From Lacibacter cauensis (lineage in GTDB: Bacteria > Bacteroidota > Bacteroidia > Chitinophagales > Chitinophagaceae), in NCBI RefSeq assembly GCF_007830055.1, contig NZ_VLLE01000002.1, positions 62,001 through 126,000 of the forward strand: a DNA stretch of 64,000 bases, in the 5' to 3' direction. The stretch's first letter is position 1. The number at the start of each line of letters is the position of its first letter. Positions 1 through 64,000 of this stretch are shown here, piece by piece. Both the position numbers and the translations under genes were made by a program. Below the pieces are notes generated by a model. The model searched no databases. It saw only the letters and a list, made by a program, of their open reading frames with translations, and had not been told where the DNA came from.

Positions 1-489
1 GTAGGTGTTCCAGGCGCCACGGGGATCGTTGGTTTCGGACACGGAAATGTTGACTGGTTTTATTTTGGCAGAGTCCCAATACACCCACAGGTCAAATCCG
101 AATACCTGGTTGTGTGCATCGAAGAACAGTTTCGGATCAATACCATTGTTGAAGCATTTTTGCGAAATGCCTTGCACGTATTCGCCTTTTTTATTGTAGA
201 TGACCAAACCATTGTTGGTGCCATGCAATACATAGCCGCCACCCACAGCAATCTGCGGGTCCACCTGGCGGTTACCGTCCATTGAACCGTCGAAAACCAA
301 GTACCCGTTGACCATGCGGGAGTTGCCGCCCTGTTTCCGTTCGGGACATTCACCATTATTATTGAAACTGTTTTTATGAATCGGGCTGATCATTTCGGTG
401 CGTACAGGACGAACCGTATCGCCGATAGTCTGTGCCTGCAAGTTGCCGGTAAGGCTCAGCAGCAGGCCCAGTAAGTAAGCTTTGCTCAT
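1..489 (-). CDS. Exported protein of unknown function, N-terminal 163 residues (runs off the left edge)
   Basis: An open frame enters from the left edge and starts at the ATG complementary to 487-489. The first 20 residues (MSKAYLLGLLLSLTGNLQAQ) form a typical Sec signal peptide with a probable cut after QAQ. The mature part contains a stretch reading NRQVDPQIAVGGGYVLHGTN and later NNGLVIYNKKGEYVQGIS, a style seen in secreted propeller-like or surface proteins of Bacteroidota. That resemblance is an impression, not a family call. The C-terminus is missing, so a sorting domain cannot be checked. The frame is open through base 1, and no function can be assigned. Confidence 0.75.
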   Translation of the reverse strand, partial: MSKAYLLGLLLSLTGNLQAQTIGDTVRPVRTEMISPIHKNSFNNNGECPERKQGGNSRMVNGYLVFDGSMDGNRQVDPQIAVGGGYVLHGTNNGLVIYNKKGEYVQGISQKCFNNGIDPKLFFDAHNQVFGFDLWVYWDSAKIKPVNISVSETNDPRGAWNTY

Positions 490-1022
490 TGGTTTAGAAT
501 TATTTGCAGCAAAGTAAACGGCTGGGGAAATGCAAAAGCAGGCTCAATCGTTTGCACGATTTCGACCGTTCGTGTAAAAGGAAAAGCTGATAATGGGGTT
601 GGTAGCGGCTCTCATGTCGCAGGCCAGGAGAAAAGGAGGGTACTCGTTTATCAGAAGACTTCCTGCCAATCAATAGCGGCAATGCTTTGCAGGTTTTTTC
701 CTTTTCCTATTTTGGTTAGATTTTGAAAAAAATCCCTACTTTTGCGGCCGCCAAAGTTTCCAACCAAAGGGTGCAATTGAATAGCGGATATGGGGTTCGA
801 AATTGATTGGCATAATATGAGAGTCTAAAAATCACATATCAGCCCATTCCTGAAAAGGATCATATCTCCGGGCATATTGTCTCCAGAATTGGGGATAACA
901 GTTCAATAGAATTCATAGAGTACAAGAGTGCGACGCCGATGTGGTTGAAGAGAATTACAGGAGGCGGTCTCAAAAAACAAATCAAGATTTTTTAAACGAT
1001 AAACATTCAAACAAAAACAGTC
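490..1022. other. Intergenic region between the exported-protein gene and fusA
   Basis: This 533-bp gap holds the divergent start regions. The left part (490-700) shows no gene or repeat I can support. A promoter-like pair at 711-744 points towards fusA and would give a leader of roughly 270 nt. Inside that leader, 816-995 is an open frame with no ATG, GTG or TTG near its beginning; it ends in TAA just before fusA. It may be chance, a gene remnant, or part of a structured leader. Confidence 0.5.
711..744 (+). promoter_or_regulatory. Putative Bacteroidota promoter of fusA
   Basis: TTTG at 711-714 and TACTTTTG at 737-744 are separated by 22 bases, close to the known Bacteroidota consensus (TTTG, about 19-23 bases, TAnnTTTG). 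It is the best match upstream of fusA and implies an unusually long untranslated leader. Confidence 0.5.
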
Positions 1023-3167
1023 ATGGCAGACTTAAAATTTCAGAGAAACTTTGGTATTGCGGCACACATTGATGCCGGTAAGACCACAACTACTGAGCGT
1101 ATCCTCCGCTATACCGGTATGATTCACCGTATTGGTGAAGTGCACGATGGTGCAGCTACAACCGACTGGATGGAGCAGGAAAAAGAAAGAGGTATTACCA
1201 TTACTTCTGCGGCAGTAAGCTGCCAGTGGAACTTCCCTACAGTGTTAGGTAAGCAAACTCCGGACACAAAGAAATATTCTTTCAACATTATTGATACTCC
1301 CGGTCACGTGGACTTTACCGTAGAGGTAGAGCGTTCTATGCGTGTATTGGATGGTTTGATCGCTTTGTTCAGTGCGGTTGATGGTGTAGAACCACAATCG
1401 GAAACTGTATGGCGCCAGGCAAACCGTTACAACGTACCACGTATCGGTTTCGTAAACAAAATGGATCGTAGCGGTGCTGACTTCTTAAACGTAGTGAAGC
1501 AGGTACGTGAAATGTTGGGTTCTAAAGCCGTTCCTCTTCAGTTGCCAATTGGTGCAGAAGATGATTTTAAAGGTGTGGTGGATCTGATTAAAATGAAAGG
1601 TATCATCTGGCACATGGAAACAGAAGGTATGACGTTCGATGAGATCGACATCCCTGCTGACATGCTGGAAGAAGCAAAAGAGTGGAGAGCACAACTGGTA
1701 GAAGCTGTTGCTGAGTACGATGATAACCTGATGGAGAAATTCTTCGACAATCCGGACAGCATTACTGAAGAAGAAATTCACGAAGCTGTGCGCAAGGCAA
1801 CAATTGATCTTTCAATTGTACCTATGATGTGCGGTTCTTCATTTAAGAATAAAGGTGTACAAACTGCACTGGATGCGGTTTGCCGTTACCTGCCTTCACC
1901 AGTTGACGTTGAAGCGATCAAAGGAACTGATCCTGATACAGGCGAAGAGTTAACACGTAAGCCTGATGCAAAAGAACCATTTGCAGCGTTGGCGTTTAAG
2001 ATTATGACCGATCCTTTCGTAGGTCGTCTGGCGTTCTTCCGTTGTTACTCTGGTCACCTCGATGCCGGTTCTTATGTATTGAACGTACGTAGCGGTAAAA
2101 AAGAGCGTATCAGCCGTATCATGAAAATGTTTGCCAACAAACAAAACCCTGTTGAATTTATTGAAGCAGGTGATATTGGTGCAGCAGTAGGTTTTAAAGA
2201 GATCAAAACCGGTGATACATTGTGCGACGAAAATCATCCGATTACTTTAGAGAACATGTTCATTCCTGAACCTGTAATCTCTTTGGCGGTTGAACCAAAA
2301 GCACAAGCCGATGTAGATAAAATGGGTCTTGCAATTTCTAAGTTGGTGGAAGAAGATCCTACACTCCGTGTGAAGACTGACGAAGAAACAGGTCAGACTG
2401 TATTAAGTGGTATGGGTGAGCTTCACTTAGAGATCATCGTAGACCGTATGAAGCGTGAGTTTAAAGTGGAAGTAAACCAGGGTGCTCCGATGGTGGCTTA
2501 CAAAGAAGCGTTCAAGAAAACTGTTGAACACCGTGAAGTGTTGAAGAAACAATCGGGTGGTCGTGGTAAGTTCGCTGATATCGTATTCGAAATCGGACCT
2601 GCTGATGAAGAGTGGTTAAAAGAAAATCCGGGTAAAGCATTCCAGTTTGTGAATGATATCTTCGGTGGTTCTATTCCTAAAGAATTCATCGCTCCGATCC
2701 AGAAAGGTTTTGAAGCTGCAATGACGAACGGCGTATTGGCTAACTACCCTGTAGAGCACATGAAGATCCGTGTGTTTGATGGTAGCTACCATGATGTGGA
2801 TTCTGATGCAATGTCGTTCGAATTGTGTGCGAAGAGTGGTTTCCGTGAAGCAGGCCGTAAAGCTGCTCCAACACTCCTCGAGCCAATTATGAAAGTAGAA
2901 GTTGTAACACCAGACCAGTACATGGGTGATGTAACAGGTGACTTGAACCGTCGTCGTGGTATGCTGGAAGGTATGGATACAAAAGGTAATGCACAGGTAA
3001 TTAAAGCAAAAGTTCCTTTGAGCGAAATGTTCGGTTACGTAACTCAGCTGCGTTCATTATCTTCTGGCCGTGCAACTTCAACCATGGAGTTCAGCCACTA
3101 TTCACCTGCACCAAACAACATCGCTGAAGAAGTGATTGCAAAGGTGAAAGGTAAAGTGAATGCTTAA
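1023..3167 (+). CDS. fusA: Elongation factor G
   Basis: Translational GTPase that drives translocation of tRNA and mRNA on the ribosome, and with RRF helps recycle ribosomes. The 714-residue length is normal. G motifs are visible: AHIDAGKT at 14-21, RGITI at 56-60, DTPGHVD at 91-97 and NKMD at 145-148. The C-terminal half carries the usual EF-G domains (for example the GELHLEI segment and the late HYSPAP region). The start ATG follows an A-rich leader without a Shine-Dalgarno sequence. It stands alone: rpsL, rpsG and rpsJ, its usual str/S10 neighbours, are not adjacent, since an intrinsic terminator and a convergent helicase gene follow. It looks like the housekeeping EF-G rather than a divergent paralogue. 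Confidence 0.97.
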
Positions 3168-3192
3168 TTGTAAGTAGTAACTTGAAATAGTA

Positions 3193-3220
3193 ATCCCCCG
3201 AGAGATCGGGGGATTTTTTT
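3193..3220 (+). terminator. Intrinsic terminator of fusA
   Basis: Stem ATCCCCCG / CGGGGGAT around a short AGAGAT loop, followed by a run of T, 26 bases after the fusA stop. Confidence 0.9.
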
Positions 3221-3261
3221 AAGCTTGTATTTAAGTTAGCAATAGGTAAGGCATAAAATAA

Positions 3262-3289
3262 AAACGCCACATCATTTGATGTGGCGTTT
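3262..3289 (-). terminator. Intrinsic terminator of the DEAD-box helicase gene
   Basis: Near-perfect inverted repeat with arms AAACGCCACATCA and TGATGTGGCGTTT. On the minus strand it is followed by a T-rich tract. It lies just past the helicase stop codon. Confidence 0.85.
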
Positions 3290-3310
3290 CGTTATTTGTA
3301 ATACAAATAT

Positions 3311-5023
3311 TTATCTGCTGTTTGCATCATTCATTCGGATGTTTCTTCCTTTGAACTTTTTACCATCGATCGATTTGATCATTTGCTTGGCTGCTTTGCT
3401 GTCTACCTCCACCCAGCTGTTCATTTCACGCATATCAATTTTGCCCAGTACATCTTTGCGCAAATCGCTCATGTCTAAAATAAACTGCAGGAAGCTGGCT
3501 TTGTAAAAACCATCTTTGGTGCCAAGGTTCACAAACAGTTTGGTGTAGTTGCCCGAACCGCCGCTGTTGAAATCACGACCTTGTGTATCACGATAGGGTT
3601 GACGTTCACCACGTGCGCCTCGTGCAGATCCTCTGTCCATACCTCTGTCGCCACCACGACCATCACGTTTAAACTTATCAAACTCACGACCACGTTCACG
3701 AATGTTCAGGTCTTCGGCGTTTTCGTAATACTTCAGGAAACGATCAAACTCCATCGCCGCAATGCGCTTCAGAATATCTTCCTTCGTCATGTCTGCAAAT
3801 TTTTCCTGAAGCATGGGTACATAGGTTTCGTATGCTTCGTTGCTTACATCGGTACTGATGAGTTTATCCATAAACGAGAAAAACTGTTTACGGCAAACAT
3901 CTTTACCTGTTGGAATTTCAAGTTTATGAAAGGAGGATTGTGCAATGCGTTCAATCTGGCGGATCTTGCCAATTTCACGGCTGTGTACAATACTCATACA
4001 AATACCCGTTTTGCCTGCACGACCTGTACGTCCGCTGCGGTGTGTGTACACCTCAATATCATCAGGTAATTCGTAGTTGATTACGTGTGTTACTTCCTTT
4101 ACATCAATACCACGTGCCGCTACGTCTGTTGCAATCAACAGCTGTAATGTTTTATCACGAAACTGACCCATTACGGTATCACGCTGCTGTTGCGTAAGAT
4201 CGCCATGCAGTGCGTCGATATCATAACCTTCACGTGTAAGTTTCTCTGCTATTTGTTGTGCATCAACTTTTGTACGGGTGAAGATGATACCATAAATACC
4301 GGGGTTGAAATCGATCAAACGCTTCAGCGCTTCGTAACGGTGATGCGATGAAACAACGTAGTACTGATGATCGATGTTTTTGTTACCGGTGTTTACTTTA
4401 CCAACGGTAACTTCCACCGGCTCTTTCATGTACTTACGGCTCACCTTACGTATTTCGGGTGGCATTGTAGCACTAAACAACCAGGTACTTTCTTTCTTGG
4501 GGGTGTTTTGCAAGATGAATTCAATATCATCCTGGAAACCCATGTTCAGCATTTCATCGGCTTCATCCAATACTACGTACTCAATTTCACCGAGATCGAT
4601 GGCCTTCCGTTCAATCAGATCAATTAAACGGCCGGGCGTTGCTACAACAATCTGTACGCCACGTTTAATATCACGAATCTGCATACCAATGCTGGTACCG
4701 CCATATACGGCTACCACATTCATACCTTTTACGTTTTTCTTAAAACGTTCCAGTTCTGTAACAATCTGTAAACAAAGTTCACGGGTGGGGCATACCACCA
4801 GTGCCTGGGGATATTTCTTACTTGTGTCCAGTAATTGTAATAACGGTAAGCCAAAGGCGGCTGTTTTGCCTGTACCCGTTTGGGCAAGGCCAATAAAGTC
4901 TTTCGTTCCACTCAGTAAAACCGGGATGGCTTTTTCCTGAATAGGGGTTGGGTTGGTAAACCCGAGTTCTGTAACTGCACTCATCAATCGTTCATCGAGT
5001 CCAAGCGCTTCAAATGTGTTCAT
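3311..5023 (-). CDS. DEAD-box ATP-dependent RNA helicase with DbpA-type RNA-binding tail
   Basis: Cytoplasmic ATP-dependent RNA helicase, probably acting in ribosome assembly or mRNA remodelling in the cold. Core motifs are present: Q motif around GFTNPTPIQ (21-29), AQTGTGKT (47-54), PTREL (79-83), TPGRLID (129-135), DEAD (153-156), SAT (184-186) and HRSGRTGRAG in the second RecA domain. An Arg/Gly-rich linker (about 450-490) leads to a C-terminal domain of the DbpA RNA-binding type (about 495-565). At 570 residues it matches the DeaD/CsdA-like proteins of Bacteroidota. The gene is monocistronic and convergent with fusA. Whether it is the DeaD or DbpA orthologue cannot be settled from sequence alone. 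Confidence 0.93.
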   Translation of the reverse strand: MNTFEALGLDERLMSAVTELGFTNPTPIQEKAIPVLLSGTKDFIGLAQTGTGKTAAFGLPLLQLLDTSKKYPQALVVCPTRELCLQIVTELERFKKNVKGMNVVAVYGGTSIGMQIRDIKRGVQIVVATPGRLIDLIERKAIDLGEIEYVVLDEADEMLNMGFQDDIEFILQNTPKKESTWLFSATMPPEIRKVSRKYMKEPVEVTVGKVNTGNKNIDHQYYVVSSHHRYEALKRLIDFNPGIYGIIFTRTKVDAQQIAEKLTREGYDIDALHGDLTQQQRDTVMGQFRDKTLQLLIATDVAARGIDVKEVTHVINYELPDDIEVYTHRSGRTGRAGKTGICMSIVHSREIGKIRQIERIAQSSFHKLEIPTGKDVCRKQFFSFMDKLISTDVSNEAYETYVPMLQEKFADMTKEDILKRIAAMEFDRFLKYYENAEDLNIRERGREFDKFKRDGRGGDRGMDRGSARGARGERQPYRDTQGRDFNSGGSGNYTKLFVNLGTKDGFYKASFLQFILDMSDLRKDVLGKIDMREMNSWVEVDSKAAKQMIKSIDGKKFKGRNIRMNDANSR

Positions 5024-5124
5024 TCTTAATAATTTTTAACAAGGCGCAAAGGTAAGCTTTTAAGGGGAGAATAGGGGGAAGAACTGCGAAGCAGGTGCAG
5101 GAACCGGACTCTTGCGGGCAAGGG
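5024..5124. other. Upstream region of the helicase gene
   Basis: About 100 bp between the helicase start and the first heptamer array. It contains a small palindrome (CTTGCGGGCAAG at 5111-5122). No further feature seen. Confidence 0.4.
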
Positions 5125-5201
5125 GATGTCTGAATCAGGATATTTGATGGAGAATGTCTGAAGTAGGATGTAGGATATCTGATGTCTGATGTAAGAAGTA
5201 G
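5125..5201 (+). repeat. Degenerate 7-bp-period array, GATGTCT type, 11 units
   Basis: Eleven consecutive heptamers in exact phase without indels, consensus GATGTCT/GATGTAG. Position 2 is A in all 11 units and position 1 is G in 10 of 11. It does not code for a recognisable protein and lies upstream of the trmH-like gene. Confidence 0.85.
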
Positions 5202-5223
5202 TGGGCCAGCATTAAGGCAATCT

Positions 5224-5257
5224 ATTCACCACTCACTATTCAGCATTCACCATTACC
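5224..5257 (+). repeat. Degenerate 7-bp-period array, ATTCACC type, 4-5 units
   Basis: Units ATTCACC, ACTCACT, ATTCAGC and ATTCACC in phase; a fifth partial unit (ATTACC) merges into the TACCTTTG promoter core of the downstream gene. It is the same sequence type as the arrays inside lipB (9614) and hutU (48579). Confidence 0.85.
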
Positions 5258-5261
5258 TTTG
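5254..5261 (+). promoter_or_regulatory. Putative -7 element of the trmH-like gene
   Basis: TACCTTTG fits the Bacteroidota TAnnTTTG core and ends 4 bases before the chosen ATG at 5266, which would make the mRNA nearly leaderless. No clear TTG -33 element was found. Confidence 0.45.
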
Positions 5262-5265
5262 CCCG

Positions 5266-5802
5266 ATGCGAAAATTGAGCATGGATGAACTGAACCGTAA
5301 AACCGTGGATGAGTTCAAAGAAGCAGAAAAAAACAAGGTGATTGTGGTGCTGGAAAACATCCGCAGCATGCAGAATGTAGGGAGTGTGTTCCGTACCGCC
5401 GATGCGTTCCTGGCAGAAGCTATTTACCTGGTTGGTTATACACCGCAACCTCCGCACCGGGATATTCATAAAACAGCGCTGGGCGCTACCGAAACCGTAC
5501 ACTGGAAGTATTTTGCAACCACCGCCGAAGCCATTGCTGAACTGAAAGCCAACGGCTACAAATTGTTTGGTATTGAACAGGTGGAAGCAAGCATAATGCT
5601 GCAGGATTTTGAAAAAGCCCCCGATGAAAAAATAGCCCTCATTTTTGGTAACGAAGCAGAAGGCGTAGAACAGGAAACTCTGCTGCAATGCGAAGGATGT
5701 ATTGAAATACCGCAGTTTGGTATGAAACATTCGCTGAATATTAGTGTAGCTGCCGGTGTGGTGCTTTGGGAAATGGTAAGAAAAGGTATCTTGAACCAAT
5801 AA
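5266..5802 (+). CDS. TrmH/SpoU-family RNA 2'-O-methyltransferase
   Basis: SAM-dependent ribose methyltransferase acting on tRNA or rRNA; the exact target nucleotide cannot be read from sequence. The 178-residue protein has the SPOUT motifs in order: NIRSMQNVGSVFRTADA (motif 1, including the key Asn and Arg), IFGNEAEGV (motif 2) and IPQFGMKHSLNISVAAG (motif 3). The open frame extends upstream to 5182, but that part is translated from the heptamer array and is not protein-like, so the ATG at 5266 is preferred. A methionine at 5281 is a second possibility. It ends 6 bp before the UbiA-like gene, so the two are probably co-transcribed. Confidence 0.88.
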   Translation: MRKLSMDELNRKTVDEFKEAEKNKVIVVLENIRSMQNVGSVFRTADAFLAEAIYLVGYTPQPPHRDIHKTALGATETVHWKYFATTAEAIAELKANGYKLFGIEQVEASIMLQDFEKAPDEKIALIFGNEAEGVEQETLLQCEGCIEIPQFGMKHSLNISVAAGVVLWEMVRKGILNQ

Positions 5803-5808
5803 TCTGGA

Positions 5809-6759
5809 TTGAACAACATGAGTACAGTAAAGAACTATTTATCGCTGATAAAGTTTTCGCACACCATTTTTGCATTGCCTTTTGCATTGATTGGTTTTTT
5901 TCTAGCGATTGTTTTCGGAAATATTGAACATGGACATTGGAATTTAAATGAAACAATAGGCTGGGGGCCAAAGCCTTTTGATGCGAACTTCTTTGAACAT
6001 TATGGAAGTACAATTATTGTAAAGTTCACTCTAGTGCTCCTCTGCATGGTCTTTGCCCGCAGTGCAGCCATGGCCTTCAACCGTTATCTCGACAGAAGCT
6101 TCGATGCAAAAAATCCACGTACGGCCATTCGTGAAATACCGGCAGGAATTATTTCGGCCAACAGTGCATTACTGTTCACCATTATCAACAGTGTGTTGTT
6201 TGTGGTTACAACTTTCTTCATCAACACACTCTGCTTTGCATTATCGCCGGTGGCATTACTGGTGGTGCTGGGTTACAGTTATACCAAACGTTTTACTCCG
6301 CTTTGTCATTTAGTATTAGGCTTGGGTTTATCGTTGGCGCCCATCGGCGCTTACTTAGCTGTAACAGGTGTGTTTGATGTGTTGCCCATCTTGTTTTCAT
6401 TCACTGTATTGTTTTGGGTGAGTGGTTTCGATATTATTTATGCTTTACAGGATGAAGAGTTTGATAAGAAATACGAATTGAAATCCATCCCTGCCTGGTT
6501 AGGTAAAACAAAAGCGTTGCGTGTATCAGAGTTTCTGCATGTGCTTTCTGCATTTTGTGTTACAGCTGCAGGTTATTACGGCAACTTCGGAATGTTGTAT
6601 TGGATAGGTGTGGCGGTGTTTATTGGTATGTTGGTGTACCAGCATTCCATTGTAAAACCAAACGACCTCAGCAAAGTGAACATTGCATTTATGACAGCAA
6701 ACGGTATTGCCAGCGTGGTGTTTGCGGTGTTTGTGATAGCGGATATATTTATTGGATAA
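5809..6759 (+). CDS. UbiA-family prenyltransferase (MqnP/UbiA-like)
   Basis: Integral membrane prenyltransferase that attaches a polyprenyl chain to an aromatic acid, in this phylum presumably for menaquinone. The 316 residues contain about eight hydrophobic segments. The first Asp-rich motif, NRYLDRSFDAKNPRT (91-105), has the NxxxDxxxD spacing. A second one, QDEEFDKK, lies near 215-222. It resembles the ubiA_other/MqnP group of bacteria without ubiquinone, but MenA-type specificity is not excluded. ATG codons at 5809 and 5818 are both plausible starts. It follows the trmH-like gene by 6 bp. Confidence 0.85.
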   Translation: MNNMSTVKNYLSLIKFSHTIFALPFALIGFFLAIVFGNIEHGHWNLNETIGWGPKPFDANFFEHYGSTIIVKFTLVLLCMVFARSAAMAFNRYLDRSFDAKNPRTAIREIPAGIISANSALLFTIINSVLFVVTTFFINTLCFALSPVALLVVLGYSYTKRFTPLCHLVLGLGLSLAPIGAYLAVTGVFDVLPILFSFTVLFWVSGFDIIYALQDEEFDKKYELKSIPAWLGKTKALRVSEFLHVLSAFCVTAAGYYGNFGMLYWIGVAVFIGMLVYQHSIVKPNDLSKVNIAFMTANGIASVVFAVFVIADIFIG

Positions 6760-6762
6760 CCA

Positions 6763-6790
6763 GTTCATAGATCATGGTTCATCGTTCATA
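6763..6790 (+). repeat. 7-bp-period array, left arm of the four-helix-bundle element
   Basis: Four phased heptamers (GTTCATA, GATCATG, GTTCATC, GTTCATA) placed between the UbiA-like stop and the next ATG. Its reverse complement matches the array at 7165-7192 closely (about 25 of 29 positions), so the two flank the gene as inverted repeats. Confidence 0.85.
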
Positions 6791-6803
6791 GAAAAACACG
6801 CTT

Positions 6804-7154
6804 ATGGCTTTTCGTTTCGAAGAATTAAAGGTCTGGCAAATGGCACTGGACTTATCGAATGAGATTGATTTGCTTAGTAAAAAGTTTCCCGTTGAAGAGC
6901 GTTTCAGCCTTTCATCTCAAATAAAACGAGCAGCAGATTCGGTTGTATTGAATATTGCAGAAGGCAGTACTGGACAAACGAAGCCCGAGTTTAAGCGTTT
7001 TCTGGATATTGCACTTCGATCAGCAGTGGAGGTTGTGGCCTGCTTGTTTATGGCTATAAAGCGCAATTATATAAGCAAAGAGGAATTTGATAAAAATTAC
7101 ACAGCATACGAAGTTATTTGCAAAATGATCACTAAGCTGCGTGACTCAATGTAG
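6804..7154 (+). CDS. Four-helix-bundle protein (23S rRNA intervening-sequence / S23 family)
   Basis: The 116-residue protein has the family's start pattern (RFEELKVWQMALDLSNEI), the central motif SSQIKRAADSVVLNIAEGS and the later KRFLDIALRSAVEV segment. Homologues are encoded by intervening sequences inserted in 23S rRNA genes and are structurally related to the Avd accessory proteins of diversity-generating retroelements. Their biochemical role is not settled, and nucleic-acid binding has been suggested for the fold. Here the gene is outside rRNA and is bracketed by complementary heptamer arrays (6763-6790 and 7165-7192), with TAACC repeated just outside both. It sits between ubiA-like and ruvX on the same strand, so it interrupts an otherwise ordinary gene row. 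Confidence 0.92.
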   Translation: MAFRFEELKVWQMALDLSNEIDLLSKKFPVEERFSLSSQIKRAADSVVLNIAEGSTGQTKPEFKRFLDIALRSAVEVVACLFMAIKRNYISKEEFDKNYTAYEVICKMITKLRDSM

Positions 7155-7164
7155 GAGGTATACT

Positions 7165-7192
7165 ATGAACCATGAACCATCAACCATGAACT
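7165..7192 (+). repeat. 7-bp-period array, right arm of the four-helix-bundle element
   Basis: Four phased heptamers (ATGAACC, ATGAACC, ATCAACC, ATGAACT), the inverted counterpart of 6763-6790. It ends 9 bp before the ruvX start codon. Confidence 0.85.
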
Positions 7193-7201
7193 TGTAACCC
7201 A

Positions 7202-7612
7202 ATGGCCAGAATTCTTTGCATCGACTATGGCGGTAAACGCACCGGTATTGCTGTAACCGATCCGTTACAGATTATTGCGACCGGTTTGACGACGATTGAA
7301 ACAAAAAACTTCATTCCTTTTCTCAAAGATTATTTCAGCAAAGAGCAGGTGGAGAAAATCCTCATTGGTATGCCCACCAATTGGGACGACAGCGACACGC
7401 ACGCCACACCGTTAGTGAAGAATGCCATCGCTCAACTCAAGAAAAACTTTCCGCAGATTCCCGTTGAAACGGTAGATGAACGCTATACTTCCAAAATGGC
7501 GAAAGATGCCATGCTCGAAATGGGCCTGAAAAAAAGCCAGCGCCGGGATAAAAAACTGGTGGATGAAATTGCCGCTACCATTATGTTGCAGGAATATTTA
7601 GCAAGATTGTAG
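7202..7612 (+). CDS. ruvX: Putative pre-16S rRNA nuclease / Holliday junction resolvase-like YqgF
   Basis: RNase H-fold protein of 136 residues, the usual length for YqgF/RuvX, implicated in 5' maturation of 16S rRNA. The N-terminal CIDYGGKRTGIAVTDP carries the first catalytic Asp. LIGMPTNWDDSD contains the conserved GMP segment, VETVDERYTSKMA the conserved DERxTS-type motif, and KKLVDEIAATIMLQEYL the C-terminal Asp. It starts 9 bp after the right heptamer arm of the four-helix-bundle element. Its stop is followed within a few bases by another heptamer array leading to def. Confidence 0.93.
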   Translation: MARILCIDYGGKRTGIAVTDPLQIIATGLTTIETKNFIPFLKDYFSKEQVEKILIGMPTNWDDSDTHATPLVKNAIAQLKKNFPQIPVETVDERYTSKMAKDAMLEMGLKKSQRRDKKLVDEIAATIMLQEYLARL

Positions 7613-7639
7613 ATTTCAGATTGGCGATTGCAGGTTGCA
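7612..7639 (+). repeat. 7-bp-period array, GATTGCA type, left arm
   Basis: Four phased heptamers (GATTTCA, GATTGGC, GATTGCA, GGTTGCA) directly after ruvX. They are complementary to the array at 7686-7727, forming an inverted pair around a 46-bp centre. Confidence 0.85.
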
Positions 7640-7667
7640 CTCCCTTCGCCATCAATGTGTATATTTG
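7635..7667 (+). promoter_or_regulatory. Putative promoter of def inside an inverted heptamer pair
   Basis: TTG at 7635-7637 and TATATTTG at 7660-7667 are 22 bases apart, matching the Bacteroidota consensus. The -33 element lies in the last unit of the left array and the -7 element in the centre, so the right array would be transcribed as the def leader. Confidence 0.55.
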
Positions 7668-7685
7668 CAGCTTATTTTCCAGGGT

Positions 7686-7727
7686 TGCAATCTTCATATC
7701 TGCAATCCAAAATCGTAAATCTGAAAT
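7686..7727 (+). repeat. 7-bp-period array, CTGCAAT/CTGAAAT type, right arm
   Basis: Six phased heptamers (TGCAATC, TTCATAT, CTGCAAT, CCAAAAT, CGTAAAT, CTGAAAT). It is the inverted counterpart of 7612-7639 and ends 3 bp before the def ATG. Confidence 0.85.
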
Positions 7728-7730
7728 CGC

Positions 7731-8309
7731 ATGATTCTTCCTATTGTCGCATACGGCTTTGATGTACTTCGTAAAGTAGCAAAAGATATTACACCCGATT
7801 ACCCGGGCCTGGAGAAGCTTATTGCCGATATGTGGGAAACCATGTATTCATCAAACGGTGTAGGCTTGGCTGCTCCGCAGATCAATAAAGATATCCGGTT
7901 GTTTGTGGTAGACAGTGCACAGATGTTTGCCAATATGGATGAAGAAGAAGCCTTGCTGTATCCCGATCGTCCGGGCGTAAAACAGGTGTTCATCAATGCA
8001 CAGGTAGAAGAGTTGATTGGTGACGACTGGGCTTACAACGAAGGTTGTTTAAGTATTCCGAAGATTCGTGAAGATGTGTACCGTGCCGAAGAAGTAACAA
8101 TTCGCTACATGGATGAACACTTCAACGAACATGTAAAAACATTTGATGGTATTACGGCCCGTGTTATTCTGCACGAATACGATCATATAGAAGGGAAACT
8201 GTTTATCGATTATCTGAAACCGTTGAAGCGTAAAATGCTGAAAGGAAAACTCGATGATATATCAAAAGGAAAAGTGAGCGTAGATTATAAAATGGTGTTC
8301 CCTAAATAA
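7731..8309 (+). CDS. def: Peptide deformylase
   Basis: Metallo-enzyme that removes the formyl group from the N-terminal Met of nascent proteins. All three family motifs are intact in the 192-residue protein: GVGLAAPQI (43-51), EGCLSIP (104-110, metal ligand Cys106) and HEYDHIEG (148-155, ligands His148 and His152 with catalytic Glu149). The insertion around residues 60-85 is common in Bacteroidota enzymes. The predicted mRNA leader contains a heptamer array. The gene ends at a bidirectional terminator shared with the convergent pseudouridine synthase gene. Confidence 0.96.
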   Translation: MILPIVAYGFDVLRKVAKDITPDYPGLEKLIADMWETMYSSNGVGLAAPQINKDIRLFVVDSAQMFANMDEEEALLYPDRPGVKQVFINAQVEELIGDDWAYNEGCLSIPKIREDVYRAEEVTIRYMDEHFNEHVKTFDGITARVILHEYDHIEGKLFIDYLKPLKRKMLKGKLDDISKGKVSVDYKMVFPK

Positions 8310-8310
8310 G

Positions 8311-8345
8311 AAGAAAGCCCGTCACACGACGGGCTTTCTTTTTAT
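8311..8345. terminator. Bidirectional intrinsic terminator between def and the RluA-family gene
   Basis: Arms AAGAAAGCCCGTC and GACGGGCTTTCTT around an ACAC loop, with T-rich flanks on both strands. Confidence 0.92.
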
Positions 8346-9430
8346 TCATCATCTCCGGTGAGATTCTTCGCCTTTGTGTACACTCTCCATTTTTCAATTA
8401 CCTGTTGCATATCTATTGCCAGCTCACTGTCAAACAACATGCGTTCCTGTGTTTTAGGATGTGTAAAGCCCAGTGTTTTTGCATGGAGTGCATGGCGTGG
8501 ACAAATAGCGAAACAATTATCTACAAACTGTTTGTACTTGGTGTAAACCGTTCCTTTTACAATCCGGTCACCACCATACGTATCATCATTAAACAACGGG
8601 TGACCGATGTGCTGCATATGTACACGTATCTGGTGGGTGCGACCTGTTTCCAAACGACATTCTACCAGTGTGGTATAGCCGAAACGTTCCAGCACGGTGT
8701 AATGTGTAACGGCTTCTTTACCATATTCACCATCAGGATATACATCCATGATTTTACGGAAACGTTGATGCCTGCCTACATGACCGGTAATGGTTCCGTT
8801 ATCTTCTTTAATATCGCCCCACACCAAGGCCACATATTTACGCTCTACTGTATGGTTGAAAAACTGTTTGGCTAAATGCACGCTGGCCTGTTCGGTCTTA
8901 GCCATAATAACAAGTCCACTGGTATTTTTATCAATACGATGCACCATGCCAAAGCGTGGCAATTCATCTTCTGTAAGATTAGGTTGTTGCTGTTGAAAAT
9001 GCCATAAGGCACCGTTTACCAATGTGCCCGAATAGTTACCGCAGCCCGGGTGCATCACCATGCCGGCCACTTTGTTCACCAGCATTACGTGATCATCTTC
9101 GTACACAATGTTCAGCGGCAGTTGCTCAGGTTTCAGGTCTGTATCTTCAGGAGCAGTGTCGGTAAAGGTTACAATATCATCGCCCGGTTTTACTTTATAA
9201 TTGGCTTTAACGGTATTGTTGTTCACCAGTACCAGACCGGTTTCAATACCACGTTGTACTTTATTGCGGGTGGCACCTTCAATTTTCGTCATCAGGTATT
9301 TGTCTATACGCAAAGGTTCCTGCCCTTTGGTAACAACAAAACGCTTCTTCTCGAACAACTCTTCCGAGCCGTCGCCGTTCTCCAGTTCACTGTCTTCATC
9401 CAGTAATTCTTCGTCGATCATAAGCTGCAA
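8342..9430 (-). CDS. RluA-family pseudouridine synthase (RluD-like)
   Basis: Isomerises specific uridines of 23S rRNA (RluD-type sites) or of tRNA. The 362-residue protein has an acidic N-terminal extension, an S4 RNA-binding domain (about 38-90), then the catalytic domain with [12 protein letters not shown] holding the catalytic Asp167. RKYVALVWG and [12 protein letters not shown] are further family motifs. The start could be the Met at 9430 or at 9421; both precede the acidic extension. It is convergent with def and divergent from lipB, with about 50 bp between the two start codons. Confidence 0.92.
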
Positions 9431-9465
9431 AAGTAAGCCCTGTGTGTCATCCGTTCAAATCAACG

Positions 9466-9473
9466 TAAATTTG
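9466..9473 (+). promoter_or_regulatory. Putative -7 element of lipB
   Basis: TAAATTTG fits TAnnTTTG and lies 6 bases before the chosen lipB ATG. No convincing -33 TTG was seen. Confidence 0.4.
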
Positions 9474-9479
9474 CAGGCT

Positions 9480-10205
9480 ATGACACAACAGGTGCAGTTT
9501 GAAGATTTAGGAAACATGCCGTACAAACAGGCTTGGGATTACCAGGAAAGTTTGCTGAAGAAGAATCTGGAAGTAAAGGCTGCATTGCGTGTTGCAGCTG
9601 ATAGGCAGCAAGCACTCACGACTGACGACTCACGACTGACGACTCAACACTATCTTCTTTTCGTAGAACATCCACCCGTGTACACATTAGGTAAAAGCGG
9701 CGATGTAAGCAATATTCTTATAAGTGAAGAAGAACGTATTGCAAAAGGCATTGAATATTACCCAACCAATCGTGGTGGCGATATTACCTTTCATGGTCCG
9801 CAGCAAATTGTTGGTTATCCCATCTTCGACCTTGAAAAATTTGAGACCGACATTGGTAAATACCTCCGCAAGCTGGAAGATGTGATTATTCTAACAATGG
9901 CCGATTATGGATTGAAAGGCGATCGTAGTCCCGGTGAAACAGGTGTGTGGCTCGATCCGGATGTGAAAGGCAGGGAACGAAAAATCTGTGCCATGGGCGT
10001 GCGTTGCAGCCGCTGGATTACCATGCACGGTTTTGCATTTAATGTGAATACTGATCTTGCTTATTTCAACAACATCATTCCCTGTGGTATACAAAACAAA
10101 CAGGTTACTTCACTTGAAAAGGAACTTGGCCGTAAAGTTGATTTTGAAGAAGCCAAAGAAAGGGTGAAACGAAATTTTGAAAAAGTATTTGATATCAAAT
10201 TATAA
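9480..10205 (+). CDS. lipB: Octanoyltransferase (lipoate-protein ligase B) with an in-frame repeat insertion
   Basis: Transfers octanoyl from octanoyl-ACP to lipoyl domains, the first step of lipoate synthesis. The chosen ATG gives 241 residues; the open frame extends to 9201, but that part overlaps the divergent gene. Family motifs: [16 protein letters not shown] (59-74), [13 protein letters not shown], the catalytic Lys in [23 protein letters not shown], and PCGI with the acyl-carrying Cys. Residues 45-57 (about [13 protein letters not shown]) are encoded by five 7-bp repeats (9614-9648) inserted between the first helix and the HP motif, where the family is variable. This helps explain a length above the roughly 215 residues of E. 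coli LipB. The C-terminus overlaps the convergent gene by 6 bp. Confidence 0.94.
9614..9651 (+). repeat. 7-bp-period array inside lipB, ACTCACG/ACTGACG type
   Basis: Units ACTCACG, ACTGACG, ACTCACG, ACTGACG and ACTCAAC in exact phase, plus ACT. It is in frame within the lipB coding sequence and encodes a hydrophilic Thr/Asp-rich loop. The unit is close to the ATTCACC arrays at 5224 and 48579. Confidence 0.9.
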
Positions 10206-11003
10206 TGGCTTGGCGAAGTAGAGCAATGTTTTATGATCGCCAAAAATCCATTCTTCTTTTTCCAGCTTATAAATAAACAGCAGCCAGCTGTTGTCGCCCG
10301 ATTTGATTTCGATCTGGTTATTAACAACAGTAATTGTGCAAGGCATCACTTCTGTTTTATCTTTTGAGTAAAAGGTGAGTTCTGCTGTTGCCGTATTGTT
10401 GCCGTTGTGCTTGATGGCTTTAATGTAACGGATCAATACCGATTCGTTGCTGATGGCACCGGGCTTCGATCGTCTGCGGTAAATAGTCCAGCTGCTGCCA
10501 TCTAAATCGGCAAGGTTGGGGCTGATGGGCGTATCCAGTACAGGATCAGTTACGGCATTTTTACCCAATGTTTCCCGCCAGAAAATTTCTTTCTTTACTA
10601 AAGTGTGCACCGTGCCATCATCATCCAATAAAATTAATTCGTTCTCCGTAACCGTTTTGATGGTGTAAATATCAGCTGCTGCAATCAGCACATTGCCGGG
10701 CTCATCTATAAAGGCTTCGCCACGCATAATGGTTTTGGTGCCGTCACGTGTTTCAACTTTATTGGTATTGGTAAAATGGAGATAGATCGTATCTGCAATC
10801 GGCAAATCGTTTTTGTCCTCATCCGAACGCTTTGCTTCCTGCCAGCGGCCCTGCAATTGTTCTAACGAAAAATTAAAAGTTGGGGTCTTTTTTGGATTAC
10901 CTGTATTGGTTGGAGTAACACCTCGTCTTCCAACACGTTGTGCAATTAGCAAACAAGGTGCAGAAAAAAGCAGGAACAATAATAGGGTTAAACTTTGTTT
11001 CAT
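10200..11003 (-). CDS. Exported protein of unknown function
   Basis: The ATG at 11003 gives a 267-residue protein with a clear Sec signal peptide ([21 protein letters not shown]). The mature protein shows two similar stretches, [14 protein letters not shown] and, about 120 residues later, [16 protein letters not shown], each followed by beta-rich segments. This suggests two related beta domains of lipocalin-like style, which is inference only. The open frame begins at 11033, but those extra residues precede the signal peptide. Its 3' end overlaps the lipB stop convergently by 6 bp. It lies downstream of another exported protein gene on the same strand. Confidence 0.75.
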
Positions 11004-11086
11004 AAGTGTGGATGCAGGGAATGCAATCTGCAATGCAGTTCAAATTACAAAAACAACGCCATTCTTCAAATGACGGACCAAAAAGA

Positions 11087-11803
11087 TTAGTAATCTCTTG
11101 TTATGAGGAATTTATTTTTCTCTTTCAACTTACCATCCTCCAGGAGTTCAAAGTGGTACCAACCCGAGCGCATAAAGTTTACTTTATCGAGGGTAAGATA
11201 GGATTCAGTAATTTTTGGAATGGCAAACAGCAAGCTGCCATCTTCTTTCATAAAACGGATGCTGTATTTTTTTGATGCAGCTTCGGGTAACCGAATAACA
11301 GGGTTGCCATCATCGCCTGTAAAAACATACACCGACGGAACCCAAACAGGCTTTGGTGGTGCCTGAGGCTTTTCTTCTTTTACGGTTTCTTTTGGCTGTG
11401 TAGTTACAACCGGCTTCGTTGTTTTTACAGGCTCTGTTACAGTTGCCACCACTTCTTTTGTTGTATCAATAAATAACTTGCGTGATGGAGTGAAGATGTA
11501 GTTGGTTCCTTCAAACAAAATAAAAATGCGGTAATAGCCACTGTCGTTTTTGGCTGTTTTATCAACGTAGCTATAACTTTTTACATTGGGGTTGGGTACC
11601 GAATGGATGGTGCTGAAGCTGCGTAAACTGTCTTTCGAACGTTGAATATTGATCTGCGATACATTTTTGTACGGACTGTTCCAGCTTAATAAAATTTCTC
11701 CGTTCCTCTTTTTAATTGCCTGGAATTTTGGTAAGGTATCGTTTTGCGCAAATGCAAAAGACGTTACAAAAAAAAGGAGGGCGAGTAAGCTCAGTTTATT
11801 CAT
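11087..11803 (-). CDS. Exported protein of unknown function with a fibronectin-III-like N-terminus
   Basis: The ATG at 11803 gives 238 residues starting with signal peptide MNKLSLLALLFFVTSFAFAQ. The next part (KKRNGEILLSWNSPYKNVSQ and YYRIFILFEGTNYIFTPSRK) reads like a fibronectin type III fold. A Thr/Val/Lys-Pro-rich linker follows (about 115-150), then a C-terminal beta-rich region. It is probably periplasmic or outer-membrane attached. It shares strand with the exported gene at 10200-11003 and the PLP-enzyme gene upstream. No specific function is recognised. Confidence 0.75.
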   Translation of the reverse strand: MNKLSLLALLFFVTSFAFAQNDTLPKFQAIKKRNGEILLSWNSPYKNVSQINIQRSKDSLRSFSTIHSVPNPNVKSYSYVDKTAKNDSGYYRIFILFEGTNYIFTPSRKLFIDTTKEVVATVTEPVKTTKPVVTTQPKETVKEEKPQAPPKPVWVPSVYVFTGDDGNPVIRLPEAASKKYSIRFMKEDGSLLFAIPKITESYLTLDKVNFMRSGWYHFELLEDGKLKEKNKFLITRDY

Positions 11804-11854
11804 GGATGATGTATGCTGATGGTTGATTACAATAGTTCGCAAATATAATGCCGT

Positions 11855-12760
11855 TCAGAATAACAATGTGCCTGCAGGTAAGCTGTTGTTGCCTTGTAAA
11901 CCACCACTGTGGATGAGCAATACCGAACTGTCTTGTGGAAAGTAGTGTTGCTCTGCAAGTGTTACAGCTGCCTGCATCAGTTTGCCTGTATACACAATAT
12001 CGGTGGGAATGCCTGTTTTGGTATAAAACAAATTCATAAAATTGAATTGCTCTTGTGTAGTTCGGGCATAACCCGCACCGGCAAACTCAAATAATACAGT
12101 TGTTGCAGCGGCTGTAGTTGTTGCTGCATGTTGCTGTAAAAACTGTTGCTGTTCCGCTGCTTTAATTTTCAACACAGGAATACCGATCACGGTTTGATGC
12201 GGTTTTGCTGCTGCTGCAATTCCTTTGAAAGTTGTGCCGGTACCCATGGCACAAAGAATATGCGTATAACTGTGTGCATCATCAATTGCTGAAAGTATTT
12301 CCGTGCAGCCACGCAACCCCTCGCTATTATTACCGCCTTCCGGCACAAATGAGAAATGATCGTTTTGTTGTTTGATCTGGTTGACAGCAGCGCTATTCGA
12401 ATCATACTCTGCCCGGCTCACAGGGATCAATTGCATACCATGTGCTTTGCAAAAAGCCAGTGTAGTGTTGAGTGGTTCTTTTATTTCGCCACGGATAATA
12501 CCGATCGATGACAGGTCTTGTTCGAAACAGGCGAAAGCCGTAGCACAAAGATGGTTGGAGTATGCGCCACCCATTGTAAGAATACCTTGCTTGTGTTCGC
12601 TTATGGCTTTCTGCAGATTGTATTTGAGCTTAAACCATTTGTTACCCGAAATAACCGGGTGTAATACATCGAGCCTCGCCACCGTAAACGGAAAAACAGT
12701 GCCGTTTGCGAGCAGCCATTCTGCGCCAGTTGATGCTATTGTTAATGGTATCGTTTGCAT
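11855..12760 (-). CDS. PLP-dependent ACC deaminase / D-cysteine desulfhydrase family protein
   Basis: Fold type II pyridoxal-phosphate enzyme of 301 residues. The segment SGNKWFKLKYN (38-48) corresponds to the PLP-lysine motif (Lys44 by analogy), and GGAYSNHLCA to the substrate-binding loop. MGTGTTFKGI is the glycine-rich phosphate-binding loop. Family members deaminate 1-aminocyclopropane-1-carboxylate or D-cysteine, and the Bacteroidota group is usually closer to the desulfhydrase side. Substrate is not determined by sequence alone. It is divergent from the nucleotidyltransferase gene. Confidence 0.85.
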   Translation of the reverse strand: MQTIPLTIASTGAEWLLANGTVFPFTVARLDVLHPVISGNKWFKLKYNLQKAISEHKQGILTMGGAYSNHLCATAFACFEQDLSSIGIIRGEIKEPLNTTLAFCKAHGMQLIPVSRAEYDSNSAAVNQIKQQNDHFSFVPEGGNNSEGLRGCTEILSAIDDAHSYTHILCAMGTGTTFKGIAAAAKPHQTVIGIPVLKIKAAEQQQFLQQHAATTTAAATTVLFEFAGAGYARTTQEQFNFMNLFYTKTGIPTDIVYTGKLMQAAVTLAEQHYFPQDSSVLLIHSGGLQGNNSLPAGTLLF

Positions 12761-12815
12761 GATGCAGGGGAACGATAGTTTCCTATCTTCGCAACGCTCA
12801 AAAATAATTGATTAC

Positions 12816-13715
12816 ATGCAACCAACACTTTTAATACTTGCAGCAGGAATGGCCAGCAGGTACGGCAGTATGAAACAGATGGAAGGCTTTGGTCCTTCCG
12901 GTGAAACCATTATGGATTACTCTATTTACGATGCCATCCGTGCAGGTTTTGGAAAAGTAGTATTTATTATTCGCAAAGATTTTGCCGACAATTTTAAAGC
13001 GGCATTTGAACCAAAGCTGAAGGGCAAGGTTGAAATTGACTATGTATACCAGGAACTGACATCGTTTACAGATGGATTTACCATTCCTGCAACACGTGTT
13101 AAACCATGGGGCACTGCACATGCTATTCTTTGTGCTAAAGATGCCATCAAGGAACCATTTGCAGTGATTAATGCCGATGATTTTTATGGCAGAGATGCAT
13201 TTGAAAAAGCTGCAAAGTTTTTGAAAGAAGAATGTGCAGCTGATAAGCACGCCATCATTGGTTACGAGCTGGCAAAAACATTAAGCGAAAACGGAACAGT
13301 AAGTCGTGGTGTGTGCGAAGTTGATGCGGCAAACAACCTGGTAAGTATTTCGGAGCGTACAAAAATTTATCCTGAAGCAGGAAAGATTGTGTACGAAGAT
13401 GAAGCAGGCAAACATGAAGTGCCTTATCATTCCAGTGTAAGTATGAACTTCTGGTGTTTTGATGCTTCTGTATTTCATTTGGCATCCGACCTGTTTGTGG
13501 AGTTTCTTGCAACAAGAGGACAGGAAGAGAAATCAGAATTTTTTATTCCCATTGTAGCCGATCAGTTTATTAAAAAAGGATTGGGTGTGGTGAAAGTAAT
13601 TCCAACTTCTTCACAATGGTTTGGTGTTACGTATAAAGAAGATGCACCGGGTGTTCAGAAAAGTGTGAACGATCTCGTTGCTTCAGGCGAATATCCTGCA
13701 TCGTTGTGGAACTAA
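12816..13715 (+). CDS. Sugar-nucleotide type nucleotidyltransferase
   Basis: A 299-residue NTP-transferase with the signature LAAGMASRYGSMKQ (7-20) and the metal-binding VINADDFYG segment. The ATG at 12816 is chosen because the signature begins at residue 7; the open frame reaches far upstream through the divergent gene. Such proteins activate sugar phosphates to NDP-sugars, but the substrate is unknown. The C-terminal half is typical of Bacteroidota proteins of this length. A TATCTTCG element at 12784-12791 could be its -7 region. It ends at a strong bidirectional terminator. Confidence 0.87.
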   Translation: MQPTLLILAAGMASRYGSMKQMEGFGPSGETIMDYSIYDAIRAGFGKVVFIIRKDFADNFKAAFEPKLKGKVEIDYVYQELTSFTDGFTIPATRVKPWGTAHAILCAKDAIKEPFAVINADDFYGRDAFEKAAKFLKEECAADKHAIIGYELAKTLSENGTVSRGVCEVDAANNLVSISERTKIYPEAGKIVYEDEAGKHEVPYHSSVSMNFWCFDASVFHLASDLFVEFLATRGQEEKSEFFIPIVADQFIKKGLGVVKVIPTSSQWFGVTYKEDAPGVQKSVNDLVASGEYPASLWN

Positions 13716-13733
13716 CTTGAATGATGTAATTGA

Positions 13734-13765
13734 AAGAGCCGTTTAGTACTAAACGGCTCTTTTTT
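13734..13765. terminator. Bidirectional intrinsic terminator
   Basis: A perfect palindrome with arms AAGAGCCGTTTAGT and ACTAAACGGCTCTT, followed by T6 on the plus strand and A/T-rich sequence on the other. It serves the nucleotidyltransferase and S8 protease genes. Confidence 0.92.
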
Positions 13766-16418
13766 ATTGTATCAGCATAATGCCTGTTTGTACTTTTTTA
13801 TTTTTTCGGAGTAAGCGGTAGTAGTAAATACCTCTTTGCAGGTTGTACACGTTGATTTGTTGCGGATAATCGTTGACCCGCTGTTGCAAAACAACTCTGC
13901 CATAATTATCTATCAGCTGGAACAAGACATCTTCATCCAGTTCAGTAAGAACTGTTACACTTCCGTTATACGGTACCGGGTTTGGATATACAACTGCATT
14001 GCGGTTGCCGGTATTATAAATATTAGCTGTATCGGAATAGTATTTTCTTCCATCTGTCAACTCAACGACTGCCCGGTATAAATTATTGCCGTTGACCAAC
14101 GATGGATCTGTAGCTGTTAACTGCAAACTGCCGGTAAATGGTTTCTGCTCCAGCAACACAAATCCGTTTGCTGTATATTTTTCAAAACGAATAGATTTTA
14201 CTAAGTAGCCTGTGCCGGTTTCCAAATAAAGTAAACCTTGGTTAACGCCTGTTTTATCTGCAATAAAATTCCGGATGTAACAAGCTGTTCCCTGCAGTTC
14301 ATAATTAAAGGTATAGCTTCTTACTGCAGCAGATGAAGCGAGCAGCGGTGTAACACTGTAATGTTTGGATGGATTTGTTTGCTTCGACAAAACAATAAAC
14401 GTATCGGTGATTGTGCGGAACGGTTCCATGTATTGAGTGCCCAGCTGTGCTATACGATAACCTGTTGCACCCGGTACACGAGACCAGCTGAATAAAACGG
14501 AATCTGCACAATTAAAACCAACAACACTATTAATGCGTTGCGAAATTGTAAAGGCATCACTTGTAAAAGCAGAGCTGTTAATCGTCATACGTAAAAGCGC
14601 ACGTGAAATTGTATTTGCAGTTTGCAGTTTATAATAGCCACGTGTAAGATCTACTGCTGTTGAAATAGTTTGCCAGCTCGTACCATCATCCGTGCTTAAT
14701 TGCAAGGTGCCGGTTGTATTGCTGAATGTGGATTGAAAACGCAACACATTCTGTTGACCGGGAAATAAATGATCGGAAGCAGTCGGAAACTGCCAGGTAA
14801 ACCGATCGGCAGTATCAACCTGGTAAGCAATGGCAAAATTTTGCGAGCCCGCTGGTATTGCAAAACCATGTACAGTAACAGTATAATCCCCTGCAACAGG
14901 ATTGTCAATTGTTATCTGTTCAACAACATTTAAACTGTCACGCTTACGCACCGGCAATTGTTGCAGGCTGTTTGTATTCGCTGTGCTGTTGAGTACCCAG
15001 GGTTGCCAGGTTGTACTTCCCAAAGCAATCGTCAAATCAAGATCATTCACCAATGCTTTTGCTGTATTGGGTGCAGCAGGAGGGTCGGTCCACACCAGCG
15101 TAAGCTTTAACTGTTTACTGTTTGCAGGAACTGTAAGTGTAAATGATTGTTGTGTGTTGTTGCTTACACTGCCTGTGAAATAGTGATTGTTGACCATCGT
15201 TTGAATCGCAGCAAAAGCATTGGCACTTCCATAGCCCGATTTATAATCAATACCCGGCGTTTCTACATCATTAGCGCTGTTCAGTAATACTGCTTTAATA
15301 AGCGAAGCGGGTGCGCTTGTATTTGCATGTAAACGTTTATATACATCATGCACTACAGCACCGATACCCGATACCAATGCCGCTGCACCCGAACTGCCAT
15401 CTTCGCCAAACGCAACTAACTCGGGTTTAACTCTTCCGTCAAAAGCAGGGCCCTTTGAACTGGGAATAAGCACCACTCCAAACGTATCGGTATGACCAAC
15501 TGTAATAATATTTTTTGCATGTTTAAAATTGCCGGTAAGATTCGAATAGCCATTCAATCCCGTGTAAGCTCCTGTAGGTGCAGCTTGCGAACCACTGTTA
15601 CCTGCCGAAAAAATATGCAGCAACGAAGGGTTGGCAATAACCGATGCATCGTAACCAACAGCTTCAGCACCATAATAACTTTCTACAATAGTGCCGTATG
15701 AATGATTTTGTAAGAGAATTGAACTGTTGCTGTAATAACTGTTTGGTTCAGGCAACAGATTAATGAAGTCGGCTGAGCTGAGTTGCGCACCCCATGCTGT
15801 TCCTTTTGTATTGTACCATGTATTACCGCCGCCTGCAAGCATGGTTGCCATAATACTTGCATGATTTGACGTAGATGTAGCTGCAAAAGAAGAGCTGAGA
15901 ATCCTTCCACGAAGATCAATATCGTTTGAATCGAATTTCTGTTCTTTAATCGAAACGTTTACGTTGGCAGCGTTGTATTGTTTGTAATAATGCTGGATAG
16001 TTGAAATACGGTTCGCAGCATAATCAACAAAGCCAAACAGCAATTCTTCTGTTGGTTTTTTCTTGGTATCAACGGAACGTATAAACGGTAACTGCAACAG
16101 CTTTTCTATTTCTGTCCAGTTGGTTTCAAGTACAATAATTTTTGCCGGTTCGTATATGGAAACAATACGGATGGATTTGTTTGATGAAACGGTAGTTTTA
16201 ATTTGTTGAAGATCCGTTACTGAAACTGTATACAAACCAATGCCTGTTGGCTTTGAAGTGCGTAGTTGTAATGCGAGTGAAGGCAACAACTTATCCACAG
16301 GTTTTTGTTTTATTTCCTGTGCATGTAACGAAAGCGTCGATAGAAAAATAAATAAAGGAAGCGTTGTTAATTGTAACAGTGCAAAACTACTTTTCAACTT
16401 TATTAGATATTTTTTCAT
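13764..16418 (-). CDS. Secreted S8 (subtilisin-like) serine protease with T9SS sorting domain
   Basis: An 884-residue exported protease. Order: N-terminal signal (about 1-34), a propeptide-like region to about 120, the S8 catalytic domain (about 150-400), a beta-sandwich of prepeptidase/P-domain style (about 405-520), further beta domains, and a C-terminal type IX sorting domain (about 808-884, starting YPNPVPYNGSV and ending GIYYYRLLRKNKKVQTG). Catalytic candidates are Asp163 or Asp166, His186 in SNHASIMATMLAG, oxyanion Asn274 in SAGNSG, and Ser343 in GSSGAAAL. The His and Ser motifs depart from the usual HGTxVAG and GTSxAAP. It is predicted to cross the outer membrane by T9SS. Confidence 0.9.
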   Translation of the reverse strand: MKKYLIKLKSSFALLQLTTLPLFIFLSTLSLHAQEIKQKPVDKLLPSLALQLRTSKPTGIGLYTVSVTDLQQIKTTVSSNKSIRIVSIYEPAKIIVLETNWTEIEKLLQLPFIRSVDTKKKPTEELLFGFVDYAANRISTIQHYYKQYNAANVNVSIKEQKFDSNDIDLRGRILSSSFAATSTSNHASIMATMLAGGGNTWYNTKGTAWGAQLSSADFINLLPEPNSYYSNSSILLQNHSYGTIVESYYGAEAVGYDASVIANPSLLHIFSAGNSGSQAAPTGAYTGLNGYSNLTGNFKHAKNIITVGHTDTFGVVLIPSSKGPAFDGRVKPELVAFGEDGSSGAAALVSGIGAVVHDVYKRLHANTSAPASLIKAVLLNSANDVETPGIDYKSGYGSANAFAAIQTMVNNHYFTGSVSNNTQQSFTLTVPANSKQLKLTLVWTDPPAAPNTAKALVNDLDLTIALGSTTWQPWVLNSTANTNSLQQLPVRKRDSLNVVEQITIDNPVAGDYTVTVHGFAIPAGSQNFAIAYQVDTADRFTWQFPTASDHLFPGQQNVLRFQSTFSNTTGTLQLSTDDGTSWQTISTAVDLTRGYYKLQTANTISRALLRMTINSSAFTSDAFTISQRINSVVGFNCADSVLFSWSRVPGATGYRIAQLGTQYMEPFRTITDTFIVLSKQTNPSKHYSVTPLLASSAAVRSYTFNYELQGTACYIRNFIADKTGVNQGLLYLETGTGYLVKSIRFEKYTANGFVLLEQKPFTGSLQLTATDPSLVNGNNLYRAVVELTDGRKYYSDTANIYNTGNRNAVVYPNPVPYNGSVTVLTELDEDVLFQLIDNYGRVVLQQRVNDYPQQINVYNLQRGIYYYRLLRKNKKVQTGIMLIQ

Positions 16419-16607
16419 CGACTATAAAACTCTTTAAAAAACTTCAAATTGCACATTAAAAATTTTGCTGTGTAGTTTTTCGAAGTGATTTTACTTTTTT
16501 CCTAAACAGATATTTTGTTTGCAACATTGCTGCAATGATTGCTCTTTTACACTTGATAAAAATAAATAATTTAAACCTGTCATTTTTTTTAACCTAAACA
16601 TTTAGAC
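16419..16607. other. Upstream region of the first M57 lipoprotein gene
   Basis: AT-rich spacer between divergent genes. The last 20 bases before 16608 (CCTAAACATTTA-type leader) are nearly the same as those before the paralogue at 17567. Confidence 0.5.
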
Positions 16608-17414
16608 ATGAGAAAACTGTTTTATGGAATTGCTGCAGTAAGCTTTGCAGCATTATTTATTGTTGCCTGTACAAAAGCATCAACAGAACAAACCGATGCA
16701 CAAGTATCGCAGGATGTATTAAACCAGATTGCCGCACAGGGATTTTCTACCGAAGGTGTAATTAAAACCGATGGAGGTTATCTTGTTGAAGGCGACATCT
16801 TGTTAACGCCTGAAAACCTGAAGCATACAGCTACGTCAAACGAGTTGATCTATGCCAATGAAGAGCACTACCGTACCACTTATTTAGTAACTGGTTTGCC
16901 ACGCACCATTACCGTAAGTCTGAACACCACACAGGCTAATTTTGTTTCAGCTACGGATGAAGCGATTCGTCGGTACAATGCGTTGAATCTGCGTGTACGT
17001 TTTCAACGTGTAACCGGAACTTCGGCAAACATCAATATTGTTACTTTTTACCAGGTAAGTAATACGCTGGGTTCTGCAGGTTTCCCTACAAGCTCTGGCA
17101 ATCCTTACAACCAGATTCAGATGAATACGTATTGGTACACACCTAGTATTGCCGTAAATGCTTTGGCAACAACCATTGCACATGAAATGGGTCATTGCAT
17201 CGGTTTCCGTCATACCGATTATATGAACCGTTCTTATAGCTGTGGTGGCTCTGCGGTTAATGAAGGTTCGGCAGGTGTGGGTGCTGTGTATATTCCGGGT
17301 ACACCAACCGGTCCGAGTGCCGGTTCCTGGATGCTTGCTTGCGGAAGTACTTCTTCTTCATTTAACCGTCCGTTTACCAGCGCAGATCAAACAGCTTTGA
17401 ATTACGTGTATTAA
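16608..17414 (+). CDS. Lipoprotein zinc metalloprotease, M57 (HEIGH) family, copy 1
   Basis: A 268-residue protein with a lipoprotein signal peptide (lipobox FIVAC, lipidated Cys near residue 21), probably anchored in the outer membrane. The metal site is HEMGHCIGFRHTDYMNR, starting at residue 192, with the HExGHxxGxxH pattern and a following Met. This matches the M57 dual-action HEIGH metallopeptidases. The C-terminal part has three conserved Cys. It is followed by a strong terminator and then a close paralogue sharing much of the sequence and even the leader. Physiological substrate is unknown. Confidence 0.9.
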   Translation: MRKLFYGIAAVSFAALFIVACTKASTEQTDAQVSQDVLNQIAAQGFSTEGVIKTDGGYLVEGDILLTPENLKHTATSNELIYANEEHYRTTYLVTGLPRTITVSLNTTQANFVSATDEAIRRYNALNLRVRFQRVTGTSANINIVTFYQVSNTLGSAGFPTSSGNPYNQIQMNTYWYTPSIAVNALATTIAHEMGHCIGFRHTDYMNRSYSCGGSAVNEGSAGVGAVYIPGTPTGPSAGSWMLACGSTSSSFNRPFTSADQTALNYVY

Positions 17415-17431
17415 TACATTATCAGCTAGTT

Positions 17432-17470
17432 GTAAAAGCATTCATGTACATGAATGCTTTTACTTTTTTG
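17432..17470 (+). terminator. Intrinsic terminator between the two M57 genes
   Basis: A perfect palindrome with arms GTAAAAGCATTCATGT and its complement (17432-17463), followed by TTTTTT. Confidence 0.92.
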
Positions 17471-17566
17471 TAAGAATGGATGCGTGTATTTACTAAGTGA
17501 AATTAACCTTGCACCTTGAATAAAATTGATTAATTTAACCATCTCTTAAACCTAAACATTTAAAAC

Positions 17567-18367
17567 ATGAGAAAACTATTTTCAATTTTGGCCGTTGCTT
17601 CCTTTGCAACATTGTTTATTGTGGCCTGTTCGAAGTCTGCAAAAGAAGTTCCGCAGGCAGATATTCCGCAGGATGTATTAAACCAGATTGCTGCTCTTGG
17701 TTTTTCATCAGATAATGTGGTAGCCAGTGATGGAGGCTATGTTGTAGAAGGCGATATTTTTCTATCTCCATCAGATCTCACAAATAAGAAAGTAACTAAC
17801 AGCTTGCTTATTGCTAAGGAGGAACAGTACCGTACAACCAATCTTGTAACAGGACTTCCAAGAACAATTACAGTAAGCATCAGCGGCAGAAATATTACAC
17901 AATTATTAATTGATGGTGTTAATGCAGCTGTAGGAAGATACAATGCAGAGAATCTTGGCTTAACATTCCAGTACATAGGTACTAATGGCGGTGGTGATAT
18001 TAATCTGAGCGTAGTTAATACAGGCCAATATATCGCATCAGCAGGTTTCCCAAGTGGAGGCGATCCTTATAACACAATTAAGTATGCACGTACTTATACA
18101 TCTGGTTACAGCCTGAATTTTGTAACAACAGTAATCGCTCATGAAATGGGCCATTGCATTGGCTTCCGTCATACCGATTATATGAATCGTTCTTATAGCT
18201 GTGGTGGATCAGCAGTAAATGAAGGCGATGGTGGTGTTGGTGCAATTCTCATCCCGGGAACACCTTCTACTCCTGATGCCGCTTCATGGATGTTAGCTTG
18301 TCTGAGTGCTACAACAAATCGTCCATTTAATACAAACGATAAAACAGCCTTGAATTATCTCTATTAA
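17567..18367 (+). CDS. Lipoprotein zinc metalloprotease, M57 (HEIGH) family, copy 2
   Basis: A 266-residue paralogue of the preceding gene, with lipobox FIVAC and an identical zinc-site stretch starting at the same residue (192). The C-terminal block around SYSCGGSAVNEG is also conserved. The middle (about 90-165) is diverged. Its 5' leader (CCTAAACATTTA and an ATGAGAAAACT start) copies that of the first gene, so the tandem duplication included the upstream region. Each copy has its own terminator, so they can be expressed separately. Confidence 0.9.
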   Translation: MRKLFSILAVASFATLFIVACSKSAKEVPQADIPQDVLNQIAALGFSSDNVVASDGGYVVEGDIFLSPSDLTNKKVTNSLLIAKEEQYRTTNLVTGLPRTITVSISGRNITQLLIDGVNAAVGRYNAENLGLTFQYIGTNGGGDINLSVVNTGQYIASAGFPSGGDPYNTIKYARTYTSGYSLNFVTTVIAHEMGHCIGFRHTDYMNRSYSCGGSAVNEGDGGVGAILIPGTPSTPDAASWMLACLSATTNRPFNTNDKTALNYLY

Positions 18368-18384
18368 TTAAATAGAAAAGATAA

Positions 18385-18425
18385 AAATTAAAGGCCCCCG
18401 CTGTCCAGCGGGGCTTTTAATTTTA
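18385..18425. terminator. Bidirectional terminator between the M57 gene and pgi
   Basis: A long stem with AAAATTAAA and GCCCCGCTG facing CAGCGGGGC and TTTTAATTTT. It is centred at about 18404 and reaches the pgi stop codon. Confidence 0.85.
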
Positions 18426-20051
18426 TTTACGGAACGCTTTGTATTGATTGATGAGTGCGTTGGTGGATGCGTCATGCGATGTAACCACTGCATCGCTTTC
18501 CAGTTCAGGTAGAATTTTGTTGGCTAATTGTTTGCCCAACTCAACTCCCCATTGGTCGAAGCTGTAAATATTCCAGATCACACCTTGCACAAAAATTTTG
18601 TGCTCATAAAACGCCACCAGTTCGCCTAATGTAAACGGTGTAATTTGTTTTACAAGAATAGAGTTAGTAGGACGGTTGCCTTCAAATACTTTATAAGGGA
18701 TCAACTCTTCTTTTACACCTTCAGCAATCACTTCTTCTTTGCTTTTGCCGTTCATGAGGGCTTCTGTTTGTGCAAAGAAATTACTCATGAGTTTGTTGTG
18801 ATGATCACTCAGCGAATTATGACTGATAGCCGGTGCAATAAAATCGGCAGGAATTAAATGGGTGCCCTGGTGAATCAGCTGGTAAAACGAGTGCTGACCA
18901 TTGGTGCCCGGTTCACCCCAAATGATAGGCCCTGTGCTGTACTCAACTTTATTACCGCTGCGATCAACATACTTACCATTGCTCTCCATATTGCCCTGCT
19001 GGAAGTAAGCCGCAAAGCGGTGCAGATACTGGTCGTAAGGAAGGATGGCTTCACTCTTTGCATCAAAAAAGTTCACATACCATGTGCCGAGCAGTGCCAT
19101 AATCACGGGAATGTTTTTATCGAATGCTGCTGTTTTAAAATGTTCATCAGCTGCATAAGCACCTTTCAGCAACTCTTCAAAGTTGTTGTAGCCGATGGTT
19201 AATGCAATGGATAAGCCAATAGCACTCCACAAGCTGTAACGGCCGCCAACCCAATCCCAGAATTCGAACATGTTGGCTTTGTCAATACCAAACTTCACTA
19301 CTTCTTTTTCGTTGGTAGATAATGCCGCAAAATGTTTGGCCACAAAGGCTTCGTCTTTTGCATGTTCAAGAAACCAACTTCTTGCACTGTGTGCATTCGT
19401 CATGGTTTCCTGCGTGGTAAATGTTTTCGATGCAATCAGGAACAGCGTTTCATCTGCCGTTACTTTCTTCAAGGTTTCTGCAATATGTGTACCGTCTACA
19501 TTACTTACAAAATAGGTTTCAATACCCTCAACCCAATAAGGTTTCAATGCTTCGGTAACCATTACCGGACCAAGATCACTACCACCAATACCGATGTTTA
19601 CAATGTATTTGATCTTCTTACCGGTGTAACCTTTCCATTCGCCACTATGAATACTCGCACAGAAACTTTTCATTTGCGCCAGTACACGTTGTACATCGGG
19701 CATTACATCTTTTCCATCAACCAAAACAGGTTTGCCGGAAAAATTGCGGAGGGCAGTATGCAGCACCGCACGCTTTTCGGTATGATTGATGACATCACCT
19801 CCAAACATTTTTTCAATCGCCTCTTTCACTTTGCACTCATCTGCTAACTGTTGCAGCAGTTGCATGGTTTCTCCGGTAATAATATTCTTGGAGTAATCGA
19901 AGATGATAGCACCTTCTGTTACATTGAATTGTTGAAAACGGTTTGCATCAGCTGCAAACAATTCTTTCATGTGCACCTGTTTCATTTGTGCAGCATGTGC
20001 TGCCAATTGTTGCCAGGCTGTTGTTGTTGTTGGGTTAATCGACGAAAGCAT
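18423..20051 (-). CDS. pgi: Glucose-6-phosphate isomerase
   Basis: Cytosolic enzyme interconverting glucose-6-phosphate and fructose-6-phosphate. At 542 residues it belongs to the long form like E. coli Pgi. The sugar-phosphate-binding segment [11 protein letters not shown], the [13 protein letters not shown] motif, the [11 protein letters not shown] signature and the late [12 protein letters not shown] region are all visible. Catalytic residues lie in these blocks. The gene is on the same strand as ribF upstream, with about 30 bp between them, so the two may form one transcript. Confidence 0.96.
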
Positions 20052-20080
20052 GTGGGTTAATTTTATTCAATCAATAAGTA

Positions 20081-21019
20081 TTATTCTGCATCAGCCAGCA
20101 ATTGCAGGCTTTGTTCTTTGTCTTTGTGCAACTGTTCAATCAGTTTATCCAGTCCGTTAAACTTCACTTCATCCCGCAAATGATATTTTACAAACACTTT
20201 TAAATGCCGGTTGTAAATATCTTCTGCAAAATCGAACAGGTTTACTTCGGTTGTTTTTTGTGTGCCGTCAACTGTTGGCCTGGTACCAATGTTCATCATA
20301 CCTTTCAACATGCGTGTATCACCTTCTACCTGTGCAAGCACTGCGTACACACCATTGGCAGGAATCAGTTTGCCCGCATCCTGTATTTGCAAATTAGCAG
20401 TAGGATAGCCCAGCTTGCGACCGAGTTTATTTCCTTCCACCACATATCCTCTGAAGAAATACGTATAGCCCAACAATTGATTTGCTGTTTGTGCATCGCC
20501 TTTGGCAATGGCTTCACGGATCTTGGTGGAGCTTACGGCCACTTCATTCAATACCTGTTTGGGAATTTCTTTTACATCGTATGCAAACTGTTGTCCCATT
20601 TGCTGCAGCAACGCAAAATCACCTTCACGGTTATTACCGAATTTATGATCGTACCCGATAATAATGAGCGATGGGTGAAACAGCTTCACCAAAAAATCCT
20701 GGATGTATTGCTGTGCTGTTTGTGCAGCAAATGCTTTGTCGAACGGAACAACCACAAGGTTATCTAATCCCTGTTGTTTCAACAGTTCAATACGTTCTTC
20801 CAGTGTGGTGAGTTCAGCTATTTCCTGTTCGGGCTTTAGCACTTTGCGGGGATGAGGGTAGAAACTGATGAGCACCGATTCGGCTTCCCGTTCTTTTGCT
20901 TCAGCTATTAACTGCCGGATGATTTGCTGGTGACCAAGATGCACACCATCGAACGTACCGATTGTTAGTACGGTTTTACTGAAAACCGGTAACTGCTGCA
21001 AACTTCTGTAAACCTTCAT
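20081..21019 (-). CDS. ribF: Bifunctional riboflavin kinase / FAD synthetase
   Basis: Converts riboflavin to FMN and FMN to FAD. The ATG at 21019 gives 312 residues, the usual RibF length; the open frame extends 8 codons further without support. The N-terminal adenylyltransferase part starts with TIGTFDGVHLGHQQI. The C-terminal kinase part contains LGYPTANLQ and the NIGTRPTVDG segment. It is divergent from purM, whose start codon is 71 bp away, and upstream of pgi. Confidence 0.95.
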   Translation of the reverse strand: MKVYRSLQQLPVFSKTVLTIGTFDGVHLGHQQIIRQLIAEAKEREAESVLISFYPHPRKVLKPEQEIAELTTLEERIELLKQQGLDNLVVVPFDKAFAAQTAQQYIQDFLVKLFHPSLIIIGYDHKFGNNREGDFALLQQMGQQFAYDVKEIPKQVLNEVAVSSTKIREAIAKGDAQTANQLLGYTYFFRGYVVEGNKLGRKLGYPTANLQIQDAGKLIPANGVYAVLAQVEGDTRMLKGMMNIGTRPTVDGTQKTTEVNLFDFAEDIYNRHLKVFVKYHLRDEVKFNGLDKLIEQLHKDKEQSLQLLADAE

Positions 21020-21031
21020 AATTTGAAGGCA

Positions 21032-21039
21032 CAAAAGTA
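21032..21039 (-). promoter_or_regulatory. Putative -7 element of ribF
   Basis: The minus strand reads TACTTTTG, matching TAnnTTTG, and its end lies 12 bases before the ribF start. Confidence 0.45.
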
Positions 21040-21054
21040 ACACATTTGATGTGT
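21040..21054. promoter_or_regulatory. Palindrome between ribF and purM promoters
   Basis: ACACAT-TTG-ATGTGT is a perfect 6-bp dyad placed between the two divergent -7 elements. It has operator geometry, but no regulator is known. Confidence 0.3.
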
Positions 21055-21062
21055 GGAAGTGT

Positions 21063-21070
21063 TAGTTTTG
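21063..21070 (+). promoter_or_regulatory. Putative -7 element of purM
   Basis: TAGTTTTG matches TAnnTTTG, 20 bases before the chosen purM ATG at 21091. Confidence 0.4.
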
Positions 21071-21090
21071 CGGCTCATAATCGTCGGTAC

Positions 21091-22263
21091 ATGTCATTAT
21101 ACAACAAACGGGGCGTTTCAGCGCAAAAGGAAGAAGTACACAAGGCAGTAGAACATCTCGATCAGGGTTTGTACCCCAATGCGTTTTGCAAGCTCTATCC
21201 CGATTACCTGGGTGGCGATGCCGATTGGGTGAATGTTACGCATGCCGATGGTGCCGGTACAAAAAGTATTCTGGCTTACTTGTATTGGAAAGAAACGGGT
21301 AATGCATCGGTGTGGAAAGGCATTGCACAGGATGCAATTGTTATGAACCTCGACGACCTGCTTTGTGTTGGTATCTATGATAATATTTTATTCTCTTCTA
21401 CAGTTGACCGGAACAAAACACTCATTCCGGGTGAAGTGCTGGAGCAGGTGATCAATGGCTCGGCTGAGTTATTTGCACAATTGAAAGAATATGGCGTGAA
21501 CATTCATTATCTCGGTGGCGAAACAGCTGATGTAGGTGATGTGGTGCGCACCATTGCAGTGAACGGCACAATGACGGCTCGTTGGCCGAAGAGCAAAGTG
21601 ATCAGTAACGATAAAATAAAAGCCGGTGATGTAATTGTTGGCTTAGCCGGTTTTGGTCAGGCGAATTACGAAACATCGTACAACAGTGGTTTGGGCAGTA
21701 ACGGATTAACAAGTGCACGACACGATGTGCTGGAGAAATATTATGCGCATCACTTTCCTGAAACATTCGAATCGAAGCTGAGCGATGACGTTGTGTACAT
21801 TGGTAAACATCGTCTGGCCGATGAAGTACAATTGCCGAATGGTGAAACTTCATTGATTGGTCGTTTGTTGTTATCGCCCACCAGAACCTTTGCGCCGGTG
21901 CTGAAAGAAATTCTGCAAAACCATTTTGATGCAGTCCATGGTTTGATCCATTGCAGTGGCGGTGGACAAACCAAGTGTATGAAATATTTACCGGGGCCAA
22001 TGAAGATTGTAAAAGACAATCTCTTTACTCCGCCAATCATTTTTGATCTGATACAGGAAGCGTCCGGTGCTGATGCCCGGGAGATGTACCAGGTGTTTAA
22101 CATGGGTACAAGATTAGAGATTTATACCAATGAAAAAGATGCTGATACATTGATCAACATCTCAAACTCGTTTGGTGTAGATGCACAAGTGATCGGCAGG
22201 GTAGAAGCGAGCGAAAAGAAAGAGTTAATTATCCGCCATGCAGGAGGTGAACTCGAATTTTAA
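21091..22263 (+). CDS. purM: Phosphoribosylformylglycinamidine cyclo-ligase (AIR synthetase)
   Basis: ATP-dependent enzyme of purine synthesis that closes FGAM to AIR. The ATG at 21091 gives 390 residues, the longer form found in Bacteroidota. VTHADGAGTKSILAY, AQDAIVMNLDDLLCVG and HYLGGETADVGDVVRT correspond to the conserved substrate and ATP-binding blocks. IHCSGGGQTKCMKYLP and QVFNMGTRLEIY lie in the C-terminal domain. An upstream extension to 21046 would run through the promoter and is rejected. It is followed by an ftsE-like gene 35 bp downstream. Confidence 0.94.
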   Translation: MSLYNKRGVSAQKEEVHKAVEHLDQGLYPNAFCKLYPDYLGGDADWVNVTHADGAGTKSILAYLYWKETGNASVWKGIAQDAIVMNLDDLLCVGIYDNILFSSTVDRNKTLIPGEVLEQVINGSAELFAQLKEYGVNIHYLGGETADVGDVVRTIAVNGTMTARWPKSKVISNDKIKAGDVIVGLAGFGQANYETSYNSGLGSNGLTSARHDVLEKYYAHHFPETFESKLSDDVVYIGKHRLADEVQLPNGETSLIGRLLLSPTRTFAPVLKEILQNHFDAVHGLIHCSGGGQTKCMKYLPGPMKIVKDNLFTPPIIFDLIQEASGADAREMYQVFNMGTRLEIYTNEKDADTLINISNSFGVDAQVIGRVEASEKKELIIRHAGGELEF

Positions 22264-22298
22264 TTTTATTTTCAACTTTAACTCAAAAGAATTTAAAA

Positions 22299-22985
22299 AT
22301 GCTCCCGATTGTAGAAATAAAGAACGCCAATATTTACCAGAGTGGAAATCTTATTCTCAGCAATGTAAACCTCACGGTCAACCAGGGCGAGTTTGTGTAC
22401 CTCGTTGGTAAAACGGGTACCGGTAAATCATCGTTACTGAAAACATTATACGGAGAATTGCCTTTGACCGAAGGTGACGCTATTGTGGCCGGTTTTAATC
22501 TGCGGGAGATGGATTGGAAGAAAGTGCCGTTCCTGCGCCGAAGCCTCGGTGTGGTGTTCCAGGATTTTCAATTGCTCACCGATCGCAACGTGCACGAGAA
22601 TTTGAAGTTTGTATTGAAAGCAACCGGCTGGAAAGATGAGAATCTGATGGAAGAAAAGATCAACGATGTGCTGGACAAAGTAGGTTTGAAATCGAAAGGA
22701 TTTAAAATGACCTTTGAAATGAGCGGCGGCGAACAGCAACGTGTAGACATTGCACGTGCACTCCTCAACTCGCCTAAATTAATACTGGCTGATGAGCCTA
22801 CGGGTAACCTCGACCCTGAAACAAGCGATGAAATCATGAACCTGTTGTTCCAGGTTGCACGTGATTATAACACGGCCGTTGTAATGGCCACACATGATTT
22901 TATGGTGATTAAAAAATATCCTGCACGAATGGTAAAGACCGAAGGCGGCAAAGTGTGGGATAATGCTACTGTAGAGCACGCATAA
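22299..22985 (+). CDS. ftsE: FtsE-like ABC transporter ATP-binding protein
   Basis: A 228-residue ABC ATPase. Walker A is GKTGTGKSS (37-45), the Q-loop is in VVFQDFQLL, the signature is MSGGEQQR, Walker B is [12 protein letters not shown], and the switch His is in MATHD. The sequence style matches FtsE, which pairs with FtsX to control cell-wall hydrolases at division. No ftsX neighbour is present; in Bacteroidota ftsE and ftsX are often apart. Its last 20 bp overlap the end of a convergent glycosyltransferase gene. Confidence 0.88.
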
Positions 22986-24084
22986 GCTGCTCTGCATTTT
23001 TTCGGTTATTAAAGTTGTTTTGCAGTAAGCCTTCTCTTATCTGCACATCATCGTCGGTGAACTCTTTATGAAAGAGCCGGAAGATCTGGTATTTCATTTC
23101 AGTTGGGTTATTAGCCAGCTGACAAGCTTGCTCAACACCAGTTCCTTCAATCATTTCGCTGTTGGCAATTACATGGCGGCCTTTAAATAGCGCATTCAAC
23201 AGTTTCAATTTAATACCCGATTGCATCATTGCCGGCAACACATGTACCTGTGCTTTCTGCATCAGGTCGTTCAGTTCGGTTTCACCTGGGTTTGCAACAA
23301 TACAGGTATGCTGGTGTTTATGCGCCAGTTCAACTAAACGGTCCGGTGGATTTTTGCCTGCAACTACAAAAGGAATATCCAACTCGTTAAAAACTTTTTC
23401 CAGTAACCATGTCGCTGTTTTTTCATTTTCGGCTACCGATAAATTTCCGTGGTATAAAACAAAGTTTCCTTTTCCAGTTTTAGATGTAACAAGCGTATTT
23501 GGAATAAATGCAGGCAGATAACTGCTGTTATCGGCTTTAAACAGTTTTTGATACGCCGTACAATCGTTCTGCGATATGGAAAGAATGCGGTAGTTTTTCA
23601 ATGTTGCTTCGTATCGTTTCAATAACCTGCTTTCGTGTTGCATGTACGCTTTACGCACCAGCGAAGTTTCCCACTTGCCTAATTGTTTGTAGTATTCAAA
23701 CTCGGTATTGTGCAATCGGATGGCGATATTCTTTTTTGTTACAGCACCATTGGTAAGTCCATAGGTACAATGAACTCCTTCGAACAATACAGGATATGCA
23801 TCAGCATTTAAGCGTTTCCACAATTGCTCGTCGTTTCGGGAAGCAACAATGTAGGGCAGTTGCAGTGAAAAGCCTTTATGTCCTTCCTGTCGTGGGTAAT
23901 AATGTACTTCTGCACAATATTTTTCCAGTTCGGGTTGTTGGCCACGGCCGTATTCAAAACAATGCAGGTGCACATGAACACCCAGATCATGCAATGCTTT
24001 TACTTTATAAAAAACATCAACCACACCTCCGTAATCGGCGGGGTAGGGAACATCAAACGAAACAATATGTAAATGATCAGCCAA
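22966..24084 (-). CDS. Glycosyltransferase (GT-B type)
   Basis: A 372-residue cytosolic or membrane-associated glycosyltransferase. The N-terminus (LHIVSFDVPYPADYGGVVDVFYKVKALHDLG) matches the acceptor-side Rossmann fold with the typical glycine-rich turn. The C-terminal half shows FVLYHGNLSVAENEKTATWLL and later VLPAMMQSGIKLKLLNALFKG, a degenerate donor-binding motif of GT4-like enzymes. It starts inside the end of the upstream glycosyltransferase gene (8-bp overlap), so the two are translationally linked. Substrates are unknown; a surface polysaccharide role is inference. Confidence 0.82.
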   Translation of the reverse strand: MADHLHIVSFDVPYPADYGGVVDVFYKVKALHDLGVHVHLHCFEYGRGQQPELEKYCAEVHYYPRQEGHKGFSLQLPYIVASRNDEQLWKRLNADAYPVLFEGVHCTYGLTNGAVTKKNIAIRLHNTEFEYYKQLGKWETSLVRKAYMQHESRLLKRYEATLKNYRILSISQNDCTAYQKLFKADNSSYLPAFIPNTLVTSKTGKGNFVLYHGNLSVAENEKTATWLLEKVFNELDIPFVVAGKNPPDRLVELAHKHQHTCIVANPGETELNDLMQKAQVHVLPAMMQSGIKLKLLNALFKGRHVIANSEMIEGTGVEQACQLANNPTEMKYQIFRLFHKEFTDDDVQIREGLLQNNFNNRKNAEQLMRALQ

Positions 24085-25177
24085 GGAGTTGTTGATAAAA
24101 GTGAATTAATCGTTTTTCTTCTTCCTGCCAGTTTAAAACGGCTGCAGCCTGCTGGCAGTTTGCTTTCAGCCGGTTATATAAAACAGGGTCGGACAATAAT
24201 TTGTTCAAACCATTTGCAATAGACGCTTCGCTTGTATCCGGTATCAGTAACGCAATTTCAAATTGATTGTTGATGTTCCGGTAAGCTGGATAATCAACGC
24301 ACAACTGCGGAATGCCTGCCTGGATATAATCGAAAAAACGGTTTGCCAGCGAAAGGTAGTTACTCAGGCCATTGTTTTCAAATAAAGTAATACCGGCATA
24401 AGCTGTAGCAGTGATCTCTTTCAGTTCAGTCGGGTTTAATTTGCCCTTCAGCTCAACTTTATTTTGCAGCTGATTGCTGTTGATGAGTGCTTTTGTCTGC
24501 TCCAGAAAATTACCATCGCCATAAATTTGCAGTGGAGCGTCCACCTTTTTCATAGCGGGAATCAAGGTTTCAAAACTGCGGCCTTCGTTTACGGCGCCTT
24601 GATAGAGGAGGAAGGTTTCTGGTTCATTGGAATTTGGATTTTGGAATTTGGATTTTTTGAGAAACGGAACATTCCGCACTACTTCATACTGCACGCCGTA
24701 CATTTTTTCAAACTCTTCGGCAATGGGTTGGCAAACGGTATAACCATGTTTGAATTTTGGTACAGTAAACCGTTCAATCCATTTCCACATGCGATAACGG
24801 GAAGGACGGGTAACAATCTCCTTCATCTCACAAAACAACTCATGTGCATCGTATACACGTTTGCTGCCTTTTAGTGTTGATGCGAAGTAACAAGGTAAGA
24901 TGGTATCAAGATCGATGGAACAAATGCAATCTGCCTTTTGAAATAATAACCAGATAAATAAACGCAGGTTATACTCTGCATAAAACAAAGGCCCTTTGGT
25001 AAACCAGCAATACAATCGTTTTTGAAGAAAGGGATGATGTTGTAGTGGGGCTGACTGTGTTAGCGTTCTTCCAACCAATGTAACAGTATAACCTTGTTGT
25101 GCAAGCGTAGTACAGATACGGATCATGCGTTGATCGTAGGTGAGGTCGTTGGTAACTGTACAGATAATGCTTGCCAA
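24077..25177 (-). CDS. Glycosyltransferase (GT4-like) with a small in-frame repeat insertion
   Basis: A 366-residue GT-B enzyme. The N-terminus SIICTVTNDLTYDQRMIRIC and the segment VYDAHELFCEM are typical of Bacteroidota GT4-like proteins. The donor domain shows LLYQGAVNEGRSFETLI, QIYGDGNFLEQ and later SLANRFFDYIQAGIPQLC. Residues about 174-183 (around KFQNPNSN) are encoded by four heptamers GGAATTT/GGATTTT, at the linker between the two domains. It overlaps the next glycosyltransferase by 8 bp. The real substrate is unknown. Confidence 0.85.
   Translation of the reverse strand: MASIICTVTNDLTYDQRMIRICTTLAQQGYTVTLVGRTLTQSAPLQHHPFLQKRLYCWFTKGPLFYAEYNLRLFIWLLFQKADCICSIDLDTILPCYFASTLKGSKRVYDAHELFCEMKEIVTRPSRYRMWKWIERFTVPKFKHGYTVCQPIAEEFEKMYGVQYEVVRNVPFLKKSKFQNPNSNEPETFLLYQGAVNEGRSFETLIPAMKKVDAPLQIYGDGNFLEQTKALINSNQLQNKVELKGKLNPTELKEITATAYAGITLFENNGLSNYLSLANRFFDYIQAGIPQLCVDYPAYRNINNQFEIALLIPDTSEASIANGLNKLLSDPVLYNRLKANCQQAAAVLNWQEEEKRLIHFYQQLLG
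24629..24656. repeat. 7-bp-period array inside a glycosyltransferase gene
   Basis: Units GGAATTT and GGATTTT alternate twice (four units, exact phase). It is read on the minus strand as part of the coding frame. Confidence 0.85.
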
Positions 25178-25219
25178 AGGAATAATTGGTTTTGGGCAAA
25201 TGTAAAAATTACAAATGAA

Positions 25220-25777
25220 TCATTGCTGCTCTTTTGCACCCAGCCAGATACCAAATGTAATATCTGCAATAAGTGAAAACTTCTTGTTGGCGATCGGATT
25301 ATATAAACTTGGACCAATGTTGCAATCAAGGCTCAGACGATTCCGGAAGTTACGTTGTATGCCCCATACAACACCGCCATCAACAGTATGTGCAGGCATG
25401 CTGTAGCTGTAATTACCATCGCTGCCATAATGGTAATACCTGTTGCTGTATGCATACTTTACAAGCAGTGAAAGATAGTTGGCAGAGTTCAACGCTGTTC
25501 GTTTGTTGTTGCGGTCACGCAGGTTCATATTGTAATAATACCGGAAATGCGCAGCTGCCAGGGTACTTGGGGCAAACTCAAATTTATTCCCGAAAAAGTC
25601 AGATGAAGAGTAAGACCAGTTAACGGTCAAAGCTGCCCGTCCTTTAACGGTGAAATGGTTGGATATAGGCTGTTCGTATCCGATACCGGGCGAAACAAAT
25701 GAAATAGTTGCAACTTCTTGTGTTGTTGCAACGACTGTATGCAACAGCACAACAGCGGGTATGATGATCAGGCGCAT
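25220..25777 (-). CDS. Exported protein of unknown function, probably a small outer-membrane barrel
   Basis: A 185-residue protein with an N-terminal signal (MRLIIIPAVVLLHTVVATTQ). The mature part alternates hydrophobic and polar residues and is rich in Tyr/Asn/Ser, as in eight-stranded barrels (SPGIGYEQPISNHFTVKGRA, VDGGVVWGIQRNFRNRLSLD, near-terminal ADITFGIWLG). It stands alone upstream of the two glycosyltransferase genes on the same strand. No named family can be assigned with certainty. Confidence 0.7.
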   Translation of the reverse strand: MRLIIIPAVVLLHTVVATTQEVATISFVSPGIGYEQPISNHFTVKGRAALTVNWSYSSSDFFGNKFEFAPSTLAAAHFRYYYNMNLRDRNNKRTALNSANYLSLLVKYAYSNRYYHYGSDGNYSYSMPAHTVDGGVVWGIQRNFRNRLSLDCNIGPSLYNPIANKKFSLIADITFGIWLGAKEQQ

Positions 25778-25837
25778 TTTTGATAAGGTTTAGAACAAAG
25801 ATTATGATACTTTATTATTAAACGATAACTTGAGAGT

Positions 25838-26299
25838 ATGAATACAATTGAAACGTTTTATGCGGCTTTTAATAAGGGCGATTGGCAAACAATGGCCGAT
25901 TGCTATCATCCTGAAGCTGAATTTACCGATGAGGTTTTTGTTGGATTGAAAGGTCGTGAAGTGCCGGCCATGTGGCGCATGTTGATCGAAAGGGGAGGCG
26001 GCGATATGGATGTTACCTTCAGCCATGTGCAGGAAACAGCCGAAAAGGGTAGTGCCGACTGGGTGGCGGTGTACCTGTTTTCGGCAACCGGGCGCCGGGT
26101 TATTAACCGCATTCATGCAGAGTTTGAACTGAAAGACGGGAAAATTTACCGACACCGGGATCGGTTTGATCTGCACAAATGGGCAGCTCAAGCCATGGGT
26201 TTCAAGGGAAAACTGCTGGGCAGCACCGGTTTTTTCCGGAAAAAACTGCAGAAAACTGCCCGGGCGGGGCTCGATCGTTATCTTAGCCGGAATATTTAA
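25838..26299 (+). CDS. NTF2-like / SnoaL-type protein
   Basis: A 153-residue protein beginning MNTIETFYAAFNKGDWQTMADCYHPEAEFTDEVF when read through, the typical first helix and strand of the cone-shaped NTF2-like fold. The end of the fold is marked by GKIYRHRDRFDLHKWAAQA. A basic tail (FFRKKLQKTARAGLDRY) follows. These proteins can be enzymes or small-ligand binders, and no activity can be deduced here. It is monocistronic, just upstream of the rpsO promoter. Confidence 0.85.
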   Translation: MNTIETFYAAFNKGDWQTMADCYHPEAEFTDEVFVGLKGREVPAMWRMLIERGGGDMDVTFSHVQETAEKGSADWVAVYLFSATGRRVINRIHAEFELKDGKIYRHRDRFDLHKWAAQAMGFKGKLLGSTGFFRKKLQKTARAGLDRYLSRNI

Positions 26300-26333
26300 T
26301 ACCACAAACGCTGCTTTTTTTAACTATTTCCCC

Positions 26334-26341
26334 TACCTTTG
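26334..26341 (+). promoter_or_regulatory. Putative -7 element of rpsO
   Basis: TACCTTTG matches TAnnTTTG and would give a leader of about 45 nt before the rpsO ATG. The T-rich segment 22 bases upstream is only a weak -33 match. Confidence 0.5.
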
Positions 26342-26390
26342 CCGCCAATTTACAGATGTACTATTTGGATGTCAATTAAAAAAATCTGAG

Positions 26391-26663
26391 ATGTCAGCAA
26401 TTACAAAAGAAAAAAAAGCAAGCATTTTCGCCAACTTCGGTGGCGCTGAAACAAACACTGGTTCTATTGAAGGTCAGATCGCTCTGTTAACTGAGCGTAT
26501 CAATCACATTTCTGCTCACCAAAAAGCAAACAAGAAAGACTTTTCAACGAATCGTGGTCTGATGCAGTTGGTAGGTAAGCGTAAGCGTTTACTCAGCTAC
26601 CTGAGCAAGCACAACCTGCAAGGTTACCGTGCATTAATTGAGAAACTCGGTCTCCGTAAATAA
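26391..26663 (+). CDS. rpsO: 30S ribosomal protein S15
   Basis: A 90-residue primary 16S rRNA-binding protein. Conserved S15 features are GSIEGQIALLTERINHISAH, the Lys-rich KANKKDF and RGLMQLVGKRKRLLSYL. The ATG at 26391 is chosen; the frame is open further upstream only by chance. It is followed by pnp, the ancient rpsO-pnp order, with a hairpin between the two that could partly terminate or be an RNase processing site. Confidence 0.97.
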   Translation: MSAITKEKKASIFANFGGAETNTGSIEGQIALLTERINHISAHQKANKKDFSTNRGLMQLVGKRKRLLSYLSKHNLQGYRALIEKLGLRK

Positions 26664-26688
26664 TCTACGGTCATGTAATAAATCATTA

Positions 26689-26722
26689 TTCCCAACACGT
26701 TTTTTTGCGGTTGGGAATTTTG
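26689..26722 (+). terminator. Hairpin between rpsO and pnp
   Basis: TTCCCAAC and GTTGGGAA arms around a T-rich 13-nt loop, followed by TTTTG. It may be a weak terminator or processing hairpin, since pnp lies 100 bp downstream. Confidence 0.6.
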
Positions 26723-26822
26723 CTTTTCTTAAAGGTTTCTCCTTTCACTTCATTTTTCACAGAATTGCCTGTAAGGCCTCCATCCCGCCTGCCTTGCTTG
26801 CCAATTCAAAAACAAGATTTGT

Positions 26823-29000
26823 ATGTTATTAAAACCTATCAGCAAGTCGTTCGATCTGGGTGATGGTCGCATTGTCACCATCGAAACAGGTAAACTGGCT
26901 CGCCAGGCCGATGGTGCCGTTACTGTGCGCCAGGGCAACTGCGTTCTCCTTGCTACTGTTGTAGCCAATAAAGAACCAAGAGAAGGACAAGACTTCTTCC
27001 CCTTATCCGTAGACTACCAGGAAAAGTTTGCATCTGCAGGCCGTATTCCCGGTTCATTTTTTAAGCGTGAAGCAAGACTGAGCGATTCTGAAGTCCTCAT
27101 CAGCCGTTTGGTTGACCGTGCTTTACGTCCCTTATTCCCGGAAGATTATTTCTGCGATGTGCAGGTACTCATCAGCCTTATTTCATCTGATGCAGAGGTG
27201 ATGCCCGATGCATTGGCATGTTTGGCTGCTTCTGCCGCACTCGCTGTTTCTGATATTCCCATCAAAGAAATTATTTCTGAAGCACGTGTAGCCAATGTTG
27301 ATGGCGAGTTTGTGGTTAACCCAAGCCGTTCACAACTGGCAAAAGCAAGTTCCGATTTCATCATTGCAGCTACCGAAAAGAACCTGATGATGGTGGAAGG
27401 TGAAGCTAAAGAATGCAGTGAAGAGGAATTGGTAAAGGCATTGGAAATTGCACACGATGCAATCCGTGTTCAGATTAAAGCACAGCAGGAATTAAGAGAT
27501 GCAGTTGGTGTAACAACCAAGCGTGACTACACAAAGCCTGTTGTTAACGAAGAACTGAATGCGAAAGTAATTGCCTTTGCAAAAGATAAAGTATATGCTA
27601 TTTCGAAAGCGGGAAGCAGCAAGCACGAACGCAGCGAAGCATACGATGTATTGAAACAGGAGTTAATCGCAAGCCTCGGTGAAGAAGCAACTGATGCAGA
27701 TAAAAAGCTTGCAAAGAAATACTACGAAGACCTTAAATGGGAAGTAGTACGTAACATGATCCTCGATGATCGTATTCGTCTCGATGGTCGCCAGTTAGAC
27801 CAAGTGCGTCCTCTGGAAATGGAAACAGAACCGTTGCCAACACCACATGGTTCTGCATTGTTTACACGTGGTGAAACACAATCACTCACAACTGTTACAC
27901 TCGGTACCAAACTTGATGAATTGCTGGTAGAAAGTGCAGCAAAAAGCGAATACACAAAATTCATCCTTCATTATAACTTTCCTCCGTTTTCAACAGGTGA
28001 AGTAAAGATGATGCGTGGTCCTGGCCGTCGTGAAGTTGGTCATGGTAACCTTGCTATGCGTTCATTGAAACAAATGATGCCTGGAAGTGAATATCCATAC
28101 ACTGTTCGTGTGGTAAGTGATATTCTTGAATCGAACGGTTCGTCTTCTATGGCAACTGTTTGTGCCGGTTCATTAGCGTTGATGGATGCAGGTGTACCTC
28201 TTCCAAAACACGTTAGTGGTGTGGCAATGGGATTGATTACACGTGGCGATGGTAAATATGCTATTCTTACCGATATCCTTGGTGATGAAGATCATCTTGG
28301 TGATATGGACTTTAAAGTAACCGGTACACGTGAAGGTATTTGCGGCGTGCAGATGGATATTAAAGTAGATGGTTTGAGCATGGATGTAATGCGTGAAGCA
28401 TTGGCACAGGCTCGTAACGGTCGCTTGCATATTCTTGATGCGATGTATGAGTGTATTGCAGAACACCGTCCGGAAGTGAAACCACATGCACCACGCATGG
28501 AGAAACTGATCATCGATAAAGAATTCATCGGTGCAGTTATCGGACCCGGTGGTAAAGTGATTCAGGAGATCCAGCGTGAAACAGGTACAACCATTACCAT
28601 TGAAGAAGTTGGCAACTACGGTGAAGTAAGCATTTTCTCACAGGAAAAATCAGGATTGGATAAAGCCGTAGCCTGGGTAAAAGGTATTGTTGCTGTTCCT
28701 GAAGTGGGTGCTGTTTACGAAGCAACGGTAAAAGGTATTAAAGAGTTTGGAGCGTTTGTAGAATTCCTGCCGAAGAAAGAAGGTTTGTTGCACATCAGTG
28801 AAATAAGCTGGAAGCGTTTGGAAAGCATGGAAGGCATCTTCAAAATCGGAGATCAGGTGAAAGTAAAACTCATCGGTCTCGATCCGAAGACAGGCAAGTT
28901 CAAACTCAGCCGCAAGGCATTAATGCCAAAGCCGGAGAGTGCTCCCCGTCCTCAACCGCAACCAAAGCAGGATGAGAACAACGGCGAAGAGCGTCTCTAA
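26823..29000 (+). CDS. pnp: Polynucleotide phosphorylase
   Basis: A 725-residue 3'-5' phosphorolytic exoribonuclease of the degradosome. It has two RNase PH domains (about 1-230 and 300-540), with [10 protein letters not shown] and the [10 protein letters not shown] segment in the second. A KH domain includes [18 protein letters not shown]. An S1 domain follows (about 630-700, with [20 protein letters not shown]), then a Pro/Gln-rich tail. Lengths and domain order are standard. It follows rpsO and ends at a clear terminator. Confidence 0.97.
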
Positions 29001-29027
29001 ACTTTCAATGAAATAAGTGAACTTTAC

Positions 29028-29054
29028 AGTCCCGCTGCAAGGCGGGACTTTTTA
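29028..29054 (+). terminator. Intrinsic terminator of pnp
   Basis: AGTCCCGC-TGCAAG-GCGGGACT then TTTT. It ends a few bases before the prmA start codon, so prmA needs its own promoter or read-through. Confidence 0.9.
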
Positions 29055-29060
29055 TTGCGT

Positions 29061-29879
29061 ATGAATAACTACATTAAAATTTCTATTCCCGTAGGCAATG
29101 AAGAACAACAGGAAATGCTGTTGGCTTTATTAAGTACAGAAGGGTATGATGGTTTTGAAGAAACAGCCGATGCATTCCATGCCTACATCAGCGAAGAAGC
29201 ATACAATGAACCGCAGTTGGAAGAATTGTTGCAACCTTTTGCACTCAGCTATACAAAAGAAGAAATTGCGCCTAAAAACTGGAATGCAGAGTGGGAGAGT
29301 AATTATGAACCGGTGATTGTTGATGAGTTTGTTGCAGTACGTGCACATTTTCATGAGCCTATTGCAACGGTGCAGCACGAAATTGTGATTACACCAAAAA
29401 TGAGTTTTGGTACAGGCCATCATGCAACCACATGGCAGGTAATGAAACTGATGCAGGGTATCAACTTCAGCAAAAAAAATGTGTTTGATTTCGGCTGTGG
29501 TACTGCTGTGCTGGCCATTCTTGCAGAAAAGCTTGGAGCAACGTCTGTACTCGCTGTTGATAACGACGACTGGTGCATTGAGAACTCACTGGAAAATGTT
29601 GCTACCAACAACTGCAGCAACATTGTTGTACAAAAAGCCGATGTGCCATCAACACAACAATTCGATATCATATTGGCGAATATCAACCGCCACATTCTGC
29701 TGCAATACATGGCAACAATGGCCGCTTCGCTTAACCCCAACGGTTATATCATCATTAGTGGTTTTTATAAAGAGGAGAATCAATTGCTTGTGGATGCAGC
29801 AAATGCACAACAGCTGCAACTGGTTACTTCATCCGATCGTAATAACTGGAGTGCCTTATTATTGCAAAAGATAGCATAG
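29061..29879 (+). CDS. prmA: Ribosomal protein L11 methyltransferase
   Basis: SAM-dependent enzyme that trimethylates ribosomal protein L11. The ATG at 29061 gives 272 residues; a TTG two codons earlier is less likely. The N-terminal substrate domain ends near NWNAEWESNYEPV. The methyltransferase part has MSFGTGHHATTWQVMKL, FDFGCGTAVLAILAEKLGA (SAM motif I), and DIILANINRHILLQY with the NPPY-like position replaced by NINR, as usual in PrmA. It is 1 bp upstream of plsY, suggesting co-expression. Confidence 0.92.
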   Translation: MNNYIKISIPVGNEEQQEMLLALLSTEGYDGFEETADAFHAYISEEAYNEPQLEELLQPFALSYTKEEIAPKNWNAEWESNYEPVIVDEFVAVRAHFHEPIATVQHEIVITPKMSFGTGHHATTWQVMKLMQGINFSKKNVFDFGCGTAVLAILAEKLGATSVLAVDNDDWCIENSLENVATNNCSNIVVQKADVPSTQQFDIILANINRHILLQYMATMAASLNPNGYIIISGFYKEENQLLVDAANAQQLQLVTSSDRNNWSALLLQKIA

Positions 29880-29880
29880 T

Positions 29881-30507
29881 ATGCAAGCCCTCTTGTTGAT
29901 CATATCTGCGTATCTCATCGGTTCCATTCCCACCGCTTACTGGATAGGGAAATGGTTTTTTCATATTGATATTCGGGAGCATGGCAGTAAGAACATGGGT
30001 GCATCCAATACTTTTCGTGTACTTGGTTCAACCTGGGGAATTATTGTGCTGGTGATTGATATGGGAAAAGGTATTGCTGCAGTGCAACTGGCGCATGCTG
30101 TAAGTGCGTCTATGTGGTTGGGTTATGAAACAACATTCTGGAAATTGGTATTAGGATTAACCGCTGTTGCAGGGCATATCTTTCCGGTGTTTGCAGGTTT
30201 CAGAGGAGGGAAAGGAGTGGCAACCTTGTTTGGTGTGGTATTGGCAATACAACCCTGGACGGCGTTAATAAGTGTAGCTGCTTTTGTAGTGGTGGTGTTT
30301 TTAACAAAATATATTTCACTCGGTTCCATTGTTGCCGTTGTAGTATTTGCAGCTTGTGTTTGGTTTGCCGTACAGGAAACAAATGTGTATATGCGTTGGT
30401 TTTCCGTACTGTCTGCTGTACTTGTCATCTTTATGCATCGGACAAACATCCGGCGCCTGTTTGCAGGTAACGAGAATAAGTTTAAAGGAATAAGAAAGAA
30501 AAAATAG
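29881..30507 (+). CDS. plsY: Acyl-phosphate:glycerol-3-phosphate acyltransferase
   Basis: A 208-residue inner-membrane enzyme that makes lysophosphatidate from acyl-phosphate, the first acylation of phospholipids. It has about five hydrophobic segments. Three PlsY motifs are visible: GSIPTAYWIGKW with GSKNMGASNTFRVLG nearby, AVAGHIFPVFAGFRGGKGVAT, and the C-terminal VIFMHRTNIRRLFAG with the basic end. It follows prmA by 1 bp. Confidence 0.94.
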   Translation: MQALLLIISAYLIGSIPTAYWIGKWFFHIDIREHGSKNMGASNTFRVLGSTWGIIVLVIDMGKGIAAVQLAHAVSASMWLGYETTFWKLVLGLTAVAGHIFPVFAGFRGGKGVATLFGVVLAIQPWTALISVAAFVVVVFLTKYISLGSIVAVVVFAACVWFAVQETNVYMRWFSVLSAVLVIFMHRTNIRRLFAGNENKFKGIRKKK

Positions 30508-30582
30508 GTTTAACTTTTTGAACAATAGCCGGTCGAAAAAATTGGTACACAAATTGGAAATACACTCTAAAATCAATCAGTG

Positions 30583-31395
30583 ATGAAAAAGATTCTTGGA
30601 TCGTTCGTAGTTATTACAGTTTTGCTTGTTGCCTGTGCGAAGAACCAGGTAACGGGTCGTAAACAGCTTCGGTTGCTACCGGAGAAGGAATTACAATCAA
30701 TGGCCACACAGCAATACCAGCAGTTCCTGGCGCAAAATAAAATTGTATCGGCAACGGTAAATAAAGATGCGGAAATGGTAAGACGTGTGGGTACACGTAT
30801 TGCCTATGCCATTACAAAGTATTACGAGCAGCAGGGAAAATCGGCAGTATTGGATGGATATACCTGGGAGTTTAATCTTGTAGACAACAAAGAAGTGAAT
30901 GCATGGTGTATGCCAGGTGGTAAAGTAGTAGTGTATACAGGCCTTTTACCGGTTACACAAAACGAAGCTGCATTGGCTGTGGTAATGGGTCATGAAATTG
31001 CACATGCCATAGCCCTGCATGGTAACGAACGCATGAGTTTGGGTGTAGTACAGCAATTAGGTGGTGTTGCACTCTCGGTGGCATTGGCGAACAAGCCTGC
31101 CGAGACGCAAAACCTGTTTTTAAATGCGTATGGTATTGGTTCAACAGTGGGAGGCACGCTTCCTTTCTCCCGCAAGCAGGAGTTAGAAGCCGATCAGTTT
31201 GGATTGCGTTTTGCAGCCATGGCCGGTTATAATCCACAGGAGGCCGTAGCGTTCTGGCAACGCATGGCAAAAGCCAGCAGCGGACAGAAACCACCGGAAA
31301 TTTTAAGCACTCACCCATCCGATGAAACACGTATCGCAAAAATGGAGCAATATGTAAAAGAAGCCATGCCGTACTATAAGCCGGTAGGTAAGTAA
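30583..31395 (+). CDS. M48-family zinc metalloprotease lipoprotein (LoiP/BepA-like)
   Basis: A 270-residue lipoprotein with lipobox LLVAC and Cys near residue 18. The zinc site is HEIAH (about 137-141), with Glu in the later KQELEADQFGLRFA motif. Short M48 lipoproteins of this kind (LoiP/YcaL type) act in outer-membrane quality control. The ATG at 30583 follows a GTG at 30580 and is preferred. It is monocistronic with a strong terminator. Confidence 0.92.
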   Translation: MKKILGSFVVITVLLVACAKNQVTGRKQLRLLPEKELQSMATQQYQQFLAQNKIVSATVNKDAEMVRRVGTRIAYAITKYYEQQGKSAVLDGYTWEFNLVDNKEVNAWCMPGGKVVVYTGLLPVTQNEAALAVVMGHEIAHAIALHGNERMSLGVVQQLGGVALSVALANKPAETQNLFLNAYGIGSTVGGTLPFSRKQELEADQFGLRFAAMAGYNPQEAVAFWQRMAKASSGQKPPEILSTHPSDETRIAKMEQYVKEAMPYYKPVGK

Positions 31396-31418
31396 TTGAA
31401 AAATATATATTTAGATAG

Positions 31419-31447
31419 AAAAAGCCGGCGGTAAGCCGGCTTTTTTA
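31419..31447 (+). terminator. Intrinsic terminator of the M48 gene
   Basis: AAAAAGCCGGC-GGTAA-GCCGGCTTTTT, a perfect stem with T tract. Confidence 0.92.
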
Positions 31448-31505
31448 TGTCTGCAAAAACAAAAAAATGTTTGTTGATAACCCGTGAAACATGGGGAAAA
31501 TTGGC

Positions 31506-31513
31506 TACCTTTG
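31506..31513 (+). promoter_or_regulatory. Putative -7 element
   Basis: TACCTTTG lies 36 bases before the ATG at 31550 and fits TAnnTTTG. Confidence 0.4.
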
Positions 31514-31549
31514 CCATCCACTTTAGTTCTCATCAAAATTTACATTGGC

Positions 31550-31999
31550 ATGTCTATTTCTCTCTTGGAAAAACTCCAATTGAACGAAGAAAAGAACTTA
31601 TTAATTCAGGGCTTACCCTCTTCAATCGAAAAACAATTTGTAAAGTTATCATTCGCCAAGAATGTAACACCGTTGTTACGTAGTAAGAAGATCGATTTTG
31701 CCCTCGTCTTTGCAGTAAATCAGAATCAATTAAATGGAATCTTAAAGGAAGTGTTGCCCGCATTAAGCCCTAATGCTAAATTCTGGGTGGCCTATCCGAA
31801 ATCGGCTTCCAAAATTGTGAGTGATTTAAACAGAGACGGAAGCTGGCAGTTTGTGTGCCAGTGCGGATTTGAAACTTCAGAAGAAGTAGTGCTGGACCAC
31901 GTATGGACTGCAATGCGCTTTGAGCGTGCAATTGCGTTAGCTCCGAAACCAGCAAGATCAACAAACAGAACTTCAAGGTTAACACCGGCTGAAGCGTAA
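31550..31999 (+). CDS. Conserved protein of unknown function (DUF3052-like appearance)
   Basis: A 149-residue soluble protein. MSISLLEKLQLNEEKNLLIQ is the probable start; an upstream open stretch crosses the promoter. The middle has PLLRSKKIDFALVFAVNQNQ and LPALSPNAKFWVAYPKSASK; the C-terminus has the aromatic/charged DHVWTAMRFERA and a basic Ser/Thr-rich tail. The pattern resembles DUF3052-type proteins, which I cannot confirm. It is placed between two terminators as a single gene. Confidence 0.75.
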   Translation: MSISLLEKLQLNEEKNLLIQGLPSSIEKQFVKLSFAKNVTPLLRSKKIDFALVFAVNQNQLNGILKEVLPALSPNAKFWVAYPKSASKIVSDLNRDGSWQFVCQCGFETSEEVVLDHVWTAMRFERAIALAPKPARSTNRTSRLTPAEA

Positions 32000-32022
32000 A
32001 TCCGTTCACCAACTAATTCACT

Positions 32023-32050
32023 AGCCGTCTGTAAAGGCGGCTTTTTAGTT
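32023..32050 (+). terminator. Intrinsic terminator
   Basis: AGCCGTC-TGTAAA-GGCGGCT stem (one G-U pair) followed by TTTT, after the gene at 31550. Confidence 0.75.
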
Positions 32051-32053
32051 TAC

Positions 32054-32575
32054 ATGAGCCATAACAATATTGAAATAAAAGCACGCTGTGCCGATCCGGC
32101 CTTTATTCGTGCATATCTGCAACAGCAGCAAGCCCGTTTTGTTGGAGTTGACGAACAGACCGACACGTATTTTCATGTGCCAAACGGTCGCTTAAAATTG
32201 CGGCAGGGCCCAATTGAAAACGCATTGATTTTTTATAACCGGGAAAACAAAGCCGGTCCGAAATTGAGTGAGGTGCAACTGTTTCAGGTGCCTGCACAGA
32301 GTGATGCACTGAAAGCACTGCTTACAAAAGCAAACGGTGTTAAAGTGGTGGTTAAAAAACGCAGAGCCATTTATTTTATCGGGAACGTAAAGTTTCATAT
32401 TGATGAAGTGGAAGGCTTAGGCAGCTTTGTGGAAATAGAAGCAATCGATACCGATGGCAGCCTTGGTTTAGAAAAAATTAATGCACAATGCCAGTATTAT
32501 GTACAGGCTTTTCAAATAGCCGAAACCGATCTTTTAACGCATTCTTACAGCGACCTGTTGCTGAATGCATCTTAG
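32054..32575 (+). CDS. CYTH-domain protein (class IV adenylate cyclase / thiamine-triphosphatase superfamily)
   Basis: A 173-residue single-domain CYTH protein. The start NNIEIKARC corresponds to the family's ExExK strand. RLKLRQG, the basic VVVKKRRAIYFIG and the acidic HIDEVEGLGSFVEIEA follow the beta-tunnel pattern, with metal-binding acidic residues and phosphate-binding Arg/Lys. The family includes adenylate cyclases and triphosphatases, and specificity is not readable here. It is immediately upstream of a PAP2 gene. Confidence 0.87.
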   Translation: MSHNNIEIKARCADPAFIRAYLQQQQARFVGVDEQTDTYFHVPNGRLKLRQGPIENALIFYNRENKAGPKLSEVQLFQVPAQSDALKALLTKANGVKVVVKKRRAIYFIGNVKFHIDEVEGLGSFVEIEAIDTDGSLGLEKINAQCQYYVQAFQIAETDLLTHSYSDLLLNAS

Positions 32576-32588
32576 TTTTGCAAAGGCC

Positions 32589-33203
32589 ATGAACTGGAAA
32601 TACAATCATCCCTTACGAAACCTATTTACCTATGCAACAGTCGTGTTGTTGCTGATTGGTGTAGCAGCTCTTTTCTACTGGAATAAGGAAACAGTTTTTC
32701 TTGCACTCAATAACCGGCATACCGATGTGGCAGATATTATTCTGAAGTACTTTACGTATGTAGGTGATGGTATTTTTATGGCTGCACTGGGCATTATTCT
32801 GTGGTTGCTGGGTAAAAAGAAACTGGGTTTACTGTTAATCCTTTCTTTTATCGTTAGTGGATTATTAGCACAGGGAATTAAACGGCTGGAGCAACGCCCT
32901 CGACCCGGTTTGTATTTTAAAAAGCCCGAAGTCATTCATAAAGTAGATGATGTATTACTGAAAGGGCATAATAGTTTCCCCAGCGGACATACCACTACAG
33001 CTTTTGCTACATTCAGTCTGCTGGCATTTGCAACCCGCAATAAATTGGTCCAGCTGTTCTTTTTTGTTGTGGCAGTACTTGTTGGTTATTCACGTATTTA
33101 TCTCGGGGCACATTTTGCAGAAGATGTTTTGGCCGGTGCAGCACTCGGCTTCAGCAGCTCTTATTTTCTATGCTGGTTGTTGCGAAAGAAAGATTGGGAT
33201 TAA
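32589..33203 (+). CDS. PAP2-family membrane phosphatase
   Basis: A 204-residue membrane protein with about six hydrophobic segments. The phosphatase signature is in three parts: KRLEQRPRPG, SFPSGHTTTAF and YSRIYLGAHFAEDVLAG, including the catalytic His. Such enzymes act on undecaprenyl pyrophosphate or phosphatidate. The start MNWKYNH at 32589 is preferred to an ATG at 32565 that overlaps the CYTH gene. The stop overlaps the dnaG end by 4 bp. Confidence 0.88.
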   Translation: MNWKYNHPLRNLFTYATVVLLLIGVAALFYWNKETVFLALNNRHTDVADIILKYFTYVGDGIFMAALGIILWLLGKKKLGLLLILSFIVSGLLAQGIKRLEQRPRPGLYFKKPEVIHKVDDVLLKGHNSFPSGHTTTAFATFSLLAFATRNKLVQLFFFVVAVLVGYSRIYLGAHFAEDVLAGAALGFSSSYFLCWLLRKKDWD

Positions 33204-35140
33204 CGAACAATAACGGTACCCAATGCCCTTGTTAACTCCATCTCCAGCTCTTTCAGATGCTGATGTGTTTTAAGGAGCGTAATCAATTCTTCATCGCTGT
33301 GCGGTAGCTCCATGTCACGCTGGTTTTCATCAACCATTTTTTTGATCTTACGCAGCTTCAGGTACGTTAAAACAGATTGCAGTTCCTGCACATACAGGTC
33401 TTCTTTGGTAGGGAAGGGTTTTTCGTAAATACGGATCCAGTTCGGACTTAATTCATTACCGAAATCAGATAAGGAGACCACCAGTTTACTGATGGTTTGA
33501 TCTTCGTGGAAAAGAAAACCTTTCAAGGTAGGTTCTGTTCCTTGTAGATACGCATCACGGTAAATGTTTGATAAATGAAGCAGCTCTGCATCTTCAACCA
33601 TTCCCCATTCATCTACCTCAGCAAATACATGTTGAGCTACAGTCGTCTGCTCATCCCATGGTTGTAAACCAAACTCCAGTAACAGGCAAACCAAAGCCCG
33701 TTCATTTTTAATGTCAAGATTAAAAAACTCAACAGTGTCTGTGTAGCCAACTTCAGGAGGTGGCATATCGGGTGGCACATCTGTAACTGCCTGTTGAAAA
33801 CGTTCCTCCTGTTTAATGACACGCTCGCTGGTAAGCTTGTTCACCAACGTAAGCAAACCTGCCTCGTCAATCTTCAGCAGTTCTGCACTTTTTTTAATGT
33901 AGTCCTGCTTGCGTGTAAAATCTTCAACCTTGTTAATACGGCTGATGCTTTCGGCGATGGTATTAACAGCCGCTGCTTTTTTGGTTGAATCGTTGCCTGC
34001 ATCTTTCAGCATTACTTCCAGCTGAAAAAGGATCACATCTTTTTTGTTGTTACGGATAAACTCGTTGAAGCCTGCTGCGCCAACTTTGTTCACATAACTG
34101 TCGGGGTCTTCGTTATCAGGAATGAGAACCAAACGAACATTCAATCCTTCTTCCAATGCAAGATCCAATCCACGCATGGCGGCTTTTACACCGGCAGCAT
34201 CACCATCGTAAAGAATGGTAAGATTGTTTGTGTATTTTTTGATTAACCGTAACTGATCCTGTGTTAACGAAGTTCCGCCACTGGCAACAACATTTTCAAT
34301 ACCCGCCTGGTGCAATGAAACAACATCGGTATAACCTTCTACCAGTAAACATTCATCGTTCTTATCAATCGATTGCCTGGCGAAATAAGTACCGTACAGG
34401 ATTTTACTCTTAACGTACACTTCGTTCTCCGGTGTATTGATATACTTCGGTGCATTTTCTTTTTTACCGATAATACGTGCGCCAAAGCCAATGATTTTTC
34501 CGGTATTGTTGTGTACAGGAAAAATGATGCGTTCACGATAGTTGTCCATCAACTCGCCGTTACGTTCGGCAACAATGCCTGTTTTAGTTAACAACTCAGG
34601 ATTGTATTGCTGACGCAAGGCCTCGCTGGTAAATGCATCACGCTGGCGGGGAGAGTAGCCTATTTGAAATTTATGAATGATGTCTTCCCGGAAACCACGC
34701 TCTTTTAAATAGCTTAAGGCGATGGCCTGTCCTTCTTCGCTTTCGAATAACTGTTTGGAAAAAAACTGTTGTGCAAAAGCGTTGATGATGTGCAGGCTGT
34801 CGGCTGTTTGCCGCATCTCTTTTGCTTGCGGTGAAGAGAAGGTTTCTTCAACAGTTACATTGTATTTGTTCGCCAGGAACTTCAGCGCATCAACATAGCT
34901 GTACTTCTCATGTTCCATGAGAAAGCTTACAGCATTACCACTCTTACCACAACCAAAACATTTGTACAATTCTTTGGCGGGCGATACGGTAAACGAAGGC
35001 GTTTTTTCATTGTGAAACGGGCAATTACCAAGATAGTTGGCACCACGTTTCTTCAACTTCACAAAGCCGCCTACTATTTCTACAATATCGATGCGGCTTA
35101 AAATCTGTTGTATGGTTTCCTGCGAGATCAAGGGGGGCAA
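33200..35140 (-). CDS. dnaG: DNA primase
   Basis: Makes RNA primers for replication. The 646-residue protein has the N-terminal CHC2 zinc finger (Cys40, His43, Cys61, Cys64), the catalytic core with FGARIIGKKENAPKYINTPE, the TOPRIM segment ECLLVEGYTDV and the metal-binding ILYDGDAAG. A C-terminal helicase-binding region follows. It is longer than E. coli DnaG (581) but normal for Bacteroidota. Convergent with the PAP2 gene and divergent from prfB. Confidence 0.96.
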   Translation of the reverse strand: MPPLISQETIQQILSRIDIVEIVGGFVKLKKRGANYLGNCPFHNEKTPSFTVSPAKELYKCFGCGKSGNAVSFLMEHEKYSYVDALKFLANKYNVTVEETFSSPQAKEMRQTADSLHIINAFAQQFFSKQLFESEEGQAIALSYLKERGFREDIIHKFQIGYSPRQRDAFTSEALRQQYNPELLTKTGIVAERNGELMDNYRERIIFPVHNNTGKIIGFGARIIGKKENAPKYINTPENEVYVKSKILYGTYFARQSIDKNDECLLVEGYTDVVSLHQAGIENVVASGGTSLTQDQLRLIKKYTNNLTILYDGDAAGVKAAMRGLDLALEEGLNVRLVLIPDNEDPDSYVNKVGAAGFNEFIRNNKKDVILFQLEVMLKDAGNDSTKKAAAVNTIAESISRINKVEDFTRKQDYIKKSAELLKIDEAGLLTLVNKLTSERVIKQEERFQQAVTDVPPDMPPPEVGYTDTVEFFNLDIKNERALVCLLLEFGLQPWDEQTTVAQHVFAEVDEWGMVEDAELLHLSNIYRDAYLQGTEPTLKGFLFHEDQTISKLVVSLSDFGNELSPNWIRIYEKPFPTKEDLYVQELQSVLTYLKLRKIKKMVDENQRDMELPHSDEELITLLKTHQHLKELEMELTRALGTVIVR

Positions 35141-35151
35141 ATTACGAAGAA

Positions 35152-35270
35152 AAGTCCGGAAGACTGGAAGTCAGGAAGACCGAAAGTCAGAAAGTATCAG
35201 CCCGATAAATCAGCAGCTTCTTTCTTTCGGACTTTCCGACTATTGGCTCCCGACTTCCGACTCTTTCCCT
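35152..35270. repeat. Facing arrays with an 8-bp period between dnaG and prfB
   Basis: The left arm 35152-35199 has six phased octamers of AAGTCAGG type. The right arm, about 35221-35270, has looser 8-bp units of the complementary sense (GGACTTTC, ACTTCCGA). The arms form an imperfect inverted pair just upstream of the prfB -7 element. Confidence 0.75.
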
Positions 35271-35278
35271 TACATTTG
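35271..35278 (+). promoter_or_regulatory. Putative -7 element of prfB
   Basis: TACATTTG matches TAnnTTTG and lies 8 bases before the prfB ATG at 35287. A TTG at 35243-35245 is slightly too far for an ideal -33. Confidence 0.5.
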
Positions 35279-35286
35279 CACCCGTT

Positions 35287-36382
35287 ATGACAATCGAAAA
35301 ATTAAACGATATAAGGGAACGCATTCTTGTCCTGAGGAGGTTTCTTTGACGTCGAGAGCCGTCAATATAAAATCGCAGAAGACAAACAACTCTCTCTGAG
35401 TCCCGGTTTCTGGGACGATAATAAGCGGGCAACGGAGATTCTGAAAGAAATCAAGAACAATGAGTATTGGGTGAATCTCTATGAAGCGACCAATACAGCT
35501 GTTGAGGATTTTGCTGTGCTCTTCGAATTCTGGAAAGGCGGCGACGCTACAGAAGAAGAAACAAAAGAAGCATACGAGAAAGCAATTACTGCAATTGAAG
35601 ATGCTGAGTTTAAAAGCACGCTTAATCAACCCGAAGATGAATTGCCTGCTGTATTACAGATCAACTCCGGTGCAGGTGGTACCGAAAGCCAGGACTGGGC
35701 ACAGATTCTTGCACGCATGTACCGCATGTACGGCGAAAAGCAGGGCTGGAAAGTAACTGAACTAGACTGGCAGGATGGTGATGGTGCCGGTATTAAAACC
35801 TGTACACTGCAGTTTGAAGGTCCGTTTGCTTACGGCTTCTTAAAAGCAGAGAATGGGGTGCATCGCCTGGTGCGTATTTCACCGTTCGATAGCAATGCCA
35901 GAAGACATACCTCTTTTGCCAGCGTGTATGTGTACCCGTTAGTGGATGATACCATCGATATCGACATCAAAGAAAGTGATGTAAAGATGGAAACAGCCCG
36001 AAGCGGTGGTGCAGGTGGACAGAACGTAAACAAGGTGGAAACAAAAGTATTCCTCACACACATTCCAACAGGTATTGTGGTGGTTTGTCAAACAGAACGT
36101 TCGCAGCTGGGCAACCGTGAAAAAGCGATGACCATGCTGAAGAGCCGTTTGTACGAGGACGAACTCCGCAAACGCAATGAGCTGAAGGATGCCACCAATG
36201 CCAACAAAAAGAAGATCGAGTGGGGCAGCCAGATACGCAGCTATGTATTCCATCCGTATAAAATGATCAAAGACCACCGTACCGAATACGAAGTAGGGAA
36301 TGTGCAACCGGTAATGGATGGCGAGCTGGATGGCTTTATTAAAGCCTACCTGATGAGTGAAAAAGAAGCCGAATCAAAATAA
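35287..36382 (+). CDS. prfB: Peptide chain release factor 2, with programmed +1 frameshift
   Basis: Recognises UAA and UGA stop codons and releases the peptide. The ATG at 35287 opens a 20-codon frame ending in an in-frame TGA (35347-35349). Shifting +1 at CTT (35344-35346) continues as GAC (35348) into the main frame, giving a 364-residue RF2. The shift site is classic: AGGAGG at 35335-35340, then TTT CTT TGA C. The main part has the RF2 SPF tripeptide ([11 protein letters not shown]) and the GGQ motif in [16 protein letters not shown]. Starting only at 35471 would delete the conserved N-terminus. A heptamer/octamer-type array lies upstream; a terminator follows. Confidence 0.96.
35335..35350 (+). 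promoter_or_regulatory. Programmed frameshift site of prfB
   Basis: AGGAGG TTT CTT TGA C: Shine-Dalgarno-like stimulator three bases before the slippery CTT, in-frame UGA with unfavourable C context. This is the autoregulatory signal known from most bacterial prfB genes. Confidence 0.95.
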
Positions 36383-36396
36383 GATACAACCGATAT

Positions 36397-36427
36397 AGCC
36401 CCCGCTGAAAGCGGGGGCTTTTTTTTG
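36397..36427 (+). terminator. Intrinsic terminator of prfB
   Basis: AGCCCCCGC-TGAAA-GCGGGGGCT followed by eight T. Confidence 0.95.
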
Positions 36428-36527
36428 TGCAAACGGAAGCACAAAGCATATGAGCGATAGTTTGTACCTTGCGCACACTTTACGCAGACTATTGCGAAAG
36501 CATCGTAAAAAAGAAAAAAACTATTGT

Positions 36528-38159
36528 ATGAATCTTGGTTATTTCAACTATCCTTTACCGGCCAACGAACCCGTATTAAACTACGCCCCCGGTTCTGCCG
36601 AAAAGAAACGTTTAAAAGAAGTACTGGCTGAATTAAAAAGTAAAGAAGTGGATGTGCCGATGTACATTGGTGGTAAAGAAGTACGCACCAATAAAAAGTT
36701 TGCATTAAAAGCGCCACATGAACACAAGCATATATTAGGTTATTATCACGAAGGTGAAGAGAAGCATGTATACCAGGCTATAGATGCGGCATTAGCAGCG
36801 AAAGAAGCATGGACCAATATGAGTTGGGAAAACCGTGCAAATATTTTCTTACGTGCAGCTGATCTCATTGCAACAAAGTACCGTCCGTACATGAATGGTA
36901 CAACCATGCTGGGACAAAGCAAGAATGCCTTCCAGGCAGAGATTGATGCTGCTTGTGAAATCATCGACTTCCTCAAATTCAACGTACATTTCTTAAGCGA
37001 AATCTATCGTCAGCAGCCCATCAGTGGTTCGGGTATGCATAACCGTATGGAGTATCGTCCGCTCGAAGGATTTGTACTGGCAGTAACACCTTTCAACTTT
37101 ACTGCAATTGGTGGTAACCTGCCAACAAGTGCTGCGATGTGCGGCAATGTGGTGATCTGGAAACCTGCACACACACAGATCTACAGTGCGCAGATGTTCA
37201 TGAAGATTTTAAAAGAAGCAGGCTTACCCGATGGTGTCATCAACCTCATTTATGTGGATGGACCAACTGTAGGTAAAGTTTGTTTTACACATAAAGAATT
37301 TGCAGGTGTACACTTCACCGGTTCAACAGGAGTGTTCAACAACATGTGGGAAACCATTGGTAAGAACATGAGCATGTACCGTTCGTATCCACGCATTGTT
37401 GGTGAAACAGGTGGTAAAGATTTTGTGATGGTCCACAAGAGTGCCGATCCGGATGTAGTGGCAACAGCATTGCTGCGTGGTGCGTTTGAATACCAGGGAC
37501 AAAAATGTTCAGCAGCATCACGTGCTTATCTGCCATCAAATATTGCAGAAAAAGTAAAAAAGAAACTGGTAGCAGGTGTCAACAGTTTTAAAGTAGGTAC
37601 AGTGGAAGATTTCACCAATTTCGTGAATGCCGTGATTGATGAAAAGAGTTTCGATAAAATCAAAGCATACATCGATGGCGCCAAGCGTTCAAAGAAAGCA
37701 AGCATCTTGGTAGGTGGCGAATGCAATAAGAAAGAAGGATACTTTGTGCAGCCAACCATCATCGAAACAACTGATCCGAAATACACAACCATGTGCGAAG
37801 AAATTTTCGGACCGGTATTAACCATCTATGTGTATCCTGCCAATGAGTATGAAAAGACATTGGAGTTGGTTGACAGCACTTCACCCTATGCATTAACAGG
37901 ATCCATCATCGCACAGGATCGTTATGCAGTTGAGTTAGCAACAGCAAAACTCCGCAACAGTGCAGGTAACTTCTACATCAATGATAAACCAACAGGTGCA
38001 GTGGTTGGTCAGCAACCGTTTGGTGGTGCACGTGCAAGTGGCACCAACGATAAAGCAGGTTCAATTCTCAATCTCTATCGTTGGTTAAGTGCACGCACCA
38101 TTAAAGAAACATTCAACCCGCCGACAGATTACCGTTATCCGTTTTTAGGTGAAGAATAA
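36528..38159 (+). CDS. pruA: L-glutamate gamma-semialdehyde dehydrogenase (1-pyrroline-5-carboxylate dehydrogenase)
   Basis: NAD-dependent oxidation of glutamate semialdehyde to glutamate in proline catabolism. The start at 36528 (MNLGYFNYPLPANEP) gives 543 residues, the usual length of this group; the frame from 36450 adds 26 unlikely residues. The aldehyde dehydrogenase motifs are clear: the FNFTAIGGNLP region, ETGGKD with the general-base Glu, FEYQGQKCSAASRAY with the catalytic Cys, and EIFGPVLTIYVYP. No proline dehydrogenase gene is nearby. Confidence 0.94.
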   Translation: MNLGYFNYPLPANEPVLNYAPGSAEKKRLKEVLAELKSKEVDVPMYIGGKEVRTNKKFALKAPHEHKHILGYYHEGEEKHVYQAIDAALAAKEAWTNMSWENRANIFLRAADLIATKYRPYMNGTTMLGQSKNAFQAEIDAACEIIDFLKFNVHFLSEIYRQQPISGSGMHNRMEYRPLEGFVLAVTPFNFTAIGGNLPTSAAMCGNVVIWKPAHTQIYSAQMFMKILKEAGLPDGVINLIYVDGPTVGKVCFTHKEFAGVHFTGSTGVFNNMWETIGKNMSMYRSYPRIVGETGGKDFVMVHKSADPDVVATALLRGAFEYQGQKCSAASRAYLPSNIAEKVKKKLVAGVNSFKVGTVEDFTNFVNAVIDEKSFDKIKAYIDGAKRSKKASILVGGECNKKEGYFVQPTIIETTDPKYTTMCEEIFGPVLTIYVYPANEYEKTLELVDSTSPYALTGSIIAQDRYAVELATAKLRNSAGNFYINDKPTGAVVGQQPFGGARASGTNDKAGSILNLYRWLSARTIKETFNPPTDYRYPFLGEE

Positions 38160-38335
38160 TTAAGCAGATTAATCATACTTGCAAAAGCTGCCCGTAAGGG
38201 TGGCTTTTTGTTTTTTATACAGGTATTTACAAACAAGTAAACAAGCAGTTAGGTACAGTGCAGTTTGTTTTGGCACGGTTTTTTAAAGGGTAGGTTTGTC
38301 TTCGCCGGCGATATTGTTCATTAAAATCAATTACA

Positions 38336-38908
38336 ATGAAAGCATTCATAATTTCAGGAGCGTTTTTATTTATGGCAGGATCTGTACTTGCACAGCATAG
38401 CAATGTGCATGTAGGCTTAAAGGGAGGTTTGAACATTTCAAACATTGCAAGTTCACCCAATGCAGGTTTCGATGCGAAAGCTGGTTTTCATGCAGGCGGT
38501 TTAGCACATATTCATCTGAATAAACAATGGGCCATTCAACCGGAAATTATGTACTCCGGACAAGGCGCACAAAGCAATGATGTAAAAACAAGATTGCATT
38601 ATGTGAATGTACCTGTACAACTGCAATACATGTTCGATCGTGGTTTTCGTATTCAAACAGGTCCGCAGTTGGGTATGCTGGCAGCTGCCAATGTACAACA
38701 GGGCGATGTAAAAACAAATGTAAAAAGCTCATTTAAAACAGCAGAGCTGGGCTGGACGATTGGTGCCAGTTATGTTGGCGAATCAGGACTTGGCGTGGAT
38801 GCCCGTTACAATTACGGCATCACCAATATCAACGATGCCAGTTCGGTAAACTTGTATAACCGCAATGTGCAGGTAGGTGTATTCTATGTATTTAAACACA
38901 AATATTAA
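38336..38908 (+). CDS. Outer-membrane beta-barrel protein (PorT/OMP_b-brl-like)
   Basis: A 190-residue exported barrel. Signal peptide: MKAFIISGAFLFMAGSVLAQ. The mature part begins VHVGLKGGLNISNIA, followed by alternating amphipathic strands, including WAIQPEIMYSGQGAQ and LHYVNVPVQLQYMF, and ends in aromatic VGVFYVFKHKY, typical of small Bacteroidota porin-like barrels. The role (structural or ligand passage) is unknown. It is monocistronic with a terminator. Confidence 0.85.
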   Translation: MKAFIISGAFLFMAGSVLAQHSNVHVGLKGGLNISNIASSPNAGFDAKAGFHAGGLAHIHLNKQWAIQPEIMYSGQGAQSNDVKTRLHYVNVPVQLQYMFDRGFRIQTGPQLGMLAAANVQQGDVKTNVKSSFKTAELGWTIGASYVGESGLGVDARYNYGITNINDASSVNLYNRNVQVGVFYVFKHKY

Positions 38909-38928
38909 TAGCAGGGAAGTTGGGTAAA

Positions 38929-38957
38929 GGGCTGTACAAAGGTGCAGCCCTTTTTTG
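38929..38957 (+). terminator. Intrinsic terminator of the barrel gene
   Basis: GGGCTGTAC and GTGCAGCCC arms around AAAG, followed by six T. Confidence 0.85.
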
Positions 38958-39040
38958 TGCAGTACTGTTTCCTGTAACACGAAACAGTAAGTATGAACGA
39001 GTTTAGACATTCGTATGTATTTTTATAAAAATTTCAGCGA

Positions 39041-39550
39041 GTGAAAACGATCTTATCGAACGAACAACTGCAACTTACGATACAGCGTCTCAGCCATCAA
39101 TTGATCGAAAACCATTACCCGTTTGCCGAAACGGTGATTGTAGGTTTACAGCCGAGAGGTATTTTCCTGGCCGATAAAATAGTAGCAGCCATCCATGAAA
39201 ATTATCCTGATGTGAAACTGCACTACGGCAAGCTCGATATTACCTTTTATCGGGATGATGTGCATAAGGAATTGCACATCGCCAATCAAACCACCATCGA
39301 TTTTGATATTGAAAACAAAAATGTAATCCTCATTGATGATGTGCTGTACACCGGCCGTACCATCCGTGCTGCTATGGATGCATTGGTTGATTTCGGCCGT
39401 CCTGCAAAAGTGGAACTACTGGTGCTCATCGATCGCCGCTTCAACCGCCAGCTCCCTATCCAACCCGATTATACCGGCAAAGCCATCGATTCCATCCTCA
39501 GTCAAAAAGTAACGGTTGACTGGCATAAACCGGAAGTTGTGTTGCATTAG
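39041..39550 (+). CDS. pyrR: Bifunctional pyr operon regulator / uracil phosphoribosyltransferase
   Basis: A 169-residue PRTase-fold protein with the PRPP loop VILIDDVLYTGRTIRAA and the PyrR-like PRGIFLADKI and KLDITFYRDD segments. It can bind pyr leader RNA in Firmicutes; in Bacteroidota the regulatory role is less certain, so it may act mainly as uracil PRTase. The start is GTG at 39041; no upstream ATG is suitable. pyrB lies 2.3 kb downstream on the same strand, with an ECF sigma operon in between. Confidence 0.9.
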   Translation: MKTILSNEQLQLTIQRLSHQLIENHYPFAETVIVGLQPRGIFLADKIVAAIHENYPDVKLHYGKLDITFYRDDVHKELHIANQTTIDFDIENKNVILIDDVLYTGRTIRAAMDALVDFGRPAKVELLVLIDRRFNRQLPIQPDYTGKAIDSILSQKVTVDWHKPEVVLH

Positions 39551-39601
39551 CAAAGAGGGCAGAGGAACTGCCTGTACACAAAAAATTACTCTTGTCAATT
39601 C

Positions 39602-39639
39602 ACTCCCCAATCAATTTATTGATTGGGGAGTTTTTTTTA
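39602..39639 (+). terminator. Intrinsic terminator of pyrR
   Basis: A long perfect stem with arms ACTCCCCAATCAA and TTGATTGGGGAGT (39602-39631) followed by T8. Confidence 0.95.
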
Positions 39640-39697
39640 TGCTCTTTTTTCGACCTTTTTTCGATATTCCCGTATAATATTAAAACAGGCGCATTAC

Positions 39698-40249
39698 ATG
39701 CAGAATGGCTGGGACACTGAATTAATAGAGCGATGTAGAAACGGAGATGCAAACGCATTCAAACAACTTGTAGAAAGTTACCAGGGGATGGTATATGTAT
39801 TTGCATTCAGGATGCTTTGCCAGGAAGAAGATGCAAAAGATGTGGTGCAGGAAGCCTTTATTAAAGTATGGCGAAACCTGTCGAAATACAATACTGCATT
39901 AAAGTTTACTACCTGGTTATATAAGATCACGGCCAACTGTTGTTATGATCAGCTCAGGAAAGGAAAATATCGAAAACAACAGGTGGAGATCGACCAGGTA
40001 AAGCATGTTTGTGAACAAATGCTGCAGAGCAATATGGAGCAAAAGATCATGAATAAAGACCTGGCTGCGGTCATCAGCCAGCTTACACATCAACTTACGC
40101 CCAAGCAAAAGCTGGTGTTTACCTTAAAAGAGTTGGAAGGATTTGAGGTAAATGAAATTTCAATCATCACTGATCTTTCGCCCGAAAAAATAAAAAGCAA
40201 TTTATACCTGGCCCGAAAAACTATTCGTGAACAACTTGAAAAAATGTGA
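39698..40249 (+). CDS. ECF-type RNA polymerase sigma factor
   Basis: A 183-residue sigma-70 family factor. Region 2 covers about residues 20-85, with AFRMLCQEEDAKDVVQEAFIKVWRNL when read through (DAKDVVQEAFIKVW is the core). Region 4 is near the C-terminus, LTPKQKLVFTLKELEGFEVNEI and the helix KIKSNLYLARKTIREQL. The start at 39698 removes a non-homologous upstream extension. It is followed without a gap by a single-pass membrane protein and a lipoprotein, so an envelope signal is likely. The inducing stress is unknown. Confidence 0.9.
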   Translation: MQNGWDTELIERCRNGDANAFKQLVESYQGMVYVFAFRMLCQEEDAKDVVQEAFIKVWRNLSKYNTALKFTTWLYKITANCCYDQLRKGKYRKQQVEIDQVKHVCEQMLQSNMEQKIMNKDLAAVISQLTHQLTPKQKLVFTLKELEGFEVNEISIITDLSPEKIKSNLYLARKTIREQLEKM

Positions 40250-40251
40250 GT

Positions 40252-40659
40252 ATGCAATTGTCGGATTCCTATCAAAAAATGATCACTGCTCTGCAAGATG
40301 CAAAGCCGGCACTTGCTGATGCTGATGGCCTGGCCAATTCTATTATTGAAGCTATTGAGAAGGATAAAGTGAGCCAACAAAAAAGCAGGATCTATTACCT
40401 GTTCAGGAATGTAACAGTTAGTGCTGCTGCTATGTTGGCGGGGGTGTTTCTCTATCAAACATTTTTAGTTGATGAGGAACAATCACAAACGAAGCCGGGC
40501 ATTGCAATAAATGCTGAAGCACCTGAAAAACCAGCTTTAATTGACCGGGAGAATTTAGTGCAATCGCTTATGACCTATATCAACGATCAAAAAACAGCAA
40601 GAGATAAATTCAAAAGAAATATGCAGGATTATACATTCAACAATATAAACCCACGATAA
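40252..40659 (+). CDS. Single-pass membrane protein, probable partner of the ECF sigma factor
   Basis: About 135 residues, with one transmembrane helix in the middle (around residues 55-70, VTVSAAAMLAGVFLYQTFL). The N-terminal part (residues 1-45) is cytosolic and charged. A GTG at 40246 overlaps the sigma stop; the ATG at 40252 is the simplest start. The position after the sigma gene and the topology suggest an anti-sigma-like role, but no anti-sigma domain motif is recognisable. Overlap with the sigma gene implies translational coupling. Confidence 0.65.
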   Translation: MQLSDSYQKMITALQDAKPALADADGLANSIIEAIEKDKVSQQKSRIYYLFRNVTVSAAAMLAGVFLYQTFLVDEEQSQTKPGIAINAEAPEKPALIDRENLVQSLMTYINDQKTARDKFKRNMQDYTFNNINPR

Positions 40660-40661
40660 AG

Positions 40662-41753
40662 ATGAAGAAGATACTTTGGATAATTTTAGCTGCAGCACTT
40701 TATTCCTGTGAGCCGGGAAACATGACAACTATTATTCACCCTGATGGAAGTTGTGAGCGGGTGTTGGTTGCAAAGGCTACTGATGCATTTATAAAAGGCG
40801 ATAGCACAAGTAATCCTTTTCCTGTTTCAATTGATAAAAACTGGAAAGTGCAATGGCAGTATAACGGAGATGAACAATTCAGCGAATGGCCTTTAAGCAA
40901 TTGGATACGGCAACCGCAAGACAGTGCGAAAGAAATTAAAGTGTATGCCACAAGAAAATTCACATCAGCAAGTGAAATGGCAAAAAACTTTCGGTTTAAT
41001 ACCAAAAGCAAATGGAATGATCTTATTCCCCGGCCTGTGTTTGAGAAAAAGTTCAGGTGGTTTTATACGTACTACAGTTACAGCGAAGCTTATCCCCGGT
41101 TACCGATTAAATTTCCATTGCCTATAGAAAACTATATGCGTAAAGAAGAAGCTGATTATTGGCTTACAGGTACGCCTGTTTTCGATAAAGGAATCAGTGG
41201 TATGGATCTGTACGAAAAACTGGATAACATAAAAGATAAATTCGAAACCTGGGCTTCAGCCAATGCATGGGAATTGCAATACGCAGCTGTGCTGCGTAAT
41301 CTCGATCAATTTCCCGGTAATCCGGGTGCTGAAAAAATGGTACAGGAGAAGGATAGTATTTACAAATCGGTCAGCAACGAAAGCAAAGAAGATTATAAAG
41401 TAAAAAACATTGGCGAAGTATTGAATCGTTGGTTTTCTACCACTGCGTTTAATCCCTTACTGAACGAACAAAGTGCAATAAGCAGGGAAGTAAATAATCC
41501 TGCGGAGATGGAGAAGTTGAATGACTATACGTCCACTTTTTTTAAATACCGGTTGGTTATGCCGGGGCAATTACTAACAGCCAATGGCATGATCGAACAG
41601 GATACAATTTCCTGGAACCTCGATGCCACAAAGATGCTGAACAGCGATTATACACTTACTGCTACTTCAAGAAAGATGAATATATGGGCGGTTTTTGTGT
41701 CGGGCATTATTGTGATTTTGGCACTTGTGCTATTGTTTCGAAAAAGGTCTTAG
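40662..41753 (+). CDS. Lipoprotein of unknown function with C-terminal transmembrane helix
   Basis: A 363-residue protein with a lipoprotein signal (ALYSC lipobox, Cys near residue 16) and a hydrophobic C-terminal segment (about 343-358, WAVFVSGIIVILALVLLF) followed by a basic end. It is probably anchored at both ends. It starts 2 bp after the membrane protein gene, completing the sigma operon. It may be a substrate or a sensing component; no domain is recognised. Confidence 0.75.
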   Translation: MKKILWIILAAALYSCEPGNMTTIIHPDGSCERVLVAKATDAFIKGDSTSNPFPVSIDKNWKVQWQYNGDEQFSEWPLSNWIRQPQDSAKEIKVYATRKFTSASEMAKNFRFNTKSKWNDLIPRPVFEKKFRWFYTYYSYSEAYPRLPIKFPLPIENYMRKEEADYWLTGTPVFDKGISGMDLYEKLDNIKDKFETWASANAWELQYAAVLRNLDQFPGNPGAEKMVQEKDSIYKSVSNESKEDYKVKNIGEVLNRWFSTTAFNPLLNEQSAISREVNNPAEMEKLNDYTSTFFKYRLVMPGQLLTANGMIEQDTISWNLDATKMLNSDYTLTATSRKMNIWAVFVSGIIVILALVLLFRKRS

Positions 41754-41771
41754 GTCGACCGGCAGGTTCAA

Positions 41772-41803
41772 TTTTGGCTGTTATCGAATTTGCTTTAACT
41801 TCG
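41772..41803 (+). promoter_or_regulatory. Putative promoter of pyrB
   Basis: TTTG within 41772-41776 and TAACTTCG at 41796-41803 are 19 bases apart, a near-consensus Bacteroidota promoter just 7 bases before the pyrB ATG. Confidence 0.6.
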
Positions 41804-41810
41804 CTCTTTA

Positions 41811-42743
41811 ATGCAACTATCCACTCGTCATCTGCTCGGCATTAAAGATTTAACGGCACAGGATATCCAGCTCATCCTCGATACGGCCGCTCAATTCAAA
41901 GAAGTTTTACAGCGACCCATTAAAAAAGTTCCTTCGTTGCGTGATGTAACGATTGTGAATCTTTTTTACGAAAACTCAACCCGTACACGTATTTCGTTTG
42001 AGTTGGCAGAGAAACGACTCAGTGCCGATACCATCAACTTCACCGCATCGGGTTCTTCGGCTGCCAAAGGCGAAACCCTGCTGGATACGGTGAACAATAT
42101 CCTTAGTATGAAAGTGGACCTGGTGGTGATGCGTCACAGCGCCAGCGGTGCACCGCATTTTTTAGCGAAGCATATTCCTGCAGCCATTGTAAACGCAGGC
42201 GACGGCATTAACGAACATCCTACACAGGCATTGCTCGATGCGTTTTCCATCAGAGAAAAATTAGGCACACTGCAAGGAAAGAAGATCGCCATACTTGGCG
42301 ATATCATGCATAGCCGTGTAGCACTCAGCAATATTTATCTGTTAAAGAAGATGGGAGCAGAAGTAACTGTTGCAGGTCCGCCCACACTTATTCCAAAATA
42401 TCTACAACAGGCATTTGGCGTTAACGTATCGTATAACATTGAAGAAACCTTAAAGTGGTGCGATGTGGCGAACGTATTACGGATTCAGCTCGAACGCCAG
42501 AACCAGCCCTTGTTCTCTTCGCTGCGTGAATACAATTTAGCGTATGGCATTAACCGTAAGCTGCTCGATTCGCTCAACAAAGAAATTGTCATCATGCATC
42601 CCGGCCCTATTAACCGTGGTGTGGAGCTTGACAGTGATGTGGCCGACAGTAAACAATCCATCATTCTGCAACAGGTAGAAAATGGGGTAGCTGTAAGGAT
42701 GGCTGCACTATATCTGCTGGCAGGTAAACGCTCCGAGAATTAA
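41811..42743 (+). CDS. pyrB: Aspartate carbamoyltransferase, catalytic chain
   Basis: Committed step of pyrimidine synthesis, joining carbamoyl phosphate and aspartate. The 310-residue chain has FYENSTRTRISFELAEKRL (carbamoyl-phosphate motif), LGDIMHSRVALSN and MHPGPINRGVELDSDVAD, all diagnostic. No regulatory chain pyrI follows. A small membrane protein gene starts 1 bp after its stop, and the pair is probably co-transcribed. Confidence 0.96.
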   Translation: MQLSTRHLLGIKDLTAQDIQLILDTAAQFKEVLQRPIKKVPSLRDVTIVNLFYENSTRTRISFELAEKRLSADTINFTASGSSAAKGETLLDTVNNILSMKVDLVVMRHSASGAPHFLAKHIPAAIVNAGDGINEHPTQALLDAFSIREKLGTLQGKKIAILGDIMHSRVALSNIYLLKKMGAEVTVAGPPTLIPKYLQQAFGVNVSYNIEETLKWCDVANVLRIQLERQNQPLFSSLREYNLAYGINRKLLDSLNKEIVIMHPGPINRGVELDSDVADSKQSIILQQVENGVAVRMAALYLLAGKRSEN

Positions 42744-42744
42744 G

Positions 42745-43077
42745 ATGCTGCGGGTTATAACACTACTTGCGTTCTCCAACATCTTCATGACCATCGCCTG
42801 GTATGGCCATTTAAAACAACAGAATGTGCCCATCTGGAAAGCAATCATTGCCAGTTGGCTCATTGCCTTTGTAGAATACTGTTTTATGGTGCCCGCTAAC
42901 CGTATTGGTTACGAAAATGGCGTGAGTGCTTTTCAGTTAAAAATGATACAGGAAGTAATTACACTGGTTGTGTTCAGCGTGTTTGCGGTGATGTATCTGA
43001 AAGAACCGTTTCACTGGAAATACATTGTAAGTTTTCTCTTTCTCTTAGGAGCTGTTTACTTTATGTTTAAAAAGTAA
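42745..43077 (+). CDS. DUF486 family membrane protein
   Basis: A 110-residue protein with about four transmembrane helices and short loops. It contains LAFSNIFMTIAWYGHLKQQ and the family-typical VEYCFMVPANRIGY, plus LKMIQEVITLVVFSVFAV. DUF486 proteins belong to the drug/metabolite transporter superfamily, but their function is not known. It follows pyrB by 1 bp. Confidence 0.87.
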   Translation: MLRVITLLAFSNIFMTIAWYGHLKQQNVPIWKAIIASWLIAFVEYCFMVPANRIGYENGVSAFQLKMIQEVITLVVFSVFAVMYLKEPFHWKYIVSFLFLLGAVYFMFKK

Positions 43078-43214
43078 CAACACATTTTTCCGCTTCCGTA
43101 ACGTATATGCCTGTTCAGGCAGTACCGTTTCCCGTTCAGTTTTATTCGCTTTTCAGCAGCAGCTATGTACAATAGTTTTGAATTGTTCATTCTTAACAAT
43201 TTAAAACTGATTGT

Positions 43215-44009
43215 ATGAAAGCCATGTTCAACGTAATCATCGCAACAGCAGTTTCTGCCTGCTTGCTTTTATCCTGCAGCAAAGAAAATTCCGGAACTAC
43301 CAATGGAAAACAACAGGTGAAAATTTATTTAACCGATAACCCGGTTGCATTTCAGCAGGTGAATGTTGATATCCAAAAGCTGGAAATAAAAGTAGAAGTG
43401 AAAGACAGTACCGGCGGCGAAAGAGAATTTTGGGAAACATTGCAGATACGTGCAGGCGTGTACAATATTCTCAACTTCCGCAATGGTGTAGATACCTTGT
43501 TTGCACAGGGCTTGGTAACAACAGGCGAAATCAAAAAGATACGCATCACATTGGGCAACCGTAACAGTGTAATGGCCGATAGTGTTGTGTATCCGCTGTT
43601 GCTGAAGAAACCACAGGTAATGATTGATGTGGATGATATTTCATTAATCAATCCATCGGCAGTAAAAATCAATATTGATTTTGATGCATGCGGTTCAATT
43701 ATAAAAATCAACAATAATAGTTTTGAACTGCAGCCACGCATCCGTACGTTTTCCGATGAGCACGACGGACGCATTGAAGGAAAAGTACTGCCACGTGAAG
43801 CAGCAGCGATTGTATCTGTTATCAGCAACGGAGATACGTTGCTGGCCATTCCTGAAAACGATGGTGAATTTAAAATTCGTGGCATCAAATCAGCTGTTGT
43901 AGATGTGTTTGTAAACGCAACCGCCAGTGGCTACAGAGATACAACATTGCGGAATGTACAACTCAACAACAGAGAAGTAAAACTGCCGGCAATTATTTTG
44001 CAGAAATAG
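43215..44009 (+). CDS. DUF4382 domain lipoprotein
   Basis: A 264-residue lipoprotein (lipobox LLLSC, Cys near 21). The DUF4382 part covers about 35-180, including VKIYLTDNPVAFQQVNVDIQ, and a C-terminal carboxypeptidase-regulatory-like beta sandwich (about 190-262) includes GRIEGKVLP and FKIRGIKSAVVDVFV. It is probably outer-membrane anchored and of unknown function. Upstream 43078-43214 contains no clear promoter. It has its own terminator. Confidence 0.88.
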   Translation: MKAMFNVIIATAVSACLLLSCSKENSGTTNGKQQVKIYLTDNPVAFQQVNVDIQKLEIKVEVKDSTGGEREFWETLQIRAGVYNILNFRNGVDTLFAQGLVTTGEIKKIRITLGNRNSVMADSVVYPLLLKKPQVMIDVDDISLINPSAVKINIDFDACGSIIKINNNSFELQPRIRTFSDEHDGRIEGKVLPREAAAIVSVISNGDTLLAIPENDGEFKIRGIKSAVVDVFVNATASGYRDTTLRNVQLNNREVKLPAIILQK

Positions 44010-44033
44010 GTGTGGTAAGTCTGTTGAAAAACC

Positions 44034-44060
44034 AACCGGGCTGAAAAGCCCGGTTTCTTG
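44034..44060 (+). terminator. Intrinsic terminator of the DUF4382 gene
   Basis: AACCGGGCT-GAAA-AGCCCGGTT followed by T-rich sequence. Confidence 0.9.
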
Positions 44061-44107
44061 TTTTTCATCATCATTAATGAAAAAAGGACGATCGGTTTTT
44101 GCTTGTA

Positions 44108-44509
44108 TTAGTCATTGAAATTTTCTTCTTCATCCTGGATGACATACTCATCCGAATCGAGGCGACTGTATTCGTTTACATCTTTCAATGTAAAACTATC
44201 CATGCCCGTTGTTTGTGTCCACTCGCCATGTTCCATACGCAACACCTGCACCGGTAAATCGAACCGCACCTGGAACTCACGCTCCAGATCAGCTACTTTT
44301 TCGGTAGGCATAATATCAATGATACCATCTGTATGACCGGCTTTAATCGTTTGCAGCTGCACATCATCGGGCAGTATATCTTTTTCTGCAGACGCTTCAA
44401 ATATTTTATGTGGTACACTGTAAAACTCAAGCCGTAAATAAGGATAGTAAGAAGAAAAAACAGATTTAATCTCTCTCAGCGTAATCAGGTCGTGCAATTG
44501 GATGTGCAT
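44108..44509 (-). CDS. Conserved small protein of unknown function
   Basis: The ATG at 44509 gives a 133-residue acidic protein. MHIQLHDLITLREIKSVFSS and the end DSDEYVIQDEEENFND suggest a compact soluble protein with an acidic tail. The open frame reaches 44629, but that extension comes from repetitive DNA. Similar proteins in related genomes have no assigned role as far as I recall. The 5' side borders a GTCAT/GATGAC palindromic repeat. Confidence 0.65.
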   Translation of the reverse strand: MHIQLHDLITLREIKSVFSSYYPYLRLEFYSVPHKIFEASAEKDILPDDVQLQTIKAGHTDGIIDIMPTEKVADLEREFQVRFDLPVQVLRMEHGEWTQTTGMDSFTLKDVNEYSRLDSDEYVIQDEEENFND

Positions 44510-44624
44510 ACGGGAATCTTTAGAGGTTAAAGGTATTCCTGTAGCGTTTATGGCTGCATGCCTGCAGTCAAAAAAGGGGATGATTGTTATCAGAAAATTT
44601 TGAAGAGTATCTGTTGAGTCATTT

Positions 44625-44735
44625 GTCATTCCGACGCAGGAGGAATCTGCTGAAGTCTTTTGTCATTTCGACGAAGGAGAAATCTGCCCAACTGTTGTAC
44701 TGAAGCCCAACAGATCCCTCGTACCTCGGGATGAC
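44625..44735. repeat. GTCAT...GATGAC palindromic repeat, copy 1 (with an extra left half)
   Basis: The palindrome proper is 44661-44735: GTCATTTCGACGAAGGAG at the left and CCTCGTACCTCGGGATGAC-type sequence at the right. A second left half, GTCATTCCGACGCAGGAGG, precedes it at 44625. It belongs to the family also seen at 50018, 52990, 54905 and 57805. Confidence 0.85.
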
Positions 44736-44746
44736 AGCTTTACTCA

Positions 44747-45739
44747 TCACCAAACCAACTTCGCCACTTTTCCTTTACCACCTGCAAGAAAAACGGCACT
44801 GCCTTTCTTTGCTTTACGCACCACATGAAAACCGGTTGCAGAAATGTTGCGCCAGTTATCGCCGCCATCTTCACTTACATCAACACCGGTAATACCACAG
44901 GTAATAAGTTTTGATTTGGTTAGGTATTCCACACAGCTTCTGTAACCAAAGGGTGGAGTAGTGGGACTGATAAATGTTTTGCCGCCATTACGTGTAAGCA
45001 CACAATTTTTTTCTGTTGAGGTAGCATTCATGAAATCGCCACCTACAACCGTGAATGTTTTTTTATCCCACACCGCAAGTGAGTTGGCACCGGTTGTTTC
45101 TTTACCCTGAAGGATGGGTAATAAAATTTTATCGTTGCGGATAAAGATGCGTGAATACATACCACCGGTAATAAACAACAATTCATTTTTACCAACCGAG
45201 CGGATATTGGTACCGCTGCTGGCAAACATCGCTTCACCTTTTTCTGCAGCAGGAGCCAATTGCTCCGGCATGGTGCGCCAGTTATCGCCACCATCAATCG
45301 TAACGGCTATAAATATTTTTCCGTTGATGGGGTCACCGATCACCACACCACTTTTCTCATTAAAAAATTCCATCGCATCTAAAAACATACCCGGACGTTT
45401 ATCCTGGAAAACGATCTTCCAGTTCTTACCACCATCAACTGTTTTTAAAATCACCGCCGGTGTATCAATACCAATAATGATCGCAGTGTTGGCATCAAAG
45501 GCTTCAATATCTCTGAAATCAGTTTTTGCAAAACCATCTACTTTATTCCACGTAAACGTTGCACCACCATCTATTGAACGGCCAACCATACCATTCGTTC
45601 CGCTTACCCAAACAATCTTATCTGTCACCACACTCAATCCACGAATAGACGAAGTATGATTACTATCGAGCAATTGAATAGTTTGCGACGATACAGAACC
45701 CGCAACAATCAGAAAAGCGAAAAGAAGAAGTTGTTTCAT
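44747..45739 (-). CDS. Exported BNR/YCF48-like repeat protein
   Basis: The Met at 45739 (MKQLLLFAFLIVAGSVSSQ signal peptide) gives 330 residues. The mature part has repeated propeller blades with the Asp-box-like SxDGGxxW: RSIDGGATFTWNKV, KTVDGGKNWKIVF, VTIDGGDNWRTM, LTRNGGKTFISP and VSEDGGDNWRNIS. Such proteins are often annotated as photosystem II assembly-like or oxidoreductase, but here no enzymatic motif is present. It is probably periplasmic or surface-associated. An open stretch beyond the signal peptide to 45880 is not coding-like. Confidence 0.85.
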   Translation of the reverse strand: MKQLLLFAFLIVAGSVSSQTIQLLDSNHTSSIRGLSVVTDKIVWVSGTNGMVGRSIDGGATFTWNKVDGFAKTDFRDIEAFDANTAIIIGIDTPAVILKTVDGGKNWKIVFQDKRPGMFLDAMEFFNEKSGVVIGDPINGKIFIAVTIDGGDNWRTMPEQLAPAAEKGEAMFASSGTNIRSVGKNELLFITGGMYSRIFIRNDKILLPILQGKETTGANSLAVWDKKTFTVVGGDFMNATSTEKNCVLTRNGGKTFISPTTPPFGYRSCVEYLTKSKLITCGITGVDVSEDGGDNWRNISATGFHVVRKAKKGSAVFLAGGKGKVAKLVW

Positions 45740-46210
45740 ATGTTCAAATGTAAGTAATAGGGCCCTATCTCCATCTCTTTCCCCGAAGGAGAAAGAGCGG
45801 TGCATCAGTGCTGCTATAATTTTATTGTTCTTCCATATCATCAGAAGTAGGTTAGCTAGGCAAAAATCAAACCATAACAAAATAACTCATGATGCTGCAC
45901 AGAGGATTTGTTGATGTGATTATAAATGTTCTTCACTACAGTAGCACAAAACCTTAATCAAGGCGAATTCCGAAAACCAGGCTGTATATTGGTTTTCGGG
46001 GTCTTTTTTCCTGCCCGACGGTCAGGCGGGGGTTCTTTTTGGACAAGCAAAAAGAACAAGAAGAATAACAGGAGTTTAAAACATAAACCATTTACATATT
46101 TGCACGAGCAAACCGCCGTCGGGGCTTCCAGCCGCCAACGGGGTTTCTTCTACTAACACCAGTTCGCATTCTCTCCATTATTTCCTACATTCGTCCCGAT
46201 TGCATCAACT
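45740..46210. other. Repeat-rich intergenic region upstream of hutH
   Basis: About 470 bp. It contains a small hairpin (CTCTTTCCCCGAAGGAGAAAGAG-type stem near 45775-45797), the two-hairpin element 45932-46057 shared with hutU, a GC-rich palindrome (CCTGCCCGACGGTCAGGCGGG-type) at about 46010-46030, and a TACATTCG element at 46186-46193 that may be the hutH -7 region. No gene was found. Confidence 0.5.
45932..46057 (+). repeat. Two-hairpin element upstream of hutH (copy 1)
   Basis: Hairpin A has arms CCGAAAACCA / TGGTTTTCGG at 45970-45999, followed by a T tract. Hairpin B has arms GTTCTTTTTG / CAAAAAGAAC at 46032-46057. The first 80 bp are about 85% identical to 47939-48020 upstream of hutU. 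Confidence 0.85.
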
Positions 46211-47710
46211 ATGACCGAATACAATTATCTCCCCCTCGATGAGCAGCCACTTACCTTCGATGAAGTGAAGAATTACCTGCAGTTCAAACAATTTGTTTCC
46301 ATCACTTTTCGTGCACACCACAAGATCGAAACATGCAGAAGCTATCTCGATCAGAAAGTAGCCGAAAGCGATACGCCGTTCTATGGTATCAACACTGGTT
46401 TTGGTTTTCTGCAGAATGTGATTATTGCCGATGATCAGTTAGAGCAACTGCAGAACAATTTACTCATGAGCCATGCATGCGGTATGGGCGAAGAAGTGCC
46501 GGAAGAAATTGTAAAGCTCATGCTCGCCTTAAAAATAAAATCATTGAGCTATGGTTACAGTGCCGTGCAGGTAGATACCGTGAAACGTTTAATGGACATG
46601 CACAACAACAATGTGTTACCCGTTATTTATCAGCAGGGATCATTGGGCGCAAGTGGTGATCTGGCTCCACTCAGTCATTTGAGTTTGCCATTAATTGGTA
46701 TGGGCGAAGTGAAGTATGAAGGCACAAGGTACAAGGCGCAAGAAGTACTGAACAAGTTAGGATGGCAACCCATTCATTTAAAAAGCAAAGAAGGGTTAGC
46801 GCTCATCAACGGTACACAATTCATGAGTGCGTATGGTATGTACTGTTTGGTGCAAGCCGAACGGTTGATGCAATGGGCCGATCTCATCGCAGCCATTTCC
46901 TTCGATGCATTTGATTGTATCGATCAACCCTTTCATGAAAAAATACAAACCATCCGTCCACACAGCGGACAAATACACACCGCTCAACAATTAAGAAACA
47001 TTTTGAGCGGAAGTGAAATTGGTCAGCAGAAAAAACAACAGGTACAGGATCCCTATAGTTTCCGTTGCATACCGCAAGTACATGGCGCCACTAAAGATGC
47101 ATTGGCACATGTAAAGAATGTATTCTTAACCGAAATCAATTCTGTTACTGATAATCCCAATGTATTTCCCGAAGAAGATTTGATTGTAAGCGGTGGCAAC
47201 TTTCACGGTCAGCCGTTGGCGTTAGCCTTGGATTATTTTTCCATTGCTATGAGTGAACTCGCCAACATCAGCGAACGCAGAACCTATCAACTCATCAGCG
47301 GACAACGTAACCTGCCCATGTTCCTTGTAAAAGAAGCCGGACTCAACAGCGGCTTTATGATTCCGCAATACACAGCAGCAGGCATTGTAAGTGAAAACAA
47401 ACAACTCTGCACACCGGCAAGTGTTGATAGTATTTCAAGCAGCAATAACCAGGAAGATCATGTAAGCATGGGCGCCAATGCAGCTACCAAGGCTTATCGT
47501 GTCATGAAGAATGTAGAAAAAGTATTAGCCATCGAATTACTTAGTGCAGCGCAGGCATTGGATTTCCGTCGACCGTTAAAAAGTTCAGCGAAAGTAGAAG
47601 AAGTGATGCGTGCATTCCGCAAGCAGGTAAGCTTTGTTGATAAAGACAGAGTGTTGCATGAGGATATGATCGCTGCCGTAACGTTCATCAGTAAAGAGTT
47701 GAACCACTAA
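46211..47710 (+). CDS. hutH: Histidine ammonia-lyase
   Basis: Converts histidine to urocanate, the first step of histidine degradation. The 499-residue protein has the MIO-forming Ala-Ser-Gly at 147-149 inside QGSLGASGDLAPLSHL. FYGINTGFG at the N-terminal side, the GSEIGQQKKQQVQDPYSFRC region and NFHGQPLALALDY are family blocks. hutU follows 350 bp downstream with a repeat element between, so it may not be a simple operon. hutI and hutG are not in the window. Confidence 0.95.
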   Translation: MTEYNYLPLDEQPLTFDEVKNYLQFKQFVSITFRAHHKIETCRSYLDQKVAESDTPFYGINTGFGFLQNVIIADDQLEQLQNNLLMSHACGMGEEVPEEIVKLMLALKIKSLSYGYSAVQVDTVKRLMDMHNNNVLPVIYQQGSLGASGDLAPLSHLSLPLIGMGEVKYEGTRYKAQEVLNKLGWQPIHLKSKEGLALINGTQFMSAYGMYCLVQAERLMQWADLIAAISFDAFDCIDQPFHEKIQTIRPHSGQIHTAQQLRNILSGSEIGQQKKQQVQDPYSFRCIPQVHGATKDALAHVKNVFLTEINSVTDNPNVFPEEDLIVSGGNFHGQPLALALDYFSIAMSELANISERRTYQLISGQRNLPMFLVKEAGLNSGFMIPQYTAAGIVSENKQLCTPASVDSISSSNNQEDHVSMGANAATKAYRVMKNVEKVLAIELLSAAQALDFRRPLKSSAKVEEVMRAFRKQVSFVDKDRVLHEDMIAAVTFISKELNH

Positions 47711-47730
47711 GACGCACGAAGTAGGAAGCC

Positions 47731-47758
47731 GGTAGTGGTTAGTCGTTAGTAGCTAGTA
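47731..47758 (+). repeat. 7-bp-period array, GTTAGTA type
   Basis: Four phased heptamers (GGTAGTG, GTTAGTC, GTTAGTA, GCTAGTA) 20 bp after the hutH stop. Confidence 0.8.
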
Positions 47759-47850
47759 AAACAAGCAGCATACCATTAGTCAAACTGCAGCACATGATGT
47801 GTACAGTCATGAAATAAAAGTAATTCACCACAGTAGAAGAAAGTATAGAG

Positions 47851-47878
47851 GAATTAGTAATTGGGAATTTGAATAACA
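47851..47878 (+). repeat. Possible 7-bp-period array, GAATTTG type
   Basis: GAATTAG, TAATTGG, GAATTTG, AATAACA; weaker than the other arrays and possibly chance. Confidence 0.45.
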
Positions 47879-47938
47879 AGCAGCTTAAACCAAATTCTAC
47901 TTTTACACAGAAAGTGTACAGTAGAAAATAAAAAGTAA

Positions 47939-48041
47939 TTCACCACAGGAGTACAAAAGTCACATCAAGGCGTAATCCGAAAACCAGGCTGTATATTGGT
48001 TTTCGGGGTCCTTTTTGTTTCTTTTTGGACAAGCAAAAAGA
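47939..48041 (+). repeat. Two-hairpin element upstream of hutU (copy 2)
   Basis: Hairpin A at 47977-48006 is identical in arms and loop to the hutH copy. Hairpin B (CTTTTTG / CAAAAAG, 48021-48040) has a shorter stem. It ends about 20 bp before the hutU start. Confidence 0.85.
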
Positions 48042-48059
48042 TAAGAAAAAAATATTGCC

Positions 48060-49892
48060 ATGTCAACAACTACACAACACTACGACGCCATCAAATACAA
48101 AACCCCCACGGGCAGTGAATTAACATGTAAAGGCTGGATCCAGGAAGCCGCCCTCCGCATGCTCCTCAACAACCTCAACCCCGATGTAGCCGAACGCCCC
48201 GACGATCTCATCGTCTACGGCGGCCGAGGCAAAGCAGCACGCAACTTCGAAGCACTCGATAACATCATTGCCGCCTTGAAAGTATTGGAGAACGATGAAT
48301 CACTCCTCATCCAGAGTGGTAAACCAGTGGGCATCTTAAAAACACACAAAGATGCACCACGTGTACTCATCAGCAACAGTCAGTTAGTACCCAACTGGGC
48401 CAACTGGAAACACTTCGATGAGCTGGAGAAAAAAGGACTCATGATGTATGGACAAATGACCGCCGGCTCCTGGATCTACATCGGCTCACAAGGCATTGTA
48501 CAAGGCACCTATGAAACCTATGCAGCAATAGCTGACAGACATTTTTCACAAGCTTCTTCAAACGCACAACAGCCCGGCACTCACCATTCACCATTGACCA
48601 TTCACGCCGGAGGCACCCTCAAAGGCACACTCAACGTTACAGCCGGACTCGGCGGCATGGGCGGCGCACAACCACTCGCCATTACCATGAACGAAGGCGT
48701 GGCACTCATTGCCGAAGTAGAAGAGTGGCGCATCGATAAACGCATCGAAACAAAATACCTCGACGAAAAATATACCAGCATCGATGAAGCCATAGACAAG
48801 GCACAAGTATACAAAGCACAAGGAACAGCCAAAAGCATTGGCGTACTATGTAATGCTGTTCATCTCTTACAACGACTCATCGAACGCAACATCATCCCCG
48901 ATACATTAACTGATCAGACAAGTGCACACGATCCCCTCATTGGTTATGTACCACACACATTAACAAACGAACAGGCCAACATCCTCCGCACACAAAACCC
49001 AACGGAGTACCTTGAACGCAGTTACGAAAGCATGTACCTCCACGTACAACTCATGCTGCAACTCATGGACCAGGGAGCTATCACGTTCGATTATGGAAAC
49101 AACATTCGGGCAAGAGCGTTTGAGTTTGAGAACCGTCAAACGCAAGCCGATAGCCAAAAGCCGATAGTAGATAGTAAAGAACCACTACCGACTACACACT
49201 ACCGGCTATCGGCTAACAACTTTCCAACCGGAAGATGCTTCTCCTTTCCAGGATTTGTACCTGCCTACATACGACCATTGTTTTGCGAAGGCAAAGGCCC
49301 CTTCCGTTGGGCAGCACTCAGTGGCGATGCCAACGATATTGCCGTAACCGACGAACTCATCATGAACATGTTCCCCGAAAACAAAGGCATGATCCGCTGG
49401 ATGAAAATGGCGCAGGAAAAAATTGCCTTCCAGGGATTACCGGCACGCATCTGCTGGCTCGGCCAGGGCGAACGGGAAAAAGCAGGACTCGCCTTTAACG
49501 AACTCGTACGCACCGGCAAAGTAAAAGCGCCCATTGTCATTGGTCGTGATCATTTAGATACCGGCTCGGTAGCCAGCCCCAACCGTGAAACCGAAAGCAT
49601 GCTCGATGGCAGCGATGCCGTGGCCGATTGGCCTATCCTCAACGCACTCGTTAACACCGCAGGCGGCGCCAGTTGGGTAAGCCTGCATCATGGTGGCGGT
49701 GTAGGTATGGGTTACAGTATCCACGCCGGTATGGTGATTGTGGCTGATGGAACAGATGATGCCGAAGCAAGATTGAAACGGGTTTTACGTAACGATCCGG
49801 GAATGGGTGTGATACGACATGCGGACGCCGGCTATGAACTCGCCCAAGAAACCGCAAAAGCCCATAACTTAAACATACTCGATAGAATTTAA
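48060..49892 (+). CDS. hutU: Urocanate hydratase with two in-frame repeat insertions
   Basis: NAD-dependent conversion of urocanate to imidazolonepropionate. The 610-residue protein is about 50 longer than the usual 550-560. Family blocks are intact: [65 protein letters not shown] and [14 protein letters not shown]. One extra segment (about 162-184) includes four heptamers (48579-48606). The second (about 355-395) includes ten heptamers (49146-49215). Both fall in loops between conserved blocks, so activity may survive. The DNA looks richer in C at third positions than its neighbours. A remnant of another hutU 3' end follows at 49927. Confidence 0.93.
48579..48606 (+). repeat. 7-bp-period array in hutU, ATTCACC type
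   Basis: ACTCACC, ATTCACC, ATTGACC, ATTCACG in exact phase, coding for about residues 174-183 ([10 protein letters not shown]). Same type as 5224 and 9614. Confidence 0.9.
49146..49215 (+). repeat. Palindromic 7-bp-period array in hutU, 5+5 units
   Basis: Five GCCGATA-type units followed by five complementary units of ACCACTA/CCGGCTA type. All ten units have A at position 7. The two halves form an imperfect inverted repeat and stay in frame. Confidence 0.9.
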
Positions 49893-49895
49893 TAA

Positions 49896-49934
49896 GCCGG
49901 CAGGTCCGTCCCGCCTCAGCGGGACAGCTGGCTA
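49896..49934. repeat. GC-rich palindrome at the hutU / remnant junction
   Basis: Nested arms AGCCGGC...GCTGGCT and GTCCCGC-CTCA-GCGGGAC (49908-49925). It lies exactly between the hutU stop and the orphan hutU tail. Confidence 0.75.
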
Positions 49935-49995
49935 TGATATTGCAAAGGAAACACTCAAAGCAAACGATCTTGATTTTAAAGAGCGGTTGAAGTAA
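49927..49995 (+). pseudogene. Orphan C-terminal tail of a second hutU allele
   Basis: The frame 49927-49995 reads AGYDIAKETLKANDLDFKER plus LK and stop. It aligns with the real hutU C-terminus ([20 protein letters not shown] plus I) at about 60% or less identity. The rest of that allele is absent, and a palindromic element marks the junction. The simplest reading is that the resident hutU was replaced by a foreign allele, leaving its last 23 codons. Confidence 0.8.
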
Positions 49996-50357
49996 GATTC
50001 AACTGCTCAACCTTCTTGTCATCCCGAGGCACGAGGGATCTGCCCAACACCAGCACCACAGCCCAACAGATTTCTTGCCGTAAAGCGGCACAGGCTCTTC
50101 GTCAAAATAACAACTCTCTTTAACCGAAAAGCCAACTACATTTTTTTAGTAGAAGCCAGTGCTGCTATTGAGCTGTTGTTGCAGTTTATCCTGAGCTTGT
50201 CGAAGGGCACTCTTTTGCGTTGGAGAATTCTATAAGGCAATCATGAACCGAGCTTAAATATCTAACCTCATATAAAGTAATACATATATCTAAAAATTGG
50301 ATTTGTGAGAGATGCGTTGTATAATGTGCTTATTACAACCACATTGAAATAAATGCT
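49996..50357. other. Repeat-containing spacer upstream of the AIPR gene
   Basis: It contains a degenerate GTCAT-type palindrome (50018-50112) and a TTATCCTGAGCTTGTCGAAGG half element (50186-50207). The last 130 bp are AT-rich and look like the leader of the next gene, though no TAnnTTTG core stands out. Confidence 0.5.
50018..50112. repeat. GTCAT...GATGAC palindromic repeat, copy 2 (decayed)
   Basis: Left arm GTCATCCCGAGGCACGAGGG; the right arm is broken by a small insertion (GCCGTAAAGCGGCACAGGCT) and ends CTTCGTCAAAATAAC. Confidence 0.7.
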
Positions 50358-52187
50358 ATGAGTAAATATTTGACTTTATTAAACATCTTAGATGAATTAA
50401 GAAAAGAAGCGCCAATTGAATACAAGAAATATTATCCGATTGATACAGATCTTGAAGCACTTAACAAGGCAAGAGCGAGAGCTTATATACACTTATTCTT
50501 GAAGGTGAAATTTGGGTTGCTTACATTCCTTGAAAGAGAAAACTTTATCACCGATGATACCGATGATGGGGGTGTTGATGCTTATTACTTAGACAGAGAA
50601 CACAAGAGAATATACTTTTTGCAAGCTAAGTTTAGAAGTAGTGAAGATAACTTTGAAAATAAGAATATTGAACTAGATGAGTTATTTAATATGGATTTAG
50701 ATAGGATAACGAAAGGAGAAAGAAAATATATCAATGGAAACAACTATAATAATAAAATCCAAAAGTTAATTGACGAGATAAAAGCAACAGACGACTATCC
50801 GAAATATAAGGAAGTGGTAATAATTCTTGCTAACTTAAAAGATAAGTATAGAGGGGAGCAAATTAGAAAACTGACTCTTTTTCCAGCAGAGATATTTGAT
50901 TATGAACGATGTTACAATGAGTTGGTTTTCCCAGTTGTATCTGGTACTTTTTATAACCCCAAAGAACTGAAAATTACAATAAGCGTCAATTCAAAGAGCG
51001 CTGGAAATCGAATTGATTATTATGTTGATACTTCAATAAAGGAGTGTAATATCACTGCTCTATTTGTTCCAACCATTGAAATAGCAAAAATACTTTATAA
51101 GTATAAAAATTCGATCTTAAAATTTAATCCACGAAGTTATTTGGATCTTGCAGGGGGGTCTGTTAATAGTCGTATACAGACATCAATAACAAATATTAAG
51201 ACCAACGAATTTGCTTTGTATAACAACGGAATTACTATGCTTTCCGATAATACTTTCTATAGCGACAGGGTAGGCAAGAGAAGTGAGGCGGAATTAATTG
51301 TTACTAACCCGCAAATCATCAACGGCGGACAAACAGCGTTTACTCTGAGTAGAATTTATGAAGATTGTTTAAAAGGTGGTAAATCAACTGAAATATTTTC
51401 TGAAAAAGAAGGTTTACTTAAGGTGATAACATTTAGTGAAGATGAGAACGGCGATATAGATGAAGCAAGTAAGCTGGAGTTAATCGAAGCAATTTCAAAA
51501 GCAACAAATGACCAAACTGCAGTTACAGAGGCAGATAGAAGATCAAACGAAAAAATACAAATTGAGATTCAAGAGACTATTTTTAAAACATATGGATATT
51601 TTTATGAGCGTAAAAGAGGTGAGTTTGGAGACGGAGTTCGCAGCAAGTATATTGATAGAACAAAAATAATTGACCGGGAAACGTTTATGCGAGTTTGCCT
51701 GTCAATTAACGGAAATTCAGGGCAGGCTAGAAGAGCAAGTTCTCAGCAGCTTTTTAAAAGGGAAATATTTAGTGTGATTCTTTCTGACAATTCTCTTACA
51801 AAGAAGTATTTTTTCGGGTATAAATGTCTTGAGTATTTGAACGATGTCCAGAAGCGATTTGAAAAAGATACGAATAATCGATATGGTCAAGCTCAATATG
51901 GTTATGGTCTTCGTTATGGCAAAATTGCAATGGTCGGTGTAATAGCAAAGTATTATACAAGTAATGTAAAAGTTGGAAATTTTGAACAAGAGGTGATTTC
52001 AAATGCTGATCTGATTCTAAGTCGCTGGCTTAGATTTGAAGAATTTGTGAAGAGTCAACCTGATAACCGTGCTTATTTTAGAAAATATACAGATCAAGAT
52101 TCTGGACAGGAGGTAATTGAAGTCAATTTTGATAACTATTACAAAGGAAAAACTCTTACGAAAGATCTTAATGCTTACTTCAAATAA
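50358..52187 (+). CDS. AIPR-family protein (abortive phage infection type) with nuclease-like N-terminus
   Basis: A 609-residue protein. AIPR signatures are FALYNNGITM (285-294) and NPQIINGGQTAFTL (317-330). The N-terminal part shows DDGGVDAYYLD with Asp74 and YFLQAKFR with Gln89-x-Lys91, the D...(E/Q)xK layout of PD-(D/E)xK nucleases. The Gln replaces the common Glu, as in several Mrr-like enzymes. AIPR proteins are linked to phage defence by abortive infection, but their targets are not well defined. It is AT-rich and Lys/Asn/Ile-rich compared with neighbours and sits alone between repeats, a typical transferred accessory gene. Confidence 0.9.
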   Translation: MSKYLTLLNILDELRKEAPIEYKKYYPIDTDLEALNKARARAYIHLFLKVKFGLLTFLERENFITDDTDDGGVDAYYLDREHKRIYFLQAKFRSSEDNFENKNIELDELFNMDLDRITKGERKYINGNNYNNKIQKLIDEIKATDDYPKYKEVVIILANLKDKYRGEQIRKLTLFPAEIFDYERCYNELVFPVVSGTFYNPKELKITISVNSKSAGNRIDYYVDTSIKECNITALFVPTIEIAKILYKYKNSILKFNPRSYLDLAGGSVNSRIQTSITNIKTNEFALYNNGITMLSDNTFYSDRVGKRSEAELIVTNPQIINGGQTAFTLSRIYEDCLKGGKSTEIFSEKEGLLKVITFSEDENGDIDEASKLELIEAISKATNDQTAVTEADRRSNEKIQIEIQETIFKTYGYFYERKRGEFGDGVRSKYIDRTKIIDRETFMRVCLSINGNSGQARRASSQQLFKREIFSVILSDNSLTKKYFFGYKCLEYLNDVQKRFEKDTNNRYGQAQYGYGLRYGKIAMVGVIAKYYTSNVKVGNFEQEVISNADLILSRWLRFEEFVKSQPDNRAYFRKYTDQDSGQEVIEVNFDNYYKGKTLTKDLNAYFK

Positions 52188-52230
52188 CGGGCTTCGATCT
52201 CAGCCGTTTTTTGTGTTACTGCTCAAAAGA

Positions 52231-52290
52231 ATTCTATTGCCCGCCGCCGTTGCGTGTTATCAGCAATGGCACATGCAGTACAGCAAAATA
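52231..52290. repeat. CTATTGCCC repeat, copy 1
   Basis: Shares its first 22 bases, beginning ATTCTATTGCCCGCCGCC, exactly with 52903. A short stem GCCGTTG / CAATGGC follows (one G-U pair). Confidence 0.75.
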
Positions 52291-52324
52291 TTGATCGGTT
52301 GTTTGTTTGGTCATGCGAAAGAGG

Positions 52325-52756
52325 TTATTTGTTGTTGGGCCAGTTCCACGAATAATAAACAATGAGGATGGTGATGCAGCTTTCGGTGAGTGCCAGGAAA
52401 ACATAAAAGGCCCGCCATGCGGTTAACGAAGTACAGGCAATCAACAGCATAATGGCGGTAAAGAAAAGTCCGGTTACAATATTCAACAGCCTGTTGATAC
52501 CCGGTTTTAAAACCACCGACAGGAAAACCATCACTGCAGGTATCGCTAACAGAATAGCGGCTAACAATAATTTCAACGGACTATTCAGCAAGTTGTTTCC
52601 ATCAACAAGTCCCATTGTTTTTTGTGGTACGTACAATTCAAAATAATCACCATACAAATAGCAGAGTGTTACAGCAGTCCAGAGTGCCGAAAGTTTGATC
52701 TTGATATTCACTTTTATATCTTCAAGCGAACGAGGATTGGTGTTGGTTGATTGCAT
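52325..52756 (-). CDS. Four-helix membrane protein of unknown function (DUF6326-like)
   Basis: The Met at 52756 gives about 143 residues with four hydrophobic helices, including LLLAAILLAIPAVMVFLSVV and YVFLALTESCITILIVYY. LSALWTAVTLCYLYGDYFEL is a characteristic opening segment. This style occurs in small DUF6326 proteins of Bacteroidota, with no known role. It is flanked by the two CTATTGCCC repeats as direct repeats, and it is convergent with the AIPR gene. Confidence 0.75.
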   Translation of the reverse strand: MQSTNTNPRSLEDIKVNIKIKLSALWTAVTLCYLYGDYFELYVPQKTMGLVDGNNLLNSPLKLLLAAILLAIPAVMVFLSVVLKPGINRLLNIVTGLFFTAIMLLIACTSLTAWRAFYVFLALTESCITILIVYYSWNWPNNK

Positions 52757-52902
52757 ACAGCAGTTGTTAAAATAATGAACAGCCAAACCGCAAAACAGAT
52801 ATGCAGTTTGGATTGGTTACAGCTGTAATACGATGCTGTCGTGCAAATGTTACAGTTTTTGCAAATAGCTTTGCCGTTGTTGGTATTCCCTGCTAAATAG
52901 TA

Positions 52903-52969
52903 ATTCTATTGCCCGCCGCCGTTGTGTGTTTTCACCAACGGCACCTGCATTGCTGCAGATTGAAAAATA
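52903..52969. repeat. CTATTGCCC repeat, copy 2
   Basis: Matches 52231-52274 at most positions; stem GCCGTTG / CAACGGC around a TGTGTTTTCAC loop. Confidence 0.75.
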
Positions 52970-52988
52970 CAATCAGTGTGTAATCTTA

Positions 52989-53030
52989 CCCAACAGATCC
53001 CTCATGCTTCGGGATGACAGCTGTGTTGGG
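52989..53030. repeat. GTCAT...GATGAC family, single right arm in a CCCAACA stem
   Basis: The segment AGATCCCTCATGCTTCGGGA-TGAC lies between CCCAACA and TGTTGGG. It appears as a solo half of the palindrome family. Confidence 0.65.
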
Positions 53031-53059
53031 CAGCAGTAATCATTCTCTTTCGTTTTGCA

Positions 53060-53094
53060 TTTGTCAAACATTTTCTTCTCTCTCCCTATCTTTG
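53060..53094 (+). promoter_or_regulatory. Putative promoter of the pnuT riboswitch transcript
   Basis: TTTG at 53060-53063 and TATCTTTG at 53087-53094, 23 bases apart. Transcription would begin almost at the first base of riboswitch stem P1. Confidence 0.6.
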
Positions 53095-53098
53095 CCCA

Positions 53099-53202
53099 AC
53101 TCATGGGGTGCCATACTTTCAAGGGCTGAGATTATACCCACATACCTGATCCGGGTAATGCCGGCGTAGGAAAATACAAGTTGCAAGTGCATGCCCCTGA
53201 GT
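53099..53202 (+). ncRNA. TPP riboswitch (THI element)
   Basis: The thi-box landmarks are present in order: GGGGTGCC (53105-53112), CTGAGA (53126-53131), ACCTGATC (53144-53151) and GGGTAATGCCGGCGTAGG (about 53153-53170). The closing stem P1 pairs ACTCATGGGG (53099-53108) with CCCCTGAGT (53194-53202), so the aptamer includes an extra 20-nt segment. P1 ends 17 nt before the pnuT ATG, and no T-run terminator is visible, which suggests control at translation or another non-terminator mode. It binds thiamine pyrophosphate and should repress pnuT when thiamine is plentiful. Confidence 0.96.
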
Positions 53203-53219
53203 GAATAAAACAACGTAGT

Positions 53220-53846
53220 ATGACTATTCACGAATGGATGCAGACCTTCCTGCTGCAGCTGAAAACAGTTCCCTTATTGGAATGGATGGGTGTTGCATTT
53301 GGTGTAGCCGAAGTATTGCTGGCAAGAGCTAATAAAATTGCGTTGTATCCCTGCGGTATTGTTGCGGTTGTTATTTCCACCTATATCTTTTTCAATACAG
53401 GCTTGTATGCCGAGAGTGCGTTGAACCTTTACTATTTCATCATGAGTGTGTATGGCTGGTGGTTTTGGATAAAACGAAAAGATCATGCAGCACCTGCCAT
53501 CAGCAGCAGTACAAAACGTGATTGGACGATTGCCGTTGCTATTGTTGTTACAGCATTTGTATTGCTGTATGCCGTACTCACCAACTTTACCGATTCTACA
53601 GTACCCTTGGCCGATGCATGGGTAAGCGCCACCGCTTGGGCAGGCATGTGGTTACTGGCCAAACGGAAAATCGAAAACTGGATACTGCTCAACATCAGCA
53701 ATGCATTTGCCATTCCGTTGTTGCTGTACAAACAACTTCCCCTGTACGCTGCGTTAACACTGTTCTTATTCATCATTGCCGTACTCGGTTATATCGATTG
53801 GAATAAAAAAATCAAACAACAAACACATGCACCTGCAGTTGACTAA
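53220..53846 (+). CDS. pnuT: PnuC-family transporter, probable thiamine transporter PnuT
   Basis: A 208-residue membrane protein with about seven hydrophobic segments. It has the PnuC style at MGVAFGVAEVLLARANKIALYPCGIVAVVIS when read as a block, ESALNLYYFIMSVYGWWFW, and WISATAWAGMW-like segments (VSATAWAGMWLLAKRKIENW). PnuC relatives import nicotinamide riboside or thiamine. The TPP riboswitch directly upstream makes thiamine the expected substrate (PnuT), by inference. Its last 20 bp overlap the start of the next gene, so both are under riboswitch control. Confidence 0.9.
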   Translation: MTIHEWMQTFLLQLKTVPLLEWMGVAFGVAEVLLARANKIALYPCGIVAVVISTYIFFNTGLYAESALNLYYFIMSVYGWWFWIKRKDHAAPAISSSTKRDWTIAVAIVVTAFVLLYAVLTNFTDSTVPLADAWVSATAWAGMWLLAKRKIENWILLNISNAFAIPLLLYKQLPLYAALTLFLFIIAVLGYIDWNKKIKQQTHAPAVD

Positions 53847-54879
53847 AAAAGAAATCGCTGACATAAAGCAGTTATGTGCTCTTTCAGAAACGAAAGGCAG
53901 ATTATCACCTGCGTTGTTAAACATCATTTATAAAAAGAAATGGTTCAAACTGTTTGTTCCAAAAGAACAGGGCGGACTTGCTTTGCCTTTGATGGATGCC
54001 TTGCAACTGGAAGAACAGTTGGCAGCGATTGATGGTAGTCTGGGCTGGACAGTTACACTTTGCTCCGGTGCGAATTTCTTTGCCGGATTTATGGATCAGC
54101 AGAAGATCGGCAAACTGTTTTATGCAACAAAGATCTGCATGGGTGGAAGTGGAGCAGTAACAGGAATTGCAGAACAAACAAAAACGGGTTATGTGGTTAC
54201 AGGACGATGGAAGTATGCAACCGGTACGCCGCATTTAACACATTTCACGGCCAACTGTGTCATCCACAGAAACGGAAAACCTGTATTGAAAGAAGATGGT
54301 ACGCCCTTGATCCGTTCGTTTTATTTTAAACGCAGCGAAGTAAAGCTACACAACGAATGGAAGGCTATGGGCCTGAAAGCAACAGCCAGCCACAGTTACA
54401 GTGTAAACAAACTGCAGGTAAAAGCAGCACGCAGTTTCTTGATTGATGTAACACATGCCACATTGGAACATTCCATTTATACTTATCCGTTTATGCCTTT
54501 TGCAGAAACAACATTGGCGGTGAATACATTGGGCATGACGAATCATTTATTGGATGAAGCAGCTGCAGTATTTGCAGAAAAGAAATTGAACAATGCGGTC
54601 ATCATAAAAGCGCAAAAAGAAATTGCCGCTATGCGTACGGCGTTTTATACTATCGTTGAACAATCGTGGAATGAGCTCATCAATAAAAACAAACTCTCCG
54701 CAAAAACAACCAAACAGATCAGCACCATCAGCAGACAGCTGGTAAAGCTTTGCAGAAAACATGCAACGGAAGTATATCCTTATTGTGGGTTATCCTATAC
54801 CGCAGAAACATCCGATCTCAATCGGGTGTTCAGAGATTTGTTTACGGCCAGTCAGCATGCATTGTTGAACAAAGTATAA
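53827..54879 (+). CDS. Acyl-CoA dehydrogenase-like flavoprotein, co-encoded with pnuT
   Basis: The ATG at 53827 gives 350 residues, overlapping pnuT by 20 bp. The N-terminal LFVPKEQGGLALPLMDALQL and AIDGSLGWTVTLCSGANFF, and VVTGRWKYATGTPHLTHF in the middle, match the acyl-CoA dehydrogenase / DszC-HpaB fold. The sequence lacks a typical acyl-CoA catalytic Glu motif that I can point to, so a monooxygenase-like role is as likely. The link to thiamine is new to me and inferred only from the shared transcript; it might act on a thiamine breakdown product. Confidence 0.82.
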   Translation: MHLQLTKKEIADIKQLCALSETKGRLSPALLNIIYKKKWFKLFVPKEQGGLALPLMDALQLEEQLAAIDGSLGWTVTLCSGANFFAGFMDQQKIGKLFYATKICMGGSGAVTGIAEQTKTGYVVTGRWKYATGTPHLTHFTANCVIHRNGKPVLKEDGTPLIRSFYFKRSEVKLHNEWKAMGLKATASHSYSVNKLQVKAARSFLIDVTHATLEHSIYTYPFMPFAETTLAVNTLGMTNHLLDEAAAVFAEKKLNNAVIIKAQKEIAAMRTAFYTIVEQSWNELINKNKLSAKTTKQISTISRQLVKLCRKHATEVYPYCGLSYTAETSDLNRVFRDLFTASQHALLNKV

Positions 54880-54904
54880 CAGGAAGTTGATGCCCGGTTT
54901 ATTT

Positions 54905-54978
54905 GTCATCCCGACGAAGGAGGGATCTGTCGGGCTTTCGTACTATTATTCAGCAGATCCCTCGTACCTCGGGATGAC
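54905..54978. repeat. GTCAT...GATGAC palindromic repeat, copy 4
   Basis: GTCATCCCGACGAAGGAGGG to ATCCCTCGTACCTCGGGATGAC-type end, a nearly perfect 74-bp inverted repeat with a short central loop. Confidence 0.9.
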
Positions 54979-54995
54979 AGTTTACAATCAAAATA

Positions 54996-55030
54996 AAAAT
55001 CCCTTGCTGCAAAATACAACAGGGGATTTT
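54996..55030. terminator. Intrinsic terminator between the flavoprotein and M28 peptidase genes
   Basis: AAAATCCC and GGGGATTTT arms; T tract on the plus strand and A-rich flank on the other, so it may serve both genes. Confidence 0.7.
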
Positions 55031-55049
55031 TTAATTACGACATTGTTAC

Positions 55050-56609
55050 TTACAACGGAAAATCAAAATCAAACACAAAGCGTTCTGCTTTCGGCAATGG
55101 TTTGCGTGGCATCAACTCGGTACGCATCGCAGTATTATAAACAAACGCTGCAACAATCACCGCAGCCTGTTGTAAATCGGGAATGGATAAATGTTCATAC
55201 GTATCCATATTGCTGTGGTGGGTACGGGTTTCATATTCCATCGGGTCTTGTATAAACTGGAAACCCGGAATGCCCACTGCATCAAAACTTACATGATCTG
55301 TTGAGCCGGTACTGCTGAGTGTAACACCACCATTTGCACCAAGGTCTGTAAACGGAGCTAACCAGTTTCTGAAAATCGGCACTACGGCTTCATTGCCCTG
55401 TGCATAAATACCTCTTATTTTTCCTGTACCATTATCGAGATTGTAATAAGCACTTATTTTTTGTTGCTCAGGTTTCAGCTGCATATCGGCCGGGTTTCCA
55501 AAATGTTTTTTTACATAACCAAATGAACCGTACAAGCCTTGCTCTTCGCCACCCCACAACGCAATACGAATGGTACGTTTAGGCTTAACCGGTAGTGCGT
55601 TGAGTATGCGCATGGCTTCCATCATTACAATACAGCCTGCTGCATTATCGGTTGCACCGGTACCACCTGTCCAGCTATCTAAATGTCCGCCCAGCATTAC
55701 TACTTCGTTTTTCAACACAGGATCAGTACCAGGTATTTCTGCAACAAAATTGTAGCCGGTTAAATCATCATTGTAAAAGCGGTTGTTGACATTCAGCTCA
55801 AGCGATACCTTTTGTTTATTCTGAATTAACCGTGCAATGCGCATCGCTGTTTCAATACTCATCGTCATTTCGGGTAAAGTAGCAGCATAGCCTTTTGCAT
55901 ACGAAGTAGCACCTTGTACAAATACAGTACCATCTCTCGAACCACGATTGCTGTTAAGCAAAGCAACAGCTCCTTTCTTTGCAAGGTAGAGCTTGGTATA
56001 GTATTCGGCTTTGAGGTAAGGAACAAACGCTTCAATTTCGCTGCGGGCGAACATGTAGGTAGGAGGAAGATGATCCAGGCTGCTGTCGCCATAACGTTTC
56101 GCCAATGGTTGAAACGGAAAGTTAAGCGGACGGTTGGCTGGTTTCACCATCACAATTTTACCTTTAATGTTTGCGCCGAGTTTATCAATCGATGCAGAGT
56201 CGAGTGCATCAATCAAAGCTACTTCGGCCATTGCTGGTTTGGTGGTGCCGAGTGTCCACGGAACAGGATAGGCAATAATATCTTCAAAATAGGGTGTACG
56301 CATATTTAATGCGCTGTATTCGTTGCTCCATCCTTTGCCAAACTCGCCCCATGCTTCTTTTCGTGGGTTGGAAAAGTTAAACTCTTTGCTGATGCTGATA
56401 AGCCACTGCAGTGCCCTGTTGTAACCGGGTGAATTGGTGAGGCGTGGTCCGCTGCCATCGGTTAAATGGTGGGCAAAGAGTTCTATTTTGGAATTTTTGA
56501 GGCCTTGTTCACGAATCAAATTCATGATTTGTATATCAACTGTGTCTTGTGCAGTTGCCTGTAATAAGAATAGAAAAGACAAAAAGAAACCGGTGATGAT
56601 TTTTTGCAT
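55050..56609 (-). CDS. Exported M28-family zinc aminopeptidase
   Basis: A 519-residue exopeptidase with signal peptide (MQKIITGFFLSFLFLLQATAQ). The order is a protease-associated (PA) insertion, then the catalytic domain with VMLGGHLDSWTGGTGATDNAAG (His and Asp ligands), IALWGGEEQGLYGS (general base and Glu ligand), the YNLDNGTGK segment, and the last His in TRTHHSNMDTYEHL. These are the five metal-binding positions expected for M28. It is probably periplasmic or secreted without a T9SS tail. Confidence 0.93.
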   Translation of the reverse strand: MQKIITGFFLSFLFLLQATAQDTVDIQIMNLIREQGLKNSKIELFAHHLTDGSGPRLTNSPGYNRALQWLISISKEFNFSNPRKEAWGEFGKGWSNEYSALNMRTPYFEDIIAYPVPWTLGTTKPAMAEVALIDALDSASIDKLGANIKGKIVMVKPANRPLNFPFQPLAKRYGDSSLDHLPPTYMFARSEIEAFVPYLKAEYYTKLYLAKKGAVALLNSNRGSRDGTVFVQGATSYAKGYAATLPEMTMSIETAMRIARLIQNKQKVSLELNVNNRFYNDDLTGYNFVAEIPGTDPVLKNEVVMLGGHLDSWTGGTGATDNAAGCIVMMEAMRILNALPVKPKRTIRIALWGGEEQGLYGSFGYVKKHFGNPADMQLKPEQQKISAYYNLDNGTGKIRGIYAQGNEAVVPIFRNWLAPFTDLGANGGVTLSSTGSTDHVSFDAVGIPGFQFIQDPMEYETRTHHSNMDTYEHLSIPDLQQAAVIVAAFVYNTAMRTELMPRKPLPKAERFVFDFDFPL

Positions 56610-56770
56610 ACGCAGAATTTAGAAAACCAAAGTAGGAAGAAGTATTAAAAAATCATAATGCTGTTGCAGCAGTTGTTGATAAGCCGGGCTTAAACAGGGA
56701 AACACCTGTATGAATTGTGGAGAAAGCAATAACTTTCGGCTTTGATTTATTCAACCAATCTATTCGATAA

Positions 56771-57736
56771 ATGATCAACTGGGGTATTATCGGTTGCGGC
56801 GATGTAACCGAAGTAAAGAGTGGTCCGGCATTTAACAAAGTGCCCGGTTCGAAGCTTGTAGCTGTGATGCGGCGTGATGCAGCTAAAGCAGCTGACTATG
56901 CCAAACGGCATAACGTACCACGTTGGTATAACGATGCGGAGGCGCTCATCAACGATGCAGAAGTAAATGCCATTTATATTGCTACACCACCTTCCTCGCA
57001 TGAAGCGTATGCGTTGGCAGCAATCAAAGCAGGTAAGCCAGTGTATGTAGAGAAGCCTATGACGATGAGTTATGCAGCAGCACAAAACATGGTTCATGCA
57101 GCAGATGCAGCTAATGTAAAACTCACCGTAGCACATTACCGCAGGCAATGGCCTTTGTTTCAAAAGATCCGTTCGCTGCTTGCAGAAAAAGCTATTGGTG
57201 AAGTGCGGTTGGTGCAGTTGACATTCTGTAAGCAACCGCCCACTGCTGCCGAACTGAGCGATGAAAAACTGTTGTGGCGATTTGACCCTGCTATTGCAGG
57301 TGGTGGTTTGTTTCACGACCTGGCGCCACACCAACTCGATATTTTGTATTGGTTGTTTGGTGAAGCAGCAACAGTGAATGGTCTTGCTCTGAACCAGGGT
57401 GGATATTATGCCGTGCCTGATTTGGTGAATGGGCAAATTCTTTTTCGTAATAAAATTGTATTTACCGGCAGCTGGTGTTTTACTGCAGCAGAAGCTACCG
57501 ATGAATGTGTCATCATCGGTAGTGAAGGTTCGTTGCGTTTTAGCTTTTTTACCCATAACAGTATTACACTGCAACGTAATAATGAAACAACCCGTTTTGA
57601 TTTTGATCGTCTGCAACATGTACAGCAACCGATGATCGAAGCAGTGGTGAATTATTTTTTGGGCAATGCGGCGAATCCCTGTACGGCAGCAGAAGGAGCA
57701 GAGATCATGCGATGGATGGATGAGATGGTGAAGTGA
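56771..57736 (+). CDS. Gfo/Idh/MocA-family oxidoreductase
   Basis: A 321-residue NAD(P)-dependent oxidoreductase. MINWGIIGCGDVTEVKSGPA is the Rossmann fold with the GxGxxx turn, and ATPPSSHEAYALAAIKAGKPVYVEKPM contains the family's EKP motif (catalytic Lys). The C-terminal half is the alpha/beta domain, including GGGLFHDLAPHQLDIL with its conserved His. The substrate is unknown, commonly sugars or cyclitols. It is monocistronic and divergent from the M28 peptidase. Confidence 0.9.
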   Translation: MINWGIIGCGDVTEVKSGPAFNKVPGSKLVAVMRRDAAKAADYAKRHNVPRWYNDAEALINDAEVNAIYIATPPSSHEAYALAAIKAGKPVYVEKPMTMSYAAAQNMVHAADAANVKLTVAHYRRQWPLFQKIRSLLAEKAIGEVRLVQLTFCKQPPTAAELSDEKLLWRFDPAIAGGGLFHDLAPHQLDILYWLFGEAATVNGLALNQGGYYAVPDLVNGQILFRNKIVFTGSWCFTAAEATDECVIIGSEGSLRFSFFTHNSITLQRNNETTRFDFDRLQHVQQPMIEAVVNYFLGNAANPCTAAEGAEIMRWMDEMVK

Positions 57737-57804
57737 GTTTGATTTTGTTTATTGGTCAAGCGACCAACAACGGCGTTGAAATAAAAGAGGGGTTGAAATT
57801 ACCT

Positions 57805-57877
57805 GTCCTCCAGACGAAGGAGGGATCTGCCTGGCATTTGCACGAACATCAACAGATTCCTCGTGCCTCGGGATGAC
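57805..57877. repeat. GTCAT...GATGAC palindromic repeat, copy 5
   Basis: The left arm has drifted (GTCCTCCAGACGAAGGAGGG), the right arm is AGATTCCTCGTGCCTCGGGA-TGAC; same size as copy 4. Confidence 0.85.
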
Positions 57878-57916
57878 AAAAACCAAAGAACTGCCGCAAA
57901 AAAATATTCAAATAAA

Positions 57917-57944
57917 AAGTCTCTGGCAGTTTACCAGAGACTTT
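57917..57944 (-). terminator. Intrinsic terminator of the cyclophilin gene
   Basis: AAAGTCTCTGG and CCAGAGACTTT arms around CAGTTTA-type loop; the minus strand continues in TTTTATTT. Confidence 0.85.
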
Positions 57945-57967
57945 CTATTTGTGAAAGTAAAATCATT

Positions 57968-58414
57968 TTATGTCAGTATTACCTTCTCCATCACATCACC
58001 TGCACGTATTGCATCAATCACATCTAAACCTTCAGTAATTTTTCCAAAGCAGGTATGATTGCGATCGAGATGTTTTACGCCATTGCGGTTATGGCAAATG
58101 AAAAACTGGCTGCCGCCTGTGTTGCGTCCACGATGCGCCATCGACATCACTCCTCGGTCATGAAACTGTTTGGTGCCGTTTAACTCGCAGGGGATCGTGT
58201 AGCCCGGTCCGCCGGCACCTGTACCATCCGGGCAGCCGCCCTGGATCATAAAGTCAGGAATAACACGGTGAAACTTCAGCCCGTTGTAAAAACCTTCGCT
58301 TACCAATTTTTTAAAGTTGCCTGCAGCAATCGGGGCATCGTCATCATATAATTCAAACTTCATAATACCCTTGGCCGTATGTATTTCGCCGGTGGTTAAT
58401 TTTATTTCGCTCAT
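57968..58414 (-). CDS. Cyclophilin-type peptidyl-prolyl isomerase
   Basis: A 148-residue cytosolic isomerase (no signal peptide). The cyclophilin core is plain: [27 protein letters not shown] (catalytic Arg in FHRVI), [29 protein letters not shown] and [15 protein letters not shown]. It belongs to the small PpiB-like group. The start ATG lies just upstream of a short A-rich gap and there is no alternative. Confidence 0.93.
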
Positions 58415-58640
58415 AGTTCCTTTTTTTAAGACTGCGAAAGTAACATATAGCTATGAATTGCAGGACAGCTACCGGTCATTTTTCGAAGCGGTTAAGATGG
58501 GGTGCACAGTGTGTTCTCCAATCTTAACAATGTTTTGCCACGCACAACTTTCAGATCAAGGAAACGTTTTCTATTTTGTTGTTGCAATTCCGGTTGATGC
58601 GGAACACATGCTGCAGCAACAGTTAACTAAATCGTACCAT
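58415..58640. other. Upstream region between the cyclophilin and lipoprotein genes
   Basis: Open in one frame, but no protein-like features; no repeats seen. It should hold two divergent promoters. Confidence 0.4.
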
Positions 58641-59621
58641 ATGCCTTCAACTCTACTCAAACATGTTTGGTTGCTTTTATTCTTTACGGCCTGTGCCACT
58701 GTTTCACAGGAGCATCTCAGCAATAACCCTCAGCAAAAAATAAAGCCTGCTGCAACCACTTCAGCAATTGACACATTATTGATTGATGAACAACCGAAAC
58801 CTTTGACCGATCTGCAGCAAACGGAAGAAGGACAGATTGTGTTGCAGGAAGGTTATTACGAAGCAACCTATAAAAGTTATTGTCTGCAACCCGGTACTCC
58901 CGATCCATCAGACAGGGATGCCTACCTGCAAATGCCTTTGCAAACACACCGGAAAGAAATTGTAGAAACAGTGTTGCGAGGATCGTTGCAAAAACCGGAG
59001 CTTGAACAAAAGAATATTCAGCTGTTATTATGGTCGGTTGTGAGTGGTTCTGACTATAACAGGCTTTCATGGCCCGTGCAGTTAACCGCACAACAATTGC
59101 TCACAAAGAAGCAGATCTTTCAACTAAAGGGTGGGGTAGCAGGTGTAATAAAAACAGTTGCACAACAGTTGCCCGATGCACGCATCACCGGTGCGCAAAT
59201 AAGTATGAAGCGTTTGTTTGAAACAGGTGCGAGCTCTTACGAAACTTTTGAGCGTGTGGCAGTGTTGCGTGAAAAATCGATCGTACACAATGAAGCATAC
59301 AGGAAGGATCAATGGAACAAACAGACAGGTGGTTATTATCTGCGTTACTTCCCTAACGGTTACCAGCAGGTGAAAATACAGGTGTACGTTCCAAAAGGCA
59401 CACTCGATTCTGCAGGCATGCAGAATGGTCATTATCTGTTGTTCGATCCTGTGAACCAAATGGCTGTCCCGGCAAATTCCAATGCACAACGTTTAGGTAT
59501 AGGTTCGCCGGTTGCAGAAGTAATTCGCAAGATTATTCGTATCCAAAAAGATATTCCGAAACCGCAACCGAAGCAACCAACACCAAAACAACAACCAAAG
59601 TCAAGTAAAGAACAGCAATAG
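58641..59621 (+). CDS. Lipoprotein of unknown function
   Basis: The ATG at 58641 gives a 326-residue protein (MPSTLLKHVWLLLFFTACAT) with an SPII signal and lipobox FFTAC. A charged, Gln-rich linker (about 25-60) follows. The middle includes GYYEATYKSYCLQPGTPDPS and LLLWSVVSGSDYN, and the C-terminus ends in a Pro/Lys/Gln-rich tail (PKPQPKQPTPKQQPKSSKEQ). The upstream open frame to 58317 is discarded because it would cover the divergent gene's start. Related proteins are known in Bacteroidota only as hypothetical. Confidence 0.75.
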   Translation: MPSTLLKHVWLLLFFTACATVSQEHLSNNPQQKIKPAATTSAIDTLLIDEQPKPLTDLQQTEEGQIVLQEGYYEATYKSYCLQPGTPDPSDRDAYLQMPLQTHRKEIVETVLRGSLQKPELEQKNIQLLLWSVVSGSDYNRLSWPVQLTAQQLLTKKQIFQLKGGVAGVIKTVAQQLPDARITGAQISMKRLFETGASSYETFERVAVLREKSIVHNEAYRKDQWNKQTGGYYLRYFPNGYQQVKIQVYVPKGTLDSAGMQNGHYLLFDPVNQMAVPANSNAQRLGIGSPVAEVIRKIIRIQKDIPKPQPKQPTPKQQPKSSKEQQ

Positions 59622-59635
59622 TAAACGACTGGGTT

Positions 59636-59712
59636 TTGGTTCTTGTTCCTTGTCTCTTTTGCCTTGGATATTATTTCTTGAACCTTGTACTTTGTCCTCG
59701 TGCCTTTATTCT
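59636..59712 (+). repeat. 7-bp-period array, TTGTTCC type, 11 units
   Basis: Eleven phased heptamers (such as TTGGTTC, TTGTTCC, TTGAACC, TTGTCCT); TT is at positions 1-2 in ten of them. It starts 14 bp after the lipoprotein stop and ends 15 bp before the GNAT start. Confidence 0.9.
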
Positions 59713-59727
59713 TGTTACTTTTACAGC

Positions 59728-60408
59728 GTGAATGATCTCTTACAGAATCCCGTTTTCAATGCATTAACAACTGGCGATAAGCAGCTGAGTTTTGGTACAG
59801 CTCATGTTAAGTATTTTGATGCAGAAGTGTCGCCGTATGCAGGTTTTCCGGAGGATTATGAACAGGGATTTGCTGAACTGCATGATCTGTTGCCAGAGGG
59901 GCGCAGAATATTATTCGCACGGCCAACACCTGTTGCAATACCAGAGGGCTGGCAACTGCAGCACGAAATAAAAGGATTGCAGTTTGTGTACGAAGGAGGC
60001 AAGAACATTACAGGTGATTTTTCTAACATCGTTCCTTTAACAGCCACACATGTAGATGAGATGATCGAATTGGTAAAGCTGACTAAGCCTGGCCCATTTG
60101 ATAAACGCACGATTGAATTTGGTTCCTACCATGGCATTTTTCAAAATGGAAAATTAGTTGCTATGACCGGTCAGCGTTTGCATGTTGAACAGTATACAGA
60201 GATCAGTGCAGTTTGTACACATCCCGATCATTTAGGTAAGGGCTATGCTTCTGCTTTAATGCAGCACCAGCTGCAGATTATTGTAAACAGTAACCAAATA
60301 CCTTATCTGCATGTACGTGCAGATAATGACAGAGCAATTGCTGTATACGAGCGATTGGGTTTTGTTGTTTCACGGCCCATGCATTTCTATTTTATGAAAC
60401 GGTTGTAA
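59728..60408 (+). CDS. GNAT-family acetyltransferase
   Basis: A 226-residue N-acetyltransferase. The fold is C-terminal: ISAVCTHPDHLGKGYASALM carries the acetyl-CoA loop (Q/R-x-x-G-x-G/A), followed by YLHVRADNDRAIAVYERLGF. The N-terminal part is FR47-like. The GTG at 59728 is selected since the upstream open frame comes from the heptamer array; a TACTTTTA element (59716) could be its -7 region. Substrate is unknown. Confidence 0.85.
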   Translation: MNDLLQNPVFNALTTGDKQLSFGTAHVKYFDAEVSPYAGFPEDYEQGFAELHDLLPEGRRILFARPTPVAIPEGWQLQHEIKGLQFVYEGGKNITGDFSNIVPLTATHVDEMIELVKLTKPGPFDKRTIEFGSYHGIFQNGKLVAMTGQRLHVEQYTEISAVCTHPDHLGKGYASALMQHQLQIIVNSNQIPYLHVRADNDRAIAVYERLGFVVSRPMHFYFMKRL

Positions 60409-60414
60409 AGCGGC

Positions 60415-60445
60415 AAAAAAAGAGCAACTGTTGTAACAGTTGCTC
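60415..60445 (-). terminator. Intrinsic terminator of the lytic transglycosylase gene
   Basis: GAGCAACTGTT and AACAGTTGCTC arms; T tract on the minus strand. It may also serve the GNAT gene. Confidence 0.88.
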
Positions 60446-60472
60446 CCAGGAACAGATCGTTTCACAGGTTTA

Positions 60473-61336
60473 TTATTTACGTAGTACCAGTTGGAATTCT
60501 CCTTCACGTATAGTAATCAATACCCAGTTTAATGTTGGTTGTGGTGATGCAGGTGCAGGTTGTTGTTCTTCGTTATTGTTATCAGCAGTATTATTTTTTT
60601 CTACAGCTGCCATGTAGTTGATGTGTTCATTTTTTGTCATGGTAACCACACTTCCTTTCTCTTCGTAATAAAAATGAACAGCAATAAAACGTTTTACATG
60701 CTCTCTCGATTCTTTTGGTAAGAAGTATTGCAGCTTCCAGAAATCACGACTGCCTGCTTTCTTAATTGCTTTATGTACATTACCTGTACCGCAGTTATAT
60801 GCTGCAATAACGAGTAGCCAATCATCAAATTCATCATACAGGTCATTGAGATATCTTGCAGCTGCGGCCGTGCTTTTATAAATATTTCTGCGTTGATCTT
60901 CTTTTGCTGAAATTTTTAATCCCAACGTTCTTGCTGTCGCAGGCATCAATTGCCAGATACCGGCTGCTCCGGCATACGATGTCGCAGTGTTTTTCATTTT
61001 TGATTCAACAACGGTCATGTATACTAATTCAGCAGGTAATCCTTCTTTCTGCAAGAGTTTGCGAATGAGCTGAAAACTGCTGTTATTCTGCTCTTTTATT
61101 TTATCAAGCAGTTCATCGTGTTCATCAATATAAGCAGCTGTAAATTTTTTTGCAGATGCATGCATCGCAGTCAATACAGGCTGTTCGCTTGTTATACTGC
61201 CCAGCGAATCTGCAGGTACTATATATGCCGCCTGTTGCAACACAGGCTGTTGAACAGCAACTGTTGCTCCCGCATTTTGCAGCATGGCCAATGGCATACA
61301 GCATAAACCAAAACGTTTGAATGTTCTTGTTTTCAT
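60473..61336 (-). CDS. Lytic transglycosylase, SLT-type
   Basis: A 287-residue exported muramidase-like enzyme. The N-terminus (MKTRTFKRFGLCCMPLAMLQ) resembles a signal, though less typical. The SLT domain lies at about 85-210: MTVVESKMKNTATSYAGAAGIWQLMPATAR with the catalytic Glu, then YLNDLYDEFDDWLLVIAAYNCGTGNV. It acts on peptidoglycan. A Gln/Pro/Asn-rich region precedes the C-terminus, where LysM domains of MltD would be expected; none are present. Confidence 0.88.
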   Translation of the reverse strand: MKTRTFKRFGLCCMPLAMLQNAGATVAVQQPVLQQAAYIVPADSLGSITSEQPVLTAMHASAKKFTAAYIDEHDELLDKIKEQNNSSFQLIRKLLQKEGLPAELVYMTVVESKMKNTATSYAGAAGIWQLMPATARTLGLKISAKEDQRRNIYKSTAAAARYLNDLYDEFDDWLLVIAAYNCGTGNVHKAIKKAGSRDFWKLQYFLPKESREHVKRFIAVHFYYEEKGSVVTMTKNEHINYMAAVEKNNTADNNNEEQQPAPASPQPTLNWVLITIREGEFQLVLRK

Positions 61337-61780
61337 AACACTGTTTTTTCGTAAAGAGATACGGATAGGAAATGGATGTTCCTCAAAACAGTTTTTCAGA
61401 AAAGAATTGGAAAATGATCAAAAAAGCCAGGATTGATCGGGTTACGGCGCACTATTTTCAATAATCGTGCTAAAGTGAGAGTACAAAGCTAGAAGGCATT
61501 TCTTCGAAGAACGAATTTTTGCTCATGAAAAACTACGATGACACGCTAAACAGCTGAACTACAGCGGTATAAGTTTTCAACAGCAATTCTGTCAGGGAGA
61601 TTTACGATGAAGATATTTTTTAAAAAAAATATTTCTGCTTTGCCCTTAATGCTTTGAAATGCTGGTTTTTGTGCTACTGAAGGCTGCGGTTTGTACGTGC
61701 TGGTCTGCAAAATTGGTTGCGGACAGTTATTCGTTTTTGGGTGTTTGAATTGCGTTATTTTGCCGTAATTCTGCAACTCA
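61337..61780. other. AT-rich intergenic region
   Basis: About 440 bp between divergent genes. It contains an AT palindrome near 61612-61635 (ATATTTTTTAAAAAAAATAT-like). No gene, repeat or clear promoter is supported, though a GTTATTTTG segment at about 61751 could be a poor -7 match for the SGNH gene. Confidence 0.4.
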
Positions 61781-62887
61781 ATGAAGCAATCGTTTAGAAA
61801 AAAGATATTATATAGTTTGTTTTTAGTTGTAACAACGCTTGTGTTGAGTGAACTGTTGTTGCGTGTATATAATCCGTTTCATTTTCGTGTAAAAGGAAAT
61901 ACGATTCAGTTACCTGTTAACCAGAAATATAAAATAACAACTGCTGAAAGCGATGGACTTGATGCTGTAATTACACACAGCAAAAATCAATTAGGTTTTC
62001 GTGGTCAGGATATGGGAAAAGATTTTGCAGATCGGTATTCCATTTTTGTAGTAGGGGGTAGTGCAACAGAATGTTTGTTGTTGAGTGATGGAGAAGACTG
62101 GCCGAATGTATTATTGAAGAAACTGCAGCCGGAGTTTCCTTCGTTATGGATGAATAATGCAGGTATTGATGGCGCCTCTTCGTACGGACATATTTTGTTA
62201 CTGCAACAGCATCTCACACGGCTTAAGCCGAAGATGATCATTTTTTTGCTGGGCATTAATGATATTAACCGTGTTGACATGAATGGTTTCGATAATCTTA
62301 CATCGATCAACAATGCTCCGTTTTTTGTACGGGCTGCAGAATACAGCGAATTATGGAGTACGGTTTTAAATCTGTACCGTTCAAAAAAAGCAAAAGATAA
62401 AAGTTTAACCCATAATAGTATTTCTGCAATCATTGATGGTAAAACAGCAATGAGTGATACGGATATGCATCAGCTGAAGTTTAAACTGCAAACAGCCGAT
62501 GTACAATTAATGGCTGCTTATAAAAAGCGACTGTTGATGTTGATTGAACTCTGCCGGAAAAATCAAATCAATCCGGTGTTTGTAACACAACCCTGCATTG
62601 CCGGTAATACAATTGATAGCACAACAGGAAAGAACCTAGGTGATATACAGGTTACAGCCACGATGAATGGACATCAATTCTGGGAATTGTTACAGGCTTA
62701 TAACCGTGTAACGATTGAAACTGCAAATGAGCAGTTGTGCTTTGTTATTGATGCCGCTACCACTTTCCCGAAAAGCAGGGATATGTATTACGACCTGATG
62801 CATTTTCGGAAAGAAGGAGCAAAAGCTTTTGCCGATACTGTGTATACTTATCTTCAACCTTATCTACAGCAACAGAAGATTAAATAA
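61781..62887 (+). CDS. SGNH/GDSL-hydrolase family protein, membrane-anchored
   Basis: A 368-residue protein with an N-terminal transmembrane or signal-anchor helix (about 8-25, ILYSLFLVVTTLVLSELLL). The hydrolase fold shows FVVGGSATECLLLS (block I nucleophile Ser), NNAGIDGASSYG (block II Gly), FLLGINDINR (block III Asn), and YYDLMHFRKEGAKAFAD with the Asp-x-x-His of block V. It probably removes O-acyl groups from an envelope glycan, but the substrate is unknown. Confidence 0.87.
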   Translation: MKQSFRKKILYSLFLVVTTLVLSELLLRVYNPFHFRVKGNTIQLPVNQKYKITTAESDGLDAVITHSKNQLGFRGQDMGKDFADRYSIFVVGGSATECLLLSDGEDWPNVLLKKLQPEFPSLWMNNAGIDGASSYGHILLLQQHLTRLKPKMIIFLLGINDINRVDMNGFDNLTSINNAPFFVRAAEYSELWSTVLNLYRSKKAKDKSLTHNSISAIIDGKTAMSDTDMHQLKFKLQTADVQLMAAYKKRLLMLIELCRKNQINPVFVTQPCIAGNTIDSTTGKNLGDIQVTATMNGHQFWELLQAYNRVTIETANEQLCFVIDAATTFPKSRDMYYDLMHFRKEGAKAFADTVYTYLQPYLQQQKIK

Positions 62888-62939
62888 TGTTGCTTGTTCT
62901 TGTTTTGTAGCTTCTTAACTTTAGTAAAATAAATTACAA

Positions 62940-63428
62940 ATGGAAACAACTTCACAGGCAGCCTTACTCGTTAAAATGACGGTTGCAGCATGGGATACGC
63001 AGAATAATTATTTTACTAAACTCATTGATACATTAGGCAATGAACAGTTGCAAAAGGAAGTAGCACCCGGCAGAAATACCGGTGTATATCTTCTAGGTCA
63101 TCTTGTTGCAGTAAGTGATGCCATGTTGCCTTTACTCGGCTGGGGCGATAAATTATATCCTGAACTGGAAGAAGTATTCATCAAAAATCCGGATAAAGCA
63201 ACTGCTGTTAAACCATCTGTTGCTGAGTTAAAAGAAAAGCTGCATACGGTTAATGCAAAACTGTCTTCACATTTTCACACCGCAACTATTGATCAATGGC
63301 TCGACAGGCATATGGCAGTTTCGCAAGAAGATTTTGCAAAAGAACCACATCGCAACAGATTGAATGTACTCATCAGCAGAACCAATCATATGGCGAACCA
63401 TATTGGTCAGCTCTTACTGTTAAAATAA
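62940..63428 (+). CDS. DinB-family protein
   Basis: A 162-residue four-helix metalloprotein-like fold. GRNTGVYLLGHLVAVSDAMLPLLG and NRLNVLISRTNHMANHIGQL hold the His residues expected for DinB's metal site. In this superfamily enzymes use thiols such as bacillithiol or mycothiol; no specific role can be given. Probably stand-alone; a bidirectional terminator follows. Confidence 0.87.
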   Translation: METTSQAALLVKMTVAAWDTQNNYFTKLIDTLGNEQLQKEVAPGRNTGVYLLGHLVAVSDAMLPLLGWGDKLYPELEEVFIKNPDKATAVKPSVAELKEKLHTVNAKLSSHFHTATIDQWLDRHMAVSQEDFAKEPHRNRLNVLISRTNHMANHIGQLLLLK

Positions 63429-63444
63429 ATACAGTTTCATAAAA

Positions 63445-63474
63445 AAGAGCCGGGTGTAAAAGCCCGGCTCTTTG
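63445..63474. terminator. Bidirectional intrinsic terminator
   Basis: AAAGAGCCGGG and CCCGGCTCTTT arms around TGTAAAAG, between the DinB and YiaA-type genes. Confidence 0.9.
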
Positions 63475-63476
63475 TA

Positions 63477-63902
63477 TCAGATCAATTCATCTTTAGGTTT
63501 TGATTCGCCTGCTTTTGCATCTCTTGTATTCTTTTGTACCGCAATGGCCGCAAACAAACTCAATGTAAAACTCATGGCATAAAATCCTTTTTCACTTCGC
63601 AGTAATGTTGCATTCCATAAACCTACTGTTAACAGAACGATCGATGCGATGGTAGCAAACCATGCAAGACCATAATAGAGATTGGTCACCGGTATACCTT
63701 CCAGCTGATCACGCACTGCTTTCTGTACAGAAATAGCAGCGAATAAACCAAACAGCAGAACGGTGAAGTAATAGCCTTTTTCATTGAGCTCCATATCGGC
63801 ATTAAACAGGCCAATGAGAAAAGCGGTGATGCCAACGAGTAATGCAAACCAGGATGCAGCGATAAATGCAGGAGAGGGAGCAAGATTTTGTTTTTGTTCC
63901 AT
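63477..63902 (-). CDS. YiaA-type two-domain membrane protein
   Basis: The Met at 63902 gives 141 residues with four hydrophobic helices arranged as two repeats: [19 protein letters not shown] followed by [19 protein letters not shown], then [19 protein letters not shown] followed by [19 protein letters not shown]. Each pair fits the YiaAB two-helix domain. Function is unknown in any bacterium. It is the last gene; nothing further is visible to base 64000 except a possible start region. Confidence 0.88.
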
Positions 63903-64000
63903 GTTATGTGTTTTGATGTACTGCAAACCTATCTGTACAGCAAGAGATAATTTTTGACAAACATCAAAACTCCGAACAGTAATTGTTAAATACGGCTGCG

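Follow-up and report, generated by a model that had tools for sequence, protein, structure and literature searches.

Why a stretch of the Lacibacter cauensis genome should carry many short tandem arrays in a strict 7-bp step, and whether these arrays form one family, is the question raised by the window analysed here (64,000 nucleotides in all; positions below are window coordinates, and all features lie on the + strand). An initial annotation had listed thirteen such loci, among them an 8-bp version. The arrays proved to be real. In 464 kb of the Lacibacter genome, 48 lag-7 arrays were found against about 6 (5.7) expected, and 21 against 0.3 at a score of at least 12, whereas the window has 13 lag-7 segments scoring at least 9 compared with 0.8 in Markov-5 sequence. 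Over the 464 kb, period 7 showed by far the largest excess of all periods, with harmonics at 14 and 21. The excess at period 8 was smaller (15 versus 6.0; 6 versus 0 at scores of at least 12), as were those at periods 6, 9, 12, 15 and other multiples of three. At all thirteen loci the best segment exceeded local dinucleotide resampling, with P values (uncorrected for 13 tests) of 0.001-0.003 at twelve loci and 0.008 at 59636. The 48 arrays include 29 in intergenic DNA, 8 across a gene edge and 11 within called genes; this DNA is 86% coding, yet 37 of the arrays are intergenic or at gene edges, so the arrays avoid genes.

The element at 6762-7191, located between ubiA (UbiA) and ruvX (RuvX), consists of a PF05635 gene (23S_rRNA_IVP, four-helix bundle) flanked by two inverted heptad arrays. 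Its 5' arm (6762..6790, GTTCATA/GATCATG/GTTCATC/GTTCATA; lag-7 score 11, local P 0.001) has an inverted partner near 7191 (P 0.01) and pairs in the RNA fold with the 3' arm (7162..7191, ATGAACC/ATGAACC/ATCAACC/ATGAACT; lag-7 score 15.5, local P 0.001), while the fold of the element as a whole is little better than shuffles (z -1.7). The gene between them (6804..7154) encodes a 116-aa protein matching PF05635 (Pfam E 7.5e-35) and TIGR02436, four helix bundle protein (NCBIfam E 2e-30). Its structure model (pLDDT 94.6) matches 2gsc, a solved IVP from Xanthomonas campestris, with a TM of 0.95, and two solved IVP relatives have five chains in each. At one site the IVP is under purifying selection, with dN/dS values of 0.018-0.054 in the four of six species pairs that have estimable dS. 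The genome has 12 PF05635 matches, 11 of them above cut-off. Both the inverted arrangement and the IVP gene sitting between two arrays had been overlooked in the initial annotation; among its listed arrays, 6763 pairs with 7165, 7612 with 7686-7728, 49146 with 49184, and 35152 with an octad partner.

Arrays are strongly associated with IVP genes in general. Heptad arrays lie within 80 bp on both sides of 62 of 193 IVP genes from many genomes versus 2 of 333 ordinary genes of the Lacibacter genome. Across 92 loci, lag-7 density reached 11.5 per kb over the 50 bp downstream of the IVP stop and 6.1 over the 50 bp upstream of the start, compared with 0.05-0.33 beyond 300 bp from the IVP and 0.03 inside the ORF. 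At score 8 and within 200 bp, 190 usable IVP loci had lag-7 arrays in 144 cases and lag-8 arrays in 31 (other periods at most 20 each, apart from multiples of 7 and 8); the corresponding figures for ordinary genes of the Lacibacter genome were 49 and 16 of 327. No lag-7 array of this score was found within 80 bp of 65 of the 193 IVP genes, some of which have octads. Of the genome's own twelve IVPs, ten have a heptad array passing score 8 at a distance of up to 200 bp, and L025 has such an octad array; L027 is below score 8 in that range. Unit types were assigned at a looser score of 7, at which 98 of 327 ordinary genes would also receive one.

The arms pair in inverted orientation, unit by unit: when the units were shuffled 20 times, 87 of the 102 loci with two arms had an arm match above the shuffled mean (Wilcoxon P 1e-15). 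Stem pairing is weak or unclear at some loci, and at L033, a locus of this genome, no clear inversion of the two arms is seen by eye. Where the neighbouring genes are co-directional, IVP genes lie in sense orientation. They are co-directional with both neighbours in 145 of 154 callable cases and, in another comparison, in 104 of 109 versus 42% of 297 ordinary genes.

We propose that most of the arrays are very probably arms belonging to one family of small stem-loop elements, namely mobile, scattered stem-loops of the rRNA intervening sequence (IVS) type that also occur as MITE-like copies without a gene. The full form is about 420-430 bp long (430 bp for the window element and 421 bp for one on a Nostoc plasmid), with inverted arms of about four heptads each around one PF05635 gene, whose IVP/S23 product is a four-helix-bundle protein. 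An IVP oligomer would recognise the arms, most likely with one heptad per subunit, so that the phase would be kept while the letters drift with the protein. Arms in transcripts would form a stem cut by RNase III, which could make insertion in operons tolerable. Gene-less copies, consisting of two arms and a short loop or of one arm, are distributed more widely, in MITE fashion, and would be mobilised in trans by resident IVPs.

This anatomy is that of the 23S rRNA IVS, here dispersed among operon genes; IVSs with an S23/IVP gene occur in Coxiella, Leptospira and other bacteria. The Coxiella IVS (428 nt) holds an S23/IVP gene in the stem of its terminal inverted repeats, heptameric repeats whose number varies between strains precede the S23 gene, and the RNA of rRNA IVSs is reported to be removed by RNase III without ligation (PMC4990558). 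Like these, the window element has a PF05635/S23 gene inside and terminal inverted repeats forming a stem. In contrast to them, it lies outside 23S rRNA, its relatives are mostly located between protein genes with several divergent subfamilies per genome, and gene-less derivatives occur, one of them inside a protein gene. Hence the earlier suggestion that no described element class has these properties does not hold for the anatomy or for heptamers beside S23, which were published for one species (PMC4990558). It may hold for the dispersal of the elements, for the correspondence of arm letters with the protein and for copies lacking the gene, none of which we found in the open-access literature searched; the heptad make-up of both arms and the tie to the protein do not appear in the part of PMC4990558 consulted, and a link of IVP genes to dispersed heptad repeats was not found in open-access literature.

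The window contains several gene-less and single arrays. Between ruvX and def, a gene-less hairpin has a 5' arm of the GATTTCA/GATTGGC/GATTGCA type at 7604..7639 (lag-7 score 9; inverted partner score 13, P 0.01; fold z -4.2) and a 3' arm at 7704..7728 (lag-7 score 8, local P 0.003); by eye, heptad arms are also present at this site in other Lacibacter genomes, often with different letters. The loci 5125 and 5224 represent two distinct unit types with no hairpin fold (z +1.1). The first is a GATGTAG/GATGTCT array (5145..5200; lag-7 score 14 for segment 5160-5200; 21-bp period from 5145) with 0.94 similarity to the arms of resident IVP L033 and no inverted partner found within 450 bp, and the second a single ATTCACC array (5224..5254; lag-7 score 9.5) with 0.93 similarity to the arms of L029. 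A single ACTCACG/ACTGACG array (9614..9646; lag-7 score 16.5) in the 5' portion of an LplA/B-type gene call, whose start codon is uncertain, shows 0.97 similarity to the arms of L028; an inverted partner was not found. Single arms such as this one, taken alone, would fit plain tandem duplication. The octad hairpin AAGTCCGG/AAGACTGG ... CTTTCGGACTTTCCGAC at 35152..35262 has a lag-8 score of 13.5, an inverted partner (P 0.02) and a fold z of -2.7; octad arms are also assigned to the resident IVP L025. Between hutH and urocanase, a single TAGTCGT/TAGTAGC array (47733..47758; lag-7 score 11.5) is 0.75 similar to the arms of L031 and has no significant inverted partner.

The urocanase gene itself holds two in-frame insertions. 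Site A is a CACTCAC/CATTCAC heptad array (48578..48605) within a stretch of about 20 residues missing from the solved urocanase 1x87. An insert is present here in 5 of 12 Lacibacter genomes and is heptad-like by eye in four of the five. Site B is a gene-less hairpin with GCCGATA ... TATCGGC arms (49145..49215; fold z -6.5) within a stretch of about 32 residues also missing from 1x87, and different arm types are seen by eye at the same place in other species. Two further loci of the initial list, 24629 (within a glycosyltransferase gene) and 59636, do not fit a single class of thirteen: their similarities to the genome's arm types are 0.71 and 0.62, they have no inverted partner, and they are probably outside it.

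MITEs and REP/REPtron systems comprise dispersed gene-less hairpins beside fuller copies with one small gene. The heptad elements resemble both in this respect, and MITEs also in that the ends of gene-less copies are related to a fuller resident copy, although only 12 of the 37 intergenic or edge arrays have an inverted partner that lies within 150 bp and exceeds the 95% control level. All seven solo inverted pairs share the polarity of IVP arms; 16 of 25 solo arrays lie between co-directional genes versus 62% of intergenic DNA, i.e. without enrichment. Unlike MITEs and REP/REPtron, the heptad elements encode no transposase, and their terminal repeats share phase and not letters family-wide. 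At two resolved Nostoc sites, full (IVP) elements have no target-site duplication in one case and one of 3 bp (ATG, which could be start-codon repair) in the other; no long duplication was found at resolvable sites.

The same sites were found empty, gene-less or IVP-filled in different Lacibacter species, and both filled and empty sites occur on Nostoc and Picosynechococcus plasmids. Such presence and absence at orthologous sites, along with unit types tied to IVP subfamilies, bears out the earlier suggestion of a family of elements of different ages. The elements apparently move, as judged from these site comparisons and not from any observed transposition event. In one version of our explanation, a reverse transcriptase would receive the stem-loop RNA from the IVP, which would act as a cofactor in the manner of Avd. 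The IVP fold is similar to that of Avd from diversity-generating retroelements (TM 0.78 with 4dwl and 0.79 with 8ube; Foldseek E 0.27 and 0.38, not significant), two of ten tested IVPs give distant NCBIfam Avd matches under cut-off, and this version would agree with IVP genes being in sense orientation. However, the window IVP has no reverse transcriptase next to it, and PF00078 matches are missing from 10 of 16 genomes; these include Lacibacter G010 as well as G007 and G011, the last two of which bear heptad hairpins in urocanase. We therefore regard this version as unlikely. PF01797 (Y1 transposase) is missing from 5 of 16 genomes including heptad-bearing Lacibacter. Thus, neither protein accounts for the movement.

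Another possibility is that the heptad hairpins are self-standing or arise by structure-driven mutation, and that IVP genes merely settle in their loops. Gene-less arrays do outnumber IVP copies (only two of the 48 arrays in 464 kb are arms of the only IVP there), and a given site can be occupied by a gene-less hairpin in one species and, in another, by an IVP whose type differs. Against this, unit letters track the IVP subfamily across species. Similar units are seen in 7-11% of locus pairs whose proteins are less than 35% identical, in 49% at an identity of 50-60% and in 79% at 60-70%, and the unit similarity of 230 pairs with at least 45% identity was reached by none of 1000 permutations. 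Unit and protein similarity correlate within genomes (rho 0.41, 123 pairs), with a between-genome rho over all pairs of only 0.12 and loose unit conservation in clusters 1 and 2. The claim that phase is kept and letters are not applies across subfamilies; members of close subfamilies share conserved letters as well. Gene-less arrays also resemble the arms of resident IVPs in two genomes, with solo arrays nearer to these arms than to any of 200 random sets in G000 (41 arrays) and G047 (26 arrays). Strong arrays number 6.0 and 4.5 per 100 kb in these genomes and at most 0.91 in each of five sampled genomes without IVP. Together these observations make the settling of IVP genes in independent hairpins quite improbable. 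Strong arrays were absent from G020, G033 and G046, three of six sampled IVP-bearing genomes (80 kb each), and thus IVPs alone do not load a genome with solo arrays.

Polymerase slippage favouring 7-nt units, a proposal for long simple repeats ascribed to Mrazek 2007 by PMC4679880, would create heptameric repeats anywhere and make the proximity of IVP genes incidental. According to PMC4679880, heptanucleotides form the largest class of long repeats in the majority of genomes of the Mrazek study, and some strains differ by whole units in copy number. Unlike long simple sequence repeats, the present arms are inverted and unit-matched; they are concentrated at IVP genes with units tied to the subfamily, entire hairpins are present or absent between species, and IVP-less G028 of the same family has 2 strong arrays in 400 kb versus 24 in G000. 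Slippage as the sole cause is contradicted by the IVP association and arm pairing and appears very unlikely, but it may adjust the number of units. A role as regulatory binding sites, acting by attenuation or control of translation, has been suggested for TAACTGA repeats, with translational regulation proposed in Beggiatoaceae (PMC4679880). For the present arrays such a role agrees with the 37 of 48 arrays between genes or at gene edges and is hardly credible given the in-frame urocanase copies, the different unit types of related species at one site and the sister species without an array at the same gene.

Heptad elements of the IVP type may also explain puzzling seven-base repeats in several distant bacterial groups. 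The Xanthomonas GGGAATC and Nostoc GGGGA(C/T)T repeats are degenerate heptads, mostly of four units and 89-93% intergenic, and two genomes have 70 and 75 inverted pairs lying close together; the same work mentions Calothrix heptanucleotides and, unlike ours, interprets the Xanthomonas and Nostoc repeats as G-quadruplex repeats (PMC4692102). Its main text does not use the term 'four helix'; we infer a link between the Xanthomonas repeats and IVP elements. TAACTGA repeats of Beggiatoaceae, Cyanobacteria and Bacteroidetes resemble the present arrays in their location near gene starts and patchy distribution, and two Cyanothece strains differ by indels mostly in 7-nt steps (PMC4679880), where the main text contains neither 'intervening' nor '23S' and no IVP link.

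A bolder and only tentative reading is that of a transposase-free class of mobile elements. A five-fold IVP would read the phase of the ends with one heptad per subunit (an octad in one branch), and letters would drift into many private codes at a fixed 7-base step. Gene-less copies moved in trans would be a common source of heptamer repeats in cyanobacteria, Xanthomonas, Beggiatoaceae and Bacteroidota, and rRNA IVSs would be those copies that had inserted into 23S rRNA. Two old puzzles, the abundance of seven-base repeats in scattered bacteria and the role of the S23/IVP gene, may be one. Both become testable, since a protein-unit code could be read by binding assay and arms are predicted at IVP genes in other phyla; the elements reveal a widespread insertion family in operons, even within an enzyme gene. 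Cyanobacteria share the anatomy of heptad arms and IVP gene, and heptads flank the gene on either side at 11 of 14 plasmid IVP loci (12 cyanobacterial, the others from Azospirillum and Gemmatirosa). Of four loci scanned with Rfam, only L177, the Azospirillum copy, is located within 23S (LSU) rRNA.

Arrays 6763 and 7165 form an inverted pair immediately outside the open reading frame at window positions 6804-7154, which encodes a 23S rRNA intervening sequence protein (IVP, PF05635). They close the stem in the RNA fold of the region (overall z only -1.7), and the encoded protein is 96% identical to one of Lacibacter luteus. The element resembles the intervening sequences (IVS) of 23S rRNA in look, but the window copy lacks the location in rRNA that defines them. 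In the open-access literature searched, no paper was found tying IVP genes to heptad arrays except for the Coxiella IVS, where heptameric repeats precede the S23 gene and vary in number between strains (PMC4990558). The family's names or its accessions PF05635 and TIGR02436 turn up in four papers of that literature. Because of the IVS-like look and the lack of a literature link beyond Coxiella, the window element is classed as a variant of the IVS, and it probably works like one.

The L. cauensis genome has 12 PF05635 matches (11 over the cut-off), and 14 control genomes have none. By eye, these genes are flanked by degenerate tandem arrays in 7-bp phase (8-bp at locus L025), with units differing at most loci; inversion of the arms at L033 was not clear. 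A lag-7 array (score of at least 8, within 200 bp) is present at 10 of the 12 genes, L025 has a lag-8 one, and the array at L027 scores only 7.5. The same criterion returned lag-7 arrays at 49/327 and lag-8 arrays at 16/327 ordinary genes of this genome. L025 and window 35152-35262 belong to an octad class with 8-bp arms.

Lag identity was scanned over periods 2 to 44 in the window and in 464 kb of the 4.95-Mb genome. The window contained 13 lag-7 segments compared with 0.8 in Markov-5 control sequence. The excess of lag-7 autocorrelation over control sequence that the initial annotation had set as a check was found in the 464 kb (48 segments versus 5.7; 21 versus 0.3 at scores of at least 12), with harmonics of period 7 at 14 and 21 and smaller excesses at period 8 and multiples of three. 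The short period-7 arrays described there are a sound observation, since period 7 stands out in both stretches and all 13 listed loci exceeded local resampling. Among these loci, 59636 stands out least and 24629 differs in kind. The Markov-5, period and control-gene comparisons rule out that simple slippage, chance or codon-level periodicity is the whole cause. Arrays 24629, 46719 and 14614 were excluded from the class, as their period 7 lies within called genes and their arm-type match is low (0.71, 0.50 and 0.62). Window 24627-24656 holds 2.1 copies of a 14-bp unit with zero mismatches within a glycosyltransferase gene, with no good arm-type match, and 59636-59712 is a T-rich stretch of weak period 7 without a partner or matching arm type. 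A single hairpin of 5125 and 5224 is ruled out by its fold z of +1.1.

Heptamers as such are familiar: in one survey, cited by PMC4679880, they were the commonest long repeats of most genomes, and they are known as TAACTGA arrays (PMC4679880) and, from two Xanthomonas genomes, as GGGAATC arrays that form 70 and 75 inverted pairs (PMC4692102).

PF05635 occurs in 35 of 40 genomes of the order. For a broader comparison, 195 IVP loci were assembled, comprising the 12 of L. cauensis, the best 80 of 328 from a scan of named genomes (Chitinophagaceae, Niabella, Pedobacter, Mucilaginibacter and others), 89 from the order (part of the matches listed, 60 of them picked mainly for absence of stops) and 14 from plasmids. 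Lag-7 arrays were found within 200 bp of 144/190 IVP genes, five loci having been removed for short flanks (L. cauensis 10/12, named 65/80, order 57/84, plasmid 12/14). Lag-8 arrays (score 8) accompanied 31/190, and any other period, leaving aside multiples of 7 and 8, at most 20/190; at score 7, period 8 was assigned at 26/195 loci. Arrays on both sides within 80 bp were present at 62/193 IVP genes (two lost to short flanks) versus 2/333 ordinary L. cauensis genes. At the 80 named and 12 L. cauensis loci, arrays cluster within 50-100 bp of the IVP reading frame, with a density just 3' of it of 11.5 per kb versus 0.05-0.33 beyond 300 bp.

The arms have a median length of 4.3 units (quartiles 3.7 and 4.7, n = 231), and at 87/102 two-armed loci they match each other above the mean of 20 whole-unit shuffles (P 1e-15). 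Similar units were shared by 7-11% of locus pairs below 35% IVP identity, 49% at 50-60%, 79% at 60-70% and 96% above, with orthologous loci from related species among those compared. Unit similarity also tracks IVP identity inside single genomes (rho 0.41, 123 pairs); across genomes the overall rho is just 0.12, yet 60% of 45 pairs with at least 55% identity are similar. The mean unit similarity of IVP pairs with at least 45% identity was reached by 0/1000 permutations. The threshold for assigning a unit type was score 7, at which 98/327 ordinary genes also receive one, and this noise is expected to weaken rather than create the relation between unit and protein. The IVP between ubiA and ruvX shows dS of 0.6 to 1.8 and dN/dS of 0.018-0.054 (not estimable in 2/6 species pairs), and its GTTCAT arm type is kept in 4/4 species.

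The 48 arrays in the 464 kb comprise 29 intergenic, 8 on gene edges and 11 within genes. The 41 gene-less (solo) arrays had a mean best similarity of 0.825 to the 11 resident heptad arm types, whereas equally large random arm sets drawn from the order averaged 0.711 (sd 0.031) and 0/200 reached the resident value. The reciprocal test in G047, a genome of the same family, agreed (0/200), although its 14 IVPs supplied only 6 heptad types, and own arm types beat those of the other genome in both directions. All seven solo inverted pairs have the polarity of IVP arms. Judged by sequence, the gene-less arrays are members of the same family as the IVP arms. Strong arrays reach 6.0 per 100 kb in L. 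cauensis and 4.5 in G047; four order members without IVP have 0.50, 0, 0.91 and 0, and E. coli K-12 has 0. In this comparison a complexity filter took out two homopolymer arrays of G040. Among four further IVP-bearing genomes (80 kb each), three (G020, G033 and G046) had no strong arrays and one 2.5 per 100 kb. These three give no support to the IVP alone being sufficient, and in this small sample the IVP seems to be needed for solo arrays but is not sufficient. As an operon feature the solo arrays found no support: 16/25 lie between co-directional genes, compared with 62% of intergenic DNA.

Comparison of orthologous loci, also proposed in the initial annotation, revealed elements present in some Lacibacter and absent from others. 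The ubiA-ruvX IVP is present in 4/13 Lacibacter genomes. At the L027 site, inspection of 13 genomes by eye identified the IVP in five, a gene-less hairpin of a different unit type in three and no heptad hairpin in five. The window urocanase has two stretches absent from the solved structure, of which site A is filled in 5/12 genomes. At site B, species differ by eye, carrying an octad hairpin or one of the GCCGATA, GTCAATG, AGTAATA or AATCGAAA type, with a partial hairpin in two genomes (G004, G009) and none in three; the inserts are in frame in every case. In genome G012 (L248), site A holds an in-frame, non-heptad insert of C-runs and G-runs. In several IVP-less Lacibacter (L039, L041-L045) the ubiA-ruvX gap is filled by unrelated palindromic repeats of the GACGAAGGAGA...TCTC and CCCCGGAGGGG types. 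Window 44609-44687 is a tandem repeat containing GACGAAGGAGAA.

The IVP model (pLDDT 94.6) matches 2gsc, a solved IVP from Xanthomonas campestris, and 2rld, each with five chains. It also resembles Avd, the cofactor of diversity-generating retroelements (TM 0.78), a likeness that the Foldseek E value of 0.27 alone would not support; for the Avd pentamer, nothing related was among the open-access matches listed. At 145/154 callable loci (181 tried) the IVP gene points the same way as the genes on either side, compared with 42% of ordinary genes; some of these loci are orthologous, and still 11/12 L. cauensis loci and 17/18 callable best-per-genome loci agree. The genes are probably expressed through read-through, and by analogy with rRNA the arm stem could be excised from the transcript. 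Each IVP subunit may bind one heptad, and gene-less copies would be moved in trans. Reverse transcriptase and Y1 transposase showed no consistent presence in family searches of 16 genomes, which speaks against either as the mover.

When plasmids were searched by tblastn for relatives of the L024 IVP, 25 records were hit, mostly cyanobacterial, with identity up to 70%. Among the 14 analysed (12 cyanobacterial, one Azospirillum, one Gemmatirosa), lag-7 arrays (score 8) within 300 bp lie on both sides at 11 and on one side at 1, and two loci have lag-8 arrays only; units include GGGAACA, TGTAGGG, AAAAGCT and CAGGAGT. In Azospirillum the copy interrupts 23S rRNA (Rfam LSU match at 295-3339 of L177), making it an rRNA intervening sequence that bears heptad arms. 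On Nostoc plasmids, occupied and empty sites differ by an insert of ~421 bp, at which no long target duplication was found. In Picosynechococcus, one IVP copy sits between cas10 and cmr3, and a relative is without it there. On cyanobacterial plasmids, IVP genes occur within CRISPR-Cas operons, in cas10/cmr3 or cas6/cas4 gaps (L168, L169, L171).
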